Origin: Eubacterium sp.
GTDB lineage: Bacteria > Bacillota > Clostridia > Lachnospirales > Lachnospiraceae
Direction: 5' to 3'
DNA: 64,000 nucleotides
Assembly: GCA_024681515.1 (NCBI GenBank)
Contig: JAILAR010000004.1
Location: 17,089-81,088 of the forward strand
The notes under the pieces were generated by a model. It made no database searches, was not told where the DNA came from, and worked only from the letters and a program-made list of their open reading frames with translations. A program made the position numbers and the translations under genes. This document shows positions 1-64,000 of the stretch, piece by piece. The number at the start of each line of letters is the position of its first letter. The stretch's first letter is position 1.

Positions 1-24
1 TATCACGCGTCTGTGCATGGCTCA

Positions 25-1710
25 TTACTCACGCGCATTTTCCGCCTGAAGGGAACGGTTCACCGCACTGATCAGCGCATACGCAGATGCCACGATGATA
101 TCATCCTGGATCCCGGCGCCCCAGTATACCTTTCCGGATTCCTTCCGCTGGATCCCGACATACGCACACGCCTGAGAATTGGATCCCCGGGTGATCGCAT
201 GCTCCTCGTAGGTGATCAGCGTATAATCGATATGGAAATGCCGCTTCAGCGCGTTGCTGATGGCATCCAGACGACCGTTTCCCTGTCCGTGATATACCTT
301 GTGAACGCCGTTACGTTCCATGGTCAGTTCGCAGCGGATGCCGTCCACCTGCTGGAAATGGCATTCGATATATTTGATCGGCGTATCGATATTTACATAG
401 TCCTGCTTAAAGAGGCCCACAACCTCATCCGGCTGCAGCTCCTTATGCTGACGGTCGGAGTAATCCTTGATGGTGTAGCCCACGTCCTCCTTCATGGCCT
501 TCGGAAGCAGGAAGCCGTACTTGGTCTCCAGAAGGAAACCGATGCCGCCCTTGCCGGACTGGCTGTTGATACGGATCACGTCACCGTCATAGGTACGTCC
601 GATGTCCTCCGGGTTCAGCGGAAGATACGGAACCGTCCACATCTGGTTGGGATCTGCCTCACGATACTTCATACCCTTTGCGATGGCATCCTGATGGGAA
701 CCGGAAAATGCCGCAAATACCAGCTTGCCGCAGTACGGCTCTCTCGGATAGATCTCCATGCCCGTCAGACGCTCATAGGTTGCCTGGATCCGCGGCATAT
801 CCGTGAAATCAAGCTCCGGATCTACGCCATGGGTATACATGTTCATGGCAAGGGTGATGACATCCACATTTCCGGTACGCTCACCGTTTCCGAAGAGCGT
901 TCCTTCGATACGGTCTGCACCTGCGAGAAGCCCCAGTTCAGCGTCCGCCACGCCGCAGCCGCGGTCGTTATGCGGATGCAGGGACAAAACCACGTTCTCC
1001 CTGTATTTCATATTCTTGTTCATGTATTCGATCTGGCTCGCGTAGACGTGCGGCATGGACATTTCCACCGTTGCCGGGAGGTTGATGATCGCCTTCCGGT
1101 CCGGAGTGGGCTGCCATACATCCAATACGGCGTTGCAGACCTCCAATGCGTATTCCGGCTCGGTTCCGGTGAAGCTTTCGGGGGAATACTCAAACCGATA
1201 GGGTGCGCCGTCCTCGTCTGCCAGACGCTTCAGAAGCTCGGCACCGTCCGTTGCGATCTTCTTGATCTCGTCTTTTGACATCTTAAAGACCTGCTCACGC
1301 TGAGCGACCGAGGTAGAGTTATAAACATGCACGATGACATTTTTCGGATTTGCTCCGCGAACCGCCTCAAAGGTCTTCTTAATGATATGCTCGCGGGCCT
1401 GTGTCAGCACCTGAATGGTAACATCATCCGGGATCAGATCCTCTTCGATCAGTCTGCGGCAGAAAGCATACTCCGTCTCGCTGGCTGCCGGGAAGCCGAT
1501 CTCGATCTCCTTGAAGCCGACACGGATCAGTTCCTTATAGAACTCGATCTTCTCGTCAAGGCTCATGGGCACGACCAAAGCCTGGTTCCCGTCGCGGAGA
1601 TCCACGGAGCACCAGATCGGTGCTTTGTCGATATACTCCTTTTTTACCCAGTCGGTGGACTCCACCGGCGGCATGTAATAACCTCTTCTGTAGTGTTCGT
1701 AATTCTTCAT
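25..1710 (-). CDS. leuA: 2-isopropylmalate synthase (long, yeast-type LeuA)
   Basis: Catalyses acetyl-CoA plus 2-oxoisovalerate to 2-isopropylmalate, the committed step of leucine synthesis. The 561-residue protein opens with the MPPVESTDW segment typical of the long LeuA type, followed by the HMGL-like barrel with CSVDLRDGNQAL (substrate/metal loop), HPHNDRG (metal-binding histidines) and LFGNGERTGNVD. The C-terminal third, ending in RGSNSQACAYVGIQ and the following strands, is the LeuA dimer/allosteric domain that senses leucine. I start at 1710 because GGAGG lies just upstream; the open frame runs on into the leader and that extension is not coding. It is preceded by a T-box leader, so it should be controlled by tRNA-Leu charging. 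No other leu gene is in the window. Confidence 0.95.
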   Translation of the reverse strand: MKNYEHYRRGYYMPPVESTDWVKKEYIDKAPIWCSVDLRDGNQALVVPMSLDEKIEFYKELIRVGFKEIEIGFPAASETEYAFCRRLIEEDLIPDDVTIQVLTQAREHIIKKTFEAVRGANPKNVIVHVYNSTSVAQREQVFKMSKDEIKKIATDGAELLKRLADEDGAPYRFEYSPESFTGTEPEYALEVCNAVLDVWQPTPDRKAIINLPATVEMSMPHVYASQIEYMNKNMKYRENVVLSLHPHNDRGCGVADAELGLLAGADRIEGTLFGNGERTGNVDVITLAMNMYTHGVDPELDFTDMPRIQATYERLTGMEIYPREPYCGKLVFAAFSGSHQDAIAKGMKYREADPNQMWTVPYLPLNPEDIGRTYDGDVIRINSQSGKGGIGFLLETKYGFLLPKAMKEDVGYTIKDYSDRQHKELQPDEVVGLFKQDYVNIDTPIKYIECHFQQVDGIRCELTMERNGVHKVYHGQGNGRLDAISNALKRHFHIDYTLITYEEHAITRGSNSQACAYVGIQRKESGKVYWGAGIQDDIIVASAYALISAVNRSLQAENARE

Positions 1711-1817
1711 GTTGTCAATCCTCCAATCTCCTATTCTACTATGAAATGTATGTTTTTTCAAGTTCCAGAGTCTGTGCCGCATCTTCCCTCGCCCGATCCG
1801 GATCAACCCGTTCAGGC

Positions 1818-2160
1818 GAAAGAAAACGCCCCCACAGGTTTCCCTGTAGAGGCGTGTTATACGCTGTACCACTCTACTTTACTCTTCCCGGCACTGCCTA
1901 CCGATAAATCATATCCGGCTGCCATACCATGAAAAGCCTTGTTGCAGATACGCACCGGAGCATGTGCCCGATCGGTGTTATATCCTCCCGATATCACGGT
2001 CGGGACCCGTCCTCAACTACTCAGATCTCCTGTCTTTTCGCCTCGGCTGCTCGAAGGTCAGTTCGCGAATCCATCTCCTGTCGTCTCACACCAACCGACG
2101 ACTCTCTGTAAGGTTTCCGGAATCCTACTACTCCTTGTCAACGCTTTGTCATTATCAAGT
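1818..2160 (-). promoter_or_regulatory. T-box leader of leuA (probable leucine specifier)
   Basis: The untranslated leader shows the T-box parts in order on the minus strand: an AGTA-type bulge and AGAGAG at the base of Stem I, the conserved GGTTGGTGTGAGA of its distal end, then GAACTGACC, where CTG (2061-2059) followed by A fits a leucine specifier codon. The T-box sequence AGAGTGGTACAGCG is at 1862-1875. It is followed by a terminator, CGCCTCTACAGG-GAAA-CCTGTGGGGGCG (1827-1854), then TTTTCTTTC. Uncharged tRNA-Leu should stabilise the antiterminator and allow leuA transcription. The specifier is read by eye; the T-box and terminator are very clear. Confidence 0.9.
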
Positions 2161-2168
2161 TGAATCAA

Positions 2169-2197
2169 ACTTTACCACGCAGCCCCATGTATGTCAA
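2169..2197 (-). promoter_or_regulatory. Probable leuA promoter
   Basis: TTGACA (2197-2192), a 17-nt spacer and TAAAGT (2174-2169) lie just before the start of the T-box leader. The -35 is perfect and the -10 matches four of six positions. Confidence 0.55.
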
Positions 2198-2231
2198 GAG
2201 CGTTTTCAGATTATGATCATCAGATTTTATA

Positions 2232-3980
2232 TCAGATCTTCATCGTCAGACAGTTGAGTCCGAGAGAATTCACGTATTTGACATCCCTGGTCATCTTGAA
2301 GACCATACGGATCCCGATGTGCTTCGTCGGATCATCCATGTCAGGCTTGGTCATCTGATAATACTTGACGGGGTCGAAGCCCACACAGTTGTCCCGGATC
2401 CGGATGATGAGCTCATCCTGCTTGCAGACCAGACGAATATCGATTTGGTTGTCCTTTCCCGCCTTAAAGCCATGGGTCACGATGTTATTTGCCATCTCCT
2501 CGATACAGAGCGCCGTGTACATCGCCTTTTTGGCCGTTACACCCTTCTCCTTGCAGAATTCTTCTGCCTCGATGGCAACCTCCTGAATGTCTTCCATGCT
2601 GCCGATCTCCATTTCCATCGCCTGACCGGGCGCCGCACCGAAGTTCTTCGGCAGACATACGAAGCTTTCACGGCTTCCGAACTTCGCCCTGCTCTTCTTC
2701 CACACCACAACGGCAATGTAGATCAGAGACAATACCTCACCGATCATGTAGAAGAACCATACACCGGTTGTACCGAACAGCGCACCGCCGATGATGACGA
2801 CGAGCGCCGGGAATATCAGGTTCTGCATCACGGAAATGGATTCCGAGAAGAAAATGAGTCCGATGGACTGATAATATTTCTTAAATGCCGCGTTCATGGA
2901 GCTGACCACCAGACAGATCGCAAACATTCGCAGACCGAAGATCGCCGCGGATCGTTCCGGCGCATCCTTGGCCGCAAAGAGGCTGATGACCGGATCTGCC
3001 AGCGCCAGGAAAAAGATGGTCACAAAAAGGTTGATCACAATGGAGAAGATGGTCTGATTCCGCACGATCTCACTGAGGGAATGCTCATCCTCTTCATTGT
3101 AGGAGATGCCTGCCAGCATGAGGGACACTTCGGAGATGCCGTTACCGATGCAGTAACCGATATTGGCAATGGTGGAAACGATGGCGTAAGCCGCGACCGC
3201 AACCTCATTTCCGACGCGCATCATGGTCCGGTTGATCACATAGACCAAAAGTACCAGACTGACCTGATTGACCATCGTAGGAACCCCGCCCTGCGCGATC
3301 TCCTTAAACAGACCTTTTCCGAGACCTTTCGTACGGAATTTATAAATGCATTTCTTGCTGAAGAAATAGATGATACCGATACCCACGCCGGCAACATAGC
3401 TGACAGTGGAAGCAATTCCCATACCAAAGGTTTCTTTCTTGAACACGAAAACATTCAGCAGGTCAAACGCGATATCAAATACCATCATGCCCAGGACAGC
3501 CACTACCAGCCGCACCCGCTGCCCTGCCATCTGCAGGAACGGCACCAGGATCTGAGCCGCGATAAAGAACGGTGCACCGATAACGAAACCGATGAGATAA
3601 TCCTTCGTCAGCCGGAATGCTTCGGTTCCCTTCTTTGCTCCCAGAGCTACACAGAGCGGGTCCGCAAATACCAGAACAACGATCACGCCGAAGATCGAAA
3701 CCGCCGCCGCAATGATCACCGACAGAGAATAGCATCGATTGATCTTATCCTCATCTCCGGTTCCCATAGCTCTGCTGCAGACCACCTGGATCCCGCTGGA
3801 AAGCAGGCTTCCGAAGGCCGCAAAAATAAGCAGTACCGGATTCGCAAATCCGTAAGCTGCCATCGCATCGGTTCCCAGAAAGCGGCTGATCATGATACTG
3901 TCGATCACGAGACACAGCATGACCGCCATAGCAGAAATGATCTGGGATATCACCATTTGTTTAAACAGTCTCTGAATCAT
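2232..3980 (-). CDS. MATE-family transporter fused to a C-terminal HATPase (RsbW-like) domain
   Basis: Residues 1 to about 440 form a 12-helix MATE membrane protein (multidrug/toxin-type antiporter fold), beginning MIQRLFKQMVISQII with two repeated six-helix halves. After it, about 120 residues resemble a GHKL/HATPase domain of the anti-sigma kinase kind: an N box around CIEEMANNIVTHGF, a G1-type motif RDNCVGFDP and a later HIGIRMV. The fusion is read from sequence; coupling of transport to a kinase or ATP-binding sensor is inference. I start at 3980, with AGGAGAG upstream. It is transcribed divergently from ung, and an inverted repeat spans both -35 boxes. What is transported is unknown. Confidence 0.85.
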   Translation of the reverse strand: MIQRLFKQMVISQIISAMAVMLCLVIDSIMISRFLGTDAMAAYGFANPVLLIFAAFGSLLSSGIQVVCSRAMGTGDEDKINRCYSLSVIIAAAVSIFGVIVVLVFADPLCVALGAKKGTEAFRLTKDYLIGFVIGAPFFIAAQILVPFLQMAGQRVRLVVAVLGMMVFDIAFDLLNVFVFKKETFGMGIASTVSYVAGVGIGIIYFFSKKCIYKFRTKGLGKGLFKEIAQGGVPTMVNQVSLVLLVYVINRTMMRVGNEVAVAAYAIVSTIANIGYCIGNGISEVSLMLAGISYNEEDEHSLSEIVRNQTIFSIVINLFVTIFFLALADPVISLFAAKDAPERSAAIFGLRMFAICLVVSSMNAAFKKYYQSIGLIFFSESISVMQNLIFPALVVIIGGALFGTTGVWFFYMIGEVLSLIYIAVVVWKKSRAKFGSRESFVCLPKNFGAAPGQAMEMEIGSMEDIQEVAIEAEEFCKEKGVTAKKAMYTALCIEEMANNIVTHGFKAGKDNQIDIRLVCKQDELIIRIRDNCVGFDPVKYYQMTKPDMDDPTKHIGIRMVFKMTRDVKYVNSLGLNCLTMKI

Positions 3981-4020
3981 CGGGTCATCTCTCCTTAGCC
4001 AACAAACTACACATAAGGGA

Positions 4021-4089
4021 ATTATACCACGCAAGCGAAAAAGGAACAAGAATTCTTTTCTTGTTCCCCGTGCTTTTTTGCGGTATGAT
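4021..4089. promoter_or_regulatory. Divergent promoters sharing an inverted repeat
   Basis: On the minus strand TTGTTC (4049-4044), 17 nt, TATAAT (4026-4021) with an extended TG faces the MATE gene. On the plus strand TTGTTC (4061-4066), 17 nt, TATGAT (4084-4089) faces ung. Both -35 boxes lie inside a 25-bp inverted repeat with 10-bp perfect arms GGAACAAGAA / TTCTTGTTCC (4043-4067). A regulator bound there could act on both genes; this is inference. Confidence 0.6.
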
Positions 4090-4141
4090 GTAATCGTTGG
4101 CTTCTTTCGCCGATCCTCTATTAAAATAACAGGAGTTTCCT

Positions 4142-4807
4142 ATGCCACAGATCACAAATGACTGGGCGCCGGTCTTAAAGGCCGAGTATACAAAGCCCTA
4201 CTACAAAAAATTATATGATTTTGTTCATCAGGAATATGCCACACGGACAATCTATCCGCCGGCGCAGGACATCTTCAACGCCTTTCATCTGACCCCGCTT
4301 TCCGAGGTAAAGGTGGTGATCCTCGGGCAGGATCCTTACCATGAGCCCGGGCAGGCCCACGGACTCTGCTTTTCCGTGCAAAAAGGCGTGGACATTCCGC
4401 CTTCATTGCAAAACATCTACAAGGAGCTACATGATGATATCGGCTTTGAGATTCCCAGCCACGGCTGTCTCACTCCCTGGGCCGAGCAGGGGGTCCTTCT
4501 GCTGAATGCCGTACTGACGGTACGCGCCCATGCAGCAGCCTCTCACCAGAACAAGGGCTGGGAGGAATTCACGGACGCCGTGATCCGCGCCGTCAATGAG
4601 GTAGACCGGCCTGTTGTCTTCCTGCTATGGGGAGGCTTTGCCCGCGGAAAACGTTCCATGCTCAATAATCCGAAGCACCTGGTTCTGGAGGCCCCCCATC
4701 CGAGTCCTCTCTCCGCATACAGGGGATTCTTTGGATGCCGGCATTTTTCCCAGGCAAATGCATTCCTGGAAGAGCACGGCGTAAGGCCCGTGGACTGGAC
4801 GCTGTAA
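4142..4807 (+). CDS. ung: Uracil-DNA glycosylase, family 1
   Basis: Removes uracil from DNA to start base-excision repair. The 221-residue length is normal for family 1. The water-activating loop GQDPYH (Asp64) and the DNA-intercalation motif HPSPLSAYRGFFGCRHF (His186) are intact, and LLLNAVLTVR and LLWGGFA match conserved family segments. The start has an AGGAG-type site eight bases upstream. It stands alone with its own candidate promoter, divergent from the MATE fusion. Confidence 0.97.
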   Translation: MPQITNDWAPVLKAEYTKPYYKKLYDFVHQEYATRTIYPPAQDIFNAFHLTPLSEVKVVILGQDPYHEPGQAHGLCFSVQKGVDIPPSLQNIYKELHDDIGFEIPSHGCLTPWAEQGVLLLNAVLTVRAHAAASHQNKGWEEFTDAVIRAVNEVDRPVVFLLWGGFARGKRSMLNNPKHLVLEAPHPSPLSAYRGFFGCRHFSQANAFLEEHGVRPVDWTL

Positions 4808-4924
4808 CCGTCGACAGAGCAATCGATCTAAGGCATTGTTGCCTTGACTTTTCAGGTAACATTCCCTACAATCATAAACAGAGAAAACCTGTTGAAGCGC
4901 GAAACAATACGAGGAGGTTACACT

Positions 4925-5302
4925 ATGACTGACCAGACCAATGTTGACGTAAACCCCTTTCTTCCGGAGAAGAAGATCAAGCCTGTAAATGAACTGATCT
5001 CCGTTAAAAAAGGCTATATCAGCGGTATCAAGTATTATTACTTCATCATCATGAAGGAACGCTCCCTGTCCGAATATCCGGAGATCTATGAGGCTCTGGT
5101 GCAGTTCGGATCGAATCTGGCGGATCTTCTGGAATCCGAAAGTGCGGATGCCGTGGCAAATATGTCTGCGCTGTTCCGGACATTTTATCCTGAAGGGAAT
5201 CTGCACAAGGCGTTTGAAGCCCTGCAGCTGGAGGTGGCGCTGGACGGGATCAGCGAGTGTCTGCTGAACCTGAAAAAAATGTATCATCTAAGCGGGAAGT
5301 AG
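4925..5302 (+). CDS. Hypothetical protein, 125 aa
   Basis: I do not recognise this small protein. It begins MTDQTNVDVNPFLPEKK after a strong AGGAGG; the frame stays open upstream but the ribosome site decides the start. It is soluble-looking, with no signal peptide or membrane segment, mostly helical by composition, and has an aromatic stretch GIKYYYFIIMKERS near residue 35. It follows ung by about 120 bp in the same direction and may be cotranscribed with it. It ends before a strong bidirectional terminator. Confidence 0.75.
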   Translation: MTDQTNVDVNPFLPEKKIKPVNELISVKKGYISGIKYYYFIIMKERSLSEYPEIYEALVQFGSNLADLLESESADAVANMSALFRTFYPEGNLHKAFEALQLEVALDGISECLLNLKKMYHLSGK

Positions 5303-5365
5303 GAGCCGCGCCTTCGGCGCTTTCCATCCGCGATGATACGTCCCGGCACCTGCTTCGCAGGTACG

Positions 5366-5422
5366 AAACATAGAAGAGGCACTGCTGCCATGCAAGCATG
5401 GCGCAGTGCCTCTTCTATGTTT
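5366..5422. terminator. Bidirectional terminator between the 125-aa gene and the PurF-like gene
   Basis: A long perfect inverted repeat (20-bp arms, from AAACATAGAAGAGGCACTGC to its complement) around a short loop, flanked by T runs on both strands. It lies between convergent genes. Small hairpins with TTC loops (5309-5321 and about 5347-5361) precede it. Confidence 0.85.
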
Positions 5423-5439
5423 CTACTGTGAATACTGCC

Positions 5440-6855
5440 TCACTCGCGTCCGTCCCAGCAGTAGGTGCAGAGGGATTCTTTCGGAAGTCCGGTGGCTGCG
5501 ATCATATCGTCAAGCCGGTTATATGCAAGACTCGTGAAATTCAGCTGCTGACGGATCCGTTCCAGCATTCTGTGATAACGGTCGGAATCCGGATTTGCAT
5601 AGTCTTCCAATACAGTTCTTGTAACTTCTTCTCCCTCTTCTTCCTGGATCACTCTTCTGGCGATCAGTTCCATCTCTGAATTGGATCTGGAGAAGTTGAT
5701 GTACTTGCATCCGAACAGAAGCGGCGGACAGGCCGGACGGATGTGAACTTCCTTTGCTCCGCTGTCGTACAGGAATTCCGTAGTCTCACGGAGCTGTGTT
5801 CCGCGGACAATGGAATCATCGATCAGAAGAAGTCTCTTCCCGTTGATCAGTTCATGAACCGGGATCAGCTTCATATGCGCGATCAGATTTCGCTTGTCCT
5901 GGTGCGTCGGCATAAAGGAACGCGGCCAGGTCGGCGTGTATTTTACAAACGGCCGGGAGAAAGGCACACCGGATGCATTTGCATAACCGATGGCATGAGC
6001 GGTTCCCGAATCCGGAACACCGGCAACGCTGTCAATATCGTCCTTCGTAAATCCATCCCGCATAGCCAGCTTCGCACCGCAGGCATTTCGCATGGTCTCT
6101 ACCGAAATTCCCTCATACTCCGAAGAGGGATAACCATAATAGATCCAGAGGAAGGTACAGATCTTCATTTCCTTTCCGGGCTGGGAAAGCGTTGTGATGC
6201 CCTCCGGGGTCATGACCACAATCTCACCTGGGCCCAGTTCCCGTACCGGACGATAGCCCAGATTCAGATACGCAAAGGATTCAAACGTTGCGCAATATCC
6301 GGTCTCCTTCTTTCCGATCACCAGCGGTGTCCGGCCATAACGGTCGCGGGCACAGTAGATGCCCTTTGGGGTAAGCAGCAGGATCGTCATGGATCCATCG
6401 ATCATTTCCTGCGCATATTTGATCCCATCCACCAGATTGTCTTTTGTGTTGATGAGCGTAGCCGTAAGTTCGGTCTTGTTAATGTCTCCGCCGCTCATCT
6501 CCAGAAAATGGGTATGATCCTTCTGAAAGATCAGATCCACCAGTTCATCCGTGTTATTGATCTTTCCGACCGTTAAGATCGCATATGTTCCGTGATGAGA
6601 ACGGACCAGAAGGGGCTGCGGATCATAATCGGAGATCGAGCCGATTCCGATATTTCCTTCCATCTCTTTCAGATCCGCATGGAATTTACTCCGAAACGGA
6701 GAATTCTCGATGTTATGGATCGCACGGTTAAATCCGTTCTTCCCGTATACCGCAAGTCCGGCACGACGTGTGCCCAGATGTGAATGATAGTCGGTGCCGT
6801 AGAAAAGATCAAAGACGCAATCCTCTTTCAGTGCTGCTGCAAAAAATCCACCCAT
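5440..6855 (-). CDS. PurF-like amidophosphoribosyltransferase lacking the N-terminal cysteine
   Basis: The 471-residue protein has the two-domain layout of PurF, which makes 5-phosphoribosylamine from PRPP and glutamine. Residues 1-230 resemble the Ntn glutaminase domain and the rest a type I phosphoribosyltransferase with the PRPP loop LLIDDSIVRGTQL. The mature enzyme normally starts Cys-Gly-(Ile/Val); here the start reads MGGFFAAALKEDC, so glycine occupies the nucleophile position. The start at 6855 is supported by AAGGAGCGG upstream. Family knowledge predicts no glutamine hydrolysis, though ammonia use or a regulatory role is possible. It is monocistronic, not in a pur operon, and behind a partial R1 repeat. 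Confidence 0.8.
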   Translation of the reverse strand: MGGFFAAALKEDCVFDLFYGTDYHSHLGTRRAGLAVYGKNGFNRAIHNIENSPFRSKFHADLKEMEGNIGIGSISDYDPQPLLVRSHHGTYAILTVGKINNTDELVDLIFQKDHTHFLEMSGGDINKTELTATLINTKDNLVDGIKYAQEMIDGSMTILLLTPKGIYCARDRYGRTPLVIGKKETGYCATFESFAYLNLGYRPVRELGPGEIVVMTPEGITTLSQPGKEMKICTFLWIYYGYPSSEYEGISVETMRNACGAKLAMRDGFTKDDIDSVAGVPDSGTAHAIGYANASGVPFSRPFVKYTPTWPRSFMPTHQDKRNLIAHMKLIPVHELINGKRLLLIDDSIVRGTQLRETTEFLYDSGAKEVHIRPACPPLLFGCKYINFSRSNSEMELIARRVIQEEEGEEVTRTVLEDYANPDSDRYHRMLERIRQQLNFTSLAYNRLDDMIAATGLPKESLCTYCWDGRE

Positions 6856-6870
6856 ACTCCGCTCCTTTTT

Positions 6871-6915
6871 ATATTCGATACTTCGCACGCAAGCGTGCTC
6901 CGTATTTCATGCGCT
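6871..6915 (-). repeat. R1 repeat, 3' half, upstream of the PurF-like gene
   Basis: Carries the R1 hairpin in variant form, GCACGC-TT-GCGTGC, then GAAGTATCGAATA, directly before the ribosome site. Relative to other copies both sides of the stem have changed, keeping the pairing. Confidence 0.6.
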
Positions 6916-6975
6916 TACATTGCCAGCCATACACCTTACACTTGGTTATCAGTTTCGCGCTTCTGTTCAAATGAT

Positions 6976-7026
6976 AAAAATAACCGTCCGGCATATCGTC
7001 CTGCGGGCGCAATGCTGAACGGTTAT
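6976..7026 (-). terminator. Terminator after the tubulin-like gene
   Basis: Inverted arms around ATAACCGTTCAGCA and TGCCGGACGGTTAT followed by ATTTTTAT on the minus strand, about 80 nt after the stop codon. Confidence 0.7.
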
Positions 7027-7108
7027 CATTATGATGTATAAATTGCAAAATGTAAACCCGAAATTTTGACGCTTTGCAGCCAAAAAACTATGCACTTTTC
7101 ACATAGTT

Positions 7109-9601
7109 TCAGGCTCCGGTCTCATCCGTATGCAATCCGAAGAAGGTCCTCCTGTCGATGGCGTCGTAAGAATTCCTCAGTTCATCGATGCACTGCAGCT
7201 GTTCCTTCGGCACATTGACATACATATCTTCCATGGAGATCTCGGTCTCGCCGGCATTCAGGGTGATGGTCTCATCCAGCTCGTTGTACGGTTCCCGGAT
7301 CAGGATCTGACGAACCGCTTCCGAGAAATAAGGCATGTTCTTCGGCAGAGAAATGATCCTCTGCATCTCAAGGAACGAAAGTCCTTCCTTCTTCAGCTGG
7401 CAAAGCTGCTTCTTGGCGATCTTTTCGGTTGCTCCCTGAACAAAGGACTGGGCAGCCCGGCGCATGATATCCTCACGAACCTCATTTGCAGGGGATACGA
7501 ACATCATGTTCAGTTCCTGCAACGTGATGGGATTTGCCGAGAAGGCCGACGCGATCAGCTTCTCCGGTGCAAATCCGCCGATGCTGATCAGCAGGTTCCG
7601 GTAGATCTTCTCCATCTCCTGACGCACCGGAACGACTCTGCCGTTGTCGATATCCGCCTCATGGTTCATCATCATATTGATGAGGCTCTTTTTCATGTCC
7701 TCGATCTTCTCTTCCGTCACGTAGTCGGAAGGCAGATACTCATGCCGGACAGCATTTTTCATCATGTAGCTGATGACATTTTTACCGCTTAGCGCAAGAT
7801 CCTCTACGGAATTCCAGAGATCCTGGTCAAACCGTGAGAAAGTATCCACGATCTGCTCCGCACGATGACGCAGCATACGGACCACATCACCAAATACATC
7901 CTGATCATTCAGGCCTTCCCGGATTGCCTTCCGCTCTGTCTCCAGGATCTGTCTCGTGCATGCATCGTAATACCCCTTCTCCGTCTCACGTTTTGCGGAC
8001 GGGAATGCGAAGAACCTCTTGGACACGATCTGCAGGATGGAATCAATGATGCGCTGGTTTTCCCCGCTTTCCATGGGAGTGCGGCACATTTCTTCCAGCA
8101 CCTTTGCTTCCGCAACCATACCGGTATCCGCAGTCACGCCCTCGAACCCTGCTGCACCGATCATCTGAACGGTAATAAACGGTCCGTAGGTATGCAGATA
8201 CTCCTGAATATTTCTCTCCAGAGAGGACAGCATACTGTTCTTGATGGACTTGACGATCACCGGCACTTCACGCATGAAGTTATCCAGCTGCCGCGGCACG
8301 GAACCGCGGAACTCATCCTCGCCCTTCTTGATCTGCTTATAATTCGGCCGCTGGAAAGAAGCCACCTTGATCAGACCATTTGCCTGCAGGCGGATCTCAT
8401 CCCCCGGCGCACCTTCCAGAAACTCACGGATCTCACCGAAACTCTCCCGCATATCCGCCATCATCTTCCGGTCATCCTGAACCAATTCATGAAGACGCTT
8501 GTAAGCTTCTTTAAATACCTGGAACTCACAGATATTCTCGATCTCACGGATCGGGATCCGATAGTCGGATTCATTTAATACCTTAAACAGACGGGAACCT
8601 GCCTTATCAAAGAACGCATCCCTCATCAGCATTTCCGTTCCCTCTTCCCTGCGGCTGCCGACATACTTTACGCAGGTCAGCTTATACAGGAAATACGCGA
8701 TATCACTGTAGATCACATGCTCCGGAAGGTATCCCTGATCATCCTCTTTTCCGGATACCAGCATACAGGAGTCGAAGATATTCTCTTTCATGGAGAGACG
8801 ATGTGCACCGCTCTCAAACGTATAACTCTCTCCACGTTCCGTGAGAGTCATCAGGTTCTCCAGTTCCTTCAGCGTAGCAAATGCATTTGCCTCAAGCACG
8901 CTCCGCTTTCCCCAGTCCAGAGCCGCGTTTGCGAAGAGAACATCCGGTGTCAGAAGACATCCGCCGATCCGGAAATTATGCCAGTGCTTTGATCTCGCAT
9001 ACGCGCGGATATTGTAAGCCACATCTGCCAGGATACCGCTGCCGGTACCTCCGCCCAGGCCGCTGATGATCATAACATCCAGCTTTCCGCCCTGGGAACG
9101 ATTGTATACTTCATCCAGTTTCTCAAAAAGAAGGATCCGCATGTCCTCGTACGCATTCGAGAACATCAGACGACCGATCTGACGGTTTCCCCTCGCACCG
9201 TCTCTGCCGATTTGCATCGGTGGGAAATCCGGACGCATCCATTTGGCCAGTGTACTCTGTACCGGGCCTTCCGGCGTTCCGCTTTCCAGGATCGTTTCCA
9301 GATTCGGACGGTAGATACTGATCACCTCAAGAGCATTCAGGCCCACTCCTTCTCTGGAATCCTGGATCGTCGCTTCCATCTGCGGAATATCAGAATCGAT
9401 GAGAAGAAAATGGACATTATCCTCCTGTCGGATCTTGCCCTGCATCATCTTCTTATACGCGGTAACGCACTGCCGTCCAACCCCACCAAGTCCGATCAGA
9501 AGAAAATCCCCGTAAAACTGGTTTTCTTCCTCTGCCCTGTTCAGGATCCGGATCTGCCGTAACTTACTGAACTCTTCCTTTTGTGTATCAATCAGAATCA
9601 T
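7109..9601 (-). CDS. Tubulin-like GTPase (Tubulin_2 type), 830 aa
   Basis: Residues about 30-330 match the bacterial tubulin-like family: a Rossmann start DFLLIGLGGVGRQ, LLIDSDI, and the GTP-binding tubulin signature SGLGGGTGSG near residue 190, followed by LTPDV and LEANAFATLKELENLM. The remaining 450 residues are helical and charged with no domain I recognise. Proteins of this type are known from domain annotation but their role is poorly understood; they may polymerise and organise partner proteins. The start MILIDTQKEEF has TAGGAGAAG upstream. It appears monocistronic, between a terminator and tRNA-Trp, without the partner genes such proteins often have. Confidence 0.85.
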   Translation of the reverse strand: MILIDTQKEEFSKLRQIRILNRAEEENQFYGDFLLIGLGGVGRQCVTAYKKMMQGKIRQEDNVHFLLIDSDIPQMEATIQDSREGVGLNALEVISIYRPNLETILESGTPEGPVQSTLAKWMRPDFPPMQIGRDGARGNRQIGRLMFSNAYEDMRILLFEKLDEVYNRSQGGKLDVMIISGLGGGTGSGILADVAYNIRAYARSKHWHNFRIGGCLLTPDVLFANAALDWGKRSVLEANAFATLKELENLMTLTERGESYTFESGAHRLSMKENIFDSCMLVSGKEDDQGYLPEHVIYSDIAYFLYKLTCVKYVGSRREEGTEMLMRDAFFDKAGSRLFKVLNESDYRIPIREIENICEFQVFKEAYKRLHELVQDDRKMMADMRESFGEIREFLEGAPGDEIRLQANGLIKVASFQRPNYKQIKKGEDEFRGSVPRQLDNFMREVPVIVKSIKNSMLSSLERNIQEYLHTYGPFITVQMIGAAGFEGVTADTGMVAEAKVLEEMCRTPMESGENQRIIDSILQIVSKRFFAFPSAKRETEKGYYDACTRQILETERKAIREGLNDQDVFGDVVRMLRHRAEQIVDTFSRFDQDLWNSVEDLALSGKNVISYMMKNAVRHEYLPSDYVTEEKIEDMKKSLINMMMNHEADIDNGRVVPVRQEMEKIYRNLLISIGGFAPEKLIASAFSANPITLQELNMMFVSPANEVREDIMRRAAQSFVQGATEKIAKKQLCQLKKEGLSFLEMQRIISLPKNMPYFSEAVRQILIREPYNELDETITLNAGETEISMEDMYVNVPKEQLQCIDELRNSYDAIDRRTFFGLHTDETGA

Positions 9602-9803
9602 AATCTGTCTTCTCCTATAGTCTTCTCCGACAGAAGTATACCCCCTGCGCCATTCCTGCCGGAAAACAATATTTAGGGGTTTTCTCCCCTTTCCGCACCA
9701 TAGATAGCATGATTATAACACATTCTGTACAAATATACCATATTAAACTGTACATTTTATACGATTTATATAACACCAAAGTACGTATTACGGTTCCTAA
9801 AAC

Positions 9804-9846
9804 AAAAAAAATCCCCACAAACCCTTTTTTACAAGGATCTGTGGGG
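9804..9846 (-). terminator. Terminator after tRNA-Trp
   Basis: CCCCACAGATCC pairs with GGGTTTGTGGGG, followed by ATTTTTTTTG on the minus strand, immediately downstream of the tRNA. Confidence 0.9.
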
Positions 9847-9858
9847 TGTTTGATGAAG

Positions 9859-9929
9859 CAGGGGATGAGAGAATCGAACTCCCACCAAAGGTTTTGGAGA
9901 CCCCTATCATACCATTTGACCAATCCCCT
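9859..9929 (-). tRNA. tRNA-Trp (anticodon CCA)
   Basis: Cloverleaf on the minus strand: acceptor AGGGGAT pairs with ATCCCCT, discriminator G. The anticodon loop CTCCAAA gives anticodon CCA, and the GGTCTCCAAAACC block is typical of bacterial tRNA-Trp. The T arm is GGGAG-TTCGATT-CTCTC. The 3' CCA is not encoded. Confidence 0.95.
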
Positions 9930-9990
9930 ATGCCGCAGTCTCTCTCGACCACAACGCATAGTGTACATGAAAAGCATCCTTTTGTCAACA

Positions 9991-10050
9991 GAAAAAAAGA
10001 AAAGGACGGGCAGCTTTTTTGAGTTTTTTGAACTGTCCCGTCCTCTTCTT
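9991..10050 (-). terminator. Terminator after the GGGtGRT operon
   Basis: AGGACGGGACAG and CTGCCCGTCCT form the stem, followed by TTTCTTTTTTT on the minus strand, 30 nt after the stop codon. Confidence 0.85.
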
Positions 10051-10080
10051 ATTTATGAATTCGTAATTCAGAATTCAGAT

Positions 10081-11100
10081 CTAGAACTTGCCTGCCTTTG
10101 CAGCCTCTTCGATGGATACAGCGGTAGAAACCGTCATACCTACCATCGGGTTGTTACCTGCACCGATCAGACCCATCATCTCAACGTGAGCCGGAACGGA
10201 GGAGGAACCTGCAAACTGTGCATCGCTGTGCATACGGCCCATGGTATCGGTCATACCGTAGGAAGCCGGACCTGCAGCCATGTTATCCGGGTGAAGGGTA
10301 CGTCCTGTACCACCGCCGGAAGCTACGGAGAAGTACTTCTTACCTGCCTCTACGCGCTCCTTCTTGTAGGTACCTGCAACCGGATGCTGGAAACGTGTGG
10401 GGTTGGTGGAGTTACCTGTGATGGAGACATCAACATTCTCCTTCCACATGATGGCCACACCTTCCTGAACATCGTTTGCACCGTAGCAGTTAACCTTTGC
10501 ACGCGGAGACTCCGGATCCTTGGAGTAGCACTTGCGGAATACTTCCTCTACCTCACCTGTGAAGTAGTTGTACTTTGTCTCAACATAAGTGAAACCGTTG
10601 ATTCTGGAAATGATCTGTGCAGCGTCCTTACCCAGACCGTTCAGGATAACGCGGAGCGGTTTCTGACGAACCTTGTTTGCCTTCTCTGTGATACCGATCG
10701 CACCTTCAGCAGCTGCGAAAGACTCGTGACCAGCCAGGAATGCGAAGCATTCTGTGTCCTCTTCCAGAAGCATCTTGCCCAGGTTACCATGACCCAGACC
10801 TACCTTACGGCGGTCAGCTACGGAACCGGGGATGCAGAATGCCTGAAGGCCGATACCGATGGCTGCCGCTGCATCTGCCGCTCTCTTGCAGCCCTTCTTG
10901 ATAGCGATGGCAGCACCTACGGTGTATGCCCATTTTGCGTTCTCGAAGCAGATGGGCTGAATACCCTCGATCAGATGATAAACATCGATGCCTGCTGCAT
11001 CTGTGATCTCTTTACACTCCTCGATGGAGTTGATCCCATACTCCTTTAATGCTGCAAGGATCTGGGGCTCTCTTCTCTCATAAGATTCAAATAATGCCAT
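10081..11100 (-). CDS. GGGtGRT protein (function unknown)
   Basis: A 339-residue soluble protein of the family named for its SGGGTGRTLHP motif, seen here near residue 285. Conserved blocks include FAFLAGHESFAAAEGAIG and SITGNSTNPTRFQHP. No catalytic role is established to my knowledge. It is transcribed 18 nt after the stop of an iron-sulfur scaffold-like gene, with a good site upstream (CGAGGATTAG region), so the two form an operon ended by the terminator at 9991-10050. The pairing suggests a role involving Fe-S chemistry, which is inference. Confidence 0.9.
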   Translation of the reverse strand: MALFESYERREPQILAALKEYGINSIEECKEITDAAGIDVYHLIEGIQPICFENAKWAYTVGAAIAIKKGCKRAADAAAAIGIGLQAFCIPGSVADRRKVGLGHGNLGKMLLEEDTECFAFLAGHESFAAAEGAIGITEKANKVRQKPLRVILNGLGKDAAQIISRINGFTYVETKYNYFTGEVEEVFRKCYSKDPESPRAKVNCYGANDVQEGVAIMWKENVDVSITGNSTNPTRFQHPVAGTYKKERVEAGKKYFSVASGGGTGRTLHPDNMAAGPASYGMTDTMGRMHSDAQFAGSSSVPAHVEMMGLIGAGNNPMVGMTVSTAVSIEEAAKAGKF

Positions 11101-11118
11101 TTTCTAATCCTCGCTTTC

Positions 11119-11811
11119 TTATTCTTTTCTGGGATCGATCAGACGTACAGCGTCAGCTACACGTCCGTACTGTCCGGATGCCTTATCTACAGCTGTCTTC
11201 GGATCGTCACCTGCCTTGATGAAGTCCATCATCTTGCCGAAGTTGATGTACTTGTAACCGATGATCTCGTCGTTCTCATCCAGAGCAACGTGTGTGATGT
11301 AACCGTCTGTCAGCTCCAGGTAACGCGGACCCTTGTCCAGTGTACCATAGGTTGTACCAACCATGGAACGAGCGCCCTTACCCAGATCCTCAAGACCTGC
11401 ACCGATCTGAAGGCCGTCTTCAGAAAATGCACTCTGAGTTCTTCCGTATACGATCTGCAGGAACAGCTCACGCATAGCGGTGTTGATGGCATCACATACA
11501 AGGTCTGTATTCAGAGCTTCCAGAACAGTCAGCCCCGGAAGGATCTCAGCTGCCATAGCTGCGGAATGTGTCATACCGGAGCATCCGATGGTCTCCACCA
11601 GAGCCTCCTGGATGATACCGTCCTTCACGTTAAGAGAAAGCTTGCAGCAGCCCTGCTGCGGAGCACACCAGCCGATACCATGCGTATAACCGGAGATGTC
11701 TTCAACCTTCTTTGCCTGTACCCACTTTGCCTCTTCCGGGATGGGTGCAGCACCATGATGTACCCCCTGTGTTACAGGGCACATGTTCTTCACTTCTGTT
11801 GAGTAAATCAT
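11119..11811 (-). CDS. Iron-sulfur cluster assembly scaffold-like protein, partner of GGGtGRT
   Basis: A 230-residue protein related to the NifU/IscU scaffold fold. Conserved cysteines are visible in GIGWCAPQQGCCKLSL and IGCSGMTHS, plausible cluster ligands. A further C-terminal part (about residues 150-230) carries GYKYINFGKMMDF. The start MIYSTEVKNMC is set by AGGAGG eight bases upstream; an upstream in-frame methionine has no such site. First gene of the operon with the GGGtGRT protein. Whether it donates clusters to that partner or serves general Fe-S biogenesis cannot be told from sequence. Confidence 0.8.
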   Translation of the reverse strand: MIYSTEVKNMCPVTQGVHHGAAPIPEEAKWVQAKKVEDISGYTHGIGWCAPQQGCCKLSLNVKDGIIQEALVETIGCSGMTHSAAMAAEILPGLTVLEALNTDLVCDAINTAMRELFLQIVYGRTQSAFSEDGLQIGAGLEDLGKGARSMVGTTYGTLDKGPRYLELTDGYITHVALDENDEIIGYKYINFGKMMDFIKAGDDPKTAVDKASGQYGRVADAVRLIDPRKE

Positions 11812-11932
11812 ATGGTCCTCCTTTATGTTTTGTTTGGGCATACGCCCACTAACTTATAGTTTATTCGTTCCCGACGTATTTCGCAAGAAAAATTTGATAA
11901 AAAATTTGATAATTCATGCGTTTTCACACCAC

Positions 11933-13246
11933 TCAAATCACCCTGCACACCACACACCCATGCGGCGCCAGCCTCTTCCGGGGCTTTCCATCCATACACA
12001 GGATCCTCTCCCCTGTCCAGAAATCAATGCCGTAAATATCCGTCTCGAAATTATCCGTCAACAAAATATCCGTCAGCACATCCATATCCTGCTCCACCTC
12101 ACGTTCCTCATCCGACAGATTGAACAGCGCCAGGAAATGCTCTCCGGTCTTTTCATTCACCGCTTCCCAAACCGCTTCCTCCTCCGACCGACGGATCTGA
12201 TGCGGCTTTGCATCCGGGGTAAGCATGGAGAGGACCGCCCGGTTTGTAAGCAGGGACACCGTAAAATCATCCATCAGCGGCAGCTCACTTCCGATCATCA
12301 GCGGAGATCCGAAGAGACACCAGAGGGTCAGCATGGTCCTCTGTTCATCCCGTGTCAGATTGCAGGTCCAGGGATGACCGAAGCCCTTCCCCAGAGATCC
12401 GATGGGAAGCATATCGCAATCCGGGAAGCATCCCACCGACACATGTCTTTGCCAGAGTTCGCAGCGGCGGAACATATCCTTCACCAGCGGCCACTGATCC
12501 CAGAGATCGTCAGTGATCCGCCAGAGATTGGCATAGGTTTCATAATGCCAGGCCTGCTCGATCAGCGCCGGCCCCGGGGAGAGCGACAGCACGATGGGGC
12601 GCCCGCATTTCTGAATGGCCGCCGCAATCATCTCGATCTCATGGCGCCCGGAATAGGGATCATGGGGATAGGCGTTGGTATTGCAGATATCATCACATTT
12701 GACGTAGTCCACACCCCAGGAGGCGTAAAGTTCAAAAACGGAATCATAGTACGCCTGCCCGGCGGCAGTATCCCTTACCCCGTACATATCCGGGTTCCAC
12801 CGGCAGATGGAGGAAGGGTCCGCGATATCGTCCGCAGTCAACGCCGTGCCCAGCACCGGCATATGGGCATGGGCTGCATTCCGCGGGATTCCTCGCATGA
12901 TATGGATCCCGAACTTCAGCCCTCTGTCATGCACATAATCCGCCAGTGGCTTAAACCCTGCGCCTCCCGCAGAAGACGGAAACCGCTCCGGATCCGGGAA
13001 GAGTCTGGCGTGGTCATCCATTTCCAATTCGGAGAACGGGATATACTGGTAAGTGTCCCTCCGGCTTCCCGCACCGTGTGCGTACCACTGGATATCCACC
13101 ACCACGTACTCCCAGCCGAATGCCGCCAGATGCTCCGCCATATAATCCGCATTCCGTTTCACATCCGCTTCCGTAACGGTCGTGTCATAATAATCATAAC
13201 TGTTCCACCCCATGGGCGGCGTAACTGCAAATGTATTCTTGTTCAT
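11933..13246 (-). CDS. Alpha-galactosidase, glycoside hydrolase family 27
   Basis: Hydrolyses terminal alpha-galactosides such as melibiose or galactomannan side chains. The 437-residue protein starts with the family entry motif TPPMGWNSYDYY, has VDIQWY in the barrel, the nucleophile in YVKCDDI (Asp185) and the acid/base region WRITDDLWDQW (about Asp246). A small beta domain follows with LALFNLSDEEREV. No signal peptide, so likely cytoplasmic. The ATG at 13246 follows GGAGG by eight bases. It is followed on the operon's upstream side by the GH26-like gene 85 bp away, suggesting joint use of galactomannan-type oligosaccharides. Confidence 0.9.
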   Translation of the reverse strand: MNKNTFAVTPPMGWNSYDYYDTTVTEADVKRNADYMAEHLAAFGWEYVVVDIQWYAHGAGSRRDTYQYIPFSELEMDDHARLFPDPERFPSSAGGAGFKPLADYVHDRGLKFGIHIMRGIPRNAAHAHMPVLGTALTADDIADPSSICRWNPDMYGVRDTAAGQAYYDSVFELYASWGVDYVKCDDICNTNAYPHDPYSGRHEIEMIAAAIQKCGRPIVLSLSPGPALIEQAWHYETYANLWRITDDLWDQWPLVKDMFRRCELWQRHVSVGCFPDCDMLPIGSLGKGFGHPWTCNLTRDEQRTMLTLWCLFGSPLMIGSELPLMDDFTVSLLTNRAVLSMLTPDAKPHQIRRSEEEAVWEAVNEKTGEHFLALFNLSDEEREVEQDMDVLTDILLTDNFETDIYGIDFWTGERILCMDGKPRKRLAPHGCVVCRVI

Positions 13247-13331
13247 CAAAATATCCTCCGGTGATAAACAGGAGCGAAGAACCCGGCCTTCCAGATCAGC
13301 CCAAACGATTCATCGCTCCCATAGATAATCC

Positions 13332-14885
13332 TTATTCCACCATCTTGCACGGCTCGTACCGTACCCTGAGCCGTGGAAGCTCCGGCAGCTTTGTATAATA
13401 ATTCGTTGCCCAGTCTTCTTCCTCCGTTTCCGGATTCTCACCGTCCGCCGGAGGCGCAAAGATCAGGATTCGGATCTCGTCTCCCTCAGCCACAGGCTTT
13501 GCATCTTTTCCGAAAAATGCCGGCATGGCATCGATCACGGTCACGCCCGGGCGTTTGTAGAACCATCTGTCATTGACCGAAATCATCAGGTTCGATTCCT
13601 TCGGGCAGGCAAGCTCAAAGAAGACCGGCATCCCCTCCAGGGTCAGCTTCATTTCGATACCGTCAGCATCCTCCGCGCCACCCCAGCGCATACCCAGATT
13701 ACACAGGTTTTCGGGAAGCCAGTCATTTACGGGAGGCTCCGGGTCCTCCGGACCCACCGCCCTGAACACTGTCTCCGTCTTTTCGATGCCCGGCTGAAAG
13801 AACGGTCTCCGCAGAACCTTCTTATAATCCTCCATCAGTGGTTGCTCGATGCCCACCTCCGGACAGTTGGGATCCTCCATTTCCAGTCCCAGCCGTCCAC
13901 GGTCGCGGAACTGGTACATGGACAGACTGTACTGCCAGTCCGGACGTTCCATTTCCATATAGTCGGCAAACCGGAGCAGGCTTTCTCCCTGTGCCACGGG
14001 TCCCGTCACATCCCCGTCAATATTGAACTCCGACGCGGAGAACGGCCGCTGCCGTCCGTCTCCGATCTCCGTCAGGCGGCGCACGGTCTTATCCACATTG
14101 GAAAGATACTCAGAGAGCTTCTCCGCCATAAAACTGCGGTCACCCTTCTCACAGATATCAAAGGGCCATCCGAAATGAAGTGCAAAATATTTGTCCGCGG
14201 ACCACACATCGGCGATCCGGTATGCCTCCCGGAATTCTTCTTCCTTCGGAAGTTTTCCGTCCGGTGTCACGATGCCGGAGCAGAAGATCATATCCACATT
14301 CGGAGCCTCCTGCTTCACGATCTTTGCGAAGCGGACGAAGAAATCGCCGATCTCCTGATAGCTGTATCTCCGGTTGTGCGTAAACCAGGTTCCGGCACAT
14401 TCGTGATTAACACGAAGGCGCATACGTCCGAAGGTCCGAAGATCCCGGGCGATGGCCGAGATCTGCTCATCCGTTATGGCACAGTCCGTAGTCAGCGTCA
14501 GAGTCACATCCTGTCCATGCCTGCGGATATCCCGCATCTGTTCAAATGGCTGCGCCAGGAGACTTCCGCCGATGCCTCCGCCATACGGGAAATAATCATC
14601 ATAGGGATAATCCCACTGTCCATGGACCTCCATGTCGGGATGAGCCTCGCTGCTGCGGGCCGGCCACTCCCTGTCATTCGGATAATAGGTATACATGAGA
14701 CCGATATTCCGATGCGGACGTCCGAGGCGCTGCAGGATATAGTCCTGGCTTACATATTCGCCCCGCTCACTGCCATCGCCCAGATCCAGCGCACAGGTTG
14801 CCGGCACAAGCCGCACAAAACTTATCTCTGTCACCTCATCCAGCCCGAACCGGCCGGTATCAACTTTCAGTTTTTGGATATCCAT
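13332..14885 (-). CDS. Putative glycoside hydrolase, GH26-like (beta-mannanase type)
   Basis: A 517-residue protein, cytoplasmic by lack of a signal. LRVNHECAGTWFTHN (Glu162) resembles the HEMNGxW acid/base motif of GH26, and RPFSASEFNI (Glu286) fits the nucleophile strand of a GH-A clan barrel. About 120 residues after the barrel look like a beta-sandwich accessory domain. The family assignment rests on these motifs only; other clan A families remain possible. The start follows AAGGAGC. With the downstream GH27 enzyme it would suit breakdown of galactosyl-mannans, which is inference. A partial R1 copy lies just before its ribosome site. Confidence 0.6.
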   Translation of the reverse strand: MDIQKLKVDTGRFGLDEVTEISFVRLVPATCALDLGDGSERGEYVSQDYILQRLGRPHRNIGLMYTYYPNDREWPARSSEAHPDMEVHGQWDYPYDDYFPYGGGIGGSLLAQPFEQMRDIRRHGQDVTLTLTTDCAITDEQISAIARDLRTFGRMRLRVNHECAGTWFTHNRRYSYQEIGDFFVRFAKIVKQEAPNVDMIFCSGIVTPDGKLPKEEEFREAYRIADVWSADKYFALHFGWPFDICEKGDRSFMAEKLSEYLSNVDKTVRRLTEIGDGRQRPFSASEFNIDGDVTGPVAQGESLLRFADYMEMERPDWQYSLSMYQFRDRGRLGLEMEDPNCPEVGIEQPLMEDYKKVLRRPFFQPGIEKTETVFRAVGPEDPEPPVNDWLPENLCNLGMRWGGAEDADGIEMKLTLEGMPVFFELACPKESNLMISVNDRWFYKRPGVTVIDAMPAFFGKDAKPVAEGDEIRILIFAPPADGENPETEEEDWATNYYTKLPELPRLRVRYEPCKMVE

Positions 14886-14896
14886 AAATTGCTCCT

Positions 14897-14920
14897 TATT
14901 CCATACTTCGCGCCTACGCC
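14897..14920 (-). repeat. R1 repeat, 3' end fragment, upstream of the GH26-like gene
   Basis: Contains GTAGGCGCGAAGTATGGAATA followed by AAGGAG; only the 3' arm of the hairpin and the tail are present. Confidence 0.5.
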
Positions 14921-14991
14921 ATAGTGACAGAATACCGTAATTCATCCGTTTCGGTCTATCGGAAAAACACGACATGAACTACCGACAATAT

Positions 14992-15042
14992 TTGATGATA
15001 CGGTCACATTGCACACGAAGTTTGCGTGCTGCGTATCATCAA
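14992..15042. repeat. Divergent R3-like hairpin
   Basis: Perfect 11-bp arms TTGATGATACG / CGTATCATCAA enclose CACATTGCACACG...TGCGTGCTGCG, the same core as the R3 elements at 29314 and 59426. It fills the gap between the DUF3737 and GH26-like genes. Confidence 0.6.
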
Positions 15043-15063
15043 CCGGAGGCCAAAGGTCGCAAA

Positions 15064-16008
15064 TCAGGTTGACCTCGTACCGTTTTCCCTCGCCTCCGCA
15101 GCTGCCGTGGATTCTCCGGGGATGATCCCGTCAAACTTCGTAAGCCGCTCCCCTGTCTCTGCCTCGATCACCGTTTTCTCCGGATCCACCTTTGTCGGAT
15201 CCAAAATCAGCTTGTCGATCCGCGGTGCGCGGATCCTCCCGCCGAGAGGATTGATCACGCTGTCAATGGGGGTTACCGACTCCACATCTACCGTGGCATA
15301 CTCAAACGCCAGGCTGGTGTTCTCCAGCCGACAGTTCACCAGCTTCAGCTCCTCGATATAACACATCCCCTGCAGACTCTCGATGGTGCAGTTGACAAAT
15401 GTGATCCGCTTCGAATTCCATCCGATGTACTCCGCACGGATCTCCGAATCGTACACCGTGATCTCCTCCGCGTTCCAGAAGCAGTCCTTGGTATGCAGGA
15501 CTGAATTCCGGATCTCCACATTTTTGCAGCCGTCAAAACTGTATTTTCCTTCCAGTGTCAATCCGTTGATCTTCACATTCTCACAGTTCATCAGGAAATA
15601 GTCACCCCTGGCATATACCCGATCCAGGGACACGTCCCGGCAGAACCAGAGTGTCTCCACCGCCTTCGGGAAACGAACGTCCGTGATCGACACTCCGTTA
15701 CACCGGCGAAGTCCCTTCGGACCTTCATAGTCACAATCCGAAAGTGAAACATTCTCTCCGTACCAGATCGCAGCCCTGCAGGTATCCGCAAAAAAGGTCT
15801 TGCATATCTGTACATTCTTCGCATACCACACCGGGTACCGCCCGAGGAAACGGGTATCCGTGATTTCCAGATCCGCCGTCTCCTTAAAGGGGGACTCTCC
15901 CACATCAAAACTGCAGTCCTCGATCCGAAGCCCCGTTTCCCCGAAGAACGGACGTTCCTCCGTAAAGTTTTTTCCTGAAATCGTTTTTTTCGTGATTCTT
16001 TTTTCCAT
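15064..16008 (-). CDS. DUF3737 family protein (predicted beta-helix)
   Basis: A 314-residue cytoplasmic protein with repeated strands of the form ENVSLSDCDYEG, KNVEIRNSVL and EEITVYDSEI, about one per 20 residues, as in right-handed beta-helix proteins. The overall pattern matches the DUF3737 family. No catalytic motif can be assigned. The start MEKRITKKTISGKNF is preceded by GGTGAG. It is divergent from guaD with 151 bp between them. Confidence 0.75.
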   Translation of the reverse strand: MEKRITKKTISGKNFTEERPFFGETGLRIEDCSFDVGESPFKETADLEITDTRFLGRYPVWYAKNVQICKTFFADTCRAAIWYGENVSLSDCDYEGPKGLRRCNGVSITDVRFPKAVETLWFCRDVSLDRVYARGDYFLMNCENVKINGLTLEGKYSFDGCKNVEIRNSVLHTKDCFWNAEEITVYDSEIRAEYIGWNSKRITFVNCTIESLQGMCYIEELKLVNCRLENTSLAFEYATVDVESVTPIDSVINPLGGRIRAPRIDKLILDPTKVDPEKTVIEAETGERLTKFDGIIPGESTAAAEARENGTRST

Positions 16009-16159
16009 ATATCTCACCCTTTTTTCTCCACGGCGGAGCAAGGGACCGATCCGCCCCCCGCACACATTCGCGTGAAATCCGCTTGTAAGAGCCGCTTATT
16101 TGATATAAAATAACACTATGTAACACATTTGAAAGGACACTTTTGAAAGGACATTTTGT

Positions 16160-16636
16160 ATGAATCCATATATGAAGACAGCAAATGACCTTGCCGCGGA
16201 TAATCTCATCACCCATGTCGGCGGTCCTTTCGGCGCCGTGGTGGTGAAGGACGGCGAAGTGATCGGACAGGGTTCCAACCATGTCATCGCCCGGCACGAT
16301 CCCACCGCACACGCAGAGATAACCGCGATCCGAAATGCCTGCGAAAATCTGGGCACCCACGACCTCTCCGGCTGCACGGTGTACACCTCCTGCTATCCCT
16401 GCCCCATGTGCCTCTCGGCCATCATCTGGGCTAACATCCGCGAAGTTTATTACGGAAATACCAAAGAGGACTCCGCAGCCATCGGATTCCGGGATGACAT
16501 GATCTACAGCTATCTGGACGGTCTGACCAAAGGGTCGGAGGACGTCGGCACACTGGCGCTGCATCCCATGGATCGGAAGGAAACCATCAAAACGTTCCGT
16601 GCATACGCCGCACAGGAAGATAAGACGGTATACTAA
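16160..16636 (+). CDS. guaD: Guanine deaminase (cytidine deaminase fold)
   Basis: Converts guanine to xanthine. The 158-residue protein has GGPFGAVVV, the zinc motif TAHAEITAIR (His51, catalytic Glu53) and SCYPCPMCLSAIIW (zinc cysteines 81 and 84). The DPTAHAE context and the C-terminal region match Bacillus-type guanine deaminase better than tRNA deaminase TadA. It is followed 11 bp later by xpt and then a purine permease, which supports a guanine-to-xanthine salvage role. The ribosome site is GAAAGGA. Confidence 0.85.
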   Translation: MNPYMKTANDLAADNLITHVGGPFGAVVVKDGEVIGQGSNHVIARHDPTAHAEITAIRNACENLGTHDLSGCTVYTSCYPCPMCLSAIIWANIREVYYGNTKEDSAAIGFRDDMIYSYLDGLTKGSEDVGTLALHPMDRKETIKTFRAYAAQEDKTVY

Positions 16637-16647
16637 GGAGACTGATT

Positions 16648-17235
16648 ATGAAACTGCTTGAAGAACGGATCCGAACCGACGGCCGCATCTATCCGGGCAA
16701 CATCCTGAAGGTAGACGGCTTCCTGAATCATCAGATCGATGTTACGCTGATGGACAGGATCGGCGAGGCATTTTATAAAAAATACAAGGATTGTGGCATC
16801 ACCAAGGTCCTGACCATCGAAGCCTCCGGCATCGCCATCGCCTATGCTGCGGCGCGCTGCTTCGGTGTTCCTCTTCTCTTTGCAAAAAAATCCCAGAGTC
16901 TGAACCTGGGAAATGATCTCTATGTGGCAAAGGTCCACTCCTTTACCTACAAAAAGGATTATCAGGTCATTCTCTCGAAGCGGTATCTCTCTTCCGAGGA
17001 CCGGGTTCTGATCGTGGACGACTTTCTGGCCACAGGAAATGCCATGCTGGGCCTGACGGACCTCTGCAAGACGGCCGGTGCGTCCGTTGCCGGGATCGGC
17101 ATCTGCATCGAGAAGGCCTTCCAGAGCGGTGGAAAAGAGCTCCGCGACATGGGATTTTCCGTTACATCTCTGGCCATGATCGATCACATGACCGATGACG
17201 GAGATATCGTGTTCCGTCCGACCGAAGAACCATAA
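16648..17235 (+). CDS. xpt: Xanthine phosphoribosyltransferase
   Basis: Joins xanthine to PRPP to give XMP. The 195-residue length and start MKLLEERIRTDGRIYPGNILK match Xpt. The PRPP loop is VLIVDDFLATGNAMLGL; substrate-side segments are EASGIAIAYAAA and FAKKSQSLNLG. AAGGAG precedes the ATG. Second gene of a guaD-xpt-permease set; no purine riboswitch was found in front of guaD, xpt or the permease. Confidence 0.93.
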   Translation: MKLLEERIRTDGRIYPGNILKVDGFLNHQIDVTLMDRIGEAFYKKYKDCGITKVLTIEASGIAIAYAAARCFGVPLLFAKKSQSLNLGNDLYVAKVHSFTYKKDYQVILSKRYLSSEDRVLIVDDFLATGNAMLGLTDLCKTAGASVAGIGICIEKAFQSGGKELRDMGFSVTSLAMIDHMTDDGDIVFRPTEEP

Positions 17236-17283
17236 CCTCTCTCTCCCGGTCGAATCAATCGAATCAAACGGATCACTGATCAT

Positions 17284-17305
17284 AAATAATATGATCATAT
17301 TATTT
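17284..17305. promoter_or_regulatory. 22-bp perfect palindrome between xpt and the purine permease
   Basis: Core AATAATATGATCATATTATT at 17285-17304, extended by one pair to 22 bp, lies 87 bp before the permease start codon. Such an AT-rich palindrome could be an operator; no regulator can be named. Confidence 0.4.
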
Positions 17306-17391
17306 CCGATCGAGTCCACAAGGTGCTTATTTCCGAAATTTCAATGTGTGACAGACCGCGCATAACAGACATACGGGGAGGAAACTCAGAC

Positions 17392-18816
17392 ATGTCTGCA
17401 GAAAAGAAAAACCAACCCGATATCGCAAATATTTATCAGATCGACGGCCGCGTTCCCGTCGGCCGTGCGATCCCCTACGGACTTCAGCATGTGTTGGCCA
17501 TGTTCGTGGCGAATCTGACACCGATCACATTGCTGGCCGCCCTGGCTCAGCCCGCCATATCCGATGCGAACCTCGGCAAGCTGATCCAGGACGCCATGTT
17601 CATCGCCGGGATCGCCACACTGCTCCAGCTCTATCCGGTATGGAGGATCGGTTCCAGACTCCCCATCGTCATGGGCGTCAGTTTCACCTTTGTGTCCGTG
17701 CTGGGCGTTGTCGCCGCAAATTACGGCTACCCCGTCATGATCGGCGCCGTATTGGTGGGCGGTCTTTTTGAAGGCCTGTTGGGGCTTCTCATACGAAAGG
17801 TACTTCGATTTATACGTCCCATCGTTCCTGCCACGGTTGTCTGCGGAATCGGTCTGTCTCTCTTCTCCGTCGGTGTCCGTTCCTTCGGCGGCGGCTACAC
17901 AGAAGATTACGGATCTCCTGAGAATCTTCTCGTGGGAGGCGTAACACTCCTGGTCTGCCTGATCTGGATGACACAAACCCGTGGATATCTTCGTTCTCTT
18001 GCAGTTCTGGCCGGCCTGCTTGTAGGTTACTTCCTGGCCGCCTGCCTTGGCATGGTGGATTTCAGCAAGATCCTGGACGGCGGCATCGTTACGGTTCCGC
18101 ATTTCCTGATCTTTACACCGGAATTTCGGTTGGGCCCCATCCTGTCCGTCTGTGTCGTCTATCTGGTTTCTGCCACGGAAACCATCGGTGATACCTCCGC
18201 TCTTGCGGTCGGAGCTTTGGGCAGAAATGCCACCGAGAAGGAAATCTCCGGCGCACTGGCCGTTGACGGTTTTGCTTCTTCCGTGTCTGCGCTGTTCGGA
18301 TGTCCGCCCATCACCTCATTCTCGCAGAATGTCGGTCTGGTCTCCATGACGAAGGTCGTAAACCGTTTTACGATCATGACCGGAGCTGCGATCCTGGTAC
18401 TGGCCGGATTCTTCCCTCCCATCGGATATTTCTTTTCCACCGTTCCGCAGTGCGTTCTGGGCGGATGTACCATTCTGATGTTCGGACAGATCTTCGTATC
18501 CGGCGTCATCATGCTGTCCCGCTGCGGTTTCAGTCAGAAAAATATCACCATCGCCGCCCTCTCTCTGGCTCTTGGCGTCGGTACTACCGCCACCTCGGAA
18601 GCCGGGATCTGGGACAATGCTCCGGAGATCGTTCAGGATATCTTCCGCTCCAATGTGGTGGCTGTCGTCTTCGTGGTTGCACTTCTTCTGTCCTTCCTTT
18701 TGCCGGATAATATGGACAGCCCGACCAGGAACAAACGGCTGGTGAAGACGGATCCAAAAAACCTGCCGGAACAGCCAGAGAAAGAAGATTCTGATTCAAA
18801 CCAGGCAAAGCAATAA
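17392..18816 (+). CDS. pbuX: NCS2-family purine (probably xanthine) permease
   Basis: A 474-residue membrane protein of the nucleobase:cation symporter-2 family. It starts with YGLQHVLAMFVANLTP, a typical NCS2 entry, has the segment VSATETIGDTSALAVG and ends with 13-14 predicted helices and a charged tail. Placement after guaD and xpt suggests xanthine or guanine uptake; uric acid or uracil cannot be excluded from sequence alone. The start has GGGGAGG ten bases upstream; the frame is open further upstream without a site. Its stop lies 14 bp from that of the convergent MATE gene. Confidence 0.85.
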   Translation: MSAEKKNQPDIANIYQIDGRVPVGRAIPYGLQHVLAMFVANLTPITLLAALAQPAISDANLGKLIQDAMFIAGIATLLQLYPVWRIGSRLPIVMGVSFTFVSVLGVVAANYGYPVMIGAVLVGGLFEGLLGLLIRKVLRFIRPIVPATVVCGIGLSLFSVGVRSFGGGYTEDYGSPENLLVGGVTLLVCLIWMTQTRGYLRSLAVLAGLLVGYFLAACLGMVDFSKILDGGIVTVPHFLIFTPEFRLGPILSVCVVYLVSATETIGDTSALAVGALGRNATEKEISGALAVDGFASSVSALFGCPPITSFSQNVGLVSMTKVVNRFTIMTGAAILVLAGFFPPIGYFFSTVPQCVLGGCTILMFGQIFVSGVIMLSRCGFSQKNITIAALSLALGVGTTATSEAGIWDNAPEIVQDIFRSNVVAVVFVVALLLSFLLPDNMDSPTRNKRLVKTDPKNLPEQPEKEDSDSNQAKQ

Positions 18817-18830
18817 AGTAAACATACAAA

Positions 18831-20201
18831 TCATACCTCACGCATTTTCCTGAGTTCAGAGGCCGCCAGAGGAATTGCCAGGCAGATGGAACATACATCC
18901 GCAACCGCCTGTGCCATTTCCACACCCGTCAGCCCTAAGAAGATGGGGAGAACCAGGATCGCGGGAATGAAGAACAGTCCGTTCCTGGCGGATGCCGTAA
19001 CGGAAGCCTTTACACCCTTTCCGATGGACTGCAGCATCATGTTGATCATGACCGTAGTGGCCAAAAGCGGAAGCGTCGCAGCCTGATACCGAAGCGCTGC
19101 GCTTCCCACCTCCACCACCGCCGGTTCATCCCGGAAGATCCTTACGATATCCGGCGCGAACAGGATACACACGGCCGAAACCACCACCAGAAATACCGTT
19201 CCCCACCGAAGGCAGAACCAGAAGCCCTGACGCACCCGGTCTTTTTTCCCTGCTCCGTAATTGAACGAACATACCGGCTGATAACCCTGTCCGAACCCGA
19301 TCAGTGCCGAGGACAGCATCATGAGGACACGGGTCACGATGGACATGCCTGCGATAGCCGCCTCCTGTCCGTACTCTCCTGCAGCACGGTTCAGCAGGAC
19401 CGTGGCGATGGCTGCCATACCCTGCCGTACCAGAGACGGAAATCCCCCATTCAGCACCTGTCCGATGTAATACCCGTTGATATGGATGTTCCGGAAATGC
19501 AGCTTGATATTCTCTCCTCTGCGGCTTCCTGCCAGTAGTATGATAAAACTGAAAGCCTGTCCGGAAATGGTGGCCAGAGCCGCGCCCCGCACTCCCATAT
19601 CGAATCCAAGGATCAGAAGCGGATCCAGCCCCACATTGATCACCGCGCCTGCCAGGAGTCCTACCATGGCATACATGGCCGCTCCCTGGAAGCGGAGCTG
19701 GTTATTGATCACAAACTGACACATCATAAAAGGCGCACCGATCAGGATGATCCGGGCATACTGCATGGTGAGGTCCAGAGTTTCTTCCGTTACATCAGAG
19801 GAAGCCAGAAACTCCGTCAAAGGTCTGAGAAAGACCGTCCCCAGCGACAGTACCAGCAGCCCTGTCAGAAGCGCCAGGGCAAAGCCGGTGGAAGCCATTT
19901 CCGAGGCTTCCTTCTTCTTACCCGCGCCAAGCATCCGGGACAGGAAGTTGCCGGAACCATGTCCGAACATGAACCCCAACGCCTGGATCACCGCCATCAT
20001 CGGGAACACGATCCCGACTGCCGCCGTCGCCTGGGTCCCCTTGTCCGGGATCTGCGCCACGAAATACGTGTCTGCCATATTATAGAGACCGGTCACAAGC
20101 ATGCTGATGATCGTCGGAACCGCAAGCCGCATGATCAGCTTCGGAACCGGCGTTTCCGTCATCATGGTGTAACGATCCGATTTTTGAGTTGATTTAATCA
20201 T
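18831..20201 (-). CDS. MATE-family efflux transporter
   Basis: A 456-residue integral membrane protein with the two MATE halves (first helix region PKLIMRLAVPTIISMLVTGLY, then DTYFVAQIP) and 12 predicted helices. Likely a cation-coupled drug or metabolite exporter in the inner membrane. Unlike the copy at 2232 it has no C-terminal ATPase domain. I chose MIKSTQKSD as start; the upstream AAAGAGA is a weak site and the first longer methionine has none better. Stands alone between a palindromic repeat and the purine permease. Confidence 0.85.
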   Translation of the reverse strand: MIKSTQKSDRYTMMTETPVPKLIMRLAVPTIISMLVTGLYNMADTYFVAQIPDKGTQATAAVGIVFPMMAVIQALGFMFGHGSGNFLSRMLGAGKKKEASEMASTGFALALLTGLLVLSLGTVFLRPLTEFLASSDVTEETLDLTMQYARIILIGAPFMMCQFVINNQLRFQGAAMYAMVGLLAGAVINVGLDPLLILGFDMGVRGAALATISGQAFSFIILLAGSRRGENIKLHFRNIHINGYYIGQVLNGGFPSLVRQGMAAIATVLLNRAAGEYGQEAAIAGMSIVTRVLMMLSSALIGFGQGYQPVCSFNYGAGKKDRVRQGFWFCLRWGTVFLVVVSAVCILFAPDIVRIFRDEPAVVEVGSAALRYQAATLPLLATTVMINMMLQSIGKGVKASVTASARNGLFFIPAILVLPIFLGLTGVEMAQAVADVCSICLAIPLAASELRKMREV

Positions 20202-20229
20202 AACAGTCTCTTTGCCGATGATCGTCCGT

Positions 20230-20325
20230 AAAAAACATGTCATTCCGAGGCTGCCAGACCGAAGGATCCCTTCACGTTCCCCAGGATTCTTCGCACTCCG
20301 TGCTCAGAATGACATGTTGTTTTTT
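20230..20325. repeat. R4 palindromic repeat
   Basis: AAAAAACATGTCATTCCGAG at one end and GAATGACATGTTGTTTTTT at the other form a long hairpin enclosing AGACCGAAGGATCC and CAGGATTCTTCGCA. It may also terminate the HD-GYP gene on the minus strand. Confidence 0.7.
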
Positions 20326-20350
20326 ATCTGAAGTAATACCTCACCTCGCC

Positions 20351-21595
20351 TTATTCTTCCGTATCGACTAGGGACGCATAATAGCGGGCGCTTTCCTTGC
20401 GGACTTCTTCATCGCGGATGGTGAAGATATCATCGAAATTCTTCAGCATCAGTTCCACGATATAACCGGACACGGCACCCTTCTCGATGCTTTCGGCAAG
20501 GGCCTTCATTACGCCCTCTTTTTCCACACTCTGACGATACGCACGCGCCTCCCCCAGTGCGGAGAACATATCCGCTACTGCCAGGATCTGTGCCCCCATG
20601 GGAATATCCTTGGCACGGAGGCCGAAGGGATAACCATAGCCATTCAGTTTTTCATGGTGCAGAGCTGCCCAGCGTCCGATCTGCTCGAAGCCCGGAAGAT
20701 CCTTCAGCAGCAAATGAGTGTAATACGCATATTCCTTTACGACATTGAACTCTTCATCCGTCAGCTTATCACCCTTTTCCAGAATGTTCTTCGGAACCTT
20801 CAGCTTTCCGATATCATGAACATATCCGGCGATCAGCATCATCTTGCACTCATCCTCGGACATACCCATGATCTCTGCAAGTCGAACAGAAGAAACCGCC
20901 ACACCCACGGAATGAGCCGCCGTATAGGAACTGCGGAAATCGATCACACGGGACATAAAGCGCGCCAGCTGGATGGATTCATCCAGCGACAGATCCATAC
21001 CATCCGGAATGTAGGTCAGCACGACCTCCGGCTGATGCAGAAGATCCATCCAGATGAACTCGATTTTTGCCACACGCAGGAAACACTCAACCGCCCAGGT
21101 CTGAAGCTCCTTGCCCGCCTTATTTGAAATGGTCTCACAGATATCTTCCACCTGATTCAATGCCGCATCATCCTGACGAAGCAGTTTGGATACTCTCCTC
21201 GACAGATCGATGATCTCTGCAAACCGTGCCTCCTTGGAAAGCACCTCATATGCCGGATCCCCCTGCTGCTCTGCCTGTCCCGCCTGGAACATCCGCCGGA
21301 CAAACTGAAGCTGGTTCACATCACCGACAATATTAAGTCCGGCTGCGGACAGTTCCTGAAAACTGTATTCCTTACCCTCCGCAGGAACGGGAAGGATGAC
21401 GCTTCCGACATCATACATCAGCGCATCCCAAATGATCTCGATCCGATCTTCCTCCGGATAACCGAGTTCATTCGCCATCCGATAAGCCAGATACGCCGTC
21501 TGCTGCTGATGCTTCGGTGTTCCTTCTGCCAGCAGGTTCAGTGCATTTGCAAAGACCCCTGCGATCGCACGCTTGCTTGTAAACTTCTTCTCCAT
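20351..21595 (-). CDS. HD-GYP domain phosphodiesterase
   Basis: A 414-residue cytoplasmic protein. The C-terminal half holds the HD-GYP domain, with GYVHDIGKLKVP (HD at 260-261) and HHEKLNGYGYP (313-323), the motifs of cyclic-di-GMP hydrolases. An earlier AHSVGVAVSS adds a metal-binding histidine. The N-terminal 200 residues contain a second, degenerate HD-like region (HQQQTAYLAYRMANELGY) and no recognised sensor. Likely degrades c-di-GMP, in line with the EAL pseudogene at 29859. The start follows AGGGGGC; the longer frame has no ribosome site. Confidence 0.85.
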   Translation of the reverse strand: MEKKFTSKRAIAGVFANALNLLAEGTPKHQQQTAYLAYRMANELGYPEEDRIEIIWDALMYDVGSVILPVPAEGKEYSFQELSAAGLNIVGDVNQLQFVRRMFQAGQAEQQGDPAYEVLSKEARFAEIIDLSRRVSKLLRQDDAALNQVEDICETISNKAGKELQTWAVECFLRVAKIEFIWMDLLHQPEVVLTYIPDGMDLSLDESIQLARFMSRVIDFRSSYTAAHSVGVAVSSVRLAEIMGMSEDECKMMLIAGYVHDIGKLKVPKNILEKGDKLTDEEFNVVKEYAYYTHLLLKDLPGFEQIGRWAALHHEKLNGYGYPFGLRAKDIPMGAQILAVADMFSALGEARAYRQSVEKEGVMKALAESIEKGAVSGYIVELMLKNFDDIFTIRDEEVRKESARYYASLVDTEE

Positions 21596-21795
21596 CTTGC
21601 CCCCTATCCGATTCTTCCCCCTGCAGGACCCGAATGTCAGCACATAATAACAACGCCGATTATTCCTGATTATTCCGACCGGGAAAGACCGTTTCTTTAT
21701 CGTATAAAACCTCTGCATATCATTATACCAAAAAAAGAATGATATTACACGTTTTTTTTCATGGGATTTAGAGGATGTGCACAGTTCATTTTTCG

Positions 21796-21829
21796 AAAAG
21801 AAAGCGGCGCCGGGTTCCCCCGACGCCGC
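21796..21829 (-). terminator. Terminator after the giant wall-repeat protein
   Basis: GCGGCGTCGGG-GGAA-CCCGGCGCCGC followed by TTTCTTTTC on the minus strand, 27 nt after the stop. The other 200 bp up to the HD-GYP start hold nothing I can identify. Confidence 0.9.
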
Positions 21830-21856
21830 GATACTGTTTATTTGCTTCGTATAAAA

Positions 21857-24800
21857 CTATTTCCAGTAACCCTTGGCATTGAATTTGTAGGACTTTCCGT
21901 CGATCACAAGGGTTTCGTTCTTTGCATACCAGCCACTGGTATCACCGAACCACCAGCCGTTCTTGTCCTGGTGCCAGCTTCCCTTCGGCTTGTAGCTCCA
22001 AACCATGTCCTTGCCGATCCAGTAATAGCCCTTTACCCATTCATTTTTAGCCGCATAACCGTTCGCCTTGAAGTAATACCATTTGCCGTCGATCATCGCC
22101 CAGCACTTCTTCAGATACGTGCCATCCGGAAGCTGATACCAGTATCCCTTGGAATCCTTCTTCCACTTCGCCTTGCCCTTGCCGTCGTACGCACCGGTCT
22201 TGGTCAGGTAGTATCCGTCACGATAGCACTCGCTCTCCATGTAACCGTTCTTGCCGAAATAGTAGTCCTTGCTGTCGATCCTCTGCCAGCAGTTCTTTGC
22301 ACACCAGCCGGAGGTATCTGCGAACCAGGTACCCTTGGAATTGCTCTTCCAGGAACCCTTGTACTTATACGTCTGCGTACCGTCCTTATTGTACCATACG
22401 CCCTTCACCCATTCATTCTTGTACGGGTATACGACCTTCTTTGCCTTATATATGTTTTTCAGGGTTACCTCAGTTTCCTCATCCTCAGCAACCACCACTT
22501 CATCTGTCGCAAGGATCGACTTCGCCTCTACCAGGTCATAACCGGAAACTGCCACCGAATCCTCATCCTCGAACACCAGATATCCGCCCACCGGAAGGTT
22601 TTCAAATACGACCGGCGTGCCCGGCTTGATGGCGATCCAGATCTTATCTTCATTATCGATCACCGTACCGTCAAGGCCGTAGTAGGATTCATCGTCCAGA
22701 TTTGCCAGAGCGATCTTTACGTTCTTCGGCGTTGCGCCTTCTGCGAGCAGACTCACCTTGATGGATCCCTTTGCAAAGCCTTCTCCAGGTTCAAAATGAA
22801 TCTTTACCGTCGTATTAAGTGTATCCTCTCCGATCTTTTGACCCTGCTCGTCAAGATGGATCGCTTTAATGGTAACATCTGTGAGAAGCGTGAACACTCC
22901 GTCAAATTCCTTGTCCGGTTCCTTTGTGATCGTTACCTTGACACCGGAATCGGTATTTGCAAATTCAACAAAATCCGGTTCATCCACATTTTCAACACTG
23001 ACGCCGCTTACCGTAGATGTCATGGATCCGCCTTCATCCGCGATCGCCATACCGTTGATATAGAACTCCATCGCATCCGGTGTGTAGACTACATCCTGTC
23101 CGATCAGTGTTTCCATGGATACATCTTCGGAAGTATAGGCAGCTGCGAACGGGAAATCTACCCAGACAGTTACCTCATCCGAAAATCTTCTGTCTTCCAG
23201 TTTTTCATCCACTGCCTGTGCGCCGGTATACTTGATCGTATACAGACCCGGCCGGTCAAACCATACATCGTAAATGTTTCCGTCATTGTCCTGCCGCTCC
23301 ATATAGACCGCCGGAGCTTCACTGCCGTCTTCATACGTAATAACCAGATCCTCGATCTCCTCCGGATCTATGATCTGAACCAGCTGTCCGCTCGAATCTC
23401 TCCAGGCAAAGATCACCGAGATACCGCTGTTTGCAAAGACACCGTCCAGATGATCACGCATATCTTCATCCGCCATGAGGGTGTACGGATTCGGATATCC
23501 GATGGTGAAACCGTAACGCTCTTTCTCAAAGTACCAAAAATTCATGCGTTCGTCTTCGTTCCATACCTGATCTTCATATTCCCAGGTCTGGGTCTGCTGG
23601 TTGTAATGCTGATTCTTGACCGTTGTCTTAACGATCACATCGAATCCTACCCGGCAGTCATCAGCGATGACTACCTTCAGGACATGATCCGATACCTTTG
23701 TAATGGTCACGATCTCAGCTTCCTGATCTTCAAATCCATAAGGCAGTTCCACATCATAAGAAGTGATCGAACGTTCCATCTTATTCCACGAATCGATCTG
23801 ATCCGTAACCAGGATATAGTATTCCTTCTCGCTGTCTTCCGTAAACTGAACACTGTGTCTGTCGATCAGAGATTCGTCCGAAACCGTCGTACTGTCATAG
23901 ATACCCACCGTCGGATACGTAACATCGAAGATTACCGAGGTATTTACCGCCATACCGTCCGGTACTTCAATTCCGGAAACGTCCTTATCCAGCGTTATGG
24001 TATAATACCCTGTTCCGGGGAATCTCACTTCAAAAAGTCCTTCGATATCAAGCGGGATCTCTTCCTGACTTTGCTCATCCCAGCGGGTCGGAAGACCGAT
24101 CCAGTCCACCTTCACTTCCTTGCCTTCCGGATCATACAGATGCAGCTTGGAAATGTCCGTCAGCGCCAGCGGTGTTACGGTTCCGTCTGCGTCTTCCCAG
24201 CCAAACGCCATGGTGAGACTGTTCTTTGCATCGATCCCCAGCCAATGGAACACCTCCTCCGGGAATGTCGGGAGATCCTCCTCATGAGGTTCCGGCCATG
24301 CCACGCCGAGGCCAAAGGGTGTCGGCTCCCAGAAATCAAAATCGATCCAGTAATCATACTCCCATTCGTTGATCTTTTCCCATTCGGATTCATTCAGGCT
24401 GTATTCCTCAACCTTGATATATGCCCGAATGTTGAAATGATCCGTATAGCCATCGTCAACCGTGATCTTGTAATTTCCGCTTTCCAGCAATTCCACCAGC
24501 ACGTGGTCTCCCACGTCCGAAGAGCCCTCCAGCTGGAATCCGTCCAGAGTGTACTGACGCTTTATATTTCCGTCAATATTATCCTGTGAATTAATATAGA
24601 ACTCTCTCTGCTCAGCCGTATACTCGGCATGCGGGCCGATGAGTGTTTCCAGAGATATCTCTTCTGAAGAATAGAGAGATACATGCGGCATAACGGCATA
24701 GATCTTTACGCTGTCAGAGAAATATCCGTCATCCGGAATATTACCGAACGCTTCTCCGGAATTGAACTTTACCGTGTATACGCCCGGAGTATCAAATTTC

Positions 24801-25993
24801 AGATTAAAGGAGCCCTCTCCGATGCTTTCATCTTCCTGTTTCTCATCATTCCAGCGAGTGGTCTTCCAGATGCAGGGATATGTGACCTTCTGTCCCTTTT
24901 CATCATAGACCTCAAACTTGGACATGTCCTCATCTGCGATCGGGGTGATCTTCCCGTCCGCATCCTTCCAGCCGAAGGTAAAGGAATTATCCGCCTTGAT
25001 CTCATAATCATACAGAGATCCGGTCAGTCGGTCCGGATAAAATACCGGTCCATCATCTTCCCACGCAGTCCAGTCTACCAGCAAACCATACCGCTCCGGC
25101 GGATAACAGTCAAACCAGCGATCCTCACGGCGAGTACCGTTTTCTTCGTAGGTTTCCCCGTTATAATCATAGTCGACCATATCCATAACCGCCTGGAAAT
25201 TGAAGGGATAATCGATCTCTTTCGGAACGGTTATCTTATATACCGAACAGTTTTCAACATTCTCGACCTTCTCAACCTCAGCCGAATCCCTCACTCGTTC
25301 ATCGAAGAAGTTGACCTCTGCGATCTCGATCTCCGTCTTGTAGTTCTCTCCGTACCGATTCTCGGCGATCAGATAAAATGTTCCGCTTGTTCCATAGGAA
25401 ACCTGATTTCCGAGCAGATACTGCTCATCGGTGCTCGCACTTGAATAAACTGCCATGATCGGTTTTTCCACATGGATCGTTGCCTCTGTGAAAACGTCCT
25501 GATTCTGAGGAAATTCTTCATTCTTCAGAGACCCGGAATACGTCATCTTCAGATCTCCGCTCTTCGGGAAGAGGGCCTGATAAAAGCCGTCCCCTACGCG
25601 TTCTTCGATCCACTCATGCGTTTCTTCGTCATCATAGCCTTCCATGATCGGCTGGATGTTTGCATCCACTTCCTGATCATTCTCATCCGTGATGGTGATG
25701 TATGCAAGATCCTCATCCGTAAACGGTGTCACCGTACCGTCTGCATGCCGCCAGCCGATGGTGAACTCACCTCTGGATCTGGTCTCAAACCACATCTCAT
25801 TTACCATTACGTCCGTGTTCATTTCTCTCTGACCGTCACCGTTCCATTCAGGCCATCCCAGAATAAGGCCTCCTGCTTTCGGCCCCTCATCTACCGGGAA
25901 CTCCTCTGCCCGAACCGGGAAGCCCGACATCAGGCTGAAAAGCATCACAACGACTGTCAGAAGACTGATGTACCTGCGTCTTCGTTTACCCAT
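21857..25993 (-). CDS. Giant secreted protein with four tandem modules and C-terminal wall-binding repeats
   Basis: A 1378-residue protein. A signal peptide (positive start, helix, cleavage near PVRAEE at 27-31) is followed by about four related modules of roughly 250-280 residues, each with an FGW(K/E)DADGxxTP-like segment, an ExY(T)IK-like strand and YSS...SxETLIG. A short VTLKNIY region then leads to about 190 residues of glucan/choline-binding-like repeats such as DGKWYYFKANGYAAKNEWV. It is likely exported and held on the cell wall. The substrate of the modules is unknown. The start follows AGGAGG, which directly abuts R1 copy C. The 942-residue frame on the other strand is a shadow. Confidence 0.85.
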   Translation of the reverse strand: MGKRRRRYISLLTVVVMLFSLMSGFPVRAEEFPVDEGPKAGGLILGWPEWNGDGQREMNTDVMVNEMWFETRSRGEFTIGWRHADGTVTPFTDEDLAYITITDENDQEVDANIQPIMEGYDDEETHEWIEERVGDGFYQALFPKSGDLKMTYSGSLKNEEFPQNQDVFTEATIHVEKPIMAVYSSASTDEQYLLGNQVSYGTSGTFYLIAENRYGENYKTEIEIAEVNFFDERVRDSAEVEKVENVENCSVYKITVPKEIDYPFNFQAVMDMVDYDYNGETYEENGTRREDRWFDCYPPERYGLLVDWTAWEDDGPVFYPDRLTGSLYDYEIKADNSFTFGWKDADGKITPIADEDMSKFEVYDEKGQKVTYPCIWKTTRWNDEKQEDESIGEGSFNLKFDTPGVYTVKFNSGEAFGNIPDDGYFSDSVKIYAVMPHVSLYSSEEISLETLIGPHAEYTAEQREFYINSQDNIDGNIKRQYTLDGFQLEGSSDVGDHVLVELLESGNYKITVDDGYTDHFNIRAYIKVEEYSLNESEWEKINEWEYDYWIDFDFWEPTPFGLGVAWPEPHEEDLPTFPEEVFHWLGIDAKNSLTMAFGWEDADGTVTPLALTDISKLHLYDPEGKEVKVDWIGLPTRWDEQSQEEIPLDIEGLFEVRFPGTGYYTITLDKDVSGIEVPDGMAVNTSVIFDVTYPTVGIYDSTTVSDESLIDRHSVQFTEDSEKEYYILVTDQIDSWNKMERSITSYDVELPYGFEDQEAEIVTITKVSDHVLKVVIADDCRVGFDVIVKTTVKNQHYNQQTQTWEYEDQVWNEDERMNFWYFEKERYGFTIGYPNPYTLMADEDMRDHLDGVFANSGISVIFAWRDSSGQLVQIIDPEEIEDLVITYEDGSEAPAVYMERQDNDGNIYDVWFDRPGLYTIKYTGAQAVDEKLEDRRFSDEVTVWVDFPFAAAYTSEDVSMETLIGQDVVYTPDAMEFYINGMAIADEGGSMTSTVSGVSVENVDEPDFVEFANTDSGVKVTITKEPDKEFDGVFTLLTDVTIKAIHLDEQGQKIGEDTLNTTVKIHFEPGEGFAKGSIKVSLLAEGATPKNVKIALANLDDESYYGLDGTVIDNEDKIWIAIKPGTPVVFENLPVGGYLVFEDEDSVAVSGYDLVEAKSILATDEVVVAEDEETEVTLKNIYKAKKVVYPYKNEWVKGVWYNKDGTQTYKYKGSWKSNSKGTWFADTSGWCAKNCWQRIDSKDYYFGKNGYMESECYRDGYYLTKTGAYDGKGKAKWKKDSKGYWYQLPDGTYLKKCWAMIDGKWYYFKANGYAAKNEWVKGYYWIGKDMVWSYKPKGSWHQDKNGWWFGDTSGWYAKNETLVIDGKSYKFNAKGYWK

Positions 25994-26006
25994 TAATAAA
26001 ACCTCC

Positions 26007-26110
26007 TATTCCATACTGCGCGCCTAAAGCGCTCCGTGGATTATCATTTCGCACGTATTTGCATATAATTTGCTTTACATTCCCTGTTCGAGTACGTGCT
26101 CCATGATAAT
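26007..26110 (-). repeat. R1 repeat, copy C
   Basis: Near-complete R1: 5' arm ATTATCATGGAGCACG, then GTAAAGCAAAT, the inner arm ACGTGCGAAATGATAAT, the hairpin GCGCTTTAGGCGC, the tail CAGTATGGAATA and directly the ribosome site of the giant secreted protein. Confidence 0.8.
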
Positions 26111-26250
26111 CAGTCCATATACTCCCTTTCACGCAACTATCAAGATATTGTAAATTATACTACAATCCTGCCTTTTTTACAATGAAACCTGTAAACATTT
26201 TCATTTTGCATACAACGTTACACACGTGAATCCATACAGAAATTAACCAC

Positions 26251-26281
26251 AAAAAAATCGGCCGGAGACTGGCTCCGGCCG
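26251..26281 (-). terminator. Terminator after the ABC permease remnant
   Basis: CGGCCGGAG-CCAGT-CTCCGGCCG followed by ATTTTTTTG on the minus strand, just after the stop at 26289. Confidence 0.9.
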
Positions 26282-26288
26282 AAAGGAT

Positions 26289-27242
26289 TTAGAGGGTTTT
26301 TCTCTTTTGTCTTCTCTTTAATACGACGCTCTGCAGAATGATGAAGAAGCAGAGCATTCCGCCGGTACTGATCTGCTGCCAGTACGGGTGATTGAGTCCG
26401 CTGCTCACGACTACCTTCTTGATGGTGGTAAGTGTCAATGTTCCAAAGAAGGTACCGACTACGCTTCCCACACCACCGGTAAGAAGGGTTCCACCAATGA
26501 TTGCAGAGGCGATGGCATTCATTTCCATGCCGGCTGCGTTGGTTGCATTTCCGGCACCGGTATGCATCATAAAGACGAAACCGGCGATTCCGCACAGAAG
26601 ACCACTGATCACATATGTGAGGAAACGGGTCCGTTTCACATTGATACCAAGCATCAGTGCGCTCTGCTGGTTTCCGCCGATGGCATAGACGTTACGGCCC
26701 AGACGGATATATCTCAGCAGGATAAAGACCACGACTACAACAATGATGGCAACCACAACACCAAGCTCGATCCGGGCCGGGATCTGATTTCCGTTCTTTG
26801 CCGTATAACCCAGCCAGGAGATCTCGATCCGCTTGCTCATCAGATCCTGGAAACCTTCATGATCCACTTTCTGCGGATTTACGGACAGGATGGTGGTCAT
26901 ACCACAGGCAAAGAAGAGTCCCGCAAGAGTTACGATAAATGGCTGGATCTCCAGATAACTGATCAGAAAGCCCTGAACCACGCCGAATGCAAGCCCGATC
27001 CCCAGCGCAAGCAGGATAGCTACGAAGATATTTCCGCCCTTGTTCAGATAAAGAACACAGCTCATAACGACCAGCGATGTCACCGCACCGACACTGATAT
27101 CGATGCCACCGCCGATCATGACGATGGTAAGGCCACAGGCCACGATGATCAGCGGGCTGTTGTCATTCAGAAGGTCGAAGATCTGCTGCGGATGCAGGAA
27201 CCCGCCTCCGATGAAGATCATGGACAGAACGTACATTAACAC
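26289..27242 (-). pseudogene. ABC sugar transporter permease (YjfF-like), 5'-truncated
   Basis: The 317-residue frame is a ribose/galactofuranose-type permease: VACGLTIVMIGGGIDISVGA and IGGNQQSALMLGINVKR are conserved in this family, and most helices are present. The beginning is missing: homology starts at FVLMYVLSM right where the reading frame of a truncated solute-binding gene ends, and there is no ribosome site. The ATPase gene and second permease normally between binding protein and this permease are absent. A single deletion that removed them and joined the ends is the simplest reading. Function is probably lost. Confidence 0.75.
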
Positions 27243-27884
27243 GAATCCGGCCGTCCTTTCGGATCGTATCCATAAACCCTGCCTGTCTCTGCCGCATGGG
27301 CGTAGAATCCTCGGTTCCCGTGATCTCCACGATCTTCATATGGCTCTTTCCGAGAGCATCGGCCTTTCGGATCAGATACTCTCCGGCCATAACGCCTTCC
27401 TGATAGAAATCCGCACCGATCAGGCAGGTGGCAAGTCCCTCTTCCTTCGTGTTAATGTCCCTGTCCACCAGGATCACGGGGATCCCCGCATCCTTTGCCT
27501 CCTTCAGCACATTACCCAGCCTTCTTCCACAATGGGAGAAAATGCGATCACATCCACCTTGTAGGCAATGAACCGCCGGATCGCAGCGATCTGATTTTCC
27601 TGCTTCTGGTTTGCATTCTCCAGCATCAGGCTGATCCCGTACTCTCCGGCCTTCTTTTCGATATCCCGGGTGTTGCCGATTCTCCACGCACTCTCGGAGC
27701 CCAGCTGGCTGAAGCCCAGCAGAAGCTTCGGGCCCTCCGACTCCTCCTTTGATCCGCACCCGGAAAGGGCGATGGCAAAAAGGACTGTGATCACAGCGAA
27801 GAACCATTTCAGACGGCGAACCTTTTTCCCCGTTTTATTTTCACTTTTATTTGCAGTTTTATTTCCAGAATTAACCACAACCAC
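27243..27884 (-). pseudogene. ABC sugar-binding lipoprotein (YtfQ-like), frameshifted and truncated
   Basis: The first part has a lipoprotein signal (FAIALSGCGS) and then LLLGFSQLGSESAWR, typical of ribose/galactofuranose binding proteins. At about 27513-27518 one base is missing in the TGGGTAATG run, giving a premature TGA; the protein continues in another frame with NVLKEAKDAGIPVILVDRD and GEYLIRKADALG. It then stops matching near DTIRKDGR (about 27250), where permease sequence begins, so about the last third is gone. The frame break could in principle be a sequencing error, the deletion could not. Confidence 0.8.
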
Positions 27885-27913
27885 TTCACCCCGGTTTTCA
27901 AACAGATCCCATA

Positions 27914-28969
27914 TCAGCTCAGGACACGTCTCGGATAGATCACCTGTCTGTTTTTGTCCAGAACCACATATTCCACGATCCCTTCTTCGTTCAGTGTTAT
28001 CTTCACATGGACCGTCTGACTCCGATACTGCTCCGGGATCCTGCAGGTTCCGATGGGTTCATCATAGTCCCGATTACGATAGTTCCCGGCATAAAAGCAG
28101 AGAACATTATCGTAGGAAATGGACAGATCCACCGTATTCTGCACCGGCAGCTCCGTATTGCGTTTAAACACCTCCTGAAGATCACCGCCCACACCGGAGC
28201 CGATACTGATCCCCTCCACACAGCAGTCTACGAGGAAGCATTTACGGATCTGATCGCATCGAAAATCCGCCAGCTTCATAAGAAGGCTAAGAGCTCCTTT
28301 TGAAATCTCATTTTCTATGGATGTCGGAGTTTTCGCAAAGGAAGCTTCCATGATCCGCGGGAAAAGGGCTCCGACCGGTCCGGCATTTTCATCTGCCATA
28401 ATATAAAGCTCTTCATCCTTCTCACCGACGGTCATACCCAGCTCCGCATACAGGGCTTTCAGTTCATCCAGTGTTTTCTTCAGGAGATTATTTGCGTCTT
28501 CCACGGCAGCTTCTTTCGTAAATGCGATCGTCGTGGATCCATGTACCCGAAGAACTTCCCCATCAACATGAAAGAGCAGATATTCCGCATAATTGGAATG
28601 TACGTTGCAGAGAAATACTGTCTTCCCGTCCAGAGCCGCCGTCTGATACAGACCCAGCGCAGAAGCAAGTGACCCCTTGATCATGGTCCTTACCTTCATC
28701 CCACAGGCCTGCGCCGCTTTTTTTACTCGTTCCCGACCGGCATAATTACAGTAAGCAGGAACCGCAAAGATCGTTTCCGTGATCACGACTCCGGTACATT
28801 CGATCATATCCTTTGCCACCCGAAGGAGGGCCGTAAGCCCTGCCTCATCCTGAAACAGGTCCTTTGTCCGAAACCCGACTATGTATCTCAGGTACTCCGT
28901 AACGATCGAACTGCCGTCATGATAGGAATACGCGATCACATCACCTGTAAGATCCAGTGCTACTAACAT
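27914..28969 (-). CDS. Hsp70-like protein with degenerate ATPase motifs
   Basis: A 351-residue cytoplasmic protein with the fold pattern of DnaK-type ATPases: FAVPAYCNYAGRERVKKAA matches the VPAYFNDAQR region and SLASALGL follows as in the EPTAAAL segment. The first phosphate motif is weakened (ALDLTGDVI) and the second is not recognisable (VHSNYAEYL), so ATP hydrolysis is doubtful. The last 60 residues are beta-rich, like a short substrate-binding part. Shorter than DnaK (about 600). The ribosome site is AAGGAG. It lies in a run of broken genes but its own frame is intact. Confidence 0.65.
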   Translation of the reverse strand: MLVALDLTGDVIAYSYHDGSSIVTEYLRYIVGFRTKDLFQDEAGLTALLRVAKDMIECTGVVITETIFAVPAYCNYAGRERVKKAAQACGMKVRTMIKGSLASALGLYQTAALDGKTVFLCNVHSNYAEYLLFHVDGEVLRVHGSTTIAFTKEAAVEDANNLLKKTLDELKALYAELGMTVGEKDEELYIMADENAGPVGALFPRIMEASFAKTPTSIENEISKGALSLLMKLADFRCDQIRKCFLVDCCVEGISIGSGVGGDLQEVFKRNTELPVQNTVDLSISYDNVLCFYAGNYRNRDYDEPIGTCRIPEQYRSQTVHVKITLNEEGIVEYVVLDKNRQVIYPRRVLS

Positions 28970-28999
28970 AAAACAATCTCCTTTTATAACATCATCCCA

Positions 29000-29316
29000 T
29001 CAGGGACAGCAGCGTTTCATAAAGCGCTTCCGGATGATCCGATACTCAACATAATCCAGATTATCCTCATTGTGAAGGATCTGTGTCTGGATCGATTCCG
29101 AGATCGCCTGATAATCTTCCGGATGCAGCATCCCCCGAAACGTAAAACCGGTCAGTGCCTTAAAATCTTCCAGATCATCACATCCGAAAATGTCAAACAC
29201 CGCATGGTTCGCATAGATCAGTTCCTCCGGTGCTTCCGCCTTATAAATGAAGAACCCGCCGGGCATATGCCTGCCGAGTTCCTCCACTACCGGCATCGTC
29301 TGTTCATTTAATGATG
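29000..29316 (-). pseudogene. PAS-domain fragment of a lost sensor protein
   Basis: About 90 residues match the start of a PAS sensor: MPGGFFIYKAE, ELIYANHAVFDIFGC and GMLHPEDYQAI. Homology ends at RIIRK, after which the frame stops within eight codons; a neighbouring frame reads ALYETLLSLMG and a stop, perhaps the original C-terminus. The 5' side is replaced by an R3 repeat (29314-29400). No ribosome site fits. It is probably what remains of a PAS-GGDEF or PAS-kinase gene. Confidence 0.65.
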
Positions 29317-29400
29317 CTGGGGTCAAAAGGTATTTTGCCCCCAGCTGATGATTCGCAGCACGCACACTACGTGTGCAATGTGCTGCTAAAACACTCACGG
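29314..29400 (-). repeat. R3 element, partial copy
   Basis: GGGTCAAAAGGTATTTTGC, CAGCTGATGATTCGCAGCAC and the hairpin GCACACTACGTGTGC match the inverted sequence of the full element at 59426-59609. Only one terminus, GGGTCAAAAGG, is kept. It directly adjoins the PAS fragment. Confidence 0.8.
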
Positions 29401-29429
29401 AAAAAACAGCACTCCGTGCCGACGCGCCA

Positions 29430-29780
29430 TCAATCCTTGCAGAGCTTTGCCAGTTCATCTAAATTCTTTCGGATCTGACTGAGATTCTCTGTCTGATCCT
29501 CCTCACTCCGATGCCGGAGGGGCTCCGTGATCTCCACCACATACTCGTAAAGCGGTGTCAGAGACAGATTCCCCGTAACACCCTTCATCGCATGGGCAGC
29601 CTCAAACGCAGCGTCCAGATTACCGGCAGCGAGCGCAGCTTCCAGTTTTCCATACATCCCCTCGCACTCATCCACTGCCTTTTGCACCAGTTTGAGATAA
29701 AACCCCTCATTATTCATGCAGCGCTTCAGACCGCTTTCCACGTCCGCGCCGTACTGCTTTAAACCCTCGATCGTAACCAT
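29430..29780 (-). CDS. HPt (histidine phosphotransfer) domain protein
   Basis: A 116-residue four-helix protein with the phosphorylation motif AAHAMKGVTGNLS (His63), typical of stand-alone HPt proteins that pass phosphate between hybrid kinases and response regulators. The start follows AAGGAGAAG. It lies directly downstream of the broken REC-GGDEF-EAL gene, whose receiver domain could have been its partner. No hybrid kinase is in the window. A possible R1 fragment (GTGCGAAGTA) is upstream at about 29850. Confidence 0.85.
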   Translation of the reverse strand: MVTIEGLKQYGADVESGLKRCMNNEGFYLKLVQKAVDECEGMYGKLEAALAAGNLDAAFEAAHAMKGVTGNLSLTPLYEYVVEITEPLRHRSEEDQTENLSQIRKNLDELAKLCKD

Positions 29781-29858
29781 ATAATACTTCTCCTTATAAA
29801 TAACACTACGTGTTTCCGTGTGTATACCGGTCGTTTCCGGTGCTCCTTTACTTCGCAC

Positions 29859-31565
29859 CTACGATTCTGACTCCCGATCACGAATTTCCTTCTCGATAAA
29901 GACACGGAATTCTTCCGGCGGTACAGGTCGCGAGAAATAGTAACCCTGAATGATGTCGCAGCCCATTTGAGCAAGAAGCTTCAGCTGTTCCTCTGTTTCC
30001 ACACCCTCGGCTACCACCGGGACCTGCAGGAACCGGGCGATGTCAATTACCAGCTCCACCAGCTTCTGGCTCTTCTCATCCCGCTGCATGTTCCGGATGA
30101 ATTTCATATCCATCTTCAGCACGTCGATGGGAATGGTGGTCAGCATATTCAGGGATGAATAGCCGGAACCGAAGTCATCCATTTCGATCCGGAAACCTTC
30201 CTCCCGGAGATGATTCACGGTCTCGATCAGTCCCTGTGCATTGTTGGAATACGCTGACTCCGTGATCTCCAGCAACAGATTTTCAGGAGACAGTGCATAT
30301 TTCCGCAGCAGGGTAAGCAGCTTCTCTTCCAGCTCCGGATCGTAAATATCGATTCGTGAAACGTTCACGGACACCGGGATCGTGATCCCGAATTCATCCT
30401 TCCAGAGTTTCACCTGTGCGGCCGCTTCCTGCCATACGTAATTATCCAGTTTCTGGATCAGTCCGTTGCTCTCAAAAAGCGGGATGAAATCTCCCGGGCT
30501 GATCATTCCCAGCTCCGGATGTTTCCATCGGATCAGTGCTTCGGCACTCTTTAACTTCGGACGTCCTTCACTGATATCATACTTCGGCTGATAGAAAACC
30601 ACGAAATCCTTATTCTTCAGAGCATCATCCATGTCATGGATCAGGCGCTCGCTGTAAAGATTCTTCTTGTTGGTTTCCTAGTTATAGAAAGAGATCTGAC
30701 GTGTATAATCCCCCCGGATCAGGTCGCAGGCCTGCTTGGCACGATCAAACCATGCCTCATACGGCTTGCTGCGGTCCACATCCTGACAGATCCCGATACG
30801 GAACCGGATACGCGGAACATGCGTCAGCCGTGCCAGTTCTTCCTGAAGGCCGGCAAAGACACCGTCATACTGCTCTGCATGATCCACGTAGAGACAGAAT
30901 TCATCCGCATTCGGACGGCAGCCGATGCAGCTTTTATCAGCGAAAAGTTTCGTAAGCATTATTCCGGTCATCCGCAGGATATCATCTCCCACTTCCCGGC
31001 CGAACATTTCGTTCAGAAGATGAAAATGCTCGATGTTCAGCACGATGGCATCCTTCCTCTGATCCGGCTGATACGTATCCATCTGTCGGATATACTCGAA
31101 AAAGAATTCCCTGGAATACAGGCCGCTGATCTCATCCCGCTCCGCTGCCCGGATCAGGCTCTGATCCTCATAGAATTCCACGATCCGTTCGCATCTGGCC
31201 CGGATCACCTCCGGCATGTCATACGGCTTTGTAATGAAATCCGCCGCACCCAGCTTGATGCTCCGTACCTCAGCCGACTCATCCGCCGTCATCACGATTA
31301 CCGGAGGAACCACCAGATTCTCCTTCTCCCGAAGCTTCTCCAGAAACTCATAGCCATCCATTTCCGGCATCAGAAGATCAAGAAGGATCAGGGAATAATG
31401 CATCGTCCGGTCCTGCAGCATATTCCATGCCTGGACTCCGTTCTCTGCATATGAAACCTCATATAGATCCTCGAAGATCCCACCCAAAAGCTCCCGGTTG
31501 ATCAATTCATCATCTACTACCAGTATTCAGCGTTTAAATCCTTCTGCCTGTCTGATTTTCTCCAT
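29859..31565 (-). pseudogene. REC-GGDEF-EAL regulator with two in-frame stop codons
   Basis: The frame from ATG 31565 reads a receiver domain (ILVVDDE, then LILLDLLMPEMDGYEF with the phospho-Asp, and FITKPYD), a degenerate GGDEF domain (NADEF instead of GGDEF) and an EAL domain (SAEALIRW, MDDFGSGYSS, EGVETEEQ). A TGA at 31529-31527 replaces codon 13, and a TAG at 30680-30678 separates GGDEF from EAL. Both are in frame and nothing else is lost, so these look like point mutations. The EAL part (29859-30632) keeps the key motifs for c-di-GMP hydrolysis but has no ribosome site of its own. Downstream lies the HPt gene. Confidence 0.8.
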
Positions 31566-31669
31566 AGCGTCCCCCATATTCTGTCTTTTTTATTGCTTTG
31601 ATATGTCGCTTTTGTCTGTCAGACACCCGATGCAGGCCTTGATGTCCATCAGCCTATTTCACCGCATGT

Positions 31670-31697
31670 ATTATACCATGACACACCCCTCATACAA
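31670..31697 (-). promoter_or_regulatory. Promoter of the REC-GGDEF-EAL gene
   Basis: TATAAT (31675-31670) preceded by TGG, an extended -10, with TTGTAT (31697-31692) 16 nt upstream, about 100 bp before the start codon. The rest of the 250-bp gap holds nothing I can identify. Confidence 0.6.
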
Positions 31698-31816
31698 AAC
31701 TTTTTTTTGCCGACTTATCTGTCAGGTAATCGTCGGCACGATTTCTGTCACTTGATTTGTCCTTGGCACTATAGCCCGGCTACAGTACCTCGTCTAATGG
31801 CCATAATGAAGGAGCC

Positions 31817-33025
31817 TTAGTACAGCGTCCCGTCATAGTACTGCAGCAGCAGATCCGTCACACGGCCGTAGCTGGCGATCCCGTCCTCGATCCCGTAATA
31901 ATGCATATATCCATTTGTAAAATCGTCATGGATCTTCCCCATGGTATCCGTATTGAAGATGGAGTTTTCTTCCACTTCCTCCCAGGCTTCTTTCGTCAGA
32001 AAAATGTCATCCGTTTTCACGTGCTCCGAAAAAGAAGGCTGTGCCTTATAGCGCTCCGGATCCGCCACCTTCATGTTGTCATAATATGCATTCTGAACGT
32101 AATTCAGAACCCCGAGGTAACCGGAGTAAACCACATAGGGATCCTCCGAACGAAGGCAGGCACGAAACGCCAGATAGTTGGCCTCATCCTCCTGCATGTA
32201 CCCTTTCAGGTGCGCGTATTCATGACAGAAGACAAAGGCATGATTTGTGATATACATCTTTGTGTTGTAATTTGCTTCCATGGAAAACGGAAAGAAGATC
32301 CCCATGAGCCGGCTCTGGGACATGACGGAGGAAAAAAAGACCGGTTTCATGTCCGGATAATATCCCGCCAGCCGCGGATACTCGTCTTCCATGGACTGCA
32401 TGAGACGTCGGCACTCCCCGTTAAGGTCCGAAAGATCCGGATCGTAGATCAGCCTGCCCTTGTCATCCCGGGGAAACTCCGCTGCCATGGCATTGCATTT
32501 CTCCACCAGGTAATTTCGAAGGATCTCCAGCTCCCCCACAGTGTATGCCCGTGCCTGTCCTTTGACCTCCATATCCGAGCAGCCATAAGGGATGGAACAG
32601 TTAAGTGTCATGATCAGGGCCACAGACAGCAGGATCATAAGAAAGGTCTTATAAAACACCCGGCAGAATCTCCGGAATCCTGCTTTTTTTCGAAGAAAGA
32701 TCAAAAGTATACCGAGGATCAGAACCGCAGCGATGAGCAACAAACCGAGAACGATCAGAATCTCTCCGACAGAGAACGGAAACAGTCCGGTAAGCCTTCC
32801 ATAGGTGTTCAGAATGACCGGTGTAATATGTGAGGTATAGAAATCACAGAACCCTTTCCACATGGCCAGCAGATTAAAAACAAGTATCAAAAGCAAAAGG
32901 GCCCCGGCCGAAATCCAATACGGACTCCGGAGGATCCTTCCACCGATTCTCTTCAGTTTTTTATTCAAGTCTTTATTCACGTTTTTATCATATTCTTTCC
33001 CTGGACACCGATCAGTTCTGTCCAT
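31817..33025 (-). CDS. DUF3810-type membrane protein with HExxH zinc-protease motif
   Basis: A membrane protein of about 402 residues. Three N-terminal helices (about 30-145) precede a soluble part with [18 protein letters not shown], an HExxH plus downstream Glu pattern of zinc peptidases; DUF3810 proteins share this layout. The active site would lie outside or at the membrane. The start is uncertain: the ATG at 33025 overlaps araD by 14 bp and no good ribosome site is visible, so translational coupling is likely. It is the last gene after the arabinose cluster; a link to sugar use is not shown. Confidence 0.7.
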
Positions 33026-33707
33026 AATATGCATTTGCCCCATGTTTCCGGAAGAAATGCTTGTCTCGGATGCAGTCCGGTGCCGGACGAACCTCCGGAT
33101 TGATGAGCTCCGTCTTCAGGGCCATCTTCGCAACTTCCTCCAGCACAACCGCGTTATGTACGGCTTCCGCCGCATCCTTGCCCCAGGTGAATGGGCCGTG
33201 ATTGGTGCAGAGCACGCCGGGGGTATACATGGGATTGATGCCCCGCTTCTCAAAAGTCTCGATGATCACAAGACCCGTATTCTTTTCGTATGCCTCATCG
33301 ATCTCCTCCGGCGTCAGGTTCCGAGCGCAGGGAATCTCCCCAAAGAAATAATCCGCATGGGTGGTTCCGTACAGCGGAATACTTCGTCCCGCCTGAGCCC
33401 AGGAAGTCGCCTCCGGACTGTGAGTATGTACGATACCGCCGATCTCCTTGTAATACTTGTACAGTTCCAGATGGGTCGGGGTATCCGACGAAGGTCTCAT
33501 GTCTCCCTCCACCTTCCGGCCGTCCAGATCCATCACCACCATATCTTCCCAGCGCATGGTCTCATAATCCACCCCACTGGGTTTGATCACGAAAAGCCCT
33601 GACTCACGGTCGATACTGCTGACATTTCCCCAGGTGTAGGTCACAAGCCCCCGACGGGGAAGCTCCATATTCGCCTCGTATACCTTCTTCTTCAGTTCCT
33701 CAAGCAT
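33012..33707 (-). CDS. araD: L-ribulose-5-phosphate 4-epimerase
   Basis: Interconverts L-ribulose-5-phosphate and D-xylulose-5-phosphate, the last step bringing arabinose into the pentose phosphate pathway. The 231-residue class II aldolase-fold protein has the substrate segment [19 protein letters not shown], the zinc histidines in [12 protein letters not shown] and the typical [14 protein letters not shown]; the C-terminus [10 protein letters not shown] is characteristic. The start follows AGGAGACAAAAC. R1 copy D separates it from the upstream sugar kinase. Confidence 0.95.
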
Positions 33708-33718
33708 TGTTTTGTCTC

Positions 33719-33832
33719 CTATTCCATACTTCGCGCCTTCCGGCGCTCCGTTACGAATCATTTCGCGCGTATATTCCGATCACTCACTTTATCCTTCGTT
33801 CTTTAGTCCGCGCTCCATGATTCGTCATAACG
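33719..33832 (-). repeat. R1 repeat, copy D
   Basis: Complete copy between the kinase and araD. The outer arms are ACGAATCATGGAGCGCG and CGCGCGAAATGATTCGT, differing from copy C on both sides so that the pairing is kept. The hairpin is GCGCC-GGAA-GGCGC, then GAAGTATGGAATA and the araD ribosome site. Confidence 0.85.
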
Positions 33833-33835
33833 TAA

Positions 33836-35422
33836 TTATAGTGTATCGACTGCCGCCTTCTCGATGGGGATCGTAGCCTTGAAGGTTTCCATGAACCGCG
33901 TGAAGCCTTCGATCTCTTCCGGCGTTGCGGTAACCGTCGTTCCCTTTTCCCCTGCGAAGATCACTTCATTCAGATATGCTGACAGGGATGTGGACTCTGC
34001 CGCCGCCATGTACAGTGCCAGAACAGCCATGCCCCAGGCACCGCCCTCTCCTGCCGTCTCCATTACGGTGATGGGACCTCCGGTGGCAGCTGACATGATA
34101 CGCTGACCCACTTCCTTTGTCTTAAAGAAACCGCCGTGACCGTAAAGCTGATCCACCTTCACGCCCTCGCCCTGCAGCAGGATATCCAGTCCCACCTTCA
34201 GGGTGCTGACTGCAGAGTAAAGATGCAGCCGCATGAAGTTGGCCAGGGTGAAATCCGCATCCACCTTCCGGGCAAATACCGGCCGTCCTTCCGTAAAACC
34301 GGTTACCGGTTCGCCGGAGAAATAATTAAAGCCTGCCAGACCGCCGCAGTCCGGTGCTCCATCCAGCGCTGCCGTGAAAAGCGTAGTGTAAAGCTTGTCC
34401 GTATCCACCGGTGCACCGATAGCCTCCGCGAACTGACGGAACACACCTGCCCAGGCATTGATGTCCGAGGTGCAGTTATTGCAGTGCACCATGGCCACAT
34501 CATCTCCCACCGGAGTGGTCACCACGTCGATCTCCTCATGCACTTCTTTCAAAGCCTGTTCCATAACGATCATGGCGAAAATGGAAGTACCTGCGGACAT
34601 ATTTCCGGTGCGGACCGCTACACTGTTGGTTGCCACCATACCGGTACCTGCGTCGCCCTCCGGCGGACAGAGCGGGATGCCTGCCTCAAGGTTGCCGCTG
34701 ACATCCAGCTTCGCGGCGCCCTCTGCGGTAAGACTTCCGGCCTTCTCTCCGGCCACCAGCACCTTCGGCAGGATTCCGGACAGCTTCCAGGCGAAGCCGC
34801 GGTCTGCCACCAGCGCCTCATATTTTGCAAGATAATCTGCATTGTAATTCCGGGTCCGGCTGTCGATGGGGAACATGCCCGAAGCATCCCCGACGCCCAG
34901 CACCTTCTCTCCCGTCAGCTGCCAGTGAATATAGCCTGCCAGAGTCGTGAAGAAGGTGATATCCGGTACATGGGGTTCCTTATTCAGAACCGCCTGATGC
35001 AGATGGGCGATGCTCCATCGCTGCGGGATATTGAAACCGAACTCCTTCGTCAGCTCCGCCGCTGCCTCTCCGGTCACCGTGTTTCTCCATGTACGGAATG
35101 GTACCAGAAGATTGTCATCTTTGTCAAACGCCATATAGCCGTGCATCATGGCCGAAAATCCGATGGCCGCGGTGGTATGGATCACTGTACCGTACTTCTC
35201 CTGCACATCCTTCGCCAGCTGCGTGTATGCATCCTGCAGTCCGCTCCAGATCATGTCCAGACTGTAGGTCCAGAGGCCGTCCACGTACTGATTCTCCCAG
35301 GTGTGTCCGCCCTCAGCCAGCGGCTTTCCCGTCATATCCACCATGACCGCTTTGATCCGGGTGGAACCGAACTCTATTCCTATCGCGGTTTGGCCCGCGT
35401 CGATCATTTCTTTTATATCCAT
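33836..35422 (-). CDS. FGGY-family carbohydrate kinase, probable L-ribulokinase
   Basis: A 528-residue cytoplasmic sugar kinase of the FGGY family: N-terminal ATPase strand [27 protein letters not shown], and the C-terminal [19 protein letters not shown] region. Position between the isomerase and araD argues for phosphorylation of L-ribulose, but sequence alone does not separate this from xylulokinase or related kinases. The ribosome site is GGGGG before the ATG at 35422. It lies in the arabinose cluster under likely AraR control. Confidence 0.8.
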
Positions 35423-35488
35423 GTGTAACCCCCATATTTTTGTTAATTACATATTCCGGAATAACGATAGTTTTCCCCTATCACAATT

Positions 35489-35626
35489 GATCGTGCGAGT
35501 GATGGGATTCTTCGGCTTCGCCTCAGAATGACAAGAAAGCCTGTCATTCTGCAATCGCACTGAAAGCTATTCTGTCATTCTGAGGGAGCGCCTGTGGCGC
35601 GACCGAAGAATCCCGTCACTTTATAC
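35489..35626. repeat. R4 palindromic repeat between isomerase and kinase genes
   Basis: GTGATGGGATTCTTCGG and CTCAGAATGACA on one side face TGTCATTCTGAG and CCGAAGAATCCCGTCAC on the other, forming a long imperfect hairpin of about 135 bp in the intergenic gap. Confidence 0.75.
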
Positions 35627-35631
35627 ACAGT

Positions 35632-37113
35632 TCAGCAAAAAGGGTTCTCGGACGGATACCGTACTCCCTTCGGACGGTTGTAGTCGATCTCATCCAGCTC
35701 GACCCCGATGAATTTGAACACTTCATACAGAAGCCGTCCGTTGTGGTGGAAGGTAATTGCTGCATGGTGCGGGTAATTCTTCTCGATCAGAACGTGGCGG
35801 TAGAAGCGGCCCATTTCCGGGATGGCGAAGATACCAATGCCGCCGAAGGAACGGGTGCGTACCGGAAGGATCTCGCCCTCTGCCACATAGGCACGAAGCC
35901 CTGCATCCGAGGTGCTCTGCAGACGGTAAACCGTTGCATGACCGGGGATCAGATCACCTTCCAAGGTTCCGTTGGTAACCTCTTCCGGAAGGGTTCTTGC
36001 CATGATCTTCTGGTTCTTCATCTCGTGGAATGCCAGCTTCGTACTGCAGGTGTTACCGCAGTGGAAGCCCATGAATGTATCCTTGATATCGTAGTCATAT
36101 GCGAACTTGCCCTTGATCTCGGACTCGTACATATCTCTCGGTACGGAGTTATTGATATCCAGAAGGGTTACTGCATCATCGCTTACCAGCTGTCCGATGT
36201 ACTCGGAAAGAGCCCCGTAGATATCCACCTCACAGGATACCGGGATGCCCCTTGCAGCCAGACGGCTGTTGACATAGCAGGGAACGAAACCGAACTGGGT
36301 CTGGAATGCAGGCCAGCATTTTCCTGCGATCACCACATGGCTGCGACTGCCCTTGTTGGCCTCGATCCAGTCAAGGAGCGTCAGCTCATACTGTGCCAGC
36401 TTGGAAAGAACCTCCGGCTTCCTGTTGCCGTCTCCCAGTTCCTTCGCCATATCCTCAACCACGGCCGGGATGCGCTCGTCGCCGTCATGCTTATTGAAGG
36501 CTTCAAACAGATCCAGCTCGGAATTCTCCTGGATCTCGATGCCCAGATTGTACAGCTGCTTGATGGGCGCGTTGCAGGCCAGGAAATCCTGAGGTCGCGG
36601 ACCGAAGCTGATGATCTTCAGATCATTCAGCGCGATAGACGCACGGGCGATGGTCTTGAAATCATTGATCATATCAGCGATCTCAGAAGCCGTTCCCACC
36701 GGATACTCCGGGATGTAAGCCTTCAGATTGCGGAGTTTCAGATTGTAGCTGGCATTCAGCATACCGCAGTAAGCGTCGCCGCGGTCGTCGCAGAGACGGT
36801 CTCCTGCCTCTTCCGCTGCGGCAACCACCATGGACGGTCCGCAGAATTCCTTCACCAGAAGGATCTCGCTGGACTCCGGTCCGAAGTTGCCCAGGAAGAC
36901 AACCAGCGCGTTACAACCGGCAGCATTTACCTCTGCCAGAGCCTTCCGCATATCCACTTCATTCTCCACGGTGGTCTGGCACTCATAGATCTCACCGTAG
37001 GTCTTTGTGTACTCTGCAACAACTGCCTGTCTCCTGGAAATGGACAGGCTCATAGGGAAGCAGTCACGGCTGACTGCGATGATTCCAAGTTTTACGATGG
37101 GCATATTTTCCAT
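35632..37113 (-). CDS. L-fucose/L-arabinose isomerase family protein
   Basis: A 493-residue protein of the fucose/arabinose isomerase superfamily, with the N-terminal Rossmann-like region (KLGIIAVSRDCFPMSLS) and a C-terminal part containing GFHCGNTCS, PVRTRSFGGIGIF and NYPHHAAITFHHNG, likely metal and substrate residues. It is not the classical AraA, whose remnant lies at 37962-38863. Because the arabinose cluster has no other isomerase, it probably supplies L-arabinose to L-ribulose conversion. That is inference; L-fucose or another aldose is possible. Two close start codons exist (37113 and 37104). Confidence 0.8.
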   Translation of the reverse strand: MENMPIVKLGIIAVSRDCFPMSLSISRRQAVVAEYTKTYGEIYECQTTVENEVDMRKALAEVNAAGCNALVVFLGNFGPESSEILLVKEFCGPSMVVAAAEEAGDRLCDDRGDAYCGMLNASYNLKLRNLKAYIPEYPVGTASEIADMINDFKTIARASIALNDLKIISFGPRPQDFLACNAPIKQLYNLGIEIQENSELDLFEAFNKHDGDERIPAVVEDMAKELGDGNRKPEVLSKLAQYELTLLDWIEANKGSRSHVVIAGKCWPAFQTQFGFVPCYVNSRLAARGIPVSCEVDIYGALSEYIGQLVSDDAVTLLDINNSVPRDMYESEIKGKFAYDYDIKDTFMGFHCGNTCSTKLAFHEMKNQKIMARTLPEEVTNGTLEGDLIPGHATVYRLQSTSDAGLRAYVAEGEILPVRTRSFGGIGIFAIPEMGRFYRHVLIEKNYPHHAAITFHHNGRLLYEVFKFIGVELDEIDYNRPKGVRYPSENPFC

Positions 37114-37159
37114 GTGATCATAAGCTCCGATTTTATATTCTCTTATATTCCGTGACGGG

Positions 37160-37190
37160 ATTCTTCACCGTGCTGCGCACGGTGAAGAAT
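37160..37190. terminator. Hairpin between transaldolase and isomerase genes
   Basis: ATTCTTCACCGTG / CACGGTGAAGAAT is a strong stem with a short loop and resembles the R4 sequence family. It lies 11 nt from the transaldolase stop; the T run is short, so it may be an attenuator or processing site. Confidence 0.45.
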
Positions 37191-37200
37191 GACATGCTGT

Positions 37201-37854
37201 TTAATCTCCAAATACCTTCTTATAGTCTTCCTGGAACTTCACGATACCCTGATCCGTCAGCGGATGCTTGGTCATCTGCTCAAGCACTGCATAAGGAACG
37301 GTCGCAATGTCTGCACCGGCCAGCGCACACTCGGTCACATGCACGGTGTTGCGGATGCTGGCTGCAATGATCTCGGTATCGATATCATAGTTCCGGAAAA
37401 TGTCTACGATATTCTCCACCAGCTCGATTCCCGGGGAACTGATGTCATCCAGACGTCCCAGAAACGGGGAGACGTAGGTTGCGCCGGCACGGGCTGCCAG
37501 CAGCGCCTGGTTTGCGGAGAAGATCAGCGTTACATTTGTCTTGATGCCCTCCTTGGAAAGGACCTTTACGGCCTTCAGACCTTCCACGGTCATGGGGATC
37601 TTCACCACCATGTTGGGGTGGATCGCTGCGATCTCGCGGCCCTCGGCGATCATGCCTTCCGCATCCACGGTGGTAGCCTTCACCTCACCACTGATGGGGC
37701 CGTCCACGATCTCGGTGATCTCCTTGATGACCTCCTTGAAGTCCCGGCCTTCCTTGGCGATCAGGGACGGATTCGTGGTCACTCCGCAGATCACGCCCAT
37801 ATCATTTGCCTTCTTAATGTCCTCTACGTGTGCTGTGTCGATAAAGAATTTCAT
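37201..37854 (-). CDS. Transaldolase / fructose-6-phosphate aldolase family
   Basis: A 217-residue small-type transaldolase. [30 protein letters not shown] and the Schiff-base lysine region [11 protein letters not shown] are clear, as are [31 protein letters not shown] and [10 protein letters not shown] later on. It moves three-carbon units between sugar phosphates, useful after arabinose enters as xylulose-5-phosphate. The start follows GAGAGGAG. Middle gene of the arabinose cluster. Fructose-6-phosphate aldolase activity cannot be separated from transaldolase by sequence here. Confidence 0.9.
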
Positions 37855-37961
37855 GTTGGTACTCCTCTCATTTATGTTTGCTTTTTGTGTCATGCCTCCG
37901 ATGACACCTGTGATCATCTCATATACGTGATTCCTTCGCTACACGAAGGATCGTGCATGTT

Positions 37962-38863
37962 TTACCGGTAGAATACTTCCCCCAGTTTCAGATCTCTCTT
38001 GAACTCCGGGATGGTGGTATTCTTATTGATGAATACTGCCTCGATACCCATCATCTCGGCCCAGTCTCCCATATGCTCCGCCGTAAGGTCATACGTAAAT
38101 GCGGTGTGATGCGCGCCTCCCGCCAGGATCCAGGCCTCTGCGCCGGTTCGAACTGATACCTGCTCTCGTATTCGTCCACCAGAGCATTTACATCAGAATC
38201 CGATACGGCATCCACGCTGGCTGCGATCTCATTTACGGGATACGCATCCACCTCCCAGCCGAACTTGATCTGAGCCTCTACCTTGTCGCCCTCGGTGACG
38301 GCTACATTTCTCATATTGTCAGCCACACGCATGACGCGGATGTGACTGGACTCGATCACGCCCACCGCGGTACGCATCCATGTGGCGATCTTGCCCTGTA
38401 CCACCGGATCCTTTCAGTAGCCGACGACCACCTTCCGCTCGATCCGCATGCGGCTGACGATGTGGCCGTACTCCCGGTCACCGTGAGCCGCCTGATTCTC
38501 GTTCATGAAATCCATGTCGATGGTATCGTAGGGCAGTTCCTCATTATACTGGGTATGCAGGTGCAATAACGGTTTGCGGAACTCCTGCAGTCCCAGGATC
38601 CAGGACTTGGCCGGCGAGAAGGTGTGCATCCATGTGATAACACCTGCGCAGCATTCGTCCTCATTTGCCTTGTTAAATGTTTCCCGGATCAGCTGATTCG
38701 TTATGAGCACCGGCTTCCACACCACCTTGTAGGGCAGAGTGCCGGATGCGTTCAGCGTATCCACGATTTCTTTGGAATGTGCAGCGACATGCTGCAGAAC
38801 CTCGTCCCCATACAGATCCTGGGAACCGGTACAGAACCAGAACGTGTAGTCCTTCTTTTTCAC
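37962..38863 (-). pseudogene. araA: L-arabinose isomerase, broken
   Basis: The N-terminus is a classical AraA (FWFCTGSQDLYGDEVLQHVA, ITWMHTFSPAKSWI, LLHLHTQYN). After VVVGY a TGA (38416-38414) replaces the expected Trp codon; the frame then resumes with VQGKIATWMRTAVGV and MRNVAVTEGDKVEAQIKFG. Near 38150 a large internal section is missing and the frame changes to TGAEAWILAGGAHHTAFTY, the AraA C-terminus, ending EVFYR. A full AraA is about 500 residues; roughly 200 are gone. The enzyme cannot be active. Confidence 0.85.
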
Positions 38864-38939
38864 GATTTGTCCTCCTCCGAATCAAAATAATAGTCCCATG
38901 ATATGCCACGGTTAGTTAACCCCATGGTTCTATCATGGA

Positions 38940-38955
38940 ACTTGTATACACAACT
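38940..38955. promoter_or_regulatory. Possible AraR operator upstream of araA remnant
   Basis: ACTTGTATACACAACT has half sites ACTTGT and (reverse) AGTTGT, like known AraR boxes, 77 bp before the araA start. Binding is inferred from resemblance and position. Confidence 0.5.
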
Positions 38956-38985
38956 TCGCAAGTTGTTTTTTCGTTCAGAAGTTGA

Positions 38986-40080
38986 TCAATCGATTGCTTT
39001 TGTCGTATCCCCCACGATCAGTTTCGGTTCGATCACGATCCTCCGGTCCGATTCTTCTCCCCGGATCAGATGCAAAAGCATTTCCGCGGCCAGCCGCCCC
39101 AGCTCTTCCTGGGGATGTACGATAGTGGTGAGCTGCGACCCGTCCACATTCGCGCTTTCGGAATTATCATAGCCGGTGACCGAGATATCCTCCGGCACTC
39201 TCTTTCCGGTTTCCCGGATGGCGCGGATCACCGAGCGGGCGATCTGATCATTGTAGCAGACCACGGCATCCACCTGCCTTCCGCTTCGGATGATATTCTG
39301 CAGGCTGGTACAGGGATGAACCTTCCGGTCTTCGGTATAGAACCAGATGACTCTGGACGGATCATAGGGAATCCCGGCCTCCGCCAATGCCCTGGCGTAA
39401 CCGTTATGCCGCTTCTGCCCCTGGCTGTCATCGCTCTTGAATATCCCATAGATCTCACGATGGCCCTGACGGATCAGATGCTGCGTCAGGAGAAAGCTTC
39501 CCTTCTCATCGTCCAGCAGCACGTGCGGTTTTTCCGCCATGGCCTCGTATTCTCCCTGAATAAAAACATAAGGGATCTCGTACTGTTCCAGTTTCTCAAA
39601 AAGCTCCGTATGTCTGCAATACAGATTGCTCTTGCTGGGTTCGATGATGATCCCGTCGATATCCTTCTCCAGCAGTTCCGTCAGACATGTGATCTCGCCA
39701 TGTCTGGAGTTGTTTGTATGTTTCAGGATAAGATCATAGCCATTTTCAGACAGCACTTCATCGATCCCACTGATCACCTTCGGGAAAATATAATCCGACA
39801 GATAGGTCATTACCACTGCGATATTTCTGGACTGCTTTCGGTGCAGCATCCGCTCGGAGACATACCGTCCGCTTCCATGGACCGCGTAGATATAACCTTC
39901 TCTTTCCAGGCTTTCCAGCGCCTTCCGTACCGTCTGTCTGCTGACGCCGTACTGCCTCGCAAGTTCATTTTCCGAGGGAAGCTTATCGCCCGGCTTACAG
40001 AGTTCGGAAAAAACCAGGTTTCTGAGCTCCTCTTCGATCTCGCTGTATTTCTTTTCCTTTTTTCCTTCTGAATCACCCAT
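38986..40080 (-). CDS. araR: GntR/LacI-type transcriptional regulator, AraR-like
   Basis: A 364-residue regulator with an N-terminal GntR winged helix (LPSENELARQYGVSRQTVRK, about residues 35-55) joined to a LacI-type sugar-binding domain (IAVVMTYLSDYIF, VTGYDNSESANVD), the AraR architecture. Located directly upstream of the arabinose genes, it most likely represses them until L-arabinose binds. The start follows AGGGGGACG. ACTTGT half sites lie upstream of itself and of araA. Confidence 0.88.
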   Translation of the reverse strand: MGDSEGKKEKKYSEIEEELRNLVFSELCKPGDKLPSENELARQYGVSRQTVRKALESLEREGYIYAVHGSGRYVSERMLHRKQSRNIAVVMTYLSDYIFPKVISGIDEVLSENGYDLILKHTNNSRHGEITCLTELLEKDIDGIIIEPSKSNLYCRHTELFEKLEQYEIPYVFIQGEYEAMAEKPHVLLDDEKGSFLLTQHLIRQGHREIYGIFKSDDSQGQKRHNGYARALAEAGIPYDPSRVIWFYTEDRKVHPCTSLQNIIRSGRQVDAVVCYNDQIARSVIRAIRETGKRVPEDISVTGYDNSESANVDGSQLTTIVHPQEELGRLAAEMLLHLIRGEESDRRIVIEPKLIVGDTTKAID

Positions 40081-40100
40081 AGTTACGTCCCCCTAACCAA

Positions 40101-40117
40101 ACTTGTCCGCAACTTGT
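40101..40117. promoter_or_regulatory. Direct ACTTGT half sites upstream of araR
   Basis: ACTTGT at 40101 and 40112, eleven bases apart, 20-40 bp before the araR start codon. The half sites match those near 38940, suggesting autoregulation; weak evidence. Confidence 0.35.
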
Positions 40118-40192
40118 CTGTAACATCATCATCCTATCACAGAAAAAAGCAGTGCGCAAGCCTGATAACACTCATTGCGGAGTTCAAAAAAG

Positions 40193-40222
40193 GTGGCACA
40201 GCCTCCCGAAACATACTATAAT
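40193..40222 (+). promoter_or_regulatory. Possible promoter of the small wall-repeat protein
   Basis: Perfect TATAAT (40217-40222) with GTGGCA (40193-40198, four of six) 18 nt upstream; 33 bp before the start codon. Confidence 0.5.
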
Positions 40223-40255
40223 ACAACCAAAAGAGTGTGGAATGGAGGTCAGGAT

Positions 40256-41062
40256 ATGAAACACAGAAAACACGCAGTCTGCCTGCTTGCGTTTCTTCTG
40301 TTTGCAGGTGTGTGGGCTGCTGCGCTGCGTGCATCGGCGGCATGCAGCGATTTATCGAACAATGTACAAAACAAAATACAGATCCAGAGCGTTTCGGATC
40401 AGTTTCCAGAAGACGTCGGAGTCTTGATCTGCGTTTCGGATCCGGACGGGGAAATCATATCCGGCGGAACCTTCTGCATCGATTCCGATCCCGAGAACTG
40501 GGTAAGTGAATTCTACGAAGAGCTCCCCCAGGGAACACAGCTTACTCTGGAGGCAAAACCGGAGCCGGGGTACAGATTTGTCTGCTGGATGACCGGTGTC
40601 GGTCAGCTTCTTTCAAAGGATTCTGTCTTTACCTATACGGCAGAAACCGATATGCCGCTCTATGCCGTCTTTGAAGAGATCCATCCCGGCTGGCGGCACA
40701 ATGCAAAAGGCTGGTGGTACATCAAAGAGGACGGCTCCTATGCTTCCTCCGAATGGATGAAGATCGGCGGCAAATGGTATCGGTTCAAAGCAGACGGTTT
40801 CATGAAAACCGGATGGATGCAGGAATCGGACGGCAAATGGTATTTTCTTAATCCGGACGGTGCCATGCAGACCGGATGGAAAAAGATCAAAGGGGTCTGG
40901 TACTTCTTCCGGTCCAACGGTTCCATGCAGACCGGATGGCGGCAGATTAAGGGCAAATGGTACTGGTTCAAAGCGGACGGTGCCATGGTCGCTGACACAT
41001 CCGTAACAATCCGGAATAAGCTCTACCATTTCGATAAAAACGGAGCCTGCATAGATCCATGA
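40256..41062 (+). CDS. Small secreted protein with wall-binding (choline/glucan-type) repeats
   Basis: A 268-residue exported protein. The signal peptide ends near ALRASAAC; a 110-residue unique region follows with GGTFCIDSDPENW and LEAKPEPGYRFVCWMTG, similar to bacterial repeat (InlB B-like) domains. The last 120 residues hold about five repeats such as IGGKWYRFKADGFMKTGW and IKGKWYWFKADGAM, which bind wall polysaccharides. The start follows GGAGG. It stands alone with its own promoter and terminator. The repeat type is like that of the giant protein at 21857. Confidence 0.85.
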   Translation: MKHRKHAVCLLAFLLFAGVWAAALRASAACSDLSNNVQNKIQIQSVSDQFPEDVGVLICVSDPDGEIISGGTFCIDSDPENWVSEFYEELPQGTQLTLEAKPEPGYRFVCWMTGVGQLLSKDSVFTYTAETDMPLYAVFEEIHPGWRHNAKGWWYIKEDGSYASSEWMKIGGKWYRFKADGFMKTGWMQESDGKWYFLNPDGAMQTGWKKIKGVWYFFRSNGSMQTGWRQIKGKWYWFKADGAMVADTSVTIRNKLYHFDKNGACIDP

Positions 41063-41114
41063 TCCACATAAATCCATGATCCTGCATATGAGTGAAATGA
41101 TCATGCTCAATAAC

Positions 41115-41160
41115 AAAGCCTGTCATTCCGATTCACCGTCTCGGAACGACAGGCTTTTTA
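41115..41160. terminator. Terminator after the small wall-repeat protein (R4-like)
   Basis: AAGCCTGTCATTCCGA and TCTCGGAACGACAGGCTT form the stem, then TTTTTA on the plus strand; it contains the R4 core GTCATTC. It is shared with the convergent FtsX gene. Confidence 0.85.
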
Positions 41161-41163
41161 TAA

Positions 41164-42258
41164 TCAGAATTCGGTAACATCCGCCTTGCCCATGCGACGG
41201 CCTTTGGCGATGATCATCGGAACCATCACGGTCAGATTGGAGATCGCAAAACAGCTCATTCCCAACCCTGACACATAGGGCAGATACTTCCCCTCCGGAA
41301 TGTACATCAGTTCATTCAGCAGGAACGTTATCAGGAAATGCGCCGCTGTCCCGATCAGAATCGCGATCAGATCCATGAGAAGCAGCTCTGCGGCACATTT
41401 TCGGAACACCGTCTTCTTCGAAAGACCAAGCGCCCGATAAATCCCAAACTCATAGGTCCGTTTCTGATACTGACCGTTTACCACAGAGTTCACGGTAACG
41501 GCAAGGATCACGGAGAGCAATGCTGCACCTGCAAACATTACGATGTGCAGCGAAGCCAGGCTCTGGCGGACATTTTCCTTCATACGACTGGTCATCTTGA
41601 CCTGGCGGTCGCCGATCATGTCCGCAATGTAGTTATAAAGCGCATCCCCCTCCAGATCGTCGCTGTAAACGTAAAACCGGGCCAGATTCCTGTCATCCTC
41701 TATCAGATAAAACGTGACATAAATATCTTCTTCGATCAGTGCATCCACCGTGAATTCTGAACTCAGGCTTTGATCCACCGTGCCGTCTATGGTATCCCCC
41801 AGATGGATCCCCTTGTTTCGGGCCAGTGCCTTGCTGATCACAATGCTGCGATCCTTCACCCCGGAAAGATCCACGGTGAGGCCGAGGCGCCGGATGGCCG
41901 ATTCCATCTCTTCCTTTGTATTAAAAACGTAGCTGGAGCTGTCCATTTCAATACCGATGGTACAAAACCAGCTGAGGCCGCCGAAGCCATAGCCCGTTCG
42001 CTCTGCAACGTTGAGCTTCGGATCTGCCTGCATTTCAGCCATCGTTGCATTGTAATCCTTCTGATCCTCATCACCGGGGATATACTCCACCAGAGCGATC
42101 TTTTCTGATGAATCAATCGCCTCCTCAAAGTACCAGTCGCAGCTGGCCACAAAGTTTCCGGCCATGAACATCAGGGTCGTGAAGAACAGCATGAAAATGA
42201 TCAGCGCGGATCTGCCTTTGTTGTTCCGAATATAGTAAATTGGAGATAGTGGATTCAT
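41164..42258 (-). CDS. FtsX-like ABC transporter permease (second)
   Basis: A 364-residue permease with one N-terminal helix (ALIIFMLFFTTLMFMAG), a large extracytoplasmic domain of about 190 residues and three C-terminal helices (from IVMFAGAALLSVILAVTVN), the FtsX/MacB layout. I start at 42258 because GGAGGACGAT precedes it. Third gene of an FtsX-ATPase-FtsX operon, which usually moves or senses peptides, lipoproteins or antimicrobials. The exact substrate is unknown. Confidence 0.85.
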   Translation of the reverse strand: MNPLSPIYYIRNNKGRSALIIFMLFFTTLMFMAGNFVASCDWYFEEAIDSSEKIALVEYIPGDEDQKDYNATMAEMQADPKLNVAERTGYGFGGLSWFCTIGIEMDSSSYVFNTKEEMESAIRRLGLTVDLSGVKDRSIVISKALARNKGIHLGDTIDGTVDQSLSSEFTVDALIEEDIYVTFYLIEDDRNLARFYVYSDDLEGDALYNYIADMIGDRQVKMTSRMKENVRQSLASLHIVMFAGAALLSVILAVTVNSVVNGQYQKRTYEFGIYRALGLSKKTVFRKCAAELLLMDLIAILIGTAAHFLITFLLNELMYIPEGKYLPYVSGLGMSCFAISNLTVMVPMIIAKGRRMGKADVTEF

Positions 42259-42307
42259 ATCGTCCTCCATGACAGTATCGTTATCTGCTTTACTCTCGAT
42301 CTTCTGT

Positions 42308-42970
42308 TCATGACACTTTGCTCACCATTCCGTCCCACATTTCCACCGTCAGGTCCACATCCGAAAGAATGGAACGGTCATGGGTTACCACCAGCACCAG
42401 CCGGTCCTTCGAATAATCCTTTAAGATCTTCATCACATTAAATGCATTCTCATGATCCAGGGAAGCCGTGGGTTCGTCCGCAAAGATCACCTTCGGATCG
42501 TTGACCATGGCTCTGGCGATGGCAACTCTCTGGCACTGCCCGCCGGAAAGCTTAGCCGGCCGTTTGCCGAACTCCCGCTCGGAAAGGCCGAGTTTTCTCA
42601 GGAAGTCTTTTGCCCGATTTACGGAATCTCTGCCGCGGTCAGTAGCCGCAACCAGCACATTATCCAGCGCGCTCATGTAGGGCACCAGGTAATGCTTCTG
42701 GAAGACAAATCCGAATTCCTTCCGACGCAGCTGCTCGCGTTCGTCATCCCTGCACTCCGTCACCTCACGGCCGTTGTAGCTGACGCTGCCTTCCGTAGGT
42801 TTCTTCAGCGTGGACATGCAGTACATCAATGTACTCTTGCCGCTGCCGGAAGGACCGATGATCCCCACCAGACCGGTGTCCGGAAGATCCAGGTCAAAAC
42901 CACCGAGCGCGTACATTTTCTCATCTGTATCCGAATCATAGATCATACTGATATTTTTAATCTCAAACAT
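42308..42970 (-). CDS. ABC transporter ATPase of the FtsX-type exporter
   Basis: A 220-residue MacB/LolD-type ATPase: Walker A GPSGSGKST (39-47), Q loop FVFQKHYLVPYMS, signature LSGGQCQRVAIARAM, Walker B VIFADEPTASLD and switch His in VVTHD. It powers the two flanking permeases. The start follows AGGAGG, which abuts R1 copy E. It lies between the two FtsX genes. Confidence 0.95.
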   Translation of the reverse strand: MFEIKNISMIYDSDTDEKMYALGGFDLDLPDTGLVGIIGPSGSGKSTLMYCMSTLKKPTEGSVSYNGREVTECRDDEREQLRRKEFGFVFQKHYLVPYMSALDNVLVAATDRGRDSVNRAKDFLRKLGLSEREFGKRPAKLSGGQCQRVAIARAMVNDPKVIFADEPTASLDHENAFNVMKILKDYSKDRLVLVVTHDRSILSDVDLTVEMWDGMVSKVS

Positions 42971-42980
42971 GGGATTCCTC

Positions 42981-43085
42981 CTATTCCACACTTCGCGCCT
43001 TCCGGCGCTCCGTGATTCATCATGTCGCACATATTAATCGTTTATCCGCTTTACGTTTTTGTTCGAGTCCGTGCTCCATGATTCT
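42981..43085 (-). repeat. R1 repeat, copy E
   Basis: Complete copy inside the exporter operon: AATCATGGAGCACGGACT, CGTAAAGCGGATAAACG, GTGCGACATGAT, the hairpin GCGCC-GGAA-GGCGC and GAAGTGTGGAATA before AGGAGG. Confidence 0.85.
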
Positions 43086-43101
43086 TGTTCAACACTTCGT
43101 G

Positions 43102-44256
43102 TTAATCTTCCATCAGGTCCACCGTACGGATACTGTGAACCGTGATCAGGATCGGGATCTGCAACAGTCCGATGATCACCGCAAATGCCACCAGACTCGC
43201 TCCCACCTGTCCCGGATACCACCAGCCGGAGATCAGACCCTGCGGATGGATCAGGAGGGCATCCAGGAGCGCCATCCCCGCTATGGAACAGATTCCCCCA
43301 AGCAGGATCCCAGTGCCGAAGAGGATCCCCATCTCCCGCATCATCATGCCGTAGATCTCTCTTCTCGAGAAACCGATGGAGGCATACAGGCAGTACTCAT
43401 TTACGCGGTTTCTCATAAAGGAAATGTATGCCACAAGAACGGAGATTGCCAGGAAGACCATGACCACGATCAGGATCACACGACTCACGCTGTCTACCAT
43501 GTCCTGCACATCCGTCTTAAGCACTGCTCTGTTTGTCTCCAGGTCATCGAACCGATCCAGATCCGTGATCTGATACCCAAGAGATTCCGCCATCTTCTTA
43601 AAATCCGCATGGGATTCATCTGTCAGGATGGTGAAATACCAGCCGGTGTTATTAAAGCCATTTGGTGTTCCGATGCAGAACATATAATCCGATTCGATAA
43701 CTCCCACTACCTTGAAGACCTTCCCGTAGGAATTCACCATAAACCAGTCTCCCACGCTTATGCCCTGATTCCTGAGGATCACGCTGTCACACAGGATCTC
43801 GCCGTCACCGGAAGGCATCTCCCCTTCCACAAGCCTTGCTCCGATATGATCCAGAAACTCCGGGATCTTCTCCGGCTCCACCAGCGGGAACTGAAAACCC
43901 GTCATGCCAAAGACTGCATTGTAGCCGGCGTTCAGCACCTGCGTGTAATATGCGTCCCTGACTCCTTCCGCCGATTTCAGTTTTCGGACCGCTTCGTCCC
44001 TTGCCTCCGGATGAGAAAGACCGGGATCATCTGTCCCATTTCCTTCGCGAACCCCCAGGGTTTCCGGAGTCAGATCCGCGTAGATCACCTTCTTCGGCTG
44101 CTCCAGGTAGATGGGTTTAAAGCTCTCCTCCGTCACCATCAGAAGATAATGGACCAGATACATGGCGCTAAAGGTCAGCCCCAGTGCAATGATCAGTACA
44201 AAGCACGTTCGCTTGTTGTTGAATATGTATTTCGATGCGGATAAACCGGATTTCAT
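43102..44256 (-). CDS. FtsX-like ABC transporter permease (first)
   Basis: A 384-residue permease with an N-terminal helix (CFVLIIALGLTFSAMYLVHY), an outer domain of about 215 residues and C-terminal helices starting at VILIVVMVFLAISVLVAY. FtsX/MacB topology. The start follows GGAAAGGAC. First gene of the exporter operon, preceded by two palindromic boxes that could be regulator sites. It differs clearly from the other permease, so the complex is a heterodimer. Confidence 0.87.
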   Translation of the reverse strand: MKSGLSASKYIFNNKRTCFVLIIALGLTFSAMYLVHYLLMVTEESFKPIYLEQPKKVIYADLTPETLGVREGNGTDDPGLSHPEARDEAVRKLKSAEGVRDAYYTQVLNAGYNAVFGMTGFQFPLVEPEKIPEFLDHIGARLVEGEMPSGDGEILCDSVILRNQGISVGDWFMVNSYGKVFKVVGVIESDYMFCIGTPNGFNNTGWYFTILTDESHADFKKMAESLGYQITDLDRFDDLETNRAVLKTDVQDMVDSVSRVILIVVMVFLAISVLVAYISFMRNRVNEYCLYASIGFSRREIYGMMMREMGILFGTGILLGGICSIAGMALLDALLIHPQGLISGWWYPGQVGASLVAFAVIIGLLQIPILITVHSIRTVDLMED

Positions 44257-44354
44257 GGCATGTCCTTTCCGTATATTTTTCCTGAACCGTTCAGGTTTTC
44301 CATATGCAACTCACTGTAGCTATAATCTATCACATAGCTCCCCGTCACATAAAG

Positions 44355-44391
44355 TGACCGCGGTCATATCTTTTCGGTATGACTGTGGTCA
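44355..44391. promoter_or_regulatory. Two palindromic boxes upstream of the FtsX exporter operon
   Basis: TGACCGCGGTCA (44355-44366, perfect palindrome) and TGACTGTGGTCA (44380-44391, near palindrome) are 25 bp apart, about 100-135 bp before the start. Such paired sites are typical of dimeric response regulators or repressors. The rest of the 149-bp gap shows an AT-rich stretch likely to hold the promoter. Confidence 0.55.
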
Positions 44392-44405
44392 TATGTTCAA
44401 TTATG

Positions 44406-46973
44406 CTACGGAAGATCCACGATCACAGCTCCGTTTTGGTCCGTACGATAGATCGTAAAGCCCGCTTCCCGAAGGCGATCCAGCGTTGCCGGAGCCGGAT
44501 GTCCGTACATATTCCTCCTGCCGCAGGAGATCACAGCCACACGATTCCCGGAGGTCCCGGCCTTGTCGTCCGTTCCGTCTGTACCATTTGGATCAGATGA
44601 GCCATCCAAACCATACGGATCGTCTGAACTATCCTCACCCGATGATGCCTCCCCCCAGATACGCAGAAACTCCTCACCGGAAGAATACTTCGATCCGTGA
44701 TGGGCCACCTTCAGGATATCCGGCGGCTCTGCCATCAGGGACGCCGGCAGGTTATACGCTGTTGGATCCCGAAGGACCTCCACCAGTTCCTCCTCCCTCT
44801 CCTGTCCGATATCACCGGTGAAAAGGACGGTGCAGTCTCCGACCGTCAGAAGATCCACCATGGAATAGTCATTTCCTTCTCCTTCCTCTCCGGGCGCAGG
44901 AAGCAGTACCGTTACCTCCGCAGAGCCACAGGTTACGGTTTCTCCCTGGGTAAGATACAAAAACTCCGCATCGGTTAATTCCCGAAGTTTCTGAAGATTA
45001 TCATCCTCCATGGTGCCCTTTCCCAAAACGATCCGTCGGATCTCAATTCCGGACAGATCTCCCTGTTCCAGAAGCTGCAACACTCCATTTACATGATCCG
45101 TATCCGTATGGGAAATGAAAGCTGCATCCACACAGTCAATGCCGTAATACCGAAGTGCCGGGATCAGCACCCCAAAGCCCACCTCCGTCTTTGAGGAGGA
45201 TCCACAGTCAAAGAGCAGGTTTGTTCCGTCGGAGGTATGGACGATGCATCCGTCCCCCTGTCCCACATCCAGGAAAATGATCCTGCCGACCATTCGGTTT
45301 TTCAGCGCCGCATACAACGCTCCGCCCACCAGCAAAGCAGCGGCCGAAGCAAGGGTGATCGCATAGTAACGCCATTTCCGGCCGGAGCTTTTTCTGCTCC
45401 GAATAAAAGAAAAAAGTATCCATACCATAACCGCAGCCAGGCCAAGGAAAAGAAGCATTTCCGAAGTAGTGATATGCCCCGTGATCACCTCATGTCCCGG
45501 CACCTGCAGCATACATCTGCAGAGCCATTCGTAAAACTGAAGGATCCAGCGGCAGGGAAGGACACACACCTCCGCCACCGGCTGAAATCCCGGAAGGAAG
45601 CTGATCAGCACTCCCAAAGCCCCACAGGCCACAGCCACTGTAAGGAGCGGGATGACGATCAGATTCAGCAGCGGTGCATAAGGGGACACTGCAAAGTATT
45701 CCCTCAGAAGCAGCGGCTGCATAAAGCATTGAAGCATTGCCGCAAAAAGACCTGCATGCAGCAGCTTTTTAAACCCGGAGCGAAACCGGAGCGGAAGGAA
45801 CAGAAACCGCTCTTTCCCGAAGATCACCCGATACATTTCTCCGGATGCAAGTACACCGAAGACCGCAAGAAAGCTCATCAGCATCCCGGTACTCGTAATC
45901 CGATAGGGCTGGATCATCAGGATCAGAAAGAGCGATGTTCCCATGGAAGTCGCCGGATCTGCGGTCCGCTGCAGGGCGCCGCCGAGATTTACCGCTGAAA
46001 GCATGATCACCGCACGGAGCGTAGCAGGCGAAAAGCCCGTGAGTGCACCGTACAGAAGCAGAAGCAGGATCGTGAGGATCGACGCCTTCCTTCGGGACAG
46101 ATGAAGAAAGCGCAGCAGCCACATCAGTGCGACACCGATGAGCGATACATGCAGACCGGAGATCGCCAGGATGTGTGCGATCCCGCTTTGCCGGTACAGT
46201 TCCTTCAGTTCCCGATCCACACCGGAGCGTTCTCCCAGCAGCATGGCCGTAAGAACCCCGGCTTCCTTTTCCGGCAGAAGCGCATACACATGTTCCCGGC
46301 AGCTTTCACGGATCCCGCTTAAAAAAGAGATAGACCAGGAGTCCTGTTTCCCCAGAAGTTGTTCCTCCTCTGCCCGGATCTGCCACCGAATTCCCTCGCT
46401 CTCATAATACTCCGCCGAATCAAACGCTCCCGGATCGGTTGCCTTCGGAACAGGCTCCGGCGTTCCCGCTATCCGGACGCGGTCCCCCACTTGCAGTGTC
46501 TCACTTTCCAGGGTTCTGTTCGCATCCCATGACGATTTCTCCCCGGAATGATCAGATTCAGACTCCGTATTTCCTTCGAAAAACCATGAAGCATCCTTCT
46601 CCGGATATACCAGGATCCTCCCCACGTCACTCTCCAGAATCCACGAGGTCTCCTTTACCTCCGTGACCGTACCTTCAAGGCAGATACTCTCCCCATATTC
46701 CGCACATCCCATAAGCGGTGTTTCCTTTGCCACATTCTGTTTTCCGACCGCATATGCAACGAAAGCCCCCAAAGAAAAAACAACAAAACAACAAAAAAGA
46801 AGCAACAGGTTGTTGCGATTTTTTAAGGCCGCAAACATCCTGTTGCTTCTTATGACGATCCCGGTGGCGGCCAGAGCCGCTCCGCCGGAATACCATATAT
46901 TTTTATCGATCCACTGCCCGGTCAGCTCTCCAAGCAGGAAGAGCCCCAGGACTGTCAAAAGCGGTCTCTTCAT
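44406..46973 (-). CDS. comEC: ComEC/Rec2 DNA-uptake channel protein
   Basis: An 855-residue protein. N-terminal helices and an OB-like domain (about 90-170) precede the competence membrane domain (HILAISGLHVSLIGVALMWL, FSPATLRAVIMLSAVNL), then a metallo-beta-lactamase-like domain: FLDVGQGDGCIVHT, ISHTDTDHVNGV, VLFTGDIG and VAHHGSKYSSG. It forms the channel for single-stranded DNA into the cell. Inside the last domain an acidic Ser/Asp/Gly-rich insert of about 34 residues (near 777-810) precedes the final strands, unlike most relatives. Last gene of the ppk operon. No other com gene is in the window. Confidence 0.93.
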   Translation of the reverse strand: MKRPLLTVLGLFLLGELTGQWIDKNIWYSGGAALAATGIVIRSNRMFAALKNRNNLLLLFCCFVVFSLGAFVAYAVGKQNVAKETPLMGCAEYGESICLEGTVTEVKETSWILESDVGRILVYPEKDASWFFEGNTESESDHSGEKSSWDANRTLESETLQVGDRVRIAGTPEPVPKATDPGAFDSAEYYESEGIRWQIRAEEEQLLGKQDSWSISFLSGIRESCREHVYALLPEKEAGVLTAMLLGERSGVDRELKELYRQSGIAHILAISGLHVSLIGVALMWLLRFLHLSRRKASILTILLLLLYGALTGFSPATLRAVIMLSAVNLGGALQRTADPATSMGTSLFLILMIQPYRITSTGMLMSFLAVFGVLASGEMYRVIFGKERFLFLPLRFRSGFKKLLHAGLFAAMLQCFMQPLLLREYFAVSPYAPLLNLIVIPLLTVAVACGALGVLISFLPGFQPVAEVCVLPCRWILQFYEWLCRCMLQVPGHEVITGHITTSEMLLFLGLAAVMVWILFSFIRSRKSSGRKWRYYAITLASAAALLVGGALYAALKNRMVGRIIFLDVGQGDGCIVHTSDGTNLLFDCGSSSKTEVGFGVLIPALRYYGIDCVDAAFISHTDTDHVNGVLQLLEQGDLSGIEIRRIVLGKGTMEDDNLQKLRELTDAEFLYLTQGETVTCGSAEVTVLLPAPGEEGEGNDYSMVDLLTVGDCTVLFTGDIGQEREEELVEVLRDPTAYNLPASLMAEPPDILKVAHHGSKYSSGEEFLRIWGEASSGEDSSDDPYGLDGSSDPNGTDGTDDKAGTSGNRVAVISCGRRNMYGHPAPATLDRLREAGFTIYRTDQNGAVIVDLP

Positions 46974-46996
46974 GAAATCCTCCCAGAAATGTCATA

Positions 46997-47944
46997 TCAT
47001 GGTTCCGCATAGGTTGAAACCAGCGTAAATGTAAGCGGAACATGGGTATCCACACCTGCGATCGCCTCCTGTTTTTCTCCGTCTACCAGGATCTGTACAC
47101 TGGATATGTGAGGAAGTGAGCAGACACTGTCTACCAGAGAATACACGGTCTTGGGATCCTCGGTACTCAGCATTTCCGTGGACAGGTCCACATATGCCAC
47201 CCTCTGCGTTACGGAAACGCTGATCAGCTTCGTCCCTTCCGGAAAAATGTCCCGCTGGATGAGCTGACTTACCACTTCTTCCTCCGCGGAAACATCCAGC
47301 TGCAGCGTTACATTCAGCGTATTTTCCGTCAGATCTCCGTTCCTCGGATCCGGCAGGTACAGGCAGATCTGCCCGTTGTTCTGTCCGGTGGGGATCACAT
47401 CATCGTAATAGTAAAAGGAGCCATTCGTGTAAGTATGTTCATCTACGGTCTCGCCTTCCGTATTCTTCACGGATAACGTCATGCGCCCGATATTCCGGAT
47501 CTGTTCCAGCGTATTCACCAACGCTGCCTTCTCCAGAAGAAGGGTCTCTCTGCTGACGGCATCTTCCACCTGCAAAGACAGTGTCACTGCATTCTCCTCT
47601 GCCATGGTGTAACCCGTAAAACGGACTCCTTCCACCAGCGGGATCACCGCCATGGTCTCCTCCAGCGAACTGGCCACGGAATCCGGCTGTTTCGGACGGA
47701 ATCGTTCTTCTGCCGCCACTACGGAACGTCCTTCCACATGATAGACCGTAATGCCCTTATCCTCTGCCAGATTGGAATCGACACTGTCGATCAGCGATTC
47801 CGTGATCTGGATATCCGACTTCCCGCAGGCCGTGAAAGAAGCGGAAAGAAGGAACAGGCTCATCCCCAGCGCCAGTCCCCGGCGTATCTTCCTGCCCGGT
47901 ACATACCGATCCTGATTCAGCTTTCCCCTATTTCTTCTCTTCAT
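46997..47944 (-). CDS. GerMN-domain lipoprotein
   Basis: A 315-residue lipoprotein: lipobox SASFTAC with Cys40 after a hydrophobic stretch. Two GerMN domains follow, roughly 75-190 and 205-310, with strands such as ISVSVTQRVAYVDLSTEML in the second. The family includes GerM of sporulation and WalK/SpoIIIAH-linked proteins on the outer membrane face. It starts 4 bp after the histidine kinase stop, so the two are coexpressed, and a sensory or wall-related role is plausible. Whether this organism sporulates cannot be judged here. Confidence 0.85.
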   Translation of the reverse strand: MKRRNRGKLNQDRYVPGRKIRRGLALGMSLFLLSASFTACGKSDIQITESLIDSVDSNLAEDKGITVYHVEGRSVVAAEERFRPKQPDSVASSLEETMAVIPLVEGVRFTGYTMAEENAVTLSLQVEDAVSRETLLLEKAALVNTLEQIRNIGRMTLSVKNTEGETVDEHTYTNGSFYYYDDVIPTGQNNGQICLYLPDPRNGDLTENTLNVTLQLDVSAEEEVVSQLIQRDIFPEGTKLISVSVTQRVAYVDLSTEMLSTEDPKTVYSLVDSVCSLPHISSVQILVDGEKQEAIAGVDTHVPLTFTLVSTYAEP

Positions 47945-47948
47945 TCGT

Positions 47949-49514
47949 TTATTCCGACTTATTTGATGTTTTCTGAGATGCTTTCTTTGACGTTTTCTTT
48001 GTTTTTTTCTCTGACGATTTTACTTCCGCCTTCTTATCCGTGCCGCCCTCCGGCACGATCTCATCCTGTATCAGATCTCCGGTCTCCGCAGCCGCTTCCT
48101 GTACCAGCGGCAGCCGCACCGTAAATGTGGTGCCCTTTCCGGACTCACTGTACAGTTTGATGGTACCGCCATGTGCATTGATGGAAGCCCGCGCGATGGC
48201 CAGCCCCAGGCCGGTTCCGCCGGTATCACGGCTCCGGTCCTTGCTGACACGATAGAACCTGTCGAATACCTTATCCTTCGCATCCTCCGGAATACCCACA
48301 CCGGAATCAGCCACCTTGATATAATAATACTTGTGATCCGCATTCAGGGAGATCCGAACCCAGCCGTTGTCCACGTTGTATTTGATGGCGTTTTCCACCA
48401 GATTGGAAATGACCAGCGACAGCTTTACCTCGTCTGCCTCTGCCATAACCTCCCGGTAGCTCTCATAGGTCAGTTCGATGTTCCTCTTCTGTGCGATGGG
48501 CGTTACCCGCCGCAGGATCACATCGATCAGCTGATTGATATTCACCTCGGAGAAATTCATTACAACGTTCTGCTTATCCGTCTTTACCAATGCCAGCAGA
48601 TCATTGATGATCTTCGTCTCACGATCGATCTCGTCCACGATATCCGTCATGAACTCGGCATAATCCTCTTTGGTTGCGTTTTCATTCTGCAACAGCGATT
48701 CCGCCAGCACCTTCATGGATGTGATAGGCGTTTTCAATTCATGGGACACATCCGATACAAACTCCTGTCTGGTGGAGTCGATGTCCGCCAGTTTGGAGAT
48801 GACACTGTTGTAGTTCTTCGCCAGATACCTGGTTTCCCGAAATCCACGTTCCGGAAGCTTCTCATCCAGATTCCCCTCGGAAATATGCTCGACTCTCCGG
48901 TTCATATCTCTGAGTCCGCGCACCGCCATCCGGGAAGTCAGAAGCACCGCCAGAATACCCACCAGAAGCGCTATGCCGATGATGATCGCAGCTTTCTTCA
49001 CCAGGGCCTGATGCCTCTGCTCGATGGAACGGGTGGATGCCGTAGACACGATCACACCCTGGATCTCTCCGCTGGCCGCACGGATCGGAAGGATCACCTC
49101 CGCATAGGAATTCCGGATCCAGCTCTGTTTTTCCTTCTCCCCTGTCATCACTTCCATGACATTTTCACTGATGATGTAGGATTCCTGCTGGAAGGAAAAT
49201 GTATCCTTCACGATCCGGTAATTCCGATCGATCACCAGGATCCGTCCACCGGCCAGAAACGCCGTCTCATCGATATCGGCCGACAGAGTATTCTGGGAGG
49301 ATTCGATCCGGAAATGATGCAGCTCGATCTGATCCGCCAGCCGCTCGGCCTGCTCTCCTGTCTTGTCCAGAAGCATATCCGATGCCGTCTTACCTGCGGA
49401 GTAGATGATCCCCACACTGGTCGCCGCCAGGATCAGAAGGATCATGAAGATGCCGGAAAAAACCAGAAAGGTCTGCATACTGATATGAAATTTGCCCTGT
49501 TTCTTTTCTTTCAT
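47949..49514 (-). CDS. Membrane sensor histidine kinase, HAMP-HisKA-HATPase
   Basis: A 521-residue kinase with two membrane helices (about 13-38 and 173-194) around an extracytoplasmic PAS/CHASE-like sensor, then HAMP, HisKA with FVSDVSHELKTP (His258), and HATPase with NLVENAIKYN, DSGVGIP and GGTGLGLAI. It is of the PhoR/WalK kind. The C-terminus ends in a lysine/serine-rich tail (KKTKKTSKKASQK). No response regulator adjoins it; the nearest OmpR-type one is at 58642. It is 72 bp downstream of ppk and 4 bp before the GerMN gene. Confidence 0.93.
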   Translation of the reverse strand: MKEKKQGKFHISMQTFLVFSGIFMILLILAATSVGIIYSAGKTASDMLLDKTGEQAERLADQIELHHFRIESSQNTLSADIDETAFLAGGRILVIDRNYRIVKDTFSFQQESYIISENVMEVMTGEKEKQSWIRNSYAEVILPIRAASGEIQGVIVSTASTRSIEQRHQALVKKAAIIIGIALLVGILAVLLTSRMAVRGLRDMNRRVEHISEGNLDEKLPERGFRETRYLAKNYNSVISKLADIDSTRQEFVSDVSHELKTPITSMKVLAESLLQNENATKEDYAEFMTDIVDEIDRETKIINDLLALVKTDKQNVVMNFSEVNINQLIDVILRRVTPIAQKRNIELTYESYREVMAEADEVKLSLVISNLVENAIKYNVDNGWVRISLNADHKYYYIKVADSGVGIPEDAKDKVFDRFYRVSKDRSRDTGGTGLGLAIARASINAHGGTIKLYSESGKGTTFTVRLPLVQEAAAETGDLIQDEIVPEGGTDKKAEVKSSEKKTKKTSKKASQKTSNKSE

Positions 49515-49586
49515 GGTTTTTAATCAACATCTTCCGGGCTGTCTGCCATACCTGTCAGTACAGCCGATCCGACACAGCATCTGCAA

Positions 49587-51677
49587 TCAGTCCTCCTTGG
49601 GGACCTGCGTCAGTGCTGCACCCACCGCCTCATACGCCTGCACATACAGCATCGCCTGTGCATCGATGGCCGGTTCATCATGCGTCACGTAGGTGTAGAA
49701 ACCATCCGGGTGCTGCTCTCTTGCTTTCACATTATCTGCCAGCTGGGTCCGAAGCATGCTCCGGATCATATCCTTCAGCTTACTGTCGTAGATCGGTGTC
49801 GCCACTTCCACGCGGTGCACCGTATTTCGCGTCATGAAATCCGCCGAAGAGATATACATCTCCTCACGGCTTCCCTTTCCGAAAACATAGACACGGGAAT
49901 GCTCCAGGAACCGTCCCACGATGGATACCACGCGAACGTTATCCGTCATCCCCGGGATTCCGGTCCGGAGACAGTTGATGCCGCGGATGACCATTTCCAC
50001 CTTCACGCCGGCCTGGGATGCTTCAATGATCTTGTCGATGATCTTCTTATCCGTCAGGGAATTCAGTTTGAAGCAGAGATATCCCTCTCCGCCGTCCTTC
50101 ACGATTTGAATCTCCCTCTCGATCTTATCAATGATCTTGTTCTGCAGGCACTTCGGAGCAACCAGCAGATGCTCCGTGCTGGTCAGCACCTCACCCAGGG
50201 ACAGCGCCTGGAACACGCGGGCCGCCTCAAGTCCGATACCCACATTTGCGGTGATGAGGCAGAGATCCGTGTAAAGACGTGCCGTTTTCTCGTTATAGTT
50301 TCCGGTTCCGATCTGGGTGATGTACTGTACACTCTCCCCATTCTTCCGGGTAATAAGGCACAGCTTGGAATGCACCTTCAGGCCGTCCAGACCGTAGATC
50401 ACATGGCAGCCCGCAGACTCCAGCATACGGGACCACTCGATGTTATTCTCCTCGTCAAAGCGGGCTTTCAGCTCCACAAGTACATCTACCTGCTTGCCGT
50501 TTTCCGCCGCCTCCACAAGCGCCTCTACCACCTTACTGTGTTTTGCCAGGCGGTACAGCGTCATTTTGATGGATACGACCTCCGGATCATTTGCAGCCTC
50601 CGTCAGCATGTTCAGGAACGGACGGATGCTTTCATATGGGTACGAAAGCAGCTTGTCGCCCTCCAGGATCTGGGGGATCAGGGGCTTCGTCTCGTCCAGC
50701 ATGGGCGATCTCTGCGGGAACCTCTTTTCAAAGAAAAGCTCTGCCTTGTGCCGCAGGATATCCTGAATGTCAAAAACAAAAGACAAATCCAGCGGAGATT
50801 TTGTCTTGAAGATCATATCCTTATCGATCTTCAGGAAATTCTTCATCTGCGTCAGCACCTGCTTATCCAGATCCCTGGTATACTCCATCCGGACCGGCGT
50901 CAGCTTCCGGCGCTGCTTGATGACCTCGGCCATATGATCTCGGTAGCTTAGTTCCTCATCATACACCTTATCCGCATCGATATCCGCATTTCTCGTCACA
51001 CGGATCAGGGACTTGCTGACGATGGTATAGCCCTGGAAGACGCTGGGCAGGAAATGCAGGATCAGTTCCTCTGCCAGCATGGTGTAGCCCTTGGATCCGG
51101 GGATCGGGATCAGGCGTTTGAACATTCCGTTATTGCACGGAACGATACCGATCCTGGTCTTCGGATTCTTGGCCTTGCTGTTCTTCGGTACCAGAACCGC
51201 AACCGCACAGATCTCATTGTTTTTGATAAACGGGAACGGCTGCTTCTTGCTGACCGTGATAGGGGAAAGTAGCGGCATGATCTCCTGCTCGAAATAGGTC
51301 TGCAGATATGCCCCCTGACGCTCGTCCAGCTTCTGGAAATTGATGATATGGATCCCCTCATGCTCCACCTGCCCCATCAGGTTTGCATAGGATATATCCT
51401 TCCGCTTGATCAGCTCCTTCACCCGTTCACGGATGGCTTCCAGCTGTTCTTCCGCGGTCATATTCGTTTTATTCTCCCGGGTATTATCCTTCAGGAGCAT
51501 TTCGTCATGGAGCGACCCCACACGCACCATGAAGAACTCATCGAGATTGGTCTGGAAAATGGAAATGAAGCTGAGTCGCTCGCAAAGCGGTGTCCGCTCG
51601 TCTTCCGATTCCTCCAATACGCGTTCATTGAATTTCAGCCAGGACAGTTCCCGGTTTTCATACAGTTGTTCTGCCAT
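49587..51677 (-). CDS. ppk1: Polyphosphate kinase 1
   Basis: Makes polyphosphate from ATP. The 696-residue protein has the PPK1 domains in order: NRELSWLKFNERVL at the N-terminus, the active-site region YGLDGLKVHSKLCLIT with the phosphorylated histidine, GTGNYNEKTARLYTDL and RNTVHRVEVATPIYD. Length is normal for PPK1. The start follows AAAGGAGAAG after an R2 repeat. It is first in an operon with the histidine kinase, GerMN protein and comEC. Polyphosphate is linked to stress survival and signalling. Confidence 0.95.
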   Translation of the reverse strand: MAEQLYENRELSWLKFNERVLEESEDERTPLCERLSFISIFQTNLDEFFMVRVGSLHDEMLLKDNTRENKTNMTAEEQLEAIRERVKELIKRKDISYANLMGQVEHEGIHIINFQKLDERQGAYLQTYFEQEIMPLLSPITVSKKQPFPFIKNNEICAVAVLVPKNSKAKNPKTRIGIVPCNNGMFKRLIPIPGSKGYTMLAEELILHFLPSVFQGYTIVSKSLIRVTRNADIDADKVYDEELSYRDHMAEVIKQRRKLTPVRMEYTRDLDKQVLTQMKNFLKIDKDMIFKTKSPLDLSFVFDIQDILRHKAELFFEKRFPQRSPMLDETKPLIPQILEGDKLLSYPYESIRPFLNMLTEAANDPEVVSIKMTLYRLAKHSKVVEALVEAAENGKQVDVLVELKARFDEENNIEWSRMLESAGCHVIYGLDGLKVHSKLCLITRKNGESVQYITQIGTGNYNEKTARLYTDLCLITANVGIGLEAARVFQALSLGEVLTSTEHLLVAPKCLQNKIIDKIEREIQIVKDGGEGYLCFKLNSLTDKKIIDKIIEASQAGVKVEMVIRGINCLRTGIPGMTDNVRVVSIVGRFLEHSRVYVFGKGSREEMYISSADFMTRNTVHRVEVATPIYDSKLKDMIRSMLRTQLADNVKAREQHPDGFYTYVTHDEPAIDAQAMLYVQAYEAVGAALTQVPKED

Positions 51678-51692
51678 ATGTACCTTCTCCTT

Positions 51693-51790
51693 TCTGCCTT
51701 ATGAGTCGGCCAGGGAAGCCGACTCATAACCCTCACTTCGTTCGGGCATCACCTTCGGTGATGGGCGCATACGCTTCTCATTCCGCCTGA
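51693..51790 (-). repeat. R2 repeat upstream of ppk1
   Basis: Two hairpins: ATCACC-GAA-GGTGAT and the 11-bp perfect stem TATGAGTCGGC / GCCGACTCATA (51700-51728), joined by GTGAGGGT. Immediately after comes the ppk ribosome site. The second copy is at 58557-58634. Confidence 0.8.
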
Positions 51791-51805
51791 TGGCAAAGTG
51801 GAAGC

Positions 51806-51829
51806 TATTCCATACTTCGCGCTTCCGAA
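51806..51829 (-). repeat. R1 repeat, 3' end fragment, upstream of ppk1
   Basis: TTCGGAAGCGCGAAGTATGG followed by AATAG matches the R1 tail; the 5' part is missing. Lies between the promoter and R2. Confidence 0.6.
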
Positions 51830-51840
51830 CACATTATATT

Positions 51841-51869
51841 ATTGTACCACACTTATCTCCATTTGTCAT
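51841..51869 (-). promoter_or_regulatory. Probable ppk1 promoter
   Basis: ATGACA (51869-51864), 17 nt, TACAAT (51846-51841) preceded by TGG. Five of six matches in each box. Confidence 0.65.
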
Positions 51870-51910
51870 GCGTGAGTCGGGATGATCATCACGTGCTGCG
51901 CCTGTACACG

Positions 51911-51940
51911 AAAAAGCCCACCGGCGATTTTCCGGTGGGC
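51911..51940 (-). terminator. Terminator after the heptad lipoprotein
   Basis: GCCCACCGG / CCGGTGGGC stem with a 7-nt loop, followed by TTTTTCG on the minus strand, seven nt after the stop codon. Confidence 0.92.
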
Positions 51941-51947
51941 TGTAAGT

Positions 51948-54788
51948 TTATTCTTCGGTTGTGATTCCTTCTGTCTTGATGATGTATTTTACGCTGCTCT
52001 TCATGTCGCTGTTTGCACCGCCGAAGGAGCTGTAAGCAACACCGGCTTTCCGGATATCTTCCAGATTGTTCTTGAAATCATCCAGTTTCACTTCACCCTT
52101 ATCGATCGCATCGATGAGCTGGTCTGTGGCATCCTTCAGCTGATTTGCACCGGACTGAAGCTTGCCGCTGTTAGCGGAAAGCTGATCCGCGCCGGCCTGC
52201 AGCTGTGCAGTACCGTTGGAAAGCTGATTTGCTCCTCTGGACAGCTGACCTGTACCGTCTGCCAGACTGCTCATACCCTGATTCAGCTGACCGGTACCCT
52301 GTTCCAGTGCACCAAGTCCCTGATCCAGCTGTGTTGTTCCGTTGGACAATGATCCGAGACCTTCATCCAGCTGACCTGCGCCATCCTGCAGATCACCCAG
52401 CCCCTTTGCGAGTTGACCGGTTCCGGTCTGAAGATCACCCAGACCGCTTGCCAGCCGGCCGCTTCCATTCGACAGATCACCCAGGCCCTTTGCAAGCTGA
52501 CCGCTTCCTGTTTCCAGATCATCCATGCCCTTTGCAAGCTGTCCGGAGCCGCTTGCCAGCTGCTTTGTTGCATCCTTTAACTGCTTGATCTTCGGTTCAA
52601 AGGCTGCAAGCTTGTCATCCACTGCCTCGAGAACCGCATCCATACCATAATTCAGACCTGCCATCGCATAAGCTTCGCACATGGACTTGAGAAGCGGTAC
52701 CACGCCTTCCCCAAGTTTCCGGGACATGGTAGATGTAAATGCGCTGAACTCCTGCGCCAGTTTTCCGTACTCGGTTCCGTAGCCTGTTCCGTAACCTGTA
52801 CCATAGCCCGTACCATAGCCAAGGCCGTAGCCTTCACCGTAACCGGTTCCGTAGCCTGCCGTATATGCACCTGCAAGTGCCTGTCCGAGTCCCACCATCT
52901 GCTGATCCACCGCCGCTTCCACCTGTGCGGAAACCGCCTGTCTGAACTGCGCCAGCATTTCAGGAGTCAGATCCTCGTAATTGAGATCTGCCGTTGCCGG
53001 ATTCTGCTTCATAGCCGCTTTAATAGCTGTTACATATGCCTGCTCCTGAATAGAGGAGCGAACCGTGTTGTAGATCTGCTGATAGTTGGCATTGCCGGTG
53101 ATCTTGGTCGGATCCGTCTGCAATGCCCCTGCTGCTTCCTGTGCCTTGGTTGCTGCATCTGTTGCAATACTCTGTTTCAGTTCATCCGTTACCGATGCCT
53201 GACCGGCTGCAACCGCTTCCTGCTGAATAATGGCTGCCTGCTGCTCTGTCGTCAGGGTCGGATCTGCCAGTTTTCCGAAGGAAGGAGCTGCGCTCAAAGA
53301 ATCCGTTACACCCTTGGTCATGGCACCGGATACCGCATCCGCCGTATATCCCTGCGCTTCCACGGTCTGCTGAATGCTTGCCGCCGCTGCCGCACGTTGC
53401 TCATCCGTCACATTATCCTTTGCACCGTCAAGGCTCGGCAGTGTCAGATCCTTAACTGCATTATTCAGCTGACCTGCACCGTCTGCCAGTTTGTCAGCAC
53501 CTTCATTTGCGCTCTTGGTTCCGCCGTACAGCTTGTCTGCGCCATCCTTCGCACTCTTTGCGCCGACTGCCAGCTGATCTGCGCCTTCCTTTGCACTCTT
53601 TGTTCCGGCTGCGATCTGATCTGCACCTTCCTTTGCGCTCTTTGCGCCGGCTGCCAGCTGATCCGCACCTTCCTTTGCACTCTTTGCACCGTCAGCCAGC
53701 TGATCCGCACCGTCTTTTGCACTCTTAATTCCGCTGTAAATCTGGGATGCTCCGGCCTGTGCACTCCTTGCCCCGTCATTCAGCTTTGCCGCACCGCTTG
53801 CCAGATCGGATGCACCGGCATTCACCTGACCGATACCACCTGCCAGCTGATCCACGCCATTGGTATAAGCGGAGATTCCTTCTGCCAGCTGGGTCATACC
53901 ATCCTGGTACTGTGCACTCTTATCATTGAGTTCTTTCTTCAGTTCATCGAGGTTCAGATCGATGGCATCCTCTGCGAGGACGATGGGTGTTGCAAAGGTC
54001 AGCGCCATATCCATCTGGAAATCGGATGCATCCGCCTCGAACTCCACATAATCCGGGAAATTGATGCCTTCAATATCCATGTTCAGGCTGTCGTTCATAC
54101 CCGGCATACCCACACCGATCACGATGAACCGGCTGCCGTCGCCGATCACCTTACCGTTCGTCACCTTGACATTGGAGAATTTATCGCCGTCCAGCAGAAC
54201 ACCCGTACCCATCAGGAACGGAGCATATACTTCTCCCACCTTTGCGTTGTTGATGTAATCAAAACGGACCGTTACCTTTCCGGACACGCCCGCCAGCGTA
54301 CTCGGATCCGCATCTTCTCCGTTCAGTTTATAGCTGACCTTTACACCCACCGGAAGTTCCTGAGTGGTCTTGCCCTGATAATAGATGGGCTTGCCATTTG
54401 CCTGCCAGGTGATCTCTTCACCGTTTTGCGTAAATGTCTCGTCACCCTTGACATTTTCAATATCCGTCAGGATACTGCGGTCCTTGATTTCCTCCGCACC
54501 ATCGCTGTTCTTCAGCCATTCGCTGACGATCACGGAATTCACATTTCCGTTCACATCCGCCATAGCATAAACTGTCTCGTCCTTCTCCCCTTCCATGACC
54601 CCGTCCAGGTTGAAGGACGCATCGATCAGGTCACCGAGCTTGATTTCTTCCTCTGTCGGTGTCTCTGCCGGCTGGGCAACCGTAGCTGCATCCGGCTTTT
54701 TCTCCTCCGCTCCGCAGCCTGCCAGACCCAGCAGCATGGTTCCTGCCATGATTCCGGCCACGATACGTTTCGTAAGATTCTTCTTCAT
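51948..54788 (-). CDS. Heptad-repeat lipoprotein partner of the MMPL transporter
   Basis: A 946-residue protein with a lipobox LLGLAGC (Cys25). Residues about 30-320 form a beta-rich domain; two long regions of seven-residue repeats of the type xxQLxxG follow (about 325-445 and 745-915), like the YhgE/Pip coiled-coil family. Between them lie an Ala-rich helical part and a run of GYGxGYG repeats (about 655-685). It probably spans the cell envelope as a rod and works with the MMPL protein upstream. The start follows AAAGGGGAC. R1 copy F lies before it. Its repetitive DNA could give assembly errors, but the frame is intact. Confidence 0.85.
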   Translation of the reverse strand: MKKNLTKRIVAGIMAGTMLLGLAGCGAEEKKPDAATVAQPAETPTEEEIKLGDLIDASFNLDGVMEGEKDETVYAMADVNGNVNSVIVSEWLKNSDGAEEIKDRSILTDIENVKGDETFTQNGEEITWQANGKPIYYQGKTTQELPVGVKVSYKLNGEDADPSTLAGVSGKVTVRFDYINNAKVGEVYAPFLMGTGVLLDGDKFSNVKVTNGKVIGDGSRFIVIGVGMPGMNDSLNMDIEGINFPDYVEFEADASDFQMDMALTFATPIVLAEDAIDLNLDELKKELNDKSAQYQDGMTQLAEGISAYTNGVDQLAGGIGQVNAGASDLASGAAKLNDGARSAQAGASQIYSGIKSAKDGADQLADGAKSAKEGADQLAAGAKSAKEGADQIAAGTKSAKEGADQLAVGAKSAKDGADKLYGGTKSANEGADKLADGAGQLNNAVKDLTLPSLDGAKDNVTDEQRAAAAASIQQTVEAQGYTADAVSGAMTKGVTDSLSAAPSFGKLADPTLTTEQQAAIIQQEAVAAGQASVTDELKQSIATDAATKAQEAAGALQTDPTKITGNANYQQIYNTVRSSIQEQAYVTAIKAAMKQNPATADLNYEDLTPEMLAQFRQAVSAQVEAAVDQQMVGLGQALAGAYTAGYGTGYGEGYGLGYGTGYGTGYGTGYGTEYGKLAQEFSAFTSTMSRKLGEGVVPLLKSMCEAYAMAGLNYGMDAVLEAVDDKLAAFEPKIKQLKDATKQLASGSGQLAKGMDDLETGSGQLAKGLGDLSNGSGRLASGLGDLQTGTGQLAKGLGDLQDGAGQLDEGLGSLSNGTTQLDQGLGALEQGTGQLNQGMSSLADGTGQLSRGANQLSNGTAQLQAGADQLSANSGKLQSGANQLKDATDQLIDAIDKGEVKLDDFKNNLEDIRKAGVAYSSFGGANSDMKSSVKYIIKTEGITTEE

Positions 54789-54802
54789 TTACAGTCCCCT
54801 TT

Positions 54803-54902
54803 CTATTCCACACTTCGCGCCTTTCGGCGCTCCGTAAGATTATCACTCCGCACGTATTTGTCGTTTATTTGCTTTACAACATCATTCCAGTGCGTGCTCT
54901 GT
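54803..54902 (-). repeat. R1 repeat, copy F, overlapping the MMPL stop codon
   Basis: GAGCACGCACTGGAATGATG, GTAAAGCAAATAAACG, ACGTGCGGAGTGATAATC, the hairpin GCGCC-GAAA-GGCGC and GAAGTGTGGAATA. The first 20 nt encode the last residues (HALE) and stop of the MMPL gene. Confidence 0.85.
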
Positions 54903-56975
54903 TTTATGAAGCACACCTTTGAAGCCCATGCTCGTACGCAGGATCACCGGATCAAATACCCGGAGCACTGCCGGCAGCAGCAGAATTACGACAAACATAC
55001 TGATGATCGCGCCCTTGGCCAGAAGACCGCAGAGGGAGCTGATCATATCGATATTCGAGTAAAGTCCTACACCGATGGTTGCCGCGAAGAAGCTGAGTGC
55101 GCTGACGATGATGGAGTGGATCGAGTTCTCCAACGCTGAAGTTACAGCTTCGATCTTCTCCAGACCCGAGAGCCTTGCCTGCTTGTACTTCGTGGTCATC
55201 AGGATCGCGTAATCCACGGTGGATCCCAGCTGGATCGTTCCGATGACGATGGATGCCACGAAAGGAAGCACCGTTCCCATGTAGTACGGGATACCCATAT
55301 TAATGAAGATCGCAAATTCGATCACGGCTACCAGCAGGATCGGAAGCGTTATGGACCGGAATACCACAAGGATGATCACACCGACCATCAGGATCGATAC
55401 CAGATTGACTACCTTGAAGTCATGATCCGTGATCTTGATCAGATCCTCGGTACAGGGCGCCTCACCGATCAGCATGCCCTTGGTATCGTATTTGTCCAGG
55501 ATCTCGTTGATCTTGTCACACTGCGCATTTACCTCATCCGTTGCGACCTTGTACTCTGAAAGAATAAAGATCAGCTGATACTCTCCGTTGTCCAAAATAC
55601 TGATCAGGTTCTTTGGAAGCATATCCCTCGGGAACAGCGGTCCCAGCAGAGAGTCCAGTCCGACGGCGGCTTTCACACCGTCCACCTTGTCGATTTCCTC
55701 CACAAACTTGTTCACCGATTTTGAGTCGACCTTGCTGTCCATCAGGATCAGATGTGTGGAGCTCATGTTAAACTTCTCATCCAGCTTCGCGGCTGCCACC
55801 ATACTGGACAGATCCTGCGGAAGCGTGGAATCCAGATTATAGTATACTTCATTATGTGACTGTCCGTAATATGCGGGAACGATCAGAACCGCAAAGATGA
55901 TCAGTCCGATATAGAAATGTTTTACCAGCCATTTGCAGAGTCCCGAGAGATTCGGGATCAGCGGCTTATGCTTTGTCTTTTCCACTGCCTTATCAAATAC
56001 CATGATCATGGACGGCAGTATGGTCACACAACAGATAACGCCGATGACAACACCCTTTGCCATGACCAGACCCATATCGAAGCCCATGGTGAAGCTCATG
56101 AACATCAGCGCCACGAAACCGGCCACCGTTGTGATGGAACTTCCGACTACGGAAGTAAGGGTCTCATTGATGGCATTGGCCATCGCCAGCTTGTTGTCTC
56201 CGTGACTGACCTCTTTCTCTGCGGAATAACTGTGCCACAGGAAGATGGAGTAATCCATGGTGACTGCAAGCTGCAGCACGGCCGCCAATGCCTTGGTCAC
56301 GTATGAGATCTCTCCCTGAATGAAGTTACTTCCCAGATTATAGATCACGGCAAAGCCGATACTGAGAAGGAACAGGAACGGGATCAGGAAGGAATTCATG
56401 GTGGTCATAAGCACGATCAGACTGAGGGTAACTGCGATAACAACGTAGATCGGGACCTCCTTATCCGACAGATCCTTGGTGTCCACGATCATGGCGGACA
56501 TACCGCTGATGTAGGTCTGTTCCGATGCCACCTCCCGAAGATCCGCTATGGCCTTCATGGTCTCATCCGAAGACATTGTGGTGTCGAAGATGGCAATCAT
56601 CAATCTCGCATCACCGTTCTTCAGCATCTTTCCGTACTTGGACGGAAGCAGTTCCTCCGGAATGGAAATATCCATCAGGGATCCGTACCAGATCACCTTT
56701 CTTACATGGGGCACCTCTTCCATCCGTTGGGCCATTACCTTGATATCCTTCTCGTTCATACCCTCCACAACGACCATGGAGAAAGCGCCGGTCCCGAAAT
56801 CATTTGCCAGAATTTCCTGGCCCTTCATGGTTTCGATCTCCTTCGGCAGGTATGTCAGGATATCGTAGTTCGTTCGGGTTGAAAAGTATCCGATGGCTGA
56901 CGGTATGATCAGGATCACCGCCAGGATCAGGATTGGGATCCGCAGCCGAACGACTGCTTTTCCTAAACCTTTCAT
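54882..56975 (-). CDS. MMPL/RND-family transporter
   Basis: A 697-residue membrane protein with the RND layout: one helix at the start (IPILILAVILIIPSAIGYF), an outer domain, a five-helix block with SSITTVAGFVALMFMSFTMGFD, a second outer domain and a second block ending near LLLPAVLRVF. It may export lipids, drugs or wall material, or act as a patch or secretion scaffold with the following lipoprotein. The start follows GGAGGTG. TetR (57143) is upstream and inverted repeats lie in the gap. Confidence 0.9.
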   Translation of the reverse strand: MKGLGKAVVRLRIPILILAVILIIPSAIGYFSTRTNYDILTYLPKEIETMKGQEILANDFGTGAFSMVVVEGMNEKDIKVMAQRMEEVPHVRKVIWYGSLMDISIPEELLPSKYGKMLKNGDARLMIAIFDTTMSSDETMKAIADLREVASEQTYISGMSAMIVDTKDLSDKEVPIYVVIAVTLSLIVLMTTMNSFLIPFLFLLSIGFAVIYNLGSNFIQGEISYVTKALAAVLQLAVTMDYSIFLWHSYSAEKEVSHGDNKLAMANAINETLTSVVGSSITTVAGFVALMFMSFTMGFDMGLVMAKGVVIGVICCVTILPSMIMVFDKAVEKTKHKPLIPNLSGLCKWLVKHFYIGLIIFAVLIVPAYYGQSHNEVYYNLDSTLPQDLSSMVAAAKLDEKFNMSSTHLILMDSKVDSKSVNKFVEEIDKVDGVKAAVGLDSLLGPLFPRDMLPKNLISILDNGEYQLIFILSEYKVATDEVNAQCDKINEILDKYDTKGMLIGEAPCTEDLIKITDHDFKVVNLVSILMVGVIILVVFRSITLPILLVAVIEFAIFINMGIPYYMGTVLPFVASIVIGTIQLGSTVDYAILMTTKYKQARLSGLEKIEAVTSALENSIHSIIVSALSFFAATIGVGLYSNIDMISSLCGLLAKGAIISMFVVILLLPAVLRVFDPVILRTSMGFKGVLHKTEHALE

Positions 56976-56988
56976 AAAAAAACACCTC

Positions 56989-57059
56989 CGGTAATATTAT
57001 AGATAGTGAATCTTGAAAACGGATATATGTTTTTCCGTTCACATGTTACTATATTACCG
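56989..57059. promoter_or_regulatory. Inverted repeats between TetR and MMPL genes
   Basis: CGGTAATAT (56989-56997) and ATATTACCG (57051-57059) face each other; inside, AACGGA / TCCGTT forms a second pair around 57018-57039. Likely control site of the MMPL-lipoprotein unit. No gene lies in this 167-bp gap. Confidence 0.45.
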
Positions 57060-57142
57060 AAGGTGGTATGTTTCATTAGACATTTATAGAGATTTGACAA
57101 AGATTTTTCAATTTTATGGACATATTGATCTGATCAACCGTT

Positions 57143-57751
57143 TTATTTACCGTTTTCTCCGCCGTCCTGCTCCTCCACGACCCGCATATAGGCCAGCTGT
57201 TTGAGGATATTCAAAAGCTTCAGCATCCGTGCCGCTACCACAGCCGGTTCTTCCTGCATGCCCTGTTCGATCCACTCAAAAAGCATTCCGCAGATCCCGT
57301 AAGCAAAGAACCTGGCCAGGAGCCTCTGCTCCTCCCGGTTCATGTGCCGCACTTCGCGGCTATCCATGGACGGCTGATTTCGCAGATACTCGATCGCCGC
57401 ATTGAAGATATCCTCCGAATCCTTCAGCAGCAATGTTTTCATATCCTCGGCCGAATGGCGGATGGTATTGATACTGAATTCCTTGTCCTTCCGGACCGCA
57501 ATCAGGATCCCTTCCAGGCAGCGGTCCCAGTTTTCCATCGTGATGCCCGTCATATTCGGCTCATAATAATCCACACGGTAGATCCATTTCAGAAGATCAT
57601 ATTTGTCCTGGAAATGATAATAAAAGGTCTGGCGGTTCACATGGCTCCGCGCCGCGATCTCGCCTACAGATATTTTATCAAAGCTCTTCTCCTTGCACAG
57701 CTCTTTCAGGCTGTCCGCGATCAGATGCTTTGTTTCCAAAGTTTCAGTCAT
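57143..57751 (-). CDS. TetR-family transcriptional regulator
   Basis: A 202-residue regulator. The N-terminal helix-turn-helix reads KISVGEIAARSHVNRQTFYYHFQDKYDLLKWI in pieces (about residues 24-55), the TetR signature; the rest is a helical ligand domain of the DhaS/clostridial type. It probably represses the downstream MMPL transporter and lipoprotein until a ligand binds. The site before the start is weak (GGAGACTG). A possible operator (57849-57873) lies in the gap to the divergent LemA gene. Confidence 0.9.
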   Translation of the reverse strand: MTETLETKHLIADSLKELCKEKSFDKISVGEIAARSHVNRQTFYYHFQDKYDLLKWIYRVDYYEPNMTGITMENWDRCLEGILIAVRKDKEFSINTIRHSAEDMKTLLLKDSEDIFNAAIEYLRNQPSMDSREVRHMNREEQRLLARFFAYGICGMLFEWIEQGMQEEPAVVAARMLKLLNILKQLAYMRVVEEQDGGENGK

Positions 57752-57848
57752 TTTTCAGTCTCCGCAATTATAATGTGTTCAGTGATGTATTTAGTAATGT
57801 ATTCAGTGATTCATCCAGTCCACCCGGATGCCATTAAAAATATGTATT

Positions 57849-57873
57849 ATTCTATCGAAAAATATGATAGAAT
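57849..57873. promoter_or_regulatory. Inverted repeat in the TetR-LemA gap
   Basis: ATTCTATC (57849-57856) and GATAGAAT (57866-57873) are perfect arms with a 9-nt spacer, about 100 bp before the TetR start and 130 bp before LemA. A TetR operator is a reasonable guess. Nothing else is evident in this 248-bp gap. Confidence 0.45.
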
Positions 57874-57999
57874 TCAAGGTGTGCGGCAGAAAATCGATTG
57901 ATAAATAAGATCAAAAAACCGTATCACGGTACATATGAAGAAAATGATTACCATTCAGGCGGCACTCCCTGCCGCCGAACAGAAAGGAGACCCTGCGCT

Positions 58000-58548
58000 A
58001 TGGGCTGGACCGGACTTATCATTCTGCTTTTGATCCTTCTACTGGGAGGATACTACATTTACACCGTTACACATGTAACAAAAATGGACAGTATCGCCAG
58101 AAATGCAGGAGGTGAACTGGACACTCTGATCTGGGATCGGAACCACGTTTATGAACAGATCACCGCAAAACTTCAGGAACACGGGATCGAGCTGGACGAG
58201 AAGCTGACGAAGAAACTCGGGCTCGGACTGGGTATGACACCTTCCGTACAGATGGCCAATTATACGGAACTTCACCGCCGCTGGACGCAGCTGCTTCCCA
58301 TCATGGAAGAGCACCCGGAACTGAAAGAGGATGAGGCTCTGGAAAAACTGAAGGCGCGATTTGCTGATCTTAGAGTAGAGACCATGAAGGCAGAATCCAA
58401 GTATAACCGGGCAGCAACGGATTTCAACGCTTACATTCAGAAGCCCTTCCCGGGATTCATCGCCGCACGAAAGACCAAGGGCACAAGATCCAACTTCAAT
58501 GTCGTCCTGGCCGAGGCAAACATTAACGATCCGCTGAGCCATATATAA
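58000..58548 (+). CDS. LemA-family protein
   Basis: A 182-residue protein with one N-terminal helix (TGLIILLLILLLGGYYIYTV) and a helical LemA-type domain, with ESKYNRAATDFNAYIQKPFP at 146-165 as the best family match. LemA proteins are membrane-anchored and of uncertain function. The start follows AAAGGAGACC; the longer frame is not needed. It is divergent from TetR and followed by an R2 repeat and the response regulator. Confidence 0.85.
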   Translation: MGWTGLIILLLILLLGGYYIYTVTHVTKMDSIARNAGGELDTLIWDRNHVYEQITAKLQEHGIELDEKLTKKLGLGLGMTPSVQMANYTELHRRWTQLLPIMEEHPELKEDEALEKLKARFADLRVETMKAESKYNRAATDFNAYIQKPFPGFIAARKTKGTRSNFNVVLAEANINDPLSHI

Positions 58549-58556
58549 GAATACCG

Positions 58557-58634
58557 TGCCATCACCGAAGGTGATCCATAAGCGGAATGAGGGTTATGAT
58601 CCGGCTTCCTTGGCCGGCTCATAAGGAAGAGAGG
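58557..58634 (+). repeat. R2 repeat upstream of the response regulator
   Basis: CATCACC-GAA-GGTGAT, then GAATGAGGGTTATGA and the hairpin TATGATCCGGC / GCCGGCTCATA (58595-58623), followed by the ribosome site. Compared with the ppk copy a T-A pair has become C-G, so the stem is conserved. Confidence 0.8.
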
Positions 58635-58641
58635 ATGCATT

Positions 58642-59319
58642 ATGAGAATTCTGGTTGTGGAAGATGAAAAGCGATTGGCAGAGACCATCGCAGATATCAT
58701 AGAAGAAGCCGGTGATACGGTGGACATTCAGAACAACGGAGAAGACGGCTACTACGATGCTTCCTCCGGGATCTATGATGCCATCGTTCTGGACGTGATG
58801 CTCCCGGGCATGAACGGATTTGACATCCTGAAACAGCTGCGTGAGGAAGGAATCTCCACTCCCGTGCTGATGCTGACTGCGCGCACGGAACTGGGCGACC
58901 GGGTACAGGGTCTGAACCTTGGTGCAGACTACTATCTCACAAAGCCCTTTGAAAATGCAGAGCTGGTTGCCACTCTGCATGCCATCATGCGTCGGAAATC
59001 CGATTATGTCCCGGAGAATGTGACCTTCGGTGACCTGGTTCTCTCTCCGTCCTCCTGCGAACTATCCTGCGGTGCCAAATCCATTAAACTGAACGCCAAA
59101 GAATTCGAGCTGATGCGCTACCTGATGATCAACGGTAAAAACATCCTGTCGAAGGAAACCCTGATCAACAAGATCTGGGGCTACGACTCCGATGCGGGCG
59201 ATAACAACGTGGAAGCATATATCTCTTTCCTGCGCAGAAAGCTTGCTTCGCTGAAATCCAATGTATCGATCCAGGTTGTTCGGAAGGTCGGATATCATCT
59301 TTCCGACGGAACCAACTAA
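58642..59319 (+). CDS. OmpR-family response regulator
   Basis: A 225-residue regulator: receiver domain 1-118 (VEDEK acidic pocket, phospho-Asp51 in LDVMLPG, LTARTE and Lys in TKPFENAE) and a winged-helix DNA-binding domain (LNAKEFELMRYLM, KIWGYDSDAGDNNVEAYISF in part). A complete two-component regulator without a kinase next to it; the nearest kinase is at 47949-49514. The start follows AGAGAGG after R2. Confidence 0.95.
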   Translation: MRILVVEDEKRLAETIADIIEEAGDTVDIQNNGEDGYYDASSGIYDAIVLDVMLPGMNGFDILKQLREEGISTPVLMLTARTELGDRVQGLNLGADYYLTKPFENAELVATLHAIMRRKSDYVPENVTFGDLVLSPSSCELSCGAKSIKLNAKEFELMRYLMINGKNILSKETLINKIWGYDSDAGDNNVEAYISFLRRKLASLKSNVSIQVVRKVGYHLSDGTN

Positions 59320-59425
59320 GTTCCCCACCGGTTATCACATTTACGATAAAACCAACCGGTCCTCTTCCGGATCCATCATGCAGAGCGACATTGATCAAGC
59401 TGAAAAACCATGTAATATGATGATA

Positions 59426-59609
59426 GGGTCAAAAGGTCCAAGCGATGCGCTTGCGCGGTCGCTTGAGACCTTAATTGACCCGCAAAACACGAACGGCGTA
59501 GTCATTTTGCACAGCAAAATGACGAGAGCCGTGAGTGTTTTAGCAGCACATTGCACACGTAGTGTGCGTGCTGCGAATCATCAGCTGGGAGCAAAATACC
59601 TTTTGACCC
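59426..59609. repeat. R3 element, full copy, MITE-like
   Basis: 184 bp bounded by GGGTCAAAAGGT and ACCTTTTGACCC as terminal inverted repeats. Inside, GGGTCAAAAGGTC / GACCTTAATTGACCC and AAGCGA / TCGCTT fold the left part, and GCAGCAC...GCACAC-GTA-GTGTGC...GTGCTGC forms a strong hairpin on the right. No coding capacity. A non-autonomous mobile element or a conserved RNA are both possible. Confidence 0.75.
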
Positions 59610-59686
59610 CAGCATCAAAATATGCATGATAAAAAACATCGGGGAAAGAAAAAAGAATAAGTGATGTGATATAGGGGGAAAACTAA

Positions 59687-62074
59687 ATGGAGCATTCAAT
59701 TAAATCAACCATACCAACCATTGAAACCATAGAAACAATTCAATCAGGTTCTTTTGATTTCAATGATCCGAAGATCAAGACGGCCTACGCATTAAATTTA
59801 TGTACGGTGTCTGTATCACAGATCATCGATTACCATGATATCGTGATCCTGGAACAGGAATATGATGCGATCCTGAACAATCTGAATATTGAAAAGATGC
59901 CTAAGGATGAGGCATTATTGAACATTCTGAAACAGCTTCTGGATACGATCAATTCCTTCCGTATGCAGGAGGATGATCGAAAATTCATCGACCGGGAATA
60001 TCAGAACAAGATGAAGACTGCCATTTGGAGTGCGATTCCCGGAATCGGTATTTTTGTGGAAGGCCATCCGGTTTCTCTTGTAATGTCACCGGCTTCGCAG
60101 GTCGGTATCGGATATATGAATTATCGAAAGCAGAAAGCGGAGAATTCATTTGCATATGAGATGGAAAGATGGCAGTTGCATCGGGATGCGATCGAACGGT
60201 TTAATAAACTCCGCAGAGAACTATTCAGTTCGGCGTGGCGTTTGGTGGATGCCCATGACATTCCGGATGCGTATCGTCTGACAGAGCGCCAGATCACACA
60301 GTACAATGAGATCCTTATGGATCCGGACGATTATCGAAAGTATGAACGTTTGGATTCAATCAAAGAACAGTTTATCGCGTATCCCCCGTTTTGGTATTTC
60401 TTCGGGAATACAGCCAATCAGTTATGGAGAGTGACAGAAGGAGAGCTTTCAGATTATTATTTTGCGGCCGCAAAGTGTTATTTTGAGATATTCGTTCGCT
60501 CCTTTAAGGCCTGTGATCTACTCAGAGAGAATCTGGTGGCATCTTCCTGTGCGCTTGAGTATATTGATCTGCTGCGTGTGGACGTGCCGGAAGAAAAGGC
60601 GAAGATCAGTGAGCTGCTTCAATTTACGCTGGATCATTCCGGAAATGCCAATGATGTCCTGCAGCTGACGGCATTTTCATATCTGAAGATCGGTGACGGA
60701 AAAAGTGCCGCCAAACTGTTTCGTCGTCTGGTCAATGAAGGTTATAATGCAGTGATCAATGCACAGCTTCTCAGCAGATATTATGTCGGTGCATTTATAT
60801 CCGGGGATTCTTCCGCTGTTGCAGGATATCGTTATTTAGAGAAAAGGATGAATAAACGGTACCTTTATCCGCTCCCAGACCAGAAGTTGCTTGGGGCAGA
60901 CAATTATGAAGTGATCGAAGACCTTCAGAAGAGATTTCTTGCAAATCAAAAAGAGATCCTGACTCATAAGTTTGCGCTTGTGATCGACAGGTTCCAGAAG
61001 AAGTATGAGATCCTGTTCAATAAATGTATTCCGGTTCCGGAAGATAAGAAATATACCGATAATTATTTTGACGGGACAGTGAATTCTTTGGCGATTCGTA
61101 AGGAAGACGGAAATGAACTTCGAAACCGTAAGTCTTTGGTGGCTTATATTGAGGTACTGCAGGATTGCAATTATCCGTACAATTACCTGACGGTTTTGAA
61201 TGATATGCTGAGTGGGTCATATCAGTTGAATTCCGTTCAGGGACACGAGAACGAGTTGCTGAAAGTTCTCAGCGAGGCAGTGATCAAGCAACGTCAGAAA
61301 CTGCTTGAGTTTCATCGATTGATTGAAAACGATGATGTTACGTTTGAGACGTACAATAAAATGCTGGCGGTTTCTTTTGACGACCTTACGAAATCGTTTT
61401 TTGACAGGATCATAGATTATACGGCGGATTATATTGCCGGAAAAAAAGATATAGTTGCAATGAATGAAGGGGAATCCAATCTTCGGGAATTCTGCATTCA
61501 GCAAGGGTTTGATACACCGGAAATGTTGTATGAGACTGCGGATGATCTGGTGGATGTACCGGAACTGAAGAAACAATATCTTGGGTTTGAACTGATTGAT
61601 GAAGGAGCTACGACAGCATTTACGGATGACCGATATGATGAGATCGGACGAAAGCTGTCCCCGTTCAGAGAGCTACTGACAAAAGAAGATGCCGGGCTGT
61701 TCTTCCTGATGAAGGATCAGCAGGATTTTGAAAAGTATTTTACGCAAAAGATCTATGGTGTGGACCGTCATAAACTGCAGCGTAAGACGGTGGCTGTTCT
61801 GGATGATCGAAATGATTCAGATAGCGACCTCCTTTTCACCACGGACGGAATCGTTCAGATCGTAAAAGAAAAATATAAGGAACCGATGCCGTATGACGAT
61901 ATTCAGGTTCTTCCGGAGAATGCCGGCCTTATGATCCATCAGGAGTATGATAATCAGGAGATCAATATGCAAAGTCTTCTCAATGCGGTCAAGTCACTCC
62001 GAAAGGATCCTGTCATGAAGGTTTATGAGAGCAAGAATCCGGTGGACTTTATCTTCGGGTTCTTCAAAAAGTAA
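59687..62074 (+). CDS. Uncharacterised 795-aa protein
   Basis: I do not recognise this protein. It is soluble except for a hydrophobic patch (AIWSAIPGIGIFVEGHPVSLVMSP, about 113-136, given here in part: GIGIFVEGHP). Much is helical, with TPR-like pairs around residues 290-390 (LLQFTLDHSGNANDVLQLTA in that region). The C-terminal 80 residues (QVLPENAGLMIHQEYD and IFGFFKK at the end) form a separate block. Base use is more AT-rich than in neighbouring genes, which fits transfer. It is preceded by the R3 element and a GGGGGAAAA site. It may be part of an accessory island; no function is assigned. Confidence 0.75.
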   Translation: MEHSIKSTIPTIETIETIQSGSFDFNDPKIKTAYALNLCTVSVSQIIDYHDIVILEQEYDAILNNLNIEKMPKDEALLNILKQLLDTINSFRMQEDDRKFIDREYQNKMKTAIWSAIPGIGIFVEGHPVSLVMSPASQVGIGYMNYRKQKAENSFAYEMERWQLHRDAIERFNKLRRELFSSAWRLVDAHDIPDAYRLTERQITQYNEILMDPDDYRKYERLDSIKEQFIAYPPFWYFFGNTANQLWRVTEGELSDYYFAAAKCYFEIFVRSFKACDLLRENLVASSCALEYIDLLRVDVPEEKAKISELLQFTLDHSGNANDVLQLTAFSYLKIGDGKSAAKLFRRLVNEGYNAVINAQLLSRYYVGAFISGDSSAVAGYRYLEKRMNKRYLYPLPDQKLLGADNYEVIEDLQKRFLANQKEILTHKFALVIDRFQKKYEILFNKCIPVPEDKKYTDNYFDGTVNSLAIRKEDGNELRNRKSLVAYIEVLQDCNYPYNYLTVLNDMLSGSYQLNSVQGHENELLKVLSEAVIKQRQKLLEFHRLIENDDVTFETYNKMLAVSFDDLTKSFFDRIIDYTADYIAGKKDIVAMNEGESNLREFCIQQGFDTPEMLYETADDLVDVPELKKQYLGFELIDEGATTAFTDDRYDEIGRKLSPFRELLTKEDAGLFFLMKDQQDFEKYFTQKIYGVDRHKLQRKTVAVLDDRNDSDSDLLFTTDGIVQIVKEKYKEPMPYDDIQVLPENAGLMIHQEYDNQEINMQSLLNAVKSLRKDPVMKVYESKNPVDFIFGFFKK

Positions 62075-62128
62075 GTATTTTCGATATATCGAAATTGTGA
62101 AAAAAATAGTGTGAAGGTGAACTGTATA

Positions 62129-63133
62129 ATGAATAACATAAACGTAAAAATAATCGATGAACCGGATGAGAAGTCCCGGATTGCCCGGGAGGTTCTGGAA
62201 AATCTGATGGAATGGTTTGAGGTAGAGGAATCCAGGGAAGGATATATCCGCGACTGTCGGGAATGGACGTTTTTCGCGGCGGAGCAGGATGGGAAAACCG
62301 CCGGATTCCTGTGCCTGAAGGAGACCGGAAATGCGACGGTTGAGCTGGCGGTCATGGGTGTCCGGAAAGATATTCACCGCGGTGGCATCGGCCGCGCGTT
62401 GTTTGAGACGGCGAAGGAATATGCGTCTCATGCGGGATATGAATTTATGCAGGTGAAGACCGTACAGATGGGCTGTTACGAGGATTACGATCAGACGAAT
62501 CGGTTCTATATCGGTGTAGGATTTAAGGAACTGGAAGTGTTCCCGTTGCTGTGGGATGAAGCAAATCCGTGTCAGATCTATGTGATGAGTCTGAAGGAGC
62601 AGAATATGCTTCAGTTGATGAAGGAGCGTCGGAGTTACCGTGGACCCTATAAGCCCGACAAGGTTCCTCATGAGGATCTGGCAGCGATCCTGCAGGCCGG
62701 TCTGGCCGCGCCTTCCGGCTGCAACAGGCAGACCACAAGCCTTATCGCGGTGGATGATGAGGAACTTCTGGCGAAGCTCCGTGCTGAGATCGAACCTCCC
62801 ATCGCTGAAACAGCGCCGGCCATGATCTGTGTTCTGACACAGAGCGTGAATGCTTATCGAGATCGTTGCTACGCCGTGCAGGATTACTCTGCGGCCATTG
62901 AGAATATGCTGCTTGCTATCACGGCTCTGGGTTATCAGAGTTGCTGGTACGAAGGGCACATCACGGATGATGACCGGATCGGAGATCGGCTGGCGAAGAT
63001 CCTGGGTGTGCCGGAGGAATATGAACTGGTATGTGTTCTGCCCGTGGGCGTGGCAGAAGAAGAACCGACCGCACCGAAGAAAAAAGAATTTGAAGAACGG
63101 GCATGGTTCAACGGGTTTCGAGTTAGAGGATAA
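62129..63133 (+). CDS. GNAT acetyltransferase fused to a nitroreductase domain
   Basis: A 334-residue two-domain protein. Residues 1 to about 160 are GNAT-like: ELAVMGVRKDIHRGGIGRAL holds the acetyl-CoA loop R-x-x-G-x-G. Residues 165-334 are a nitroreductase fold: MLQLMKERRSYRGPYKP, AAPSGCNRQTTSLI (flavin-binding) and AAIENMLLAITALGYQSCWY. The ATG at 62129 is nine bases after GAAGGTG; a GTG at 62111 is an alternative. The fusion is seen directly in one frame; joint function is unknown. A truncated nitroreductase follows. Confidence 0.85.
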   Translation: MNNINVKIIDEPDEKSRIAREVLENLMEWFEVEESREGYIRDCREWTFFAAEQDGKTAGFLCLKETGNATVELAVMGVRKDIHRGGIGRALFETAKEYASHAGYEFMQVKTVQMGCYEDYDQTNRFYIGVGFKELEVFPLLWDEANPCQIYVMSLKEQNMLQLMKERRSYRGPYKPDKVPHEDLAAILQAGLAAPSGCNRQTTSLIAVDDEELLAKLRAEIEPPIAETAPAMICVLTQSVNAYRDRCYAVQDYSAAIENMLLAITALGYQSCWYEGHITDDDRIGDRLAKILGVPEEYELVCVLPVGVAEEEPTAPKKKEFEERAWFNGFRVRG

Positions 63134-63145
63134 AACGAGGTTCGT

Positions 63146-63275
63146 ATGGATATAAAGAAAGCAATCAAAGAACGCCACAGTGTGCGGAGTTTCAAGGCCC
63201 TTCTCGAAGGTGGATCTCGGGATCGTGAAGTATCATTTTGAAGCGGTTACAGGGAGAAGCGTGAAGACAGAATAA
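63146..63275 (+). pseudogene. Nitroreductase remnant (both ends only)
   Basis: MDIKKAIKERHSVRSFK is a typical nitroreductase start. After a break at about 63200 the other frame reads VDLGIVKYHFE...GRSVKTE and a stop, the usual end of such enzymes. The whole centre is missing. Starts 12 bp after the GNAT-nitroreductase gene and ends in R1 copy H. Confidence 0.7.
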
Positions 63276-63380
63276 TCAGAACGGAGCACGGACTAGAAAC
63301 AGAAAAGTAAAGCAAATAAATGCCCAATACGTGCGAAGTGATGATCTTACGGAGCGCGAAAGCGCGAAGTATGGAATAGT
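63271..63380 (+). repeat. R1 repeat, copy H
   Basis: Complete copy on the plus strand: AACGGAGCACGGACT, GTAAAGCAAATAAATG, ATACGTGCGAAGTGATGATC, the hairpin GCGC-GAAA-GCGC and GAAGTATGGAATA, then the ribosome site of the next gene. Confidence 0.85.
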
Positions 63381-63389
63381 GAGGTGTGG

Positions 63390-64000
63390 ATGAGAAAAGA
63401 CAGATGGATAAAAATCTTAAGGTTCTTTCTTGCGGGGCTTGTCTTTTTTGTGATGCTCGGACCGAAGGAATGCTTTGCTGACGCATCTGAGAACGGCAGC
63501 CAGGTGGGTCCTGTGTATGTGAAAGATAATACAATCTTTAACGGTATGAGGGCCATCATCCCTGCCGAAGGAAGATGCGGCCTTTATGTTCTTGAGGGAC
63601 ACCAAAATACTGCATATATGCGTCTCTGGTTCCTTTCGCTGGAGACAGGAGAATCGGAGCTGCTTCTGGATGAAGAGGACTTGAACTGCGATATCCGAAA
63701 GACGTTCCTTCAGGGAGAGACCCTCTATATCCTGGTTTATCAGTACGGTGTTTCCGAAGGGGAAATCCCCATGCAGGTGTGGGCTTATGATGTGAATACG
63801 TTTGAACGGACCAAAGTGATCGGTCTGAACACTTCCGTTTCATTTAGTCGATTCGGCGTGGATTCGAAGGGGAGGATCTATGCATCGGTAAATGATTCCT
63901 TTGACTATGAAAAAGCGGGTGAGACCCTTTACCGATTTGATGCAGACGGACAGCTGATAGATTTAAGCGAGTGTCCGAAGCGGGTTTTCAGCTATGAGGC
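63390..64000 (+). CDS. Secreted protein of unknown function (3' end outside the window)
   Basis: The frame starts at ATG 63390 after GAGGTG and runs to the window end (at least 203 codons). A signal peptide is visible (FFLAGLVFFVMLGPKECFA, cleavage near CFADA). The rest, with MRLWFLSLETGESELL, TLYILVYQYGVSEGEIPM, VDSKGRIYASVND and GETLYRFDADGQLIDLS, has the look of beta-propeller strands. Function unknown. Located directly behind R1 copy H. Confidence 0.75.
   Translation, partial: MRKDRWIKILRFFLAGLVFFVMLGPKECFADASENGSQVGPVYVKDNTIFNGMRAIIPAEGRCGLYVLEGHQNTAYMRLWFLSLETGESELLLDEEDLNCDIRKTFLQGETLYILVYQYGVSEGEIPMQVWAYDVNTFERTKVIGLNTSVSFSRFGVDSKGRIYASVNDSFDYEKAGETLYRFDADGQLIDLSECPKRVFSYE

Follow-up and report, generated by a model that had tools for sequence, protein, structure and literature searches.

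R1, a dispersed two-hairpin repeat ending at the ribosome sites of unrelated genes in a Eubacterium genome

Why does one short hairpin sequence recur ahead of the ribosome sites of many genes? The question was raised by a 64-kb window (the whole stretch of DNA analysed) of a Eubacterium genome, in which the original prediction described the element, R1, as a mobile leader with RNA structure rather than a regulon element. Many bacteria carry structured interspersed repeats, but whether these have any function is disputed. In R1, copies of a single family lie in one orientation and reach up to the ribosome sites of a large number of unrelated genes, a placement that makes genome-wide rewiring of translation or mRNA decay by a repeat directly testable.

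R1 copies in the window and their anatomy

R1 is 103-106 nt long and comprises two hairpins. In hairpin 1, a purine internal loop, GGA/GAA, separates the outer stem from the inner stem GCRCG/CGYGC, which carries a loop of about 40 nt within which GGACT and GTAAAGC are conserved. Hairpin 2 has the form ACGGA-stem-GAAGT and is followed by a TGGAAT tail. The copies in the window, and the parts of the copy at 33719, are as follows.

6873-6973, minus strand: variant copy before a glutamine amidotransferase-domain gene (E 5.5e-8)
14897-14913, minus strand: tail only, then an SD site and ATG at 12 nt (exact 17-mer; full-model E 0.13)
26008-26112, minus strand: full copy before a 1378-aa gene (sequence; model match)
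33721-33826, minus strand: full copy (model E 8.7e-24)
33753-33825, minus strand: hairpin 1, with outer stem ACGAATCAT/ATGATTCGT and GGA/GAA internal loop (sequence), and inner stem GCGCG/CGCGC with a loop of about 40 nt (model match; covariation in 97 copies)
33726-33752, minus strand: hairpin 2, AC-GGA-GCGCC-GGAA-GGCGC-GAA-GT (sequence; covarying pairs 74-99, 82-91 and 83-90)
33721-33728, minus strand: conserved tail TATGGAAT (sequence)
33715-33720, minus strand: SD site AGGAGA directly 3' of the tail (sequence)
42983-43087, minus strand: full copy flanked by same-strand genes for an FtsX-like permease and an ABC ATPase (sequence; model match)
51806-51822, minus strand: tail only, then module R2, then a polyphosphate kinase gene (exact 17-mer; model E 0.075)
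54805-54910, minus strand: full copy before a 946-aa gene (sequence; model match)
63273-63377, plus strand: full copy, the only one found on this strand of the window (sequence; model match)

The covariance model was built from 21 copies. Because these include all five full window copies, their matches (each E<=3.5e-21) follow by construction; the shared sequence is also seen directly, and the five near-complete copies that had been predicted are borne out. The predicted partial copies fared differently. The one at 6871 is a clear variant from outside the 21 model sequences, with a different 5' domain, the same hairpin 2 and a near-identical tail. Those at 14897 and 51806 stand as tails only, keeping the exact 17-nt sequence GCGCGAAGTATGGAATA and little else, and the one at 29850, just GTGCGAAGTA adjoining AAGGAGCACC, gave no model match and is not counted as R1. 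The eight remaining copies all point in the direction of the following gene, as had been claimed. A tail close to the ribosome site was found for seven of them, with an SD within about 20 nt, but not for 51806, where the hairpin module R2 intervenes. The paired stem changes named in the prediction are present in the window, and such changes recur genome-wide.

No U-run follows the R1 hairpins, the consensus contains no anti-SD segment, and the best -35/-10 score equals that of shuffled sequences (7.57/12 versus 7.56; 97 copies). R1 is therefore unlikely to be a terminator, a promoter or a simple SD-masking switch, and a promoter carried by R1 was rejected on the score. A coding origin was considered since similar peptides occur in places (by eye), and was rejected by inspection, as hairpin lengths differ by 1-2 nt among copies, which breaks any frame. 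A tRNA-like reading of GGACTCGAAC was rejected because this segment varies among copies.

Copy number, covariation and placement in the genome

In the 3.13-Mb genome, the R1 tail was found 223 times with up to 2 mismatches, compared with once for the reversed pattern, and R1 is therefore a repeat beyond chance. With 150 of 1230 first-look candidates scored, the genome has at least 146 model matches. The genome-wide analyses used 182 distinct model matches, from loci fetched because they hold matches, 98 of which are at least 98 nt long ("full"); the 182 tail matches used for the SD site are a separate count, equal by coincidence. Well over a hundred diverged copies, full or shortened, are dispersed in the genome, with tandem duplications among them. 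Diverged copies match their nearest neighbours at 61% identity in variable and 90% in conserved columns, the same data having served to choose these columns. In 74 of 97 copies the nearest neighbour is less than 85% identical, and in these 74 the core is kept, a conservation that is partly ascertained because copies were found by similarity. Second copies of trmB and of a purH-type gene were present on other contigs of the same assembly, part of which may therefore belong to a related organism.

Among 97 distinct full copies, the strongest covarying pairs of the model alignment lie in the predicted helices, outside the length-variable columns of the hairpin 2 loop, and helix pairs again rank top in an independent MAFFT alignment. 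Two-sided changes occur in 10 of 20 pairs, a score reached by none of 500 shuffles, with the structure having been chosen on these sequences. On the gene-sense strand, G-U pairs outnumber A-C pairs by 105 to 42 (ratio 2.5, compared with at most 1.6 in 1000 shuffles); one short helix goes the other way, with 13 A-C and 6 G-U. These covariations and strand-specific wobble pairs support R1 as a structured RNA. The covariance-model search suggested with the original prediction, carried out on the genome and its relatives, revealed both an orientation bias and above-chance covariation.

The orientation bias is strong. A start codon with an SD lies within 60 nt downstream of 71 of the 98 full copies, compared with one in the opposite direction, and the 84 partial copies are oriented 59:2. 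R1 touches the SD hexamer with a 0-nt gap in 44 of 90 cases and lies within one base of it in 64. At its other end, the upstream stop codon coincides with the R1 5' end in 31 of the 98 full copies, the stop triplet itself forming the first bases of some, and in 85 of 98 a long open frame on the same strand stops at -250 to +40 nt; copies often lie between co-directional genes. Starts and stops of genes rest on a simple ORF and SD rule rather than on a gene finder, and the fitting stop nearest to the R1 5' end was taken where there were several. By this rule, the 98 full copies divide into 72 with a start and SD within 40 nt, 10 followed by another unit, 12 with a start at 41-200 nt and 4 with neither. 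Some of the last two classes are genes missed by the rule (ribosomal protein L36, locus L050) some are weak copies with a misplaced model 3' end, and in two, at loci L035 and L123, R1 runs into terminator-like hairpins (by eye). The genes behind R1 are indeed unrelated, as predicted: each of the ten that were checked matched a family of its own (TrmB, AICAR formyltransferase, MetK, RecG, aspartate kinase, DeoB, Tgt, type III pantothenate kinase, HisD and ribosomal protein L36).

This placement was not accompanied by a computed effect on the SD. Its predicted unpaired probability is 0.636 behind native and 0.631 behind shuffled R1 (49 copies), so the fold has no direct SD effect in silico; with this result and a consensus lacking an anti-SD segment, R1 does not resemble an SD-masking riboswitch. 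Insulation of the SD by the fold was likewise rejected, shuffled leaders scoring as high as native ones. For 23 ordinary genes of the window, whose composition differs from that of R1 leaders, SD accessibility is lower (0.40, p=0.00016). The 182 tails comprise 133 close to a start, 29 followed by another unit and 20 with neither. The tail is exact in 78 of the 133 SD-adjacent cases and in 13 of the 29 before another R1 unit (p=0.22), and this lack of significantly better conservation beside the SD speaks against SD-specific selection on the tail.

Relatives, sites without R1 and comparison with known repeats

R1 was seen in genomes of the same genus only, most of which have no copies: tails with at most 1 mismatch number 170 in the source species and 0-9 in 60 other members of the genus. 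No match was found in the other genera searched, nor in phages, plasmids and viral contigs. In the model searches of relatives the filters were stricter and few candidates were taken from each genome (33 and 9), with the result that weak copies there can be missed. At trmB, R1 lies between the SD and promoter-like boxes common to several relatives (by eye). At the purH-type gene it fills the gap from stop to SD, and the spacer is shorter in most relatives listed. For each of the two genes, 29 other genomes were compared, and the model found no R1 at the gene in any of them. A weak model match (E 0.039) in the locus of one relative lies downstream of the gene. Genomes G000 and G019 share a flank with or without one 105-nt R1 unit, and one R1 site is common to the more distant relative G002 (83% DNA identity).

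One dispersed pair of copies, at two unrelated genes, differs in a single base of 106; the shared bases begin immediately outside the 5' stem and include AGGAGA. As this is the only near-identical dispersed pair among 98 full copies, there is no sign of a recent burst. R1 resembles a MITE in being short, in its many dispersed copies and in that relatives lack it at corresponding sites (trmB, purH-type gene). MITE ends were rejected, since neither inverted repeats (3.20 of 14 end bases match, compared with 3.20 for shuffled pairing) nor target-site duplications (mean direct repeat 1.96 nt, compared with 1.92 with shuffled flanks) exceed the shuffled level in 98 copies. A GGAA-like target at the 5' flank was also rejected (7 of 77 non-tandem copies versus 4.7% of background windows), since tandem units, 18 of 21, accounted for the larger part of the excess. 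Y1 transposase matches amount to one fragment at a contig end in the genome itself, none in G019, G017 and G036, and 11 in G002, which has only 2 R1 tails. Y1 transposase does not track R1 abundance in these draft assemblies, in which the gene may be missed, and IS200/REP-type mobilisation was rejected on this distribution and on the strand asymmetry of the G-U excess. The term "mobile" is supported as a description of history, given well over 100 dispersed copies, R1-free relatives at trmB and the purH-type gene, the 105/106 pair and tandem duplications, but a mobilising enzyme, inverted ends and target duplications were not found.

Known systems share some of these features. Inverted ends and direct repeats on the flanks are typical of MITEs, and RUP and BOX have inverted ends; R1 has none of these, abuts the SD and keeps one orientation. 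CREN carries its own promoter and ribosome site, whereas R1 has a promoter score at the shuffled level and in many cases stands between co-directional genes. REP/BIME elements are, like R1, short dispersed hairpins and occur with RAYT transposases; R1 differs in that Y1 matches do not follow its abundance and its wobble excess is on the mRNA strand. Riboswitches and T-box leaders share with R1 conserved loop motifs and covarying stems before genes, but R1 has no Rfam match or visible expression platform, and its more than 100 copies precede unrelated genes in one species. In PMC3049150, BOX, RUP and SPRITE are described as small structured interspersed repeats with many copies in the genome of one species and sparse in relatives, some of them transcribed and BOX being made of sub-units. 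R1 is similarly small, structured, abundant and concentrated in one species. In contrast, these repeats are over-represented between convergent genes (PMC3049150, Table 1), while R1 keeps the sense orientation with its 3' end at the SD. ERIC and Correia (CREE) MITEs resemble R1 in size (about 100-200 nt), high copy number (up to hundreds) and variation of this number between related taxa, and can change mRNA processing (PMC10969869). Neisseria REP2/CREN, a 150-bp leader repeated ahead of genes within one genus (PMC9031163), is a further likeness, but differs in being tied to contact-dependent induction.

Weighing the explanations

We favour, at about an even chance, the explanation that the two hairpins of R1 form a leader for which transcription is predicted, which spans the region from the stop codon of the preceding gene, or from the 5' UTR, to the SD and acts as a folded cis-RNA. 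R1 would have been copied into the spacer ahead of many unrelated genes, by insertion or by gene conversion that replaces the spacer; it would be transcribed together with the following gene, and once folded would set, in cis, the translation or message lifetime of that gene. We infer that this effect on expression and this mode of spread are likely. The original description as a leader with RNA structure is supported by sense orientation, the SD-abutting position, covariation, the sense-strand G-U excess and the location 3' of the promoter-like boxes at trmB, which suggests that R1 may be present in the transcript. Expansion in one species, with few or no copies in relatives, is a point against a host role, being the pattern of a parasitic repeat too. 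A stronger version, which we put forward only tentatively, is that R1 is an SD-seeking mobile RNA leader, copying itself into the stop-to-SD gap nearly always in the mRNA sense, a common plug-in of housekeeping genes in one lineage that can supply the upstream stop codon. If insertion is aimed at SD sites, this would be a targeting rule not known from other elements, and none with such a rule was found in the open-licence literature searched.

It is possible, though we rather doubt it, that R1 is nothing but a selfish small interspersed repeat, integrating preferentially at the SD hexamer, with hairpins that serve its own copying and no host role; position and orientation would then follow from target choice. 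The near-confinement of tails to one species, a distribution like that reported for pneumococcal BOX/RUP/SPRITE in PMC3049150, fits this idea, as do the unchanged SD accessibility, tail conservation independent of SD adjacency and the near-identical pair that extends through AGGAGA. Against it stand the ends without inverted repeats or target duplications, the Y1 distribution, the gene-sense G-U excess, the single near-identical dispersed pair and the core kept in diverged copies. That an unknown protein, small RNA or metabolite instead binds each R1 and controls all R1 genes jointly is unlikely. The conserved loop motifs GGACT and GTAAAGC are more than a plain stem needs, and the distances from R1 to the SD fall in a narrow range, but the downstream genes come from unrelated processes, R1 was not found in the other genera searched, and there is no anti-SD segment. 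Rfam gave no match at R1 (whole window at the gathering threshold; six loci at E<=1). CsrA (PF02599) was not found in the 97% complete draft genome and is present in 1 of 61 genomes of the genus, so R1 was rejected as a CsrA target despite its GGA motifs. The diverse genes and the CsrA result speak only in part for the predicted preference of a mobile leader over a regulon element, since a trans factor or ligand is still compatible with the sequence. Least probable by far is an intercistronic processing site, at which a double-strand RNase would cut the hairpins and split operon mRNAs just 5' of each SD: GGA/GAA internal loops interrupt the helices, inner stems of 4-5 bp are short for RNase III, and the trmB copy lies in a 5' UTR behind promoter-like boxes. 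Cleavage directed by ERIC and Correia repeats is reported in PMC3049150 and PMC10969869, and the upstream same-strand stops of 85 of the 98 full copies agree with an intercistronic position.

Copies of R1 and their placement before genes

R1, a two-hairpin repeated leader of 103-106 nt, is a dispersed, sense-oriented element that reaches up to the Shine-Dalgarno (SD) site, and its covariation includes wobble pairs on the mRNA strand. All five near-complete copies of the original prediction were recovered in the window by a letter-by-letter sequence check. Among the proposed partial copies, that at 6871 is a variant and those at 14897 and 51806 retain the exact tail, whereas 29850 failed the check.

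R1 copies in the window after the letter-by-letter sequence check
26008-26112, minus strand, full copy
33721-33826, minus strand, full copy
42983-43087, minus strand, full copy
54805-54910, minus strand, full copy
63273-63377, plus strand, full copy
6873-6973, minus strand, variant copy
14897 and 51806, exact tail retained

The copy originally placed at 33719 sits between a carbohydrate kinase gene and a class II aldolase gene, and that placed at 42981 between an FtsX-like permease gene and an ABC ATPase gene. The window spans positions 17089-81088 of contig C34 in a 3.13-Mb draft genome (G000). In this genome, the R1 tail GNGCGAAGTRTGGAATA occurs 223 times with up to two mismatches, versus once for the reversed pattern. 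A covariance model built from 21 full copies gave at least 146 genome matches at E≤0.1 with 150 of 1230 candidates scored. Matches collapsed to 182 distinct copies, 98 of which are at least 98 nt long, within the approximately 400 kb fetched around hits (3-kb loci of the tail and model searches plus the window).

The predicted orientation toward the following gene was borne out: a same-strand start codon with an SD lies within 60 nt of 71 of the 98 full and 59 of the 84 partial copies, versus 1 and 2, respectively, for an opposite-direction start and SD. In 90 of the 182 copies, a clear SD and start could be assigned within 32 nt; the spacing of R1 from the SD hexamer is 0 in 44 of these, -1 in 12 and +1 in 8. 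Another R1 unit directly follows 10 of the remaining full copies on the 3' side. In 31 of the 98 full copies, the stop codon of an upstream same-strand ORF has its end somewhere from 5 nt upstream of the R1 5' end to 14 nt within R1 (the nearest stop being chosen where several fitted); approximately 6 would be expected from an even spread of the 85 stops found over the 290 nt examined. By eye, the stop triplet itself forms the start of several copies. The genes behind R1 are unrelated, as predicted, with the ten checked outside the window belonging to ten different families, including tRNA methylation, DNA repair and amino-acid synthesis.

RNA structure and covariation

The MAFFT alignment of 21 sequences showed two-sided changes at 10 of 20 pairs, with 90.5% of cells paired and a covariation score reached by 0 of 500 shuffles. 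The proposed covariance-model check was run and gave many genome-wide matches. Among 97 distinct full copies, the pair with the highest mutual information (85-89) falls, like some others, in columns of the length-variable hairpin-2 loop and does not represent base pairing; the next-highest pairs are those of the four helices (5-70, 10-65, 74-99, 16-59, 9-66, 4-71, 83-90, 82-91 and others). When the copies were realigned with MAFFT independently of the model, pairs of these four helices took the top nine covarying places. On the gene-sense strand, G-U pairs outnumber A-C pairs by 105 to 42, a ratio that was at most 1.6 in 1000 shuffles; the short helix 74-76/97-99 runs opposite to this overall trend (6 versus 13).

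Hairpins 1 and 2 share a common plan, comprising an outer stem, GGA opposite GAA, and an inner stem GCRC/GYGC. This GGA/GAA arrangement would give consecutive sheared G-A pairs, a stable motif. Conservation extends to the loop motifs GGACT and GTAAAGC, for which no pairing partner was found. At two loci of the same-genus genome G019 (L072, L074), hairpin 2 and the tail alone form tandem arrays with periods of 33 nt and 37 nt; the 37-nt array lies shortly 5' of an SD.

Distribution in relatives and possible action

With up to one mismatch, R1 tails number 170 in G000, 9 in G019, 4 in G017, 3 in G036 and 2 in G002, and each of the remaining genomes among the 61 of the genus has 0-1. Of the four single matches in these remaining genomes, three are one homologous stretch without a hairpin, which is likely coding. 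The model matched four other genomes, all of the same genus, among 116 relatives searched; with strict filters, it had no match in 396 other genomes of the family. R1 precedes trmB and the AICAR formyltransferase (purH-type) gene in G000, and the model found none at these genes in the 29 other genomes fetched per gene. At the purH-type locus of many relatives, the upstream gene ends in NKNQ codons, and the spacer between it and the SD is mostly short; in G000, this gene enters R1, its stop codon lies inside R1, and R1 extends to the SD. At trmB, R1 lies between the SD and upstream promoter-like boxes common to several relatives. Second trmB and purH-type copies without R1 (87% and 93% protein identity) are found on contigs G000:C180 and G000:C93, and therefore a related organism may have contributed part of the assembly.

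One G000 site carries an extra 105-nt R1 unit relative to its G019 counterpart, with tail repeats at its bounds, and one R1 site is common to G000 and G002. Given a mean pairwise identity of 63%, the copies are old. The copies 33719 and G000:C44:2118, at genes unrelated to each other, form a single nearly identical pair, and L175 holds one tandem pair that is identical.

R1 would be transcribed together with the gene behind it and could act in cis to influence initiation or the lifetime of the mRNA, in the simplest form as a 5' hairpin guarding the leader; it may have spread by insertion or conversion replacing the spacer. A serious rival is a selfish element that prefers SD sites, since SD accessibility is flat, with no effect of the R1 fold on SD pairing predicted, and tail conservation is statistically equal away from SD sites; both results speak against function. 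No inverted ends, target duplications or fitting Y1 transposase pattern were found for R1, nor any plasmid, phage or viral-contig match. R1 has no Rfam family, its promoter signal is not above that of shuffled sequence, and CsrA was not found in G000.

Among known systems, pneumococcal BOX, RUP and SPRITE repeats are parasitic according to their authors; they are over-represented between convergent genes and few in relatives (PMC3049150). ERIC and Correia elements are able to change how mRNA is processed (PMC10969869), a survey of 40 genomes covered 92 stem-loop families, 41 of them intergenic (PMC2267715), and Neisseria CREN is a repeated leader tied to contact induction (PMC9031163). The SD contact and orientation of R1 are absent from the available portions of these accounts, and searches of open-licence literature found no published description of R1.

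Neighboring repeats and features

Other features in the window
51696-51731, minus strand, and 58592-58627, plus strand, R2
15005-15054, minus strand, about 29310-29400, plus strand, and 59547-59596, minus strand, third repeat family
1845-2150, minus strand, T-box leader (Rfam RF00230, 94.7 bits)
52354-52563 and 53479-53814, 42-nt tandem repeats within a 946-aa gene

R2 is a second modular hairpin leader, GGTTATGAGCCGGCTTCC.TGGCCGGCTCATAAGGC, which can directly precede an SD or an R1 unit. Six copies were identified among seven pattern matches in the fetched stretches, including those at loci L016, L104, L123 and L133. Two copies of the third family, GATGATTCGCAGCACGC..., are 84% alike, with inverted segments by eye. 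Inverted segments were likewise seen by eye in a different repeat of approximately 170 nt in the purH-type leader of three same-genus genomes (L238, L247 and L248 in G005, G034 and G049). The 946-aa gene with internal tandem repeats also has an R1 leader.
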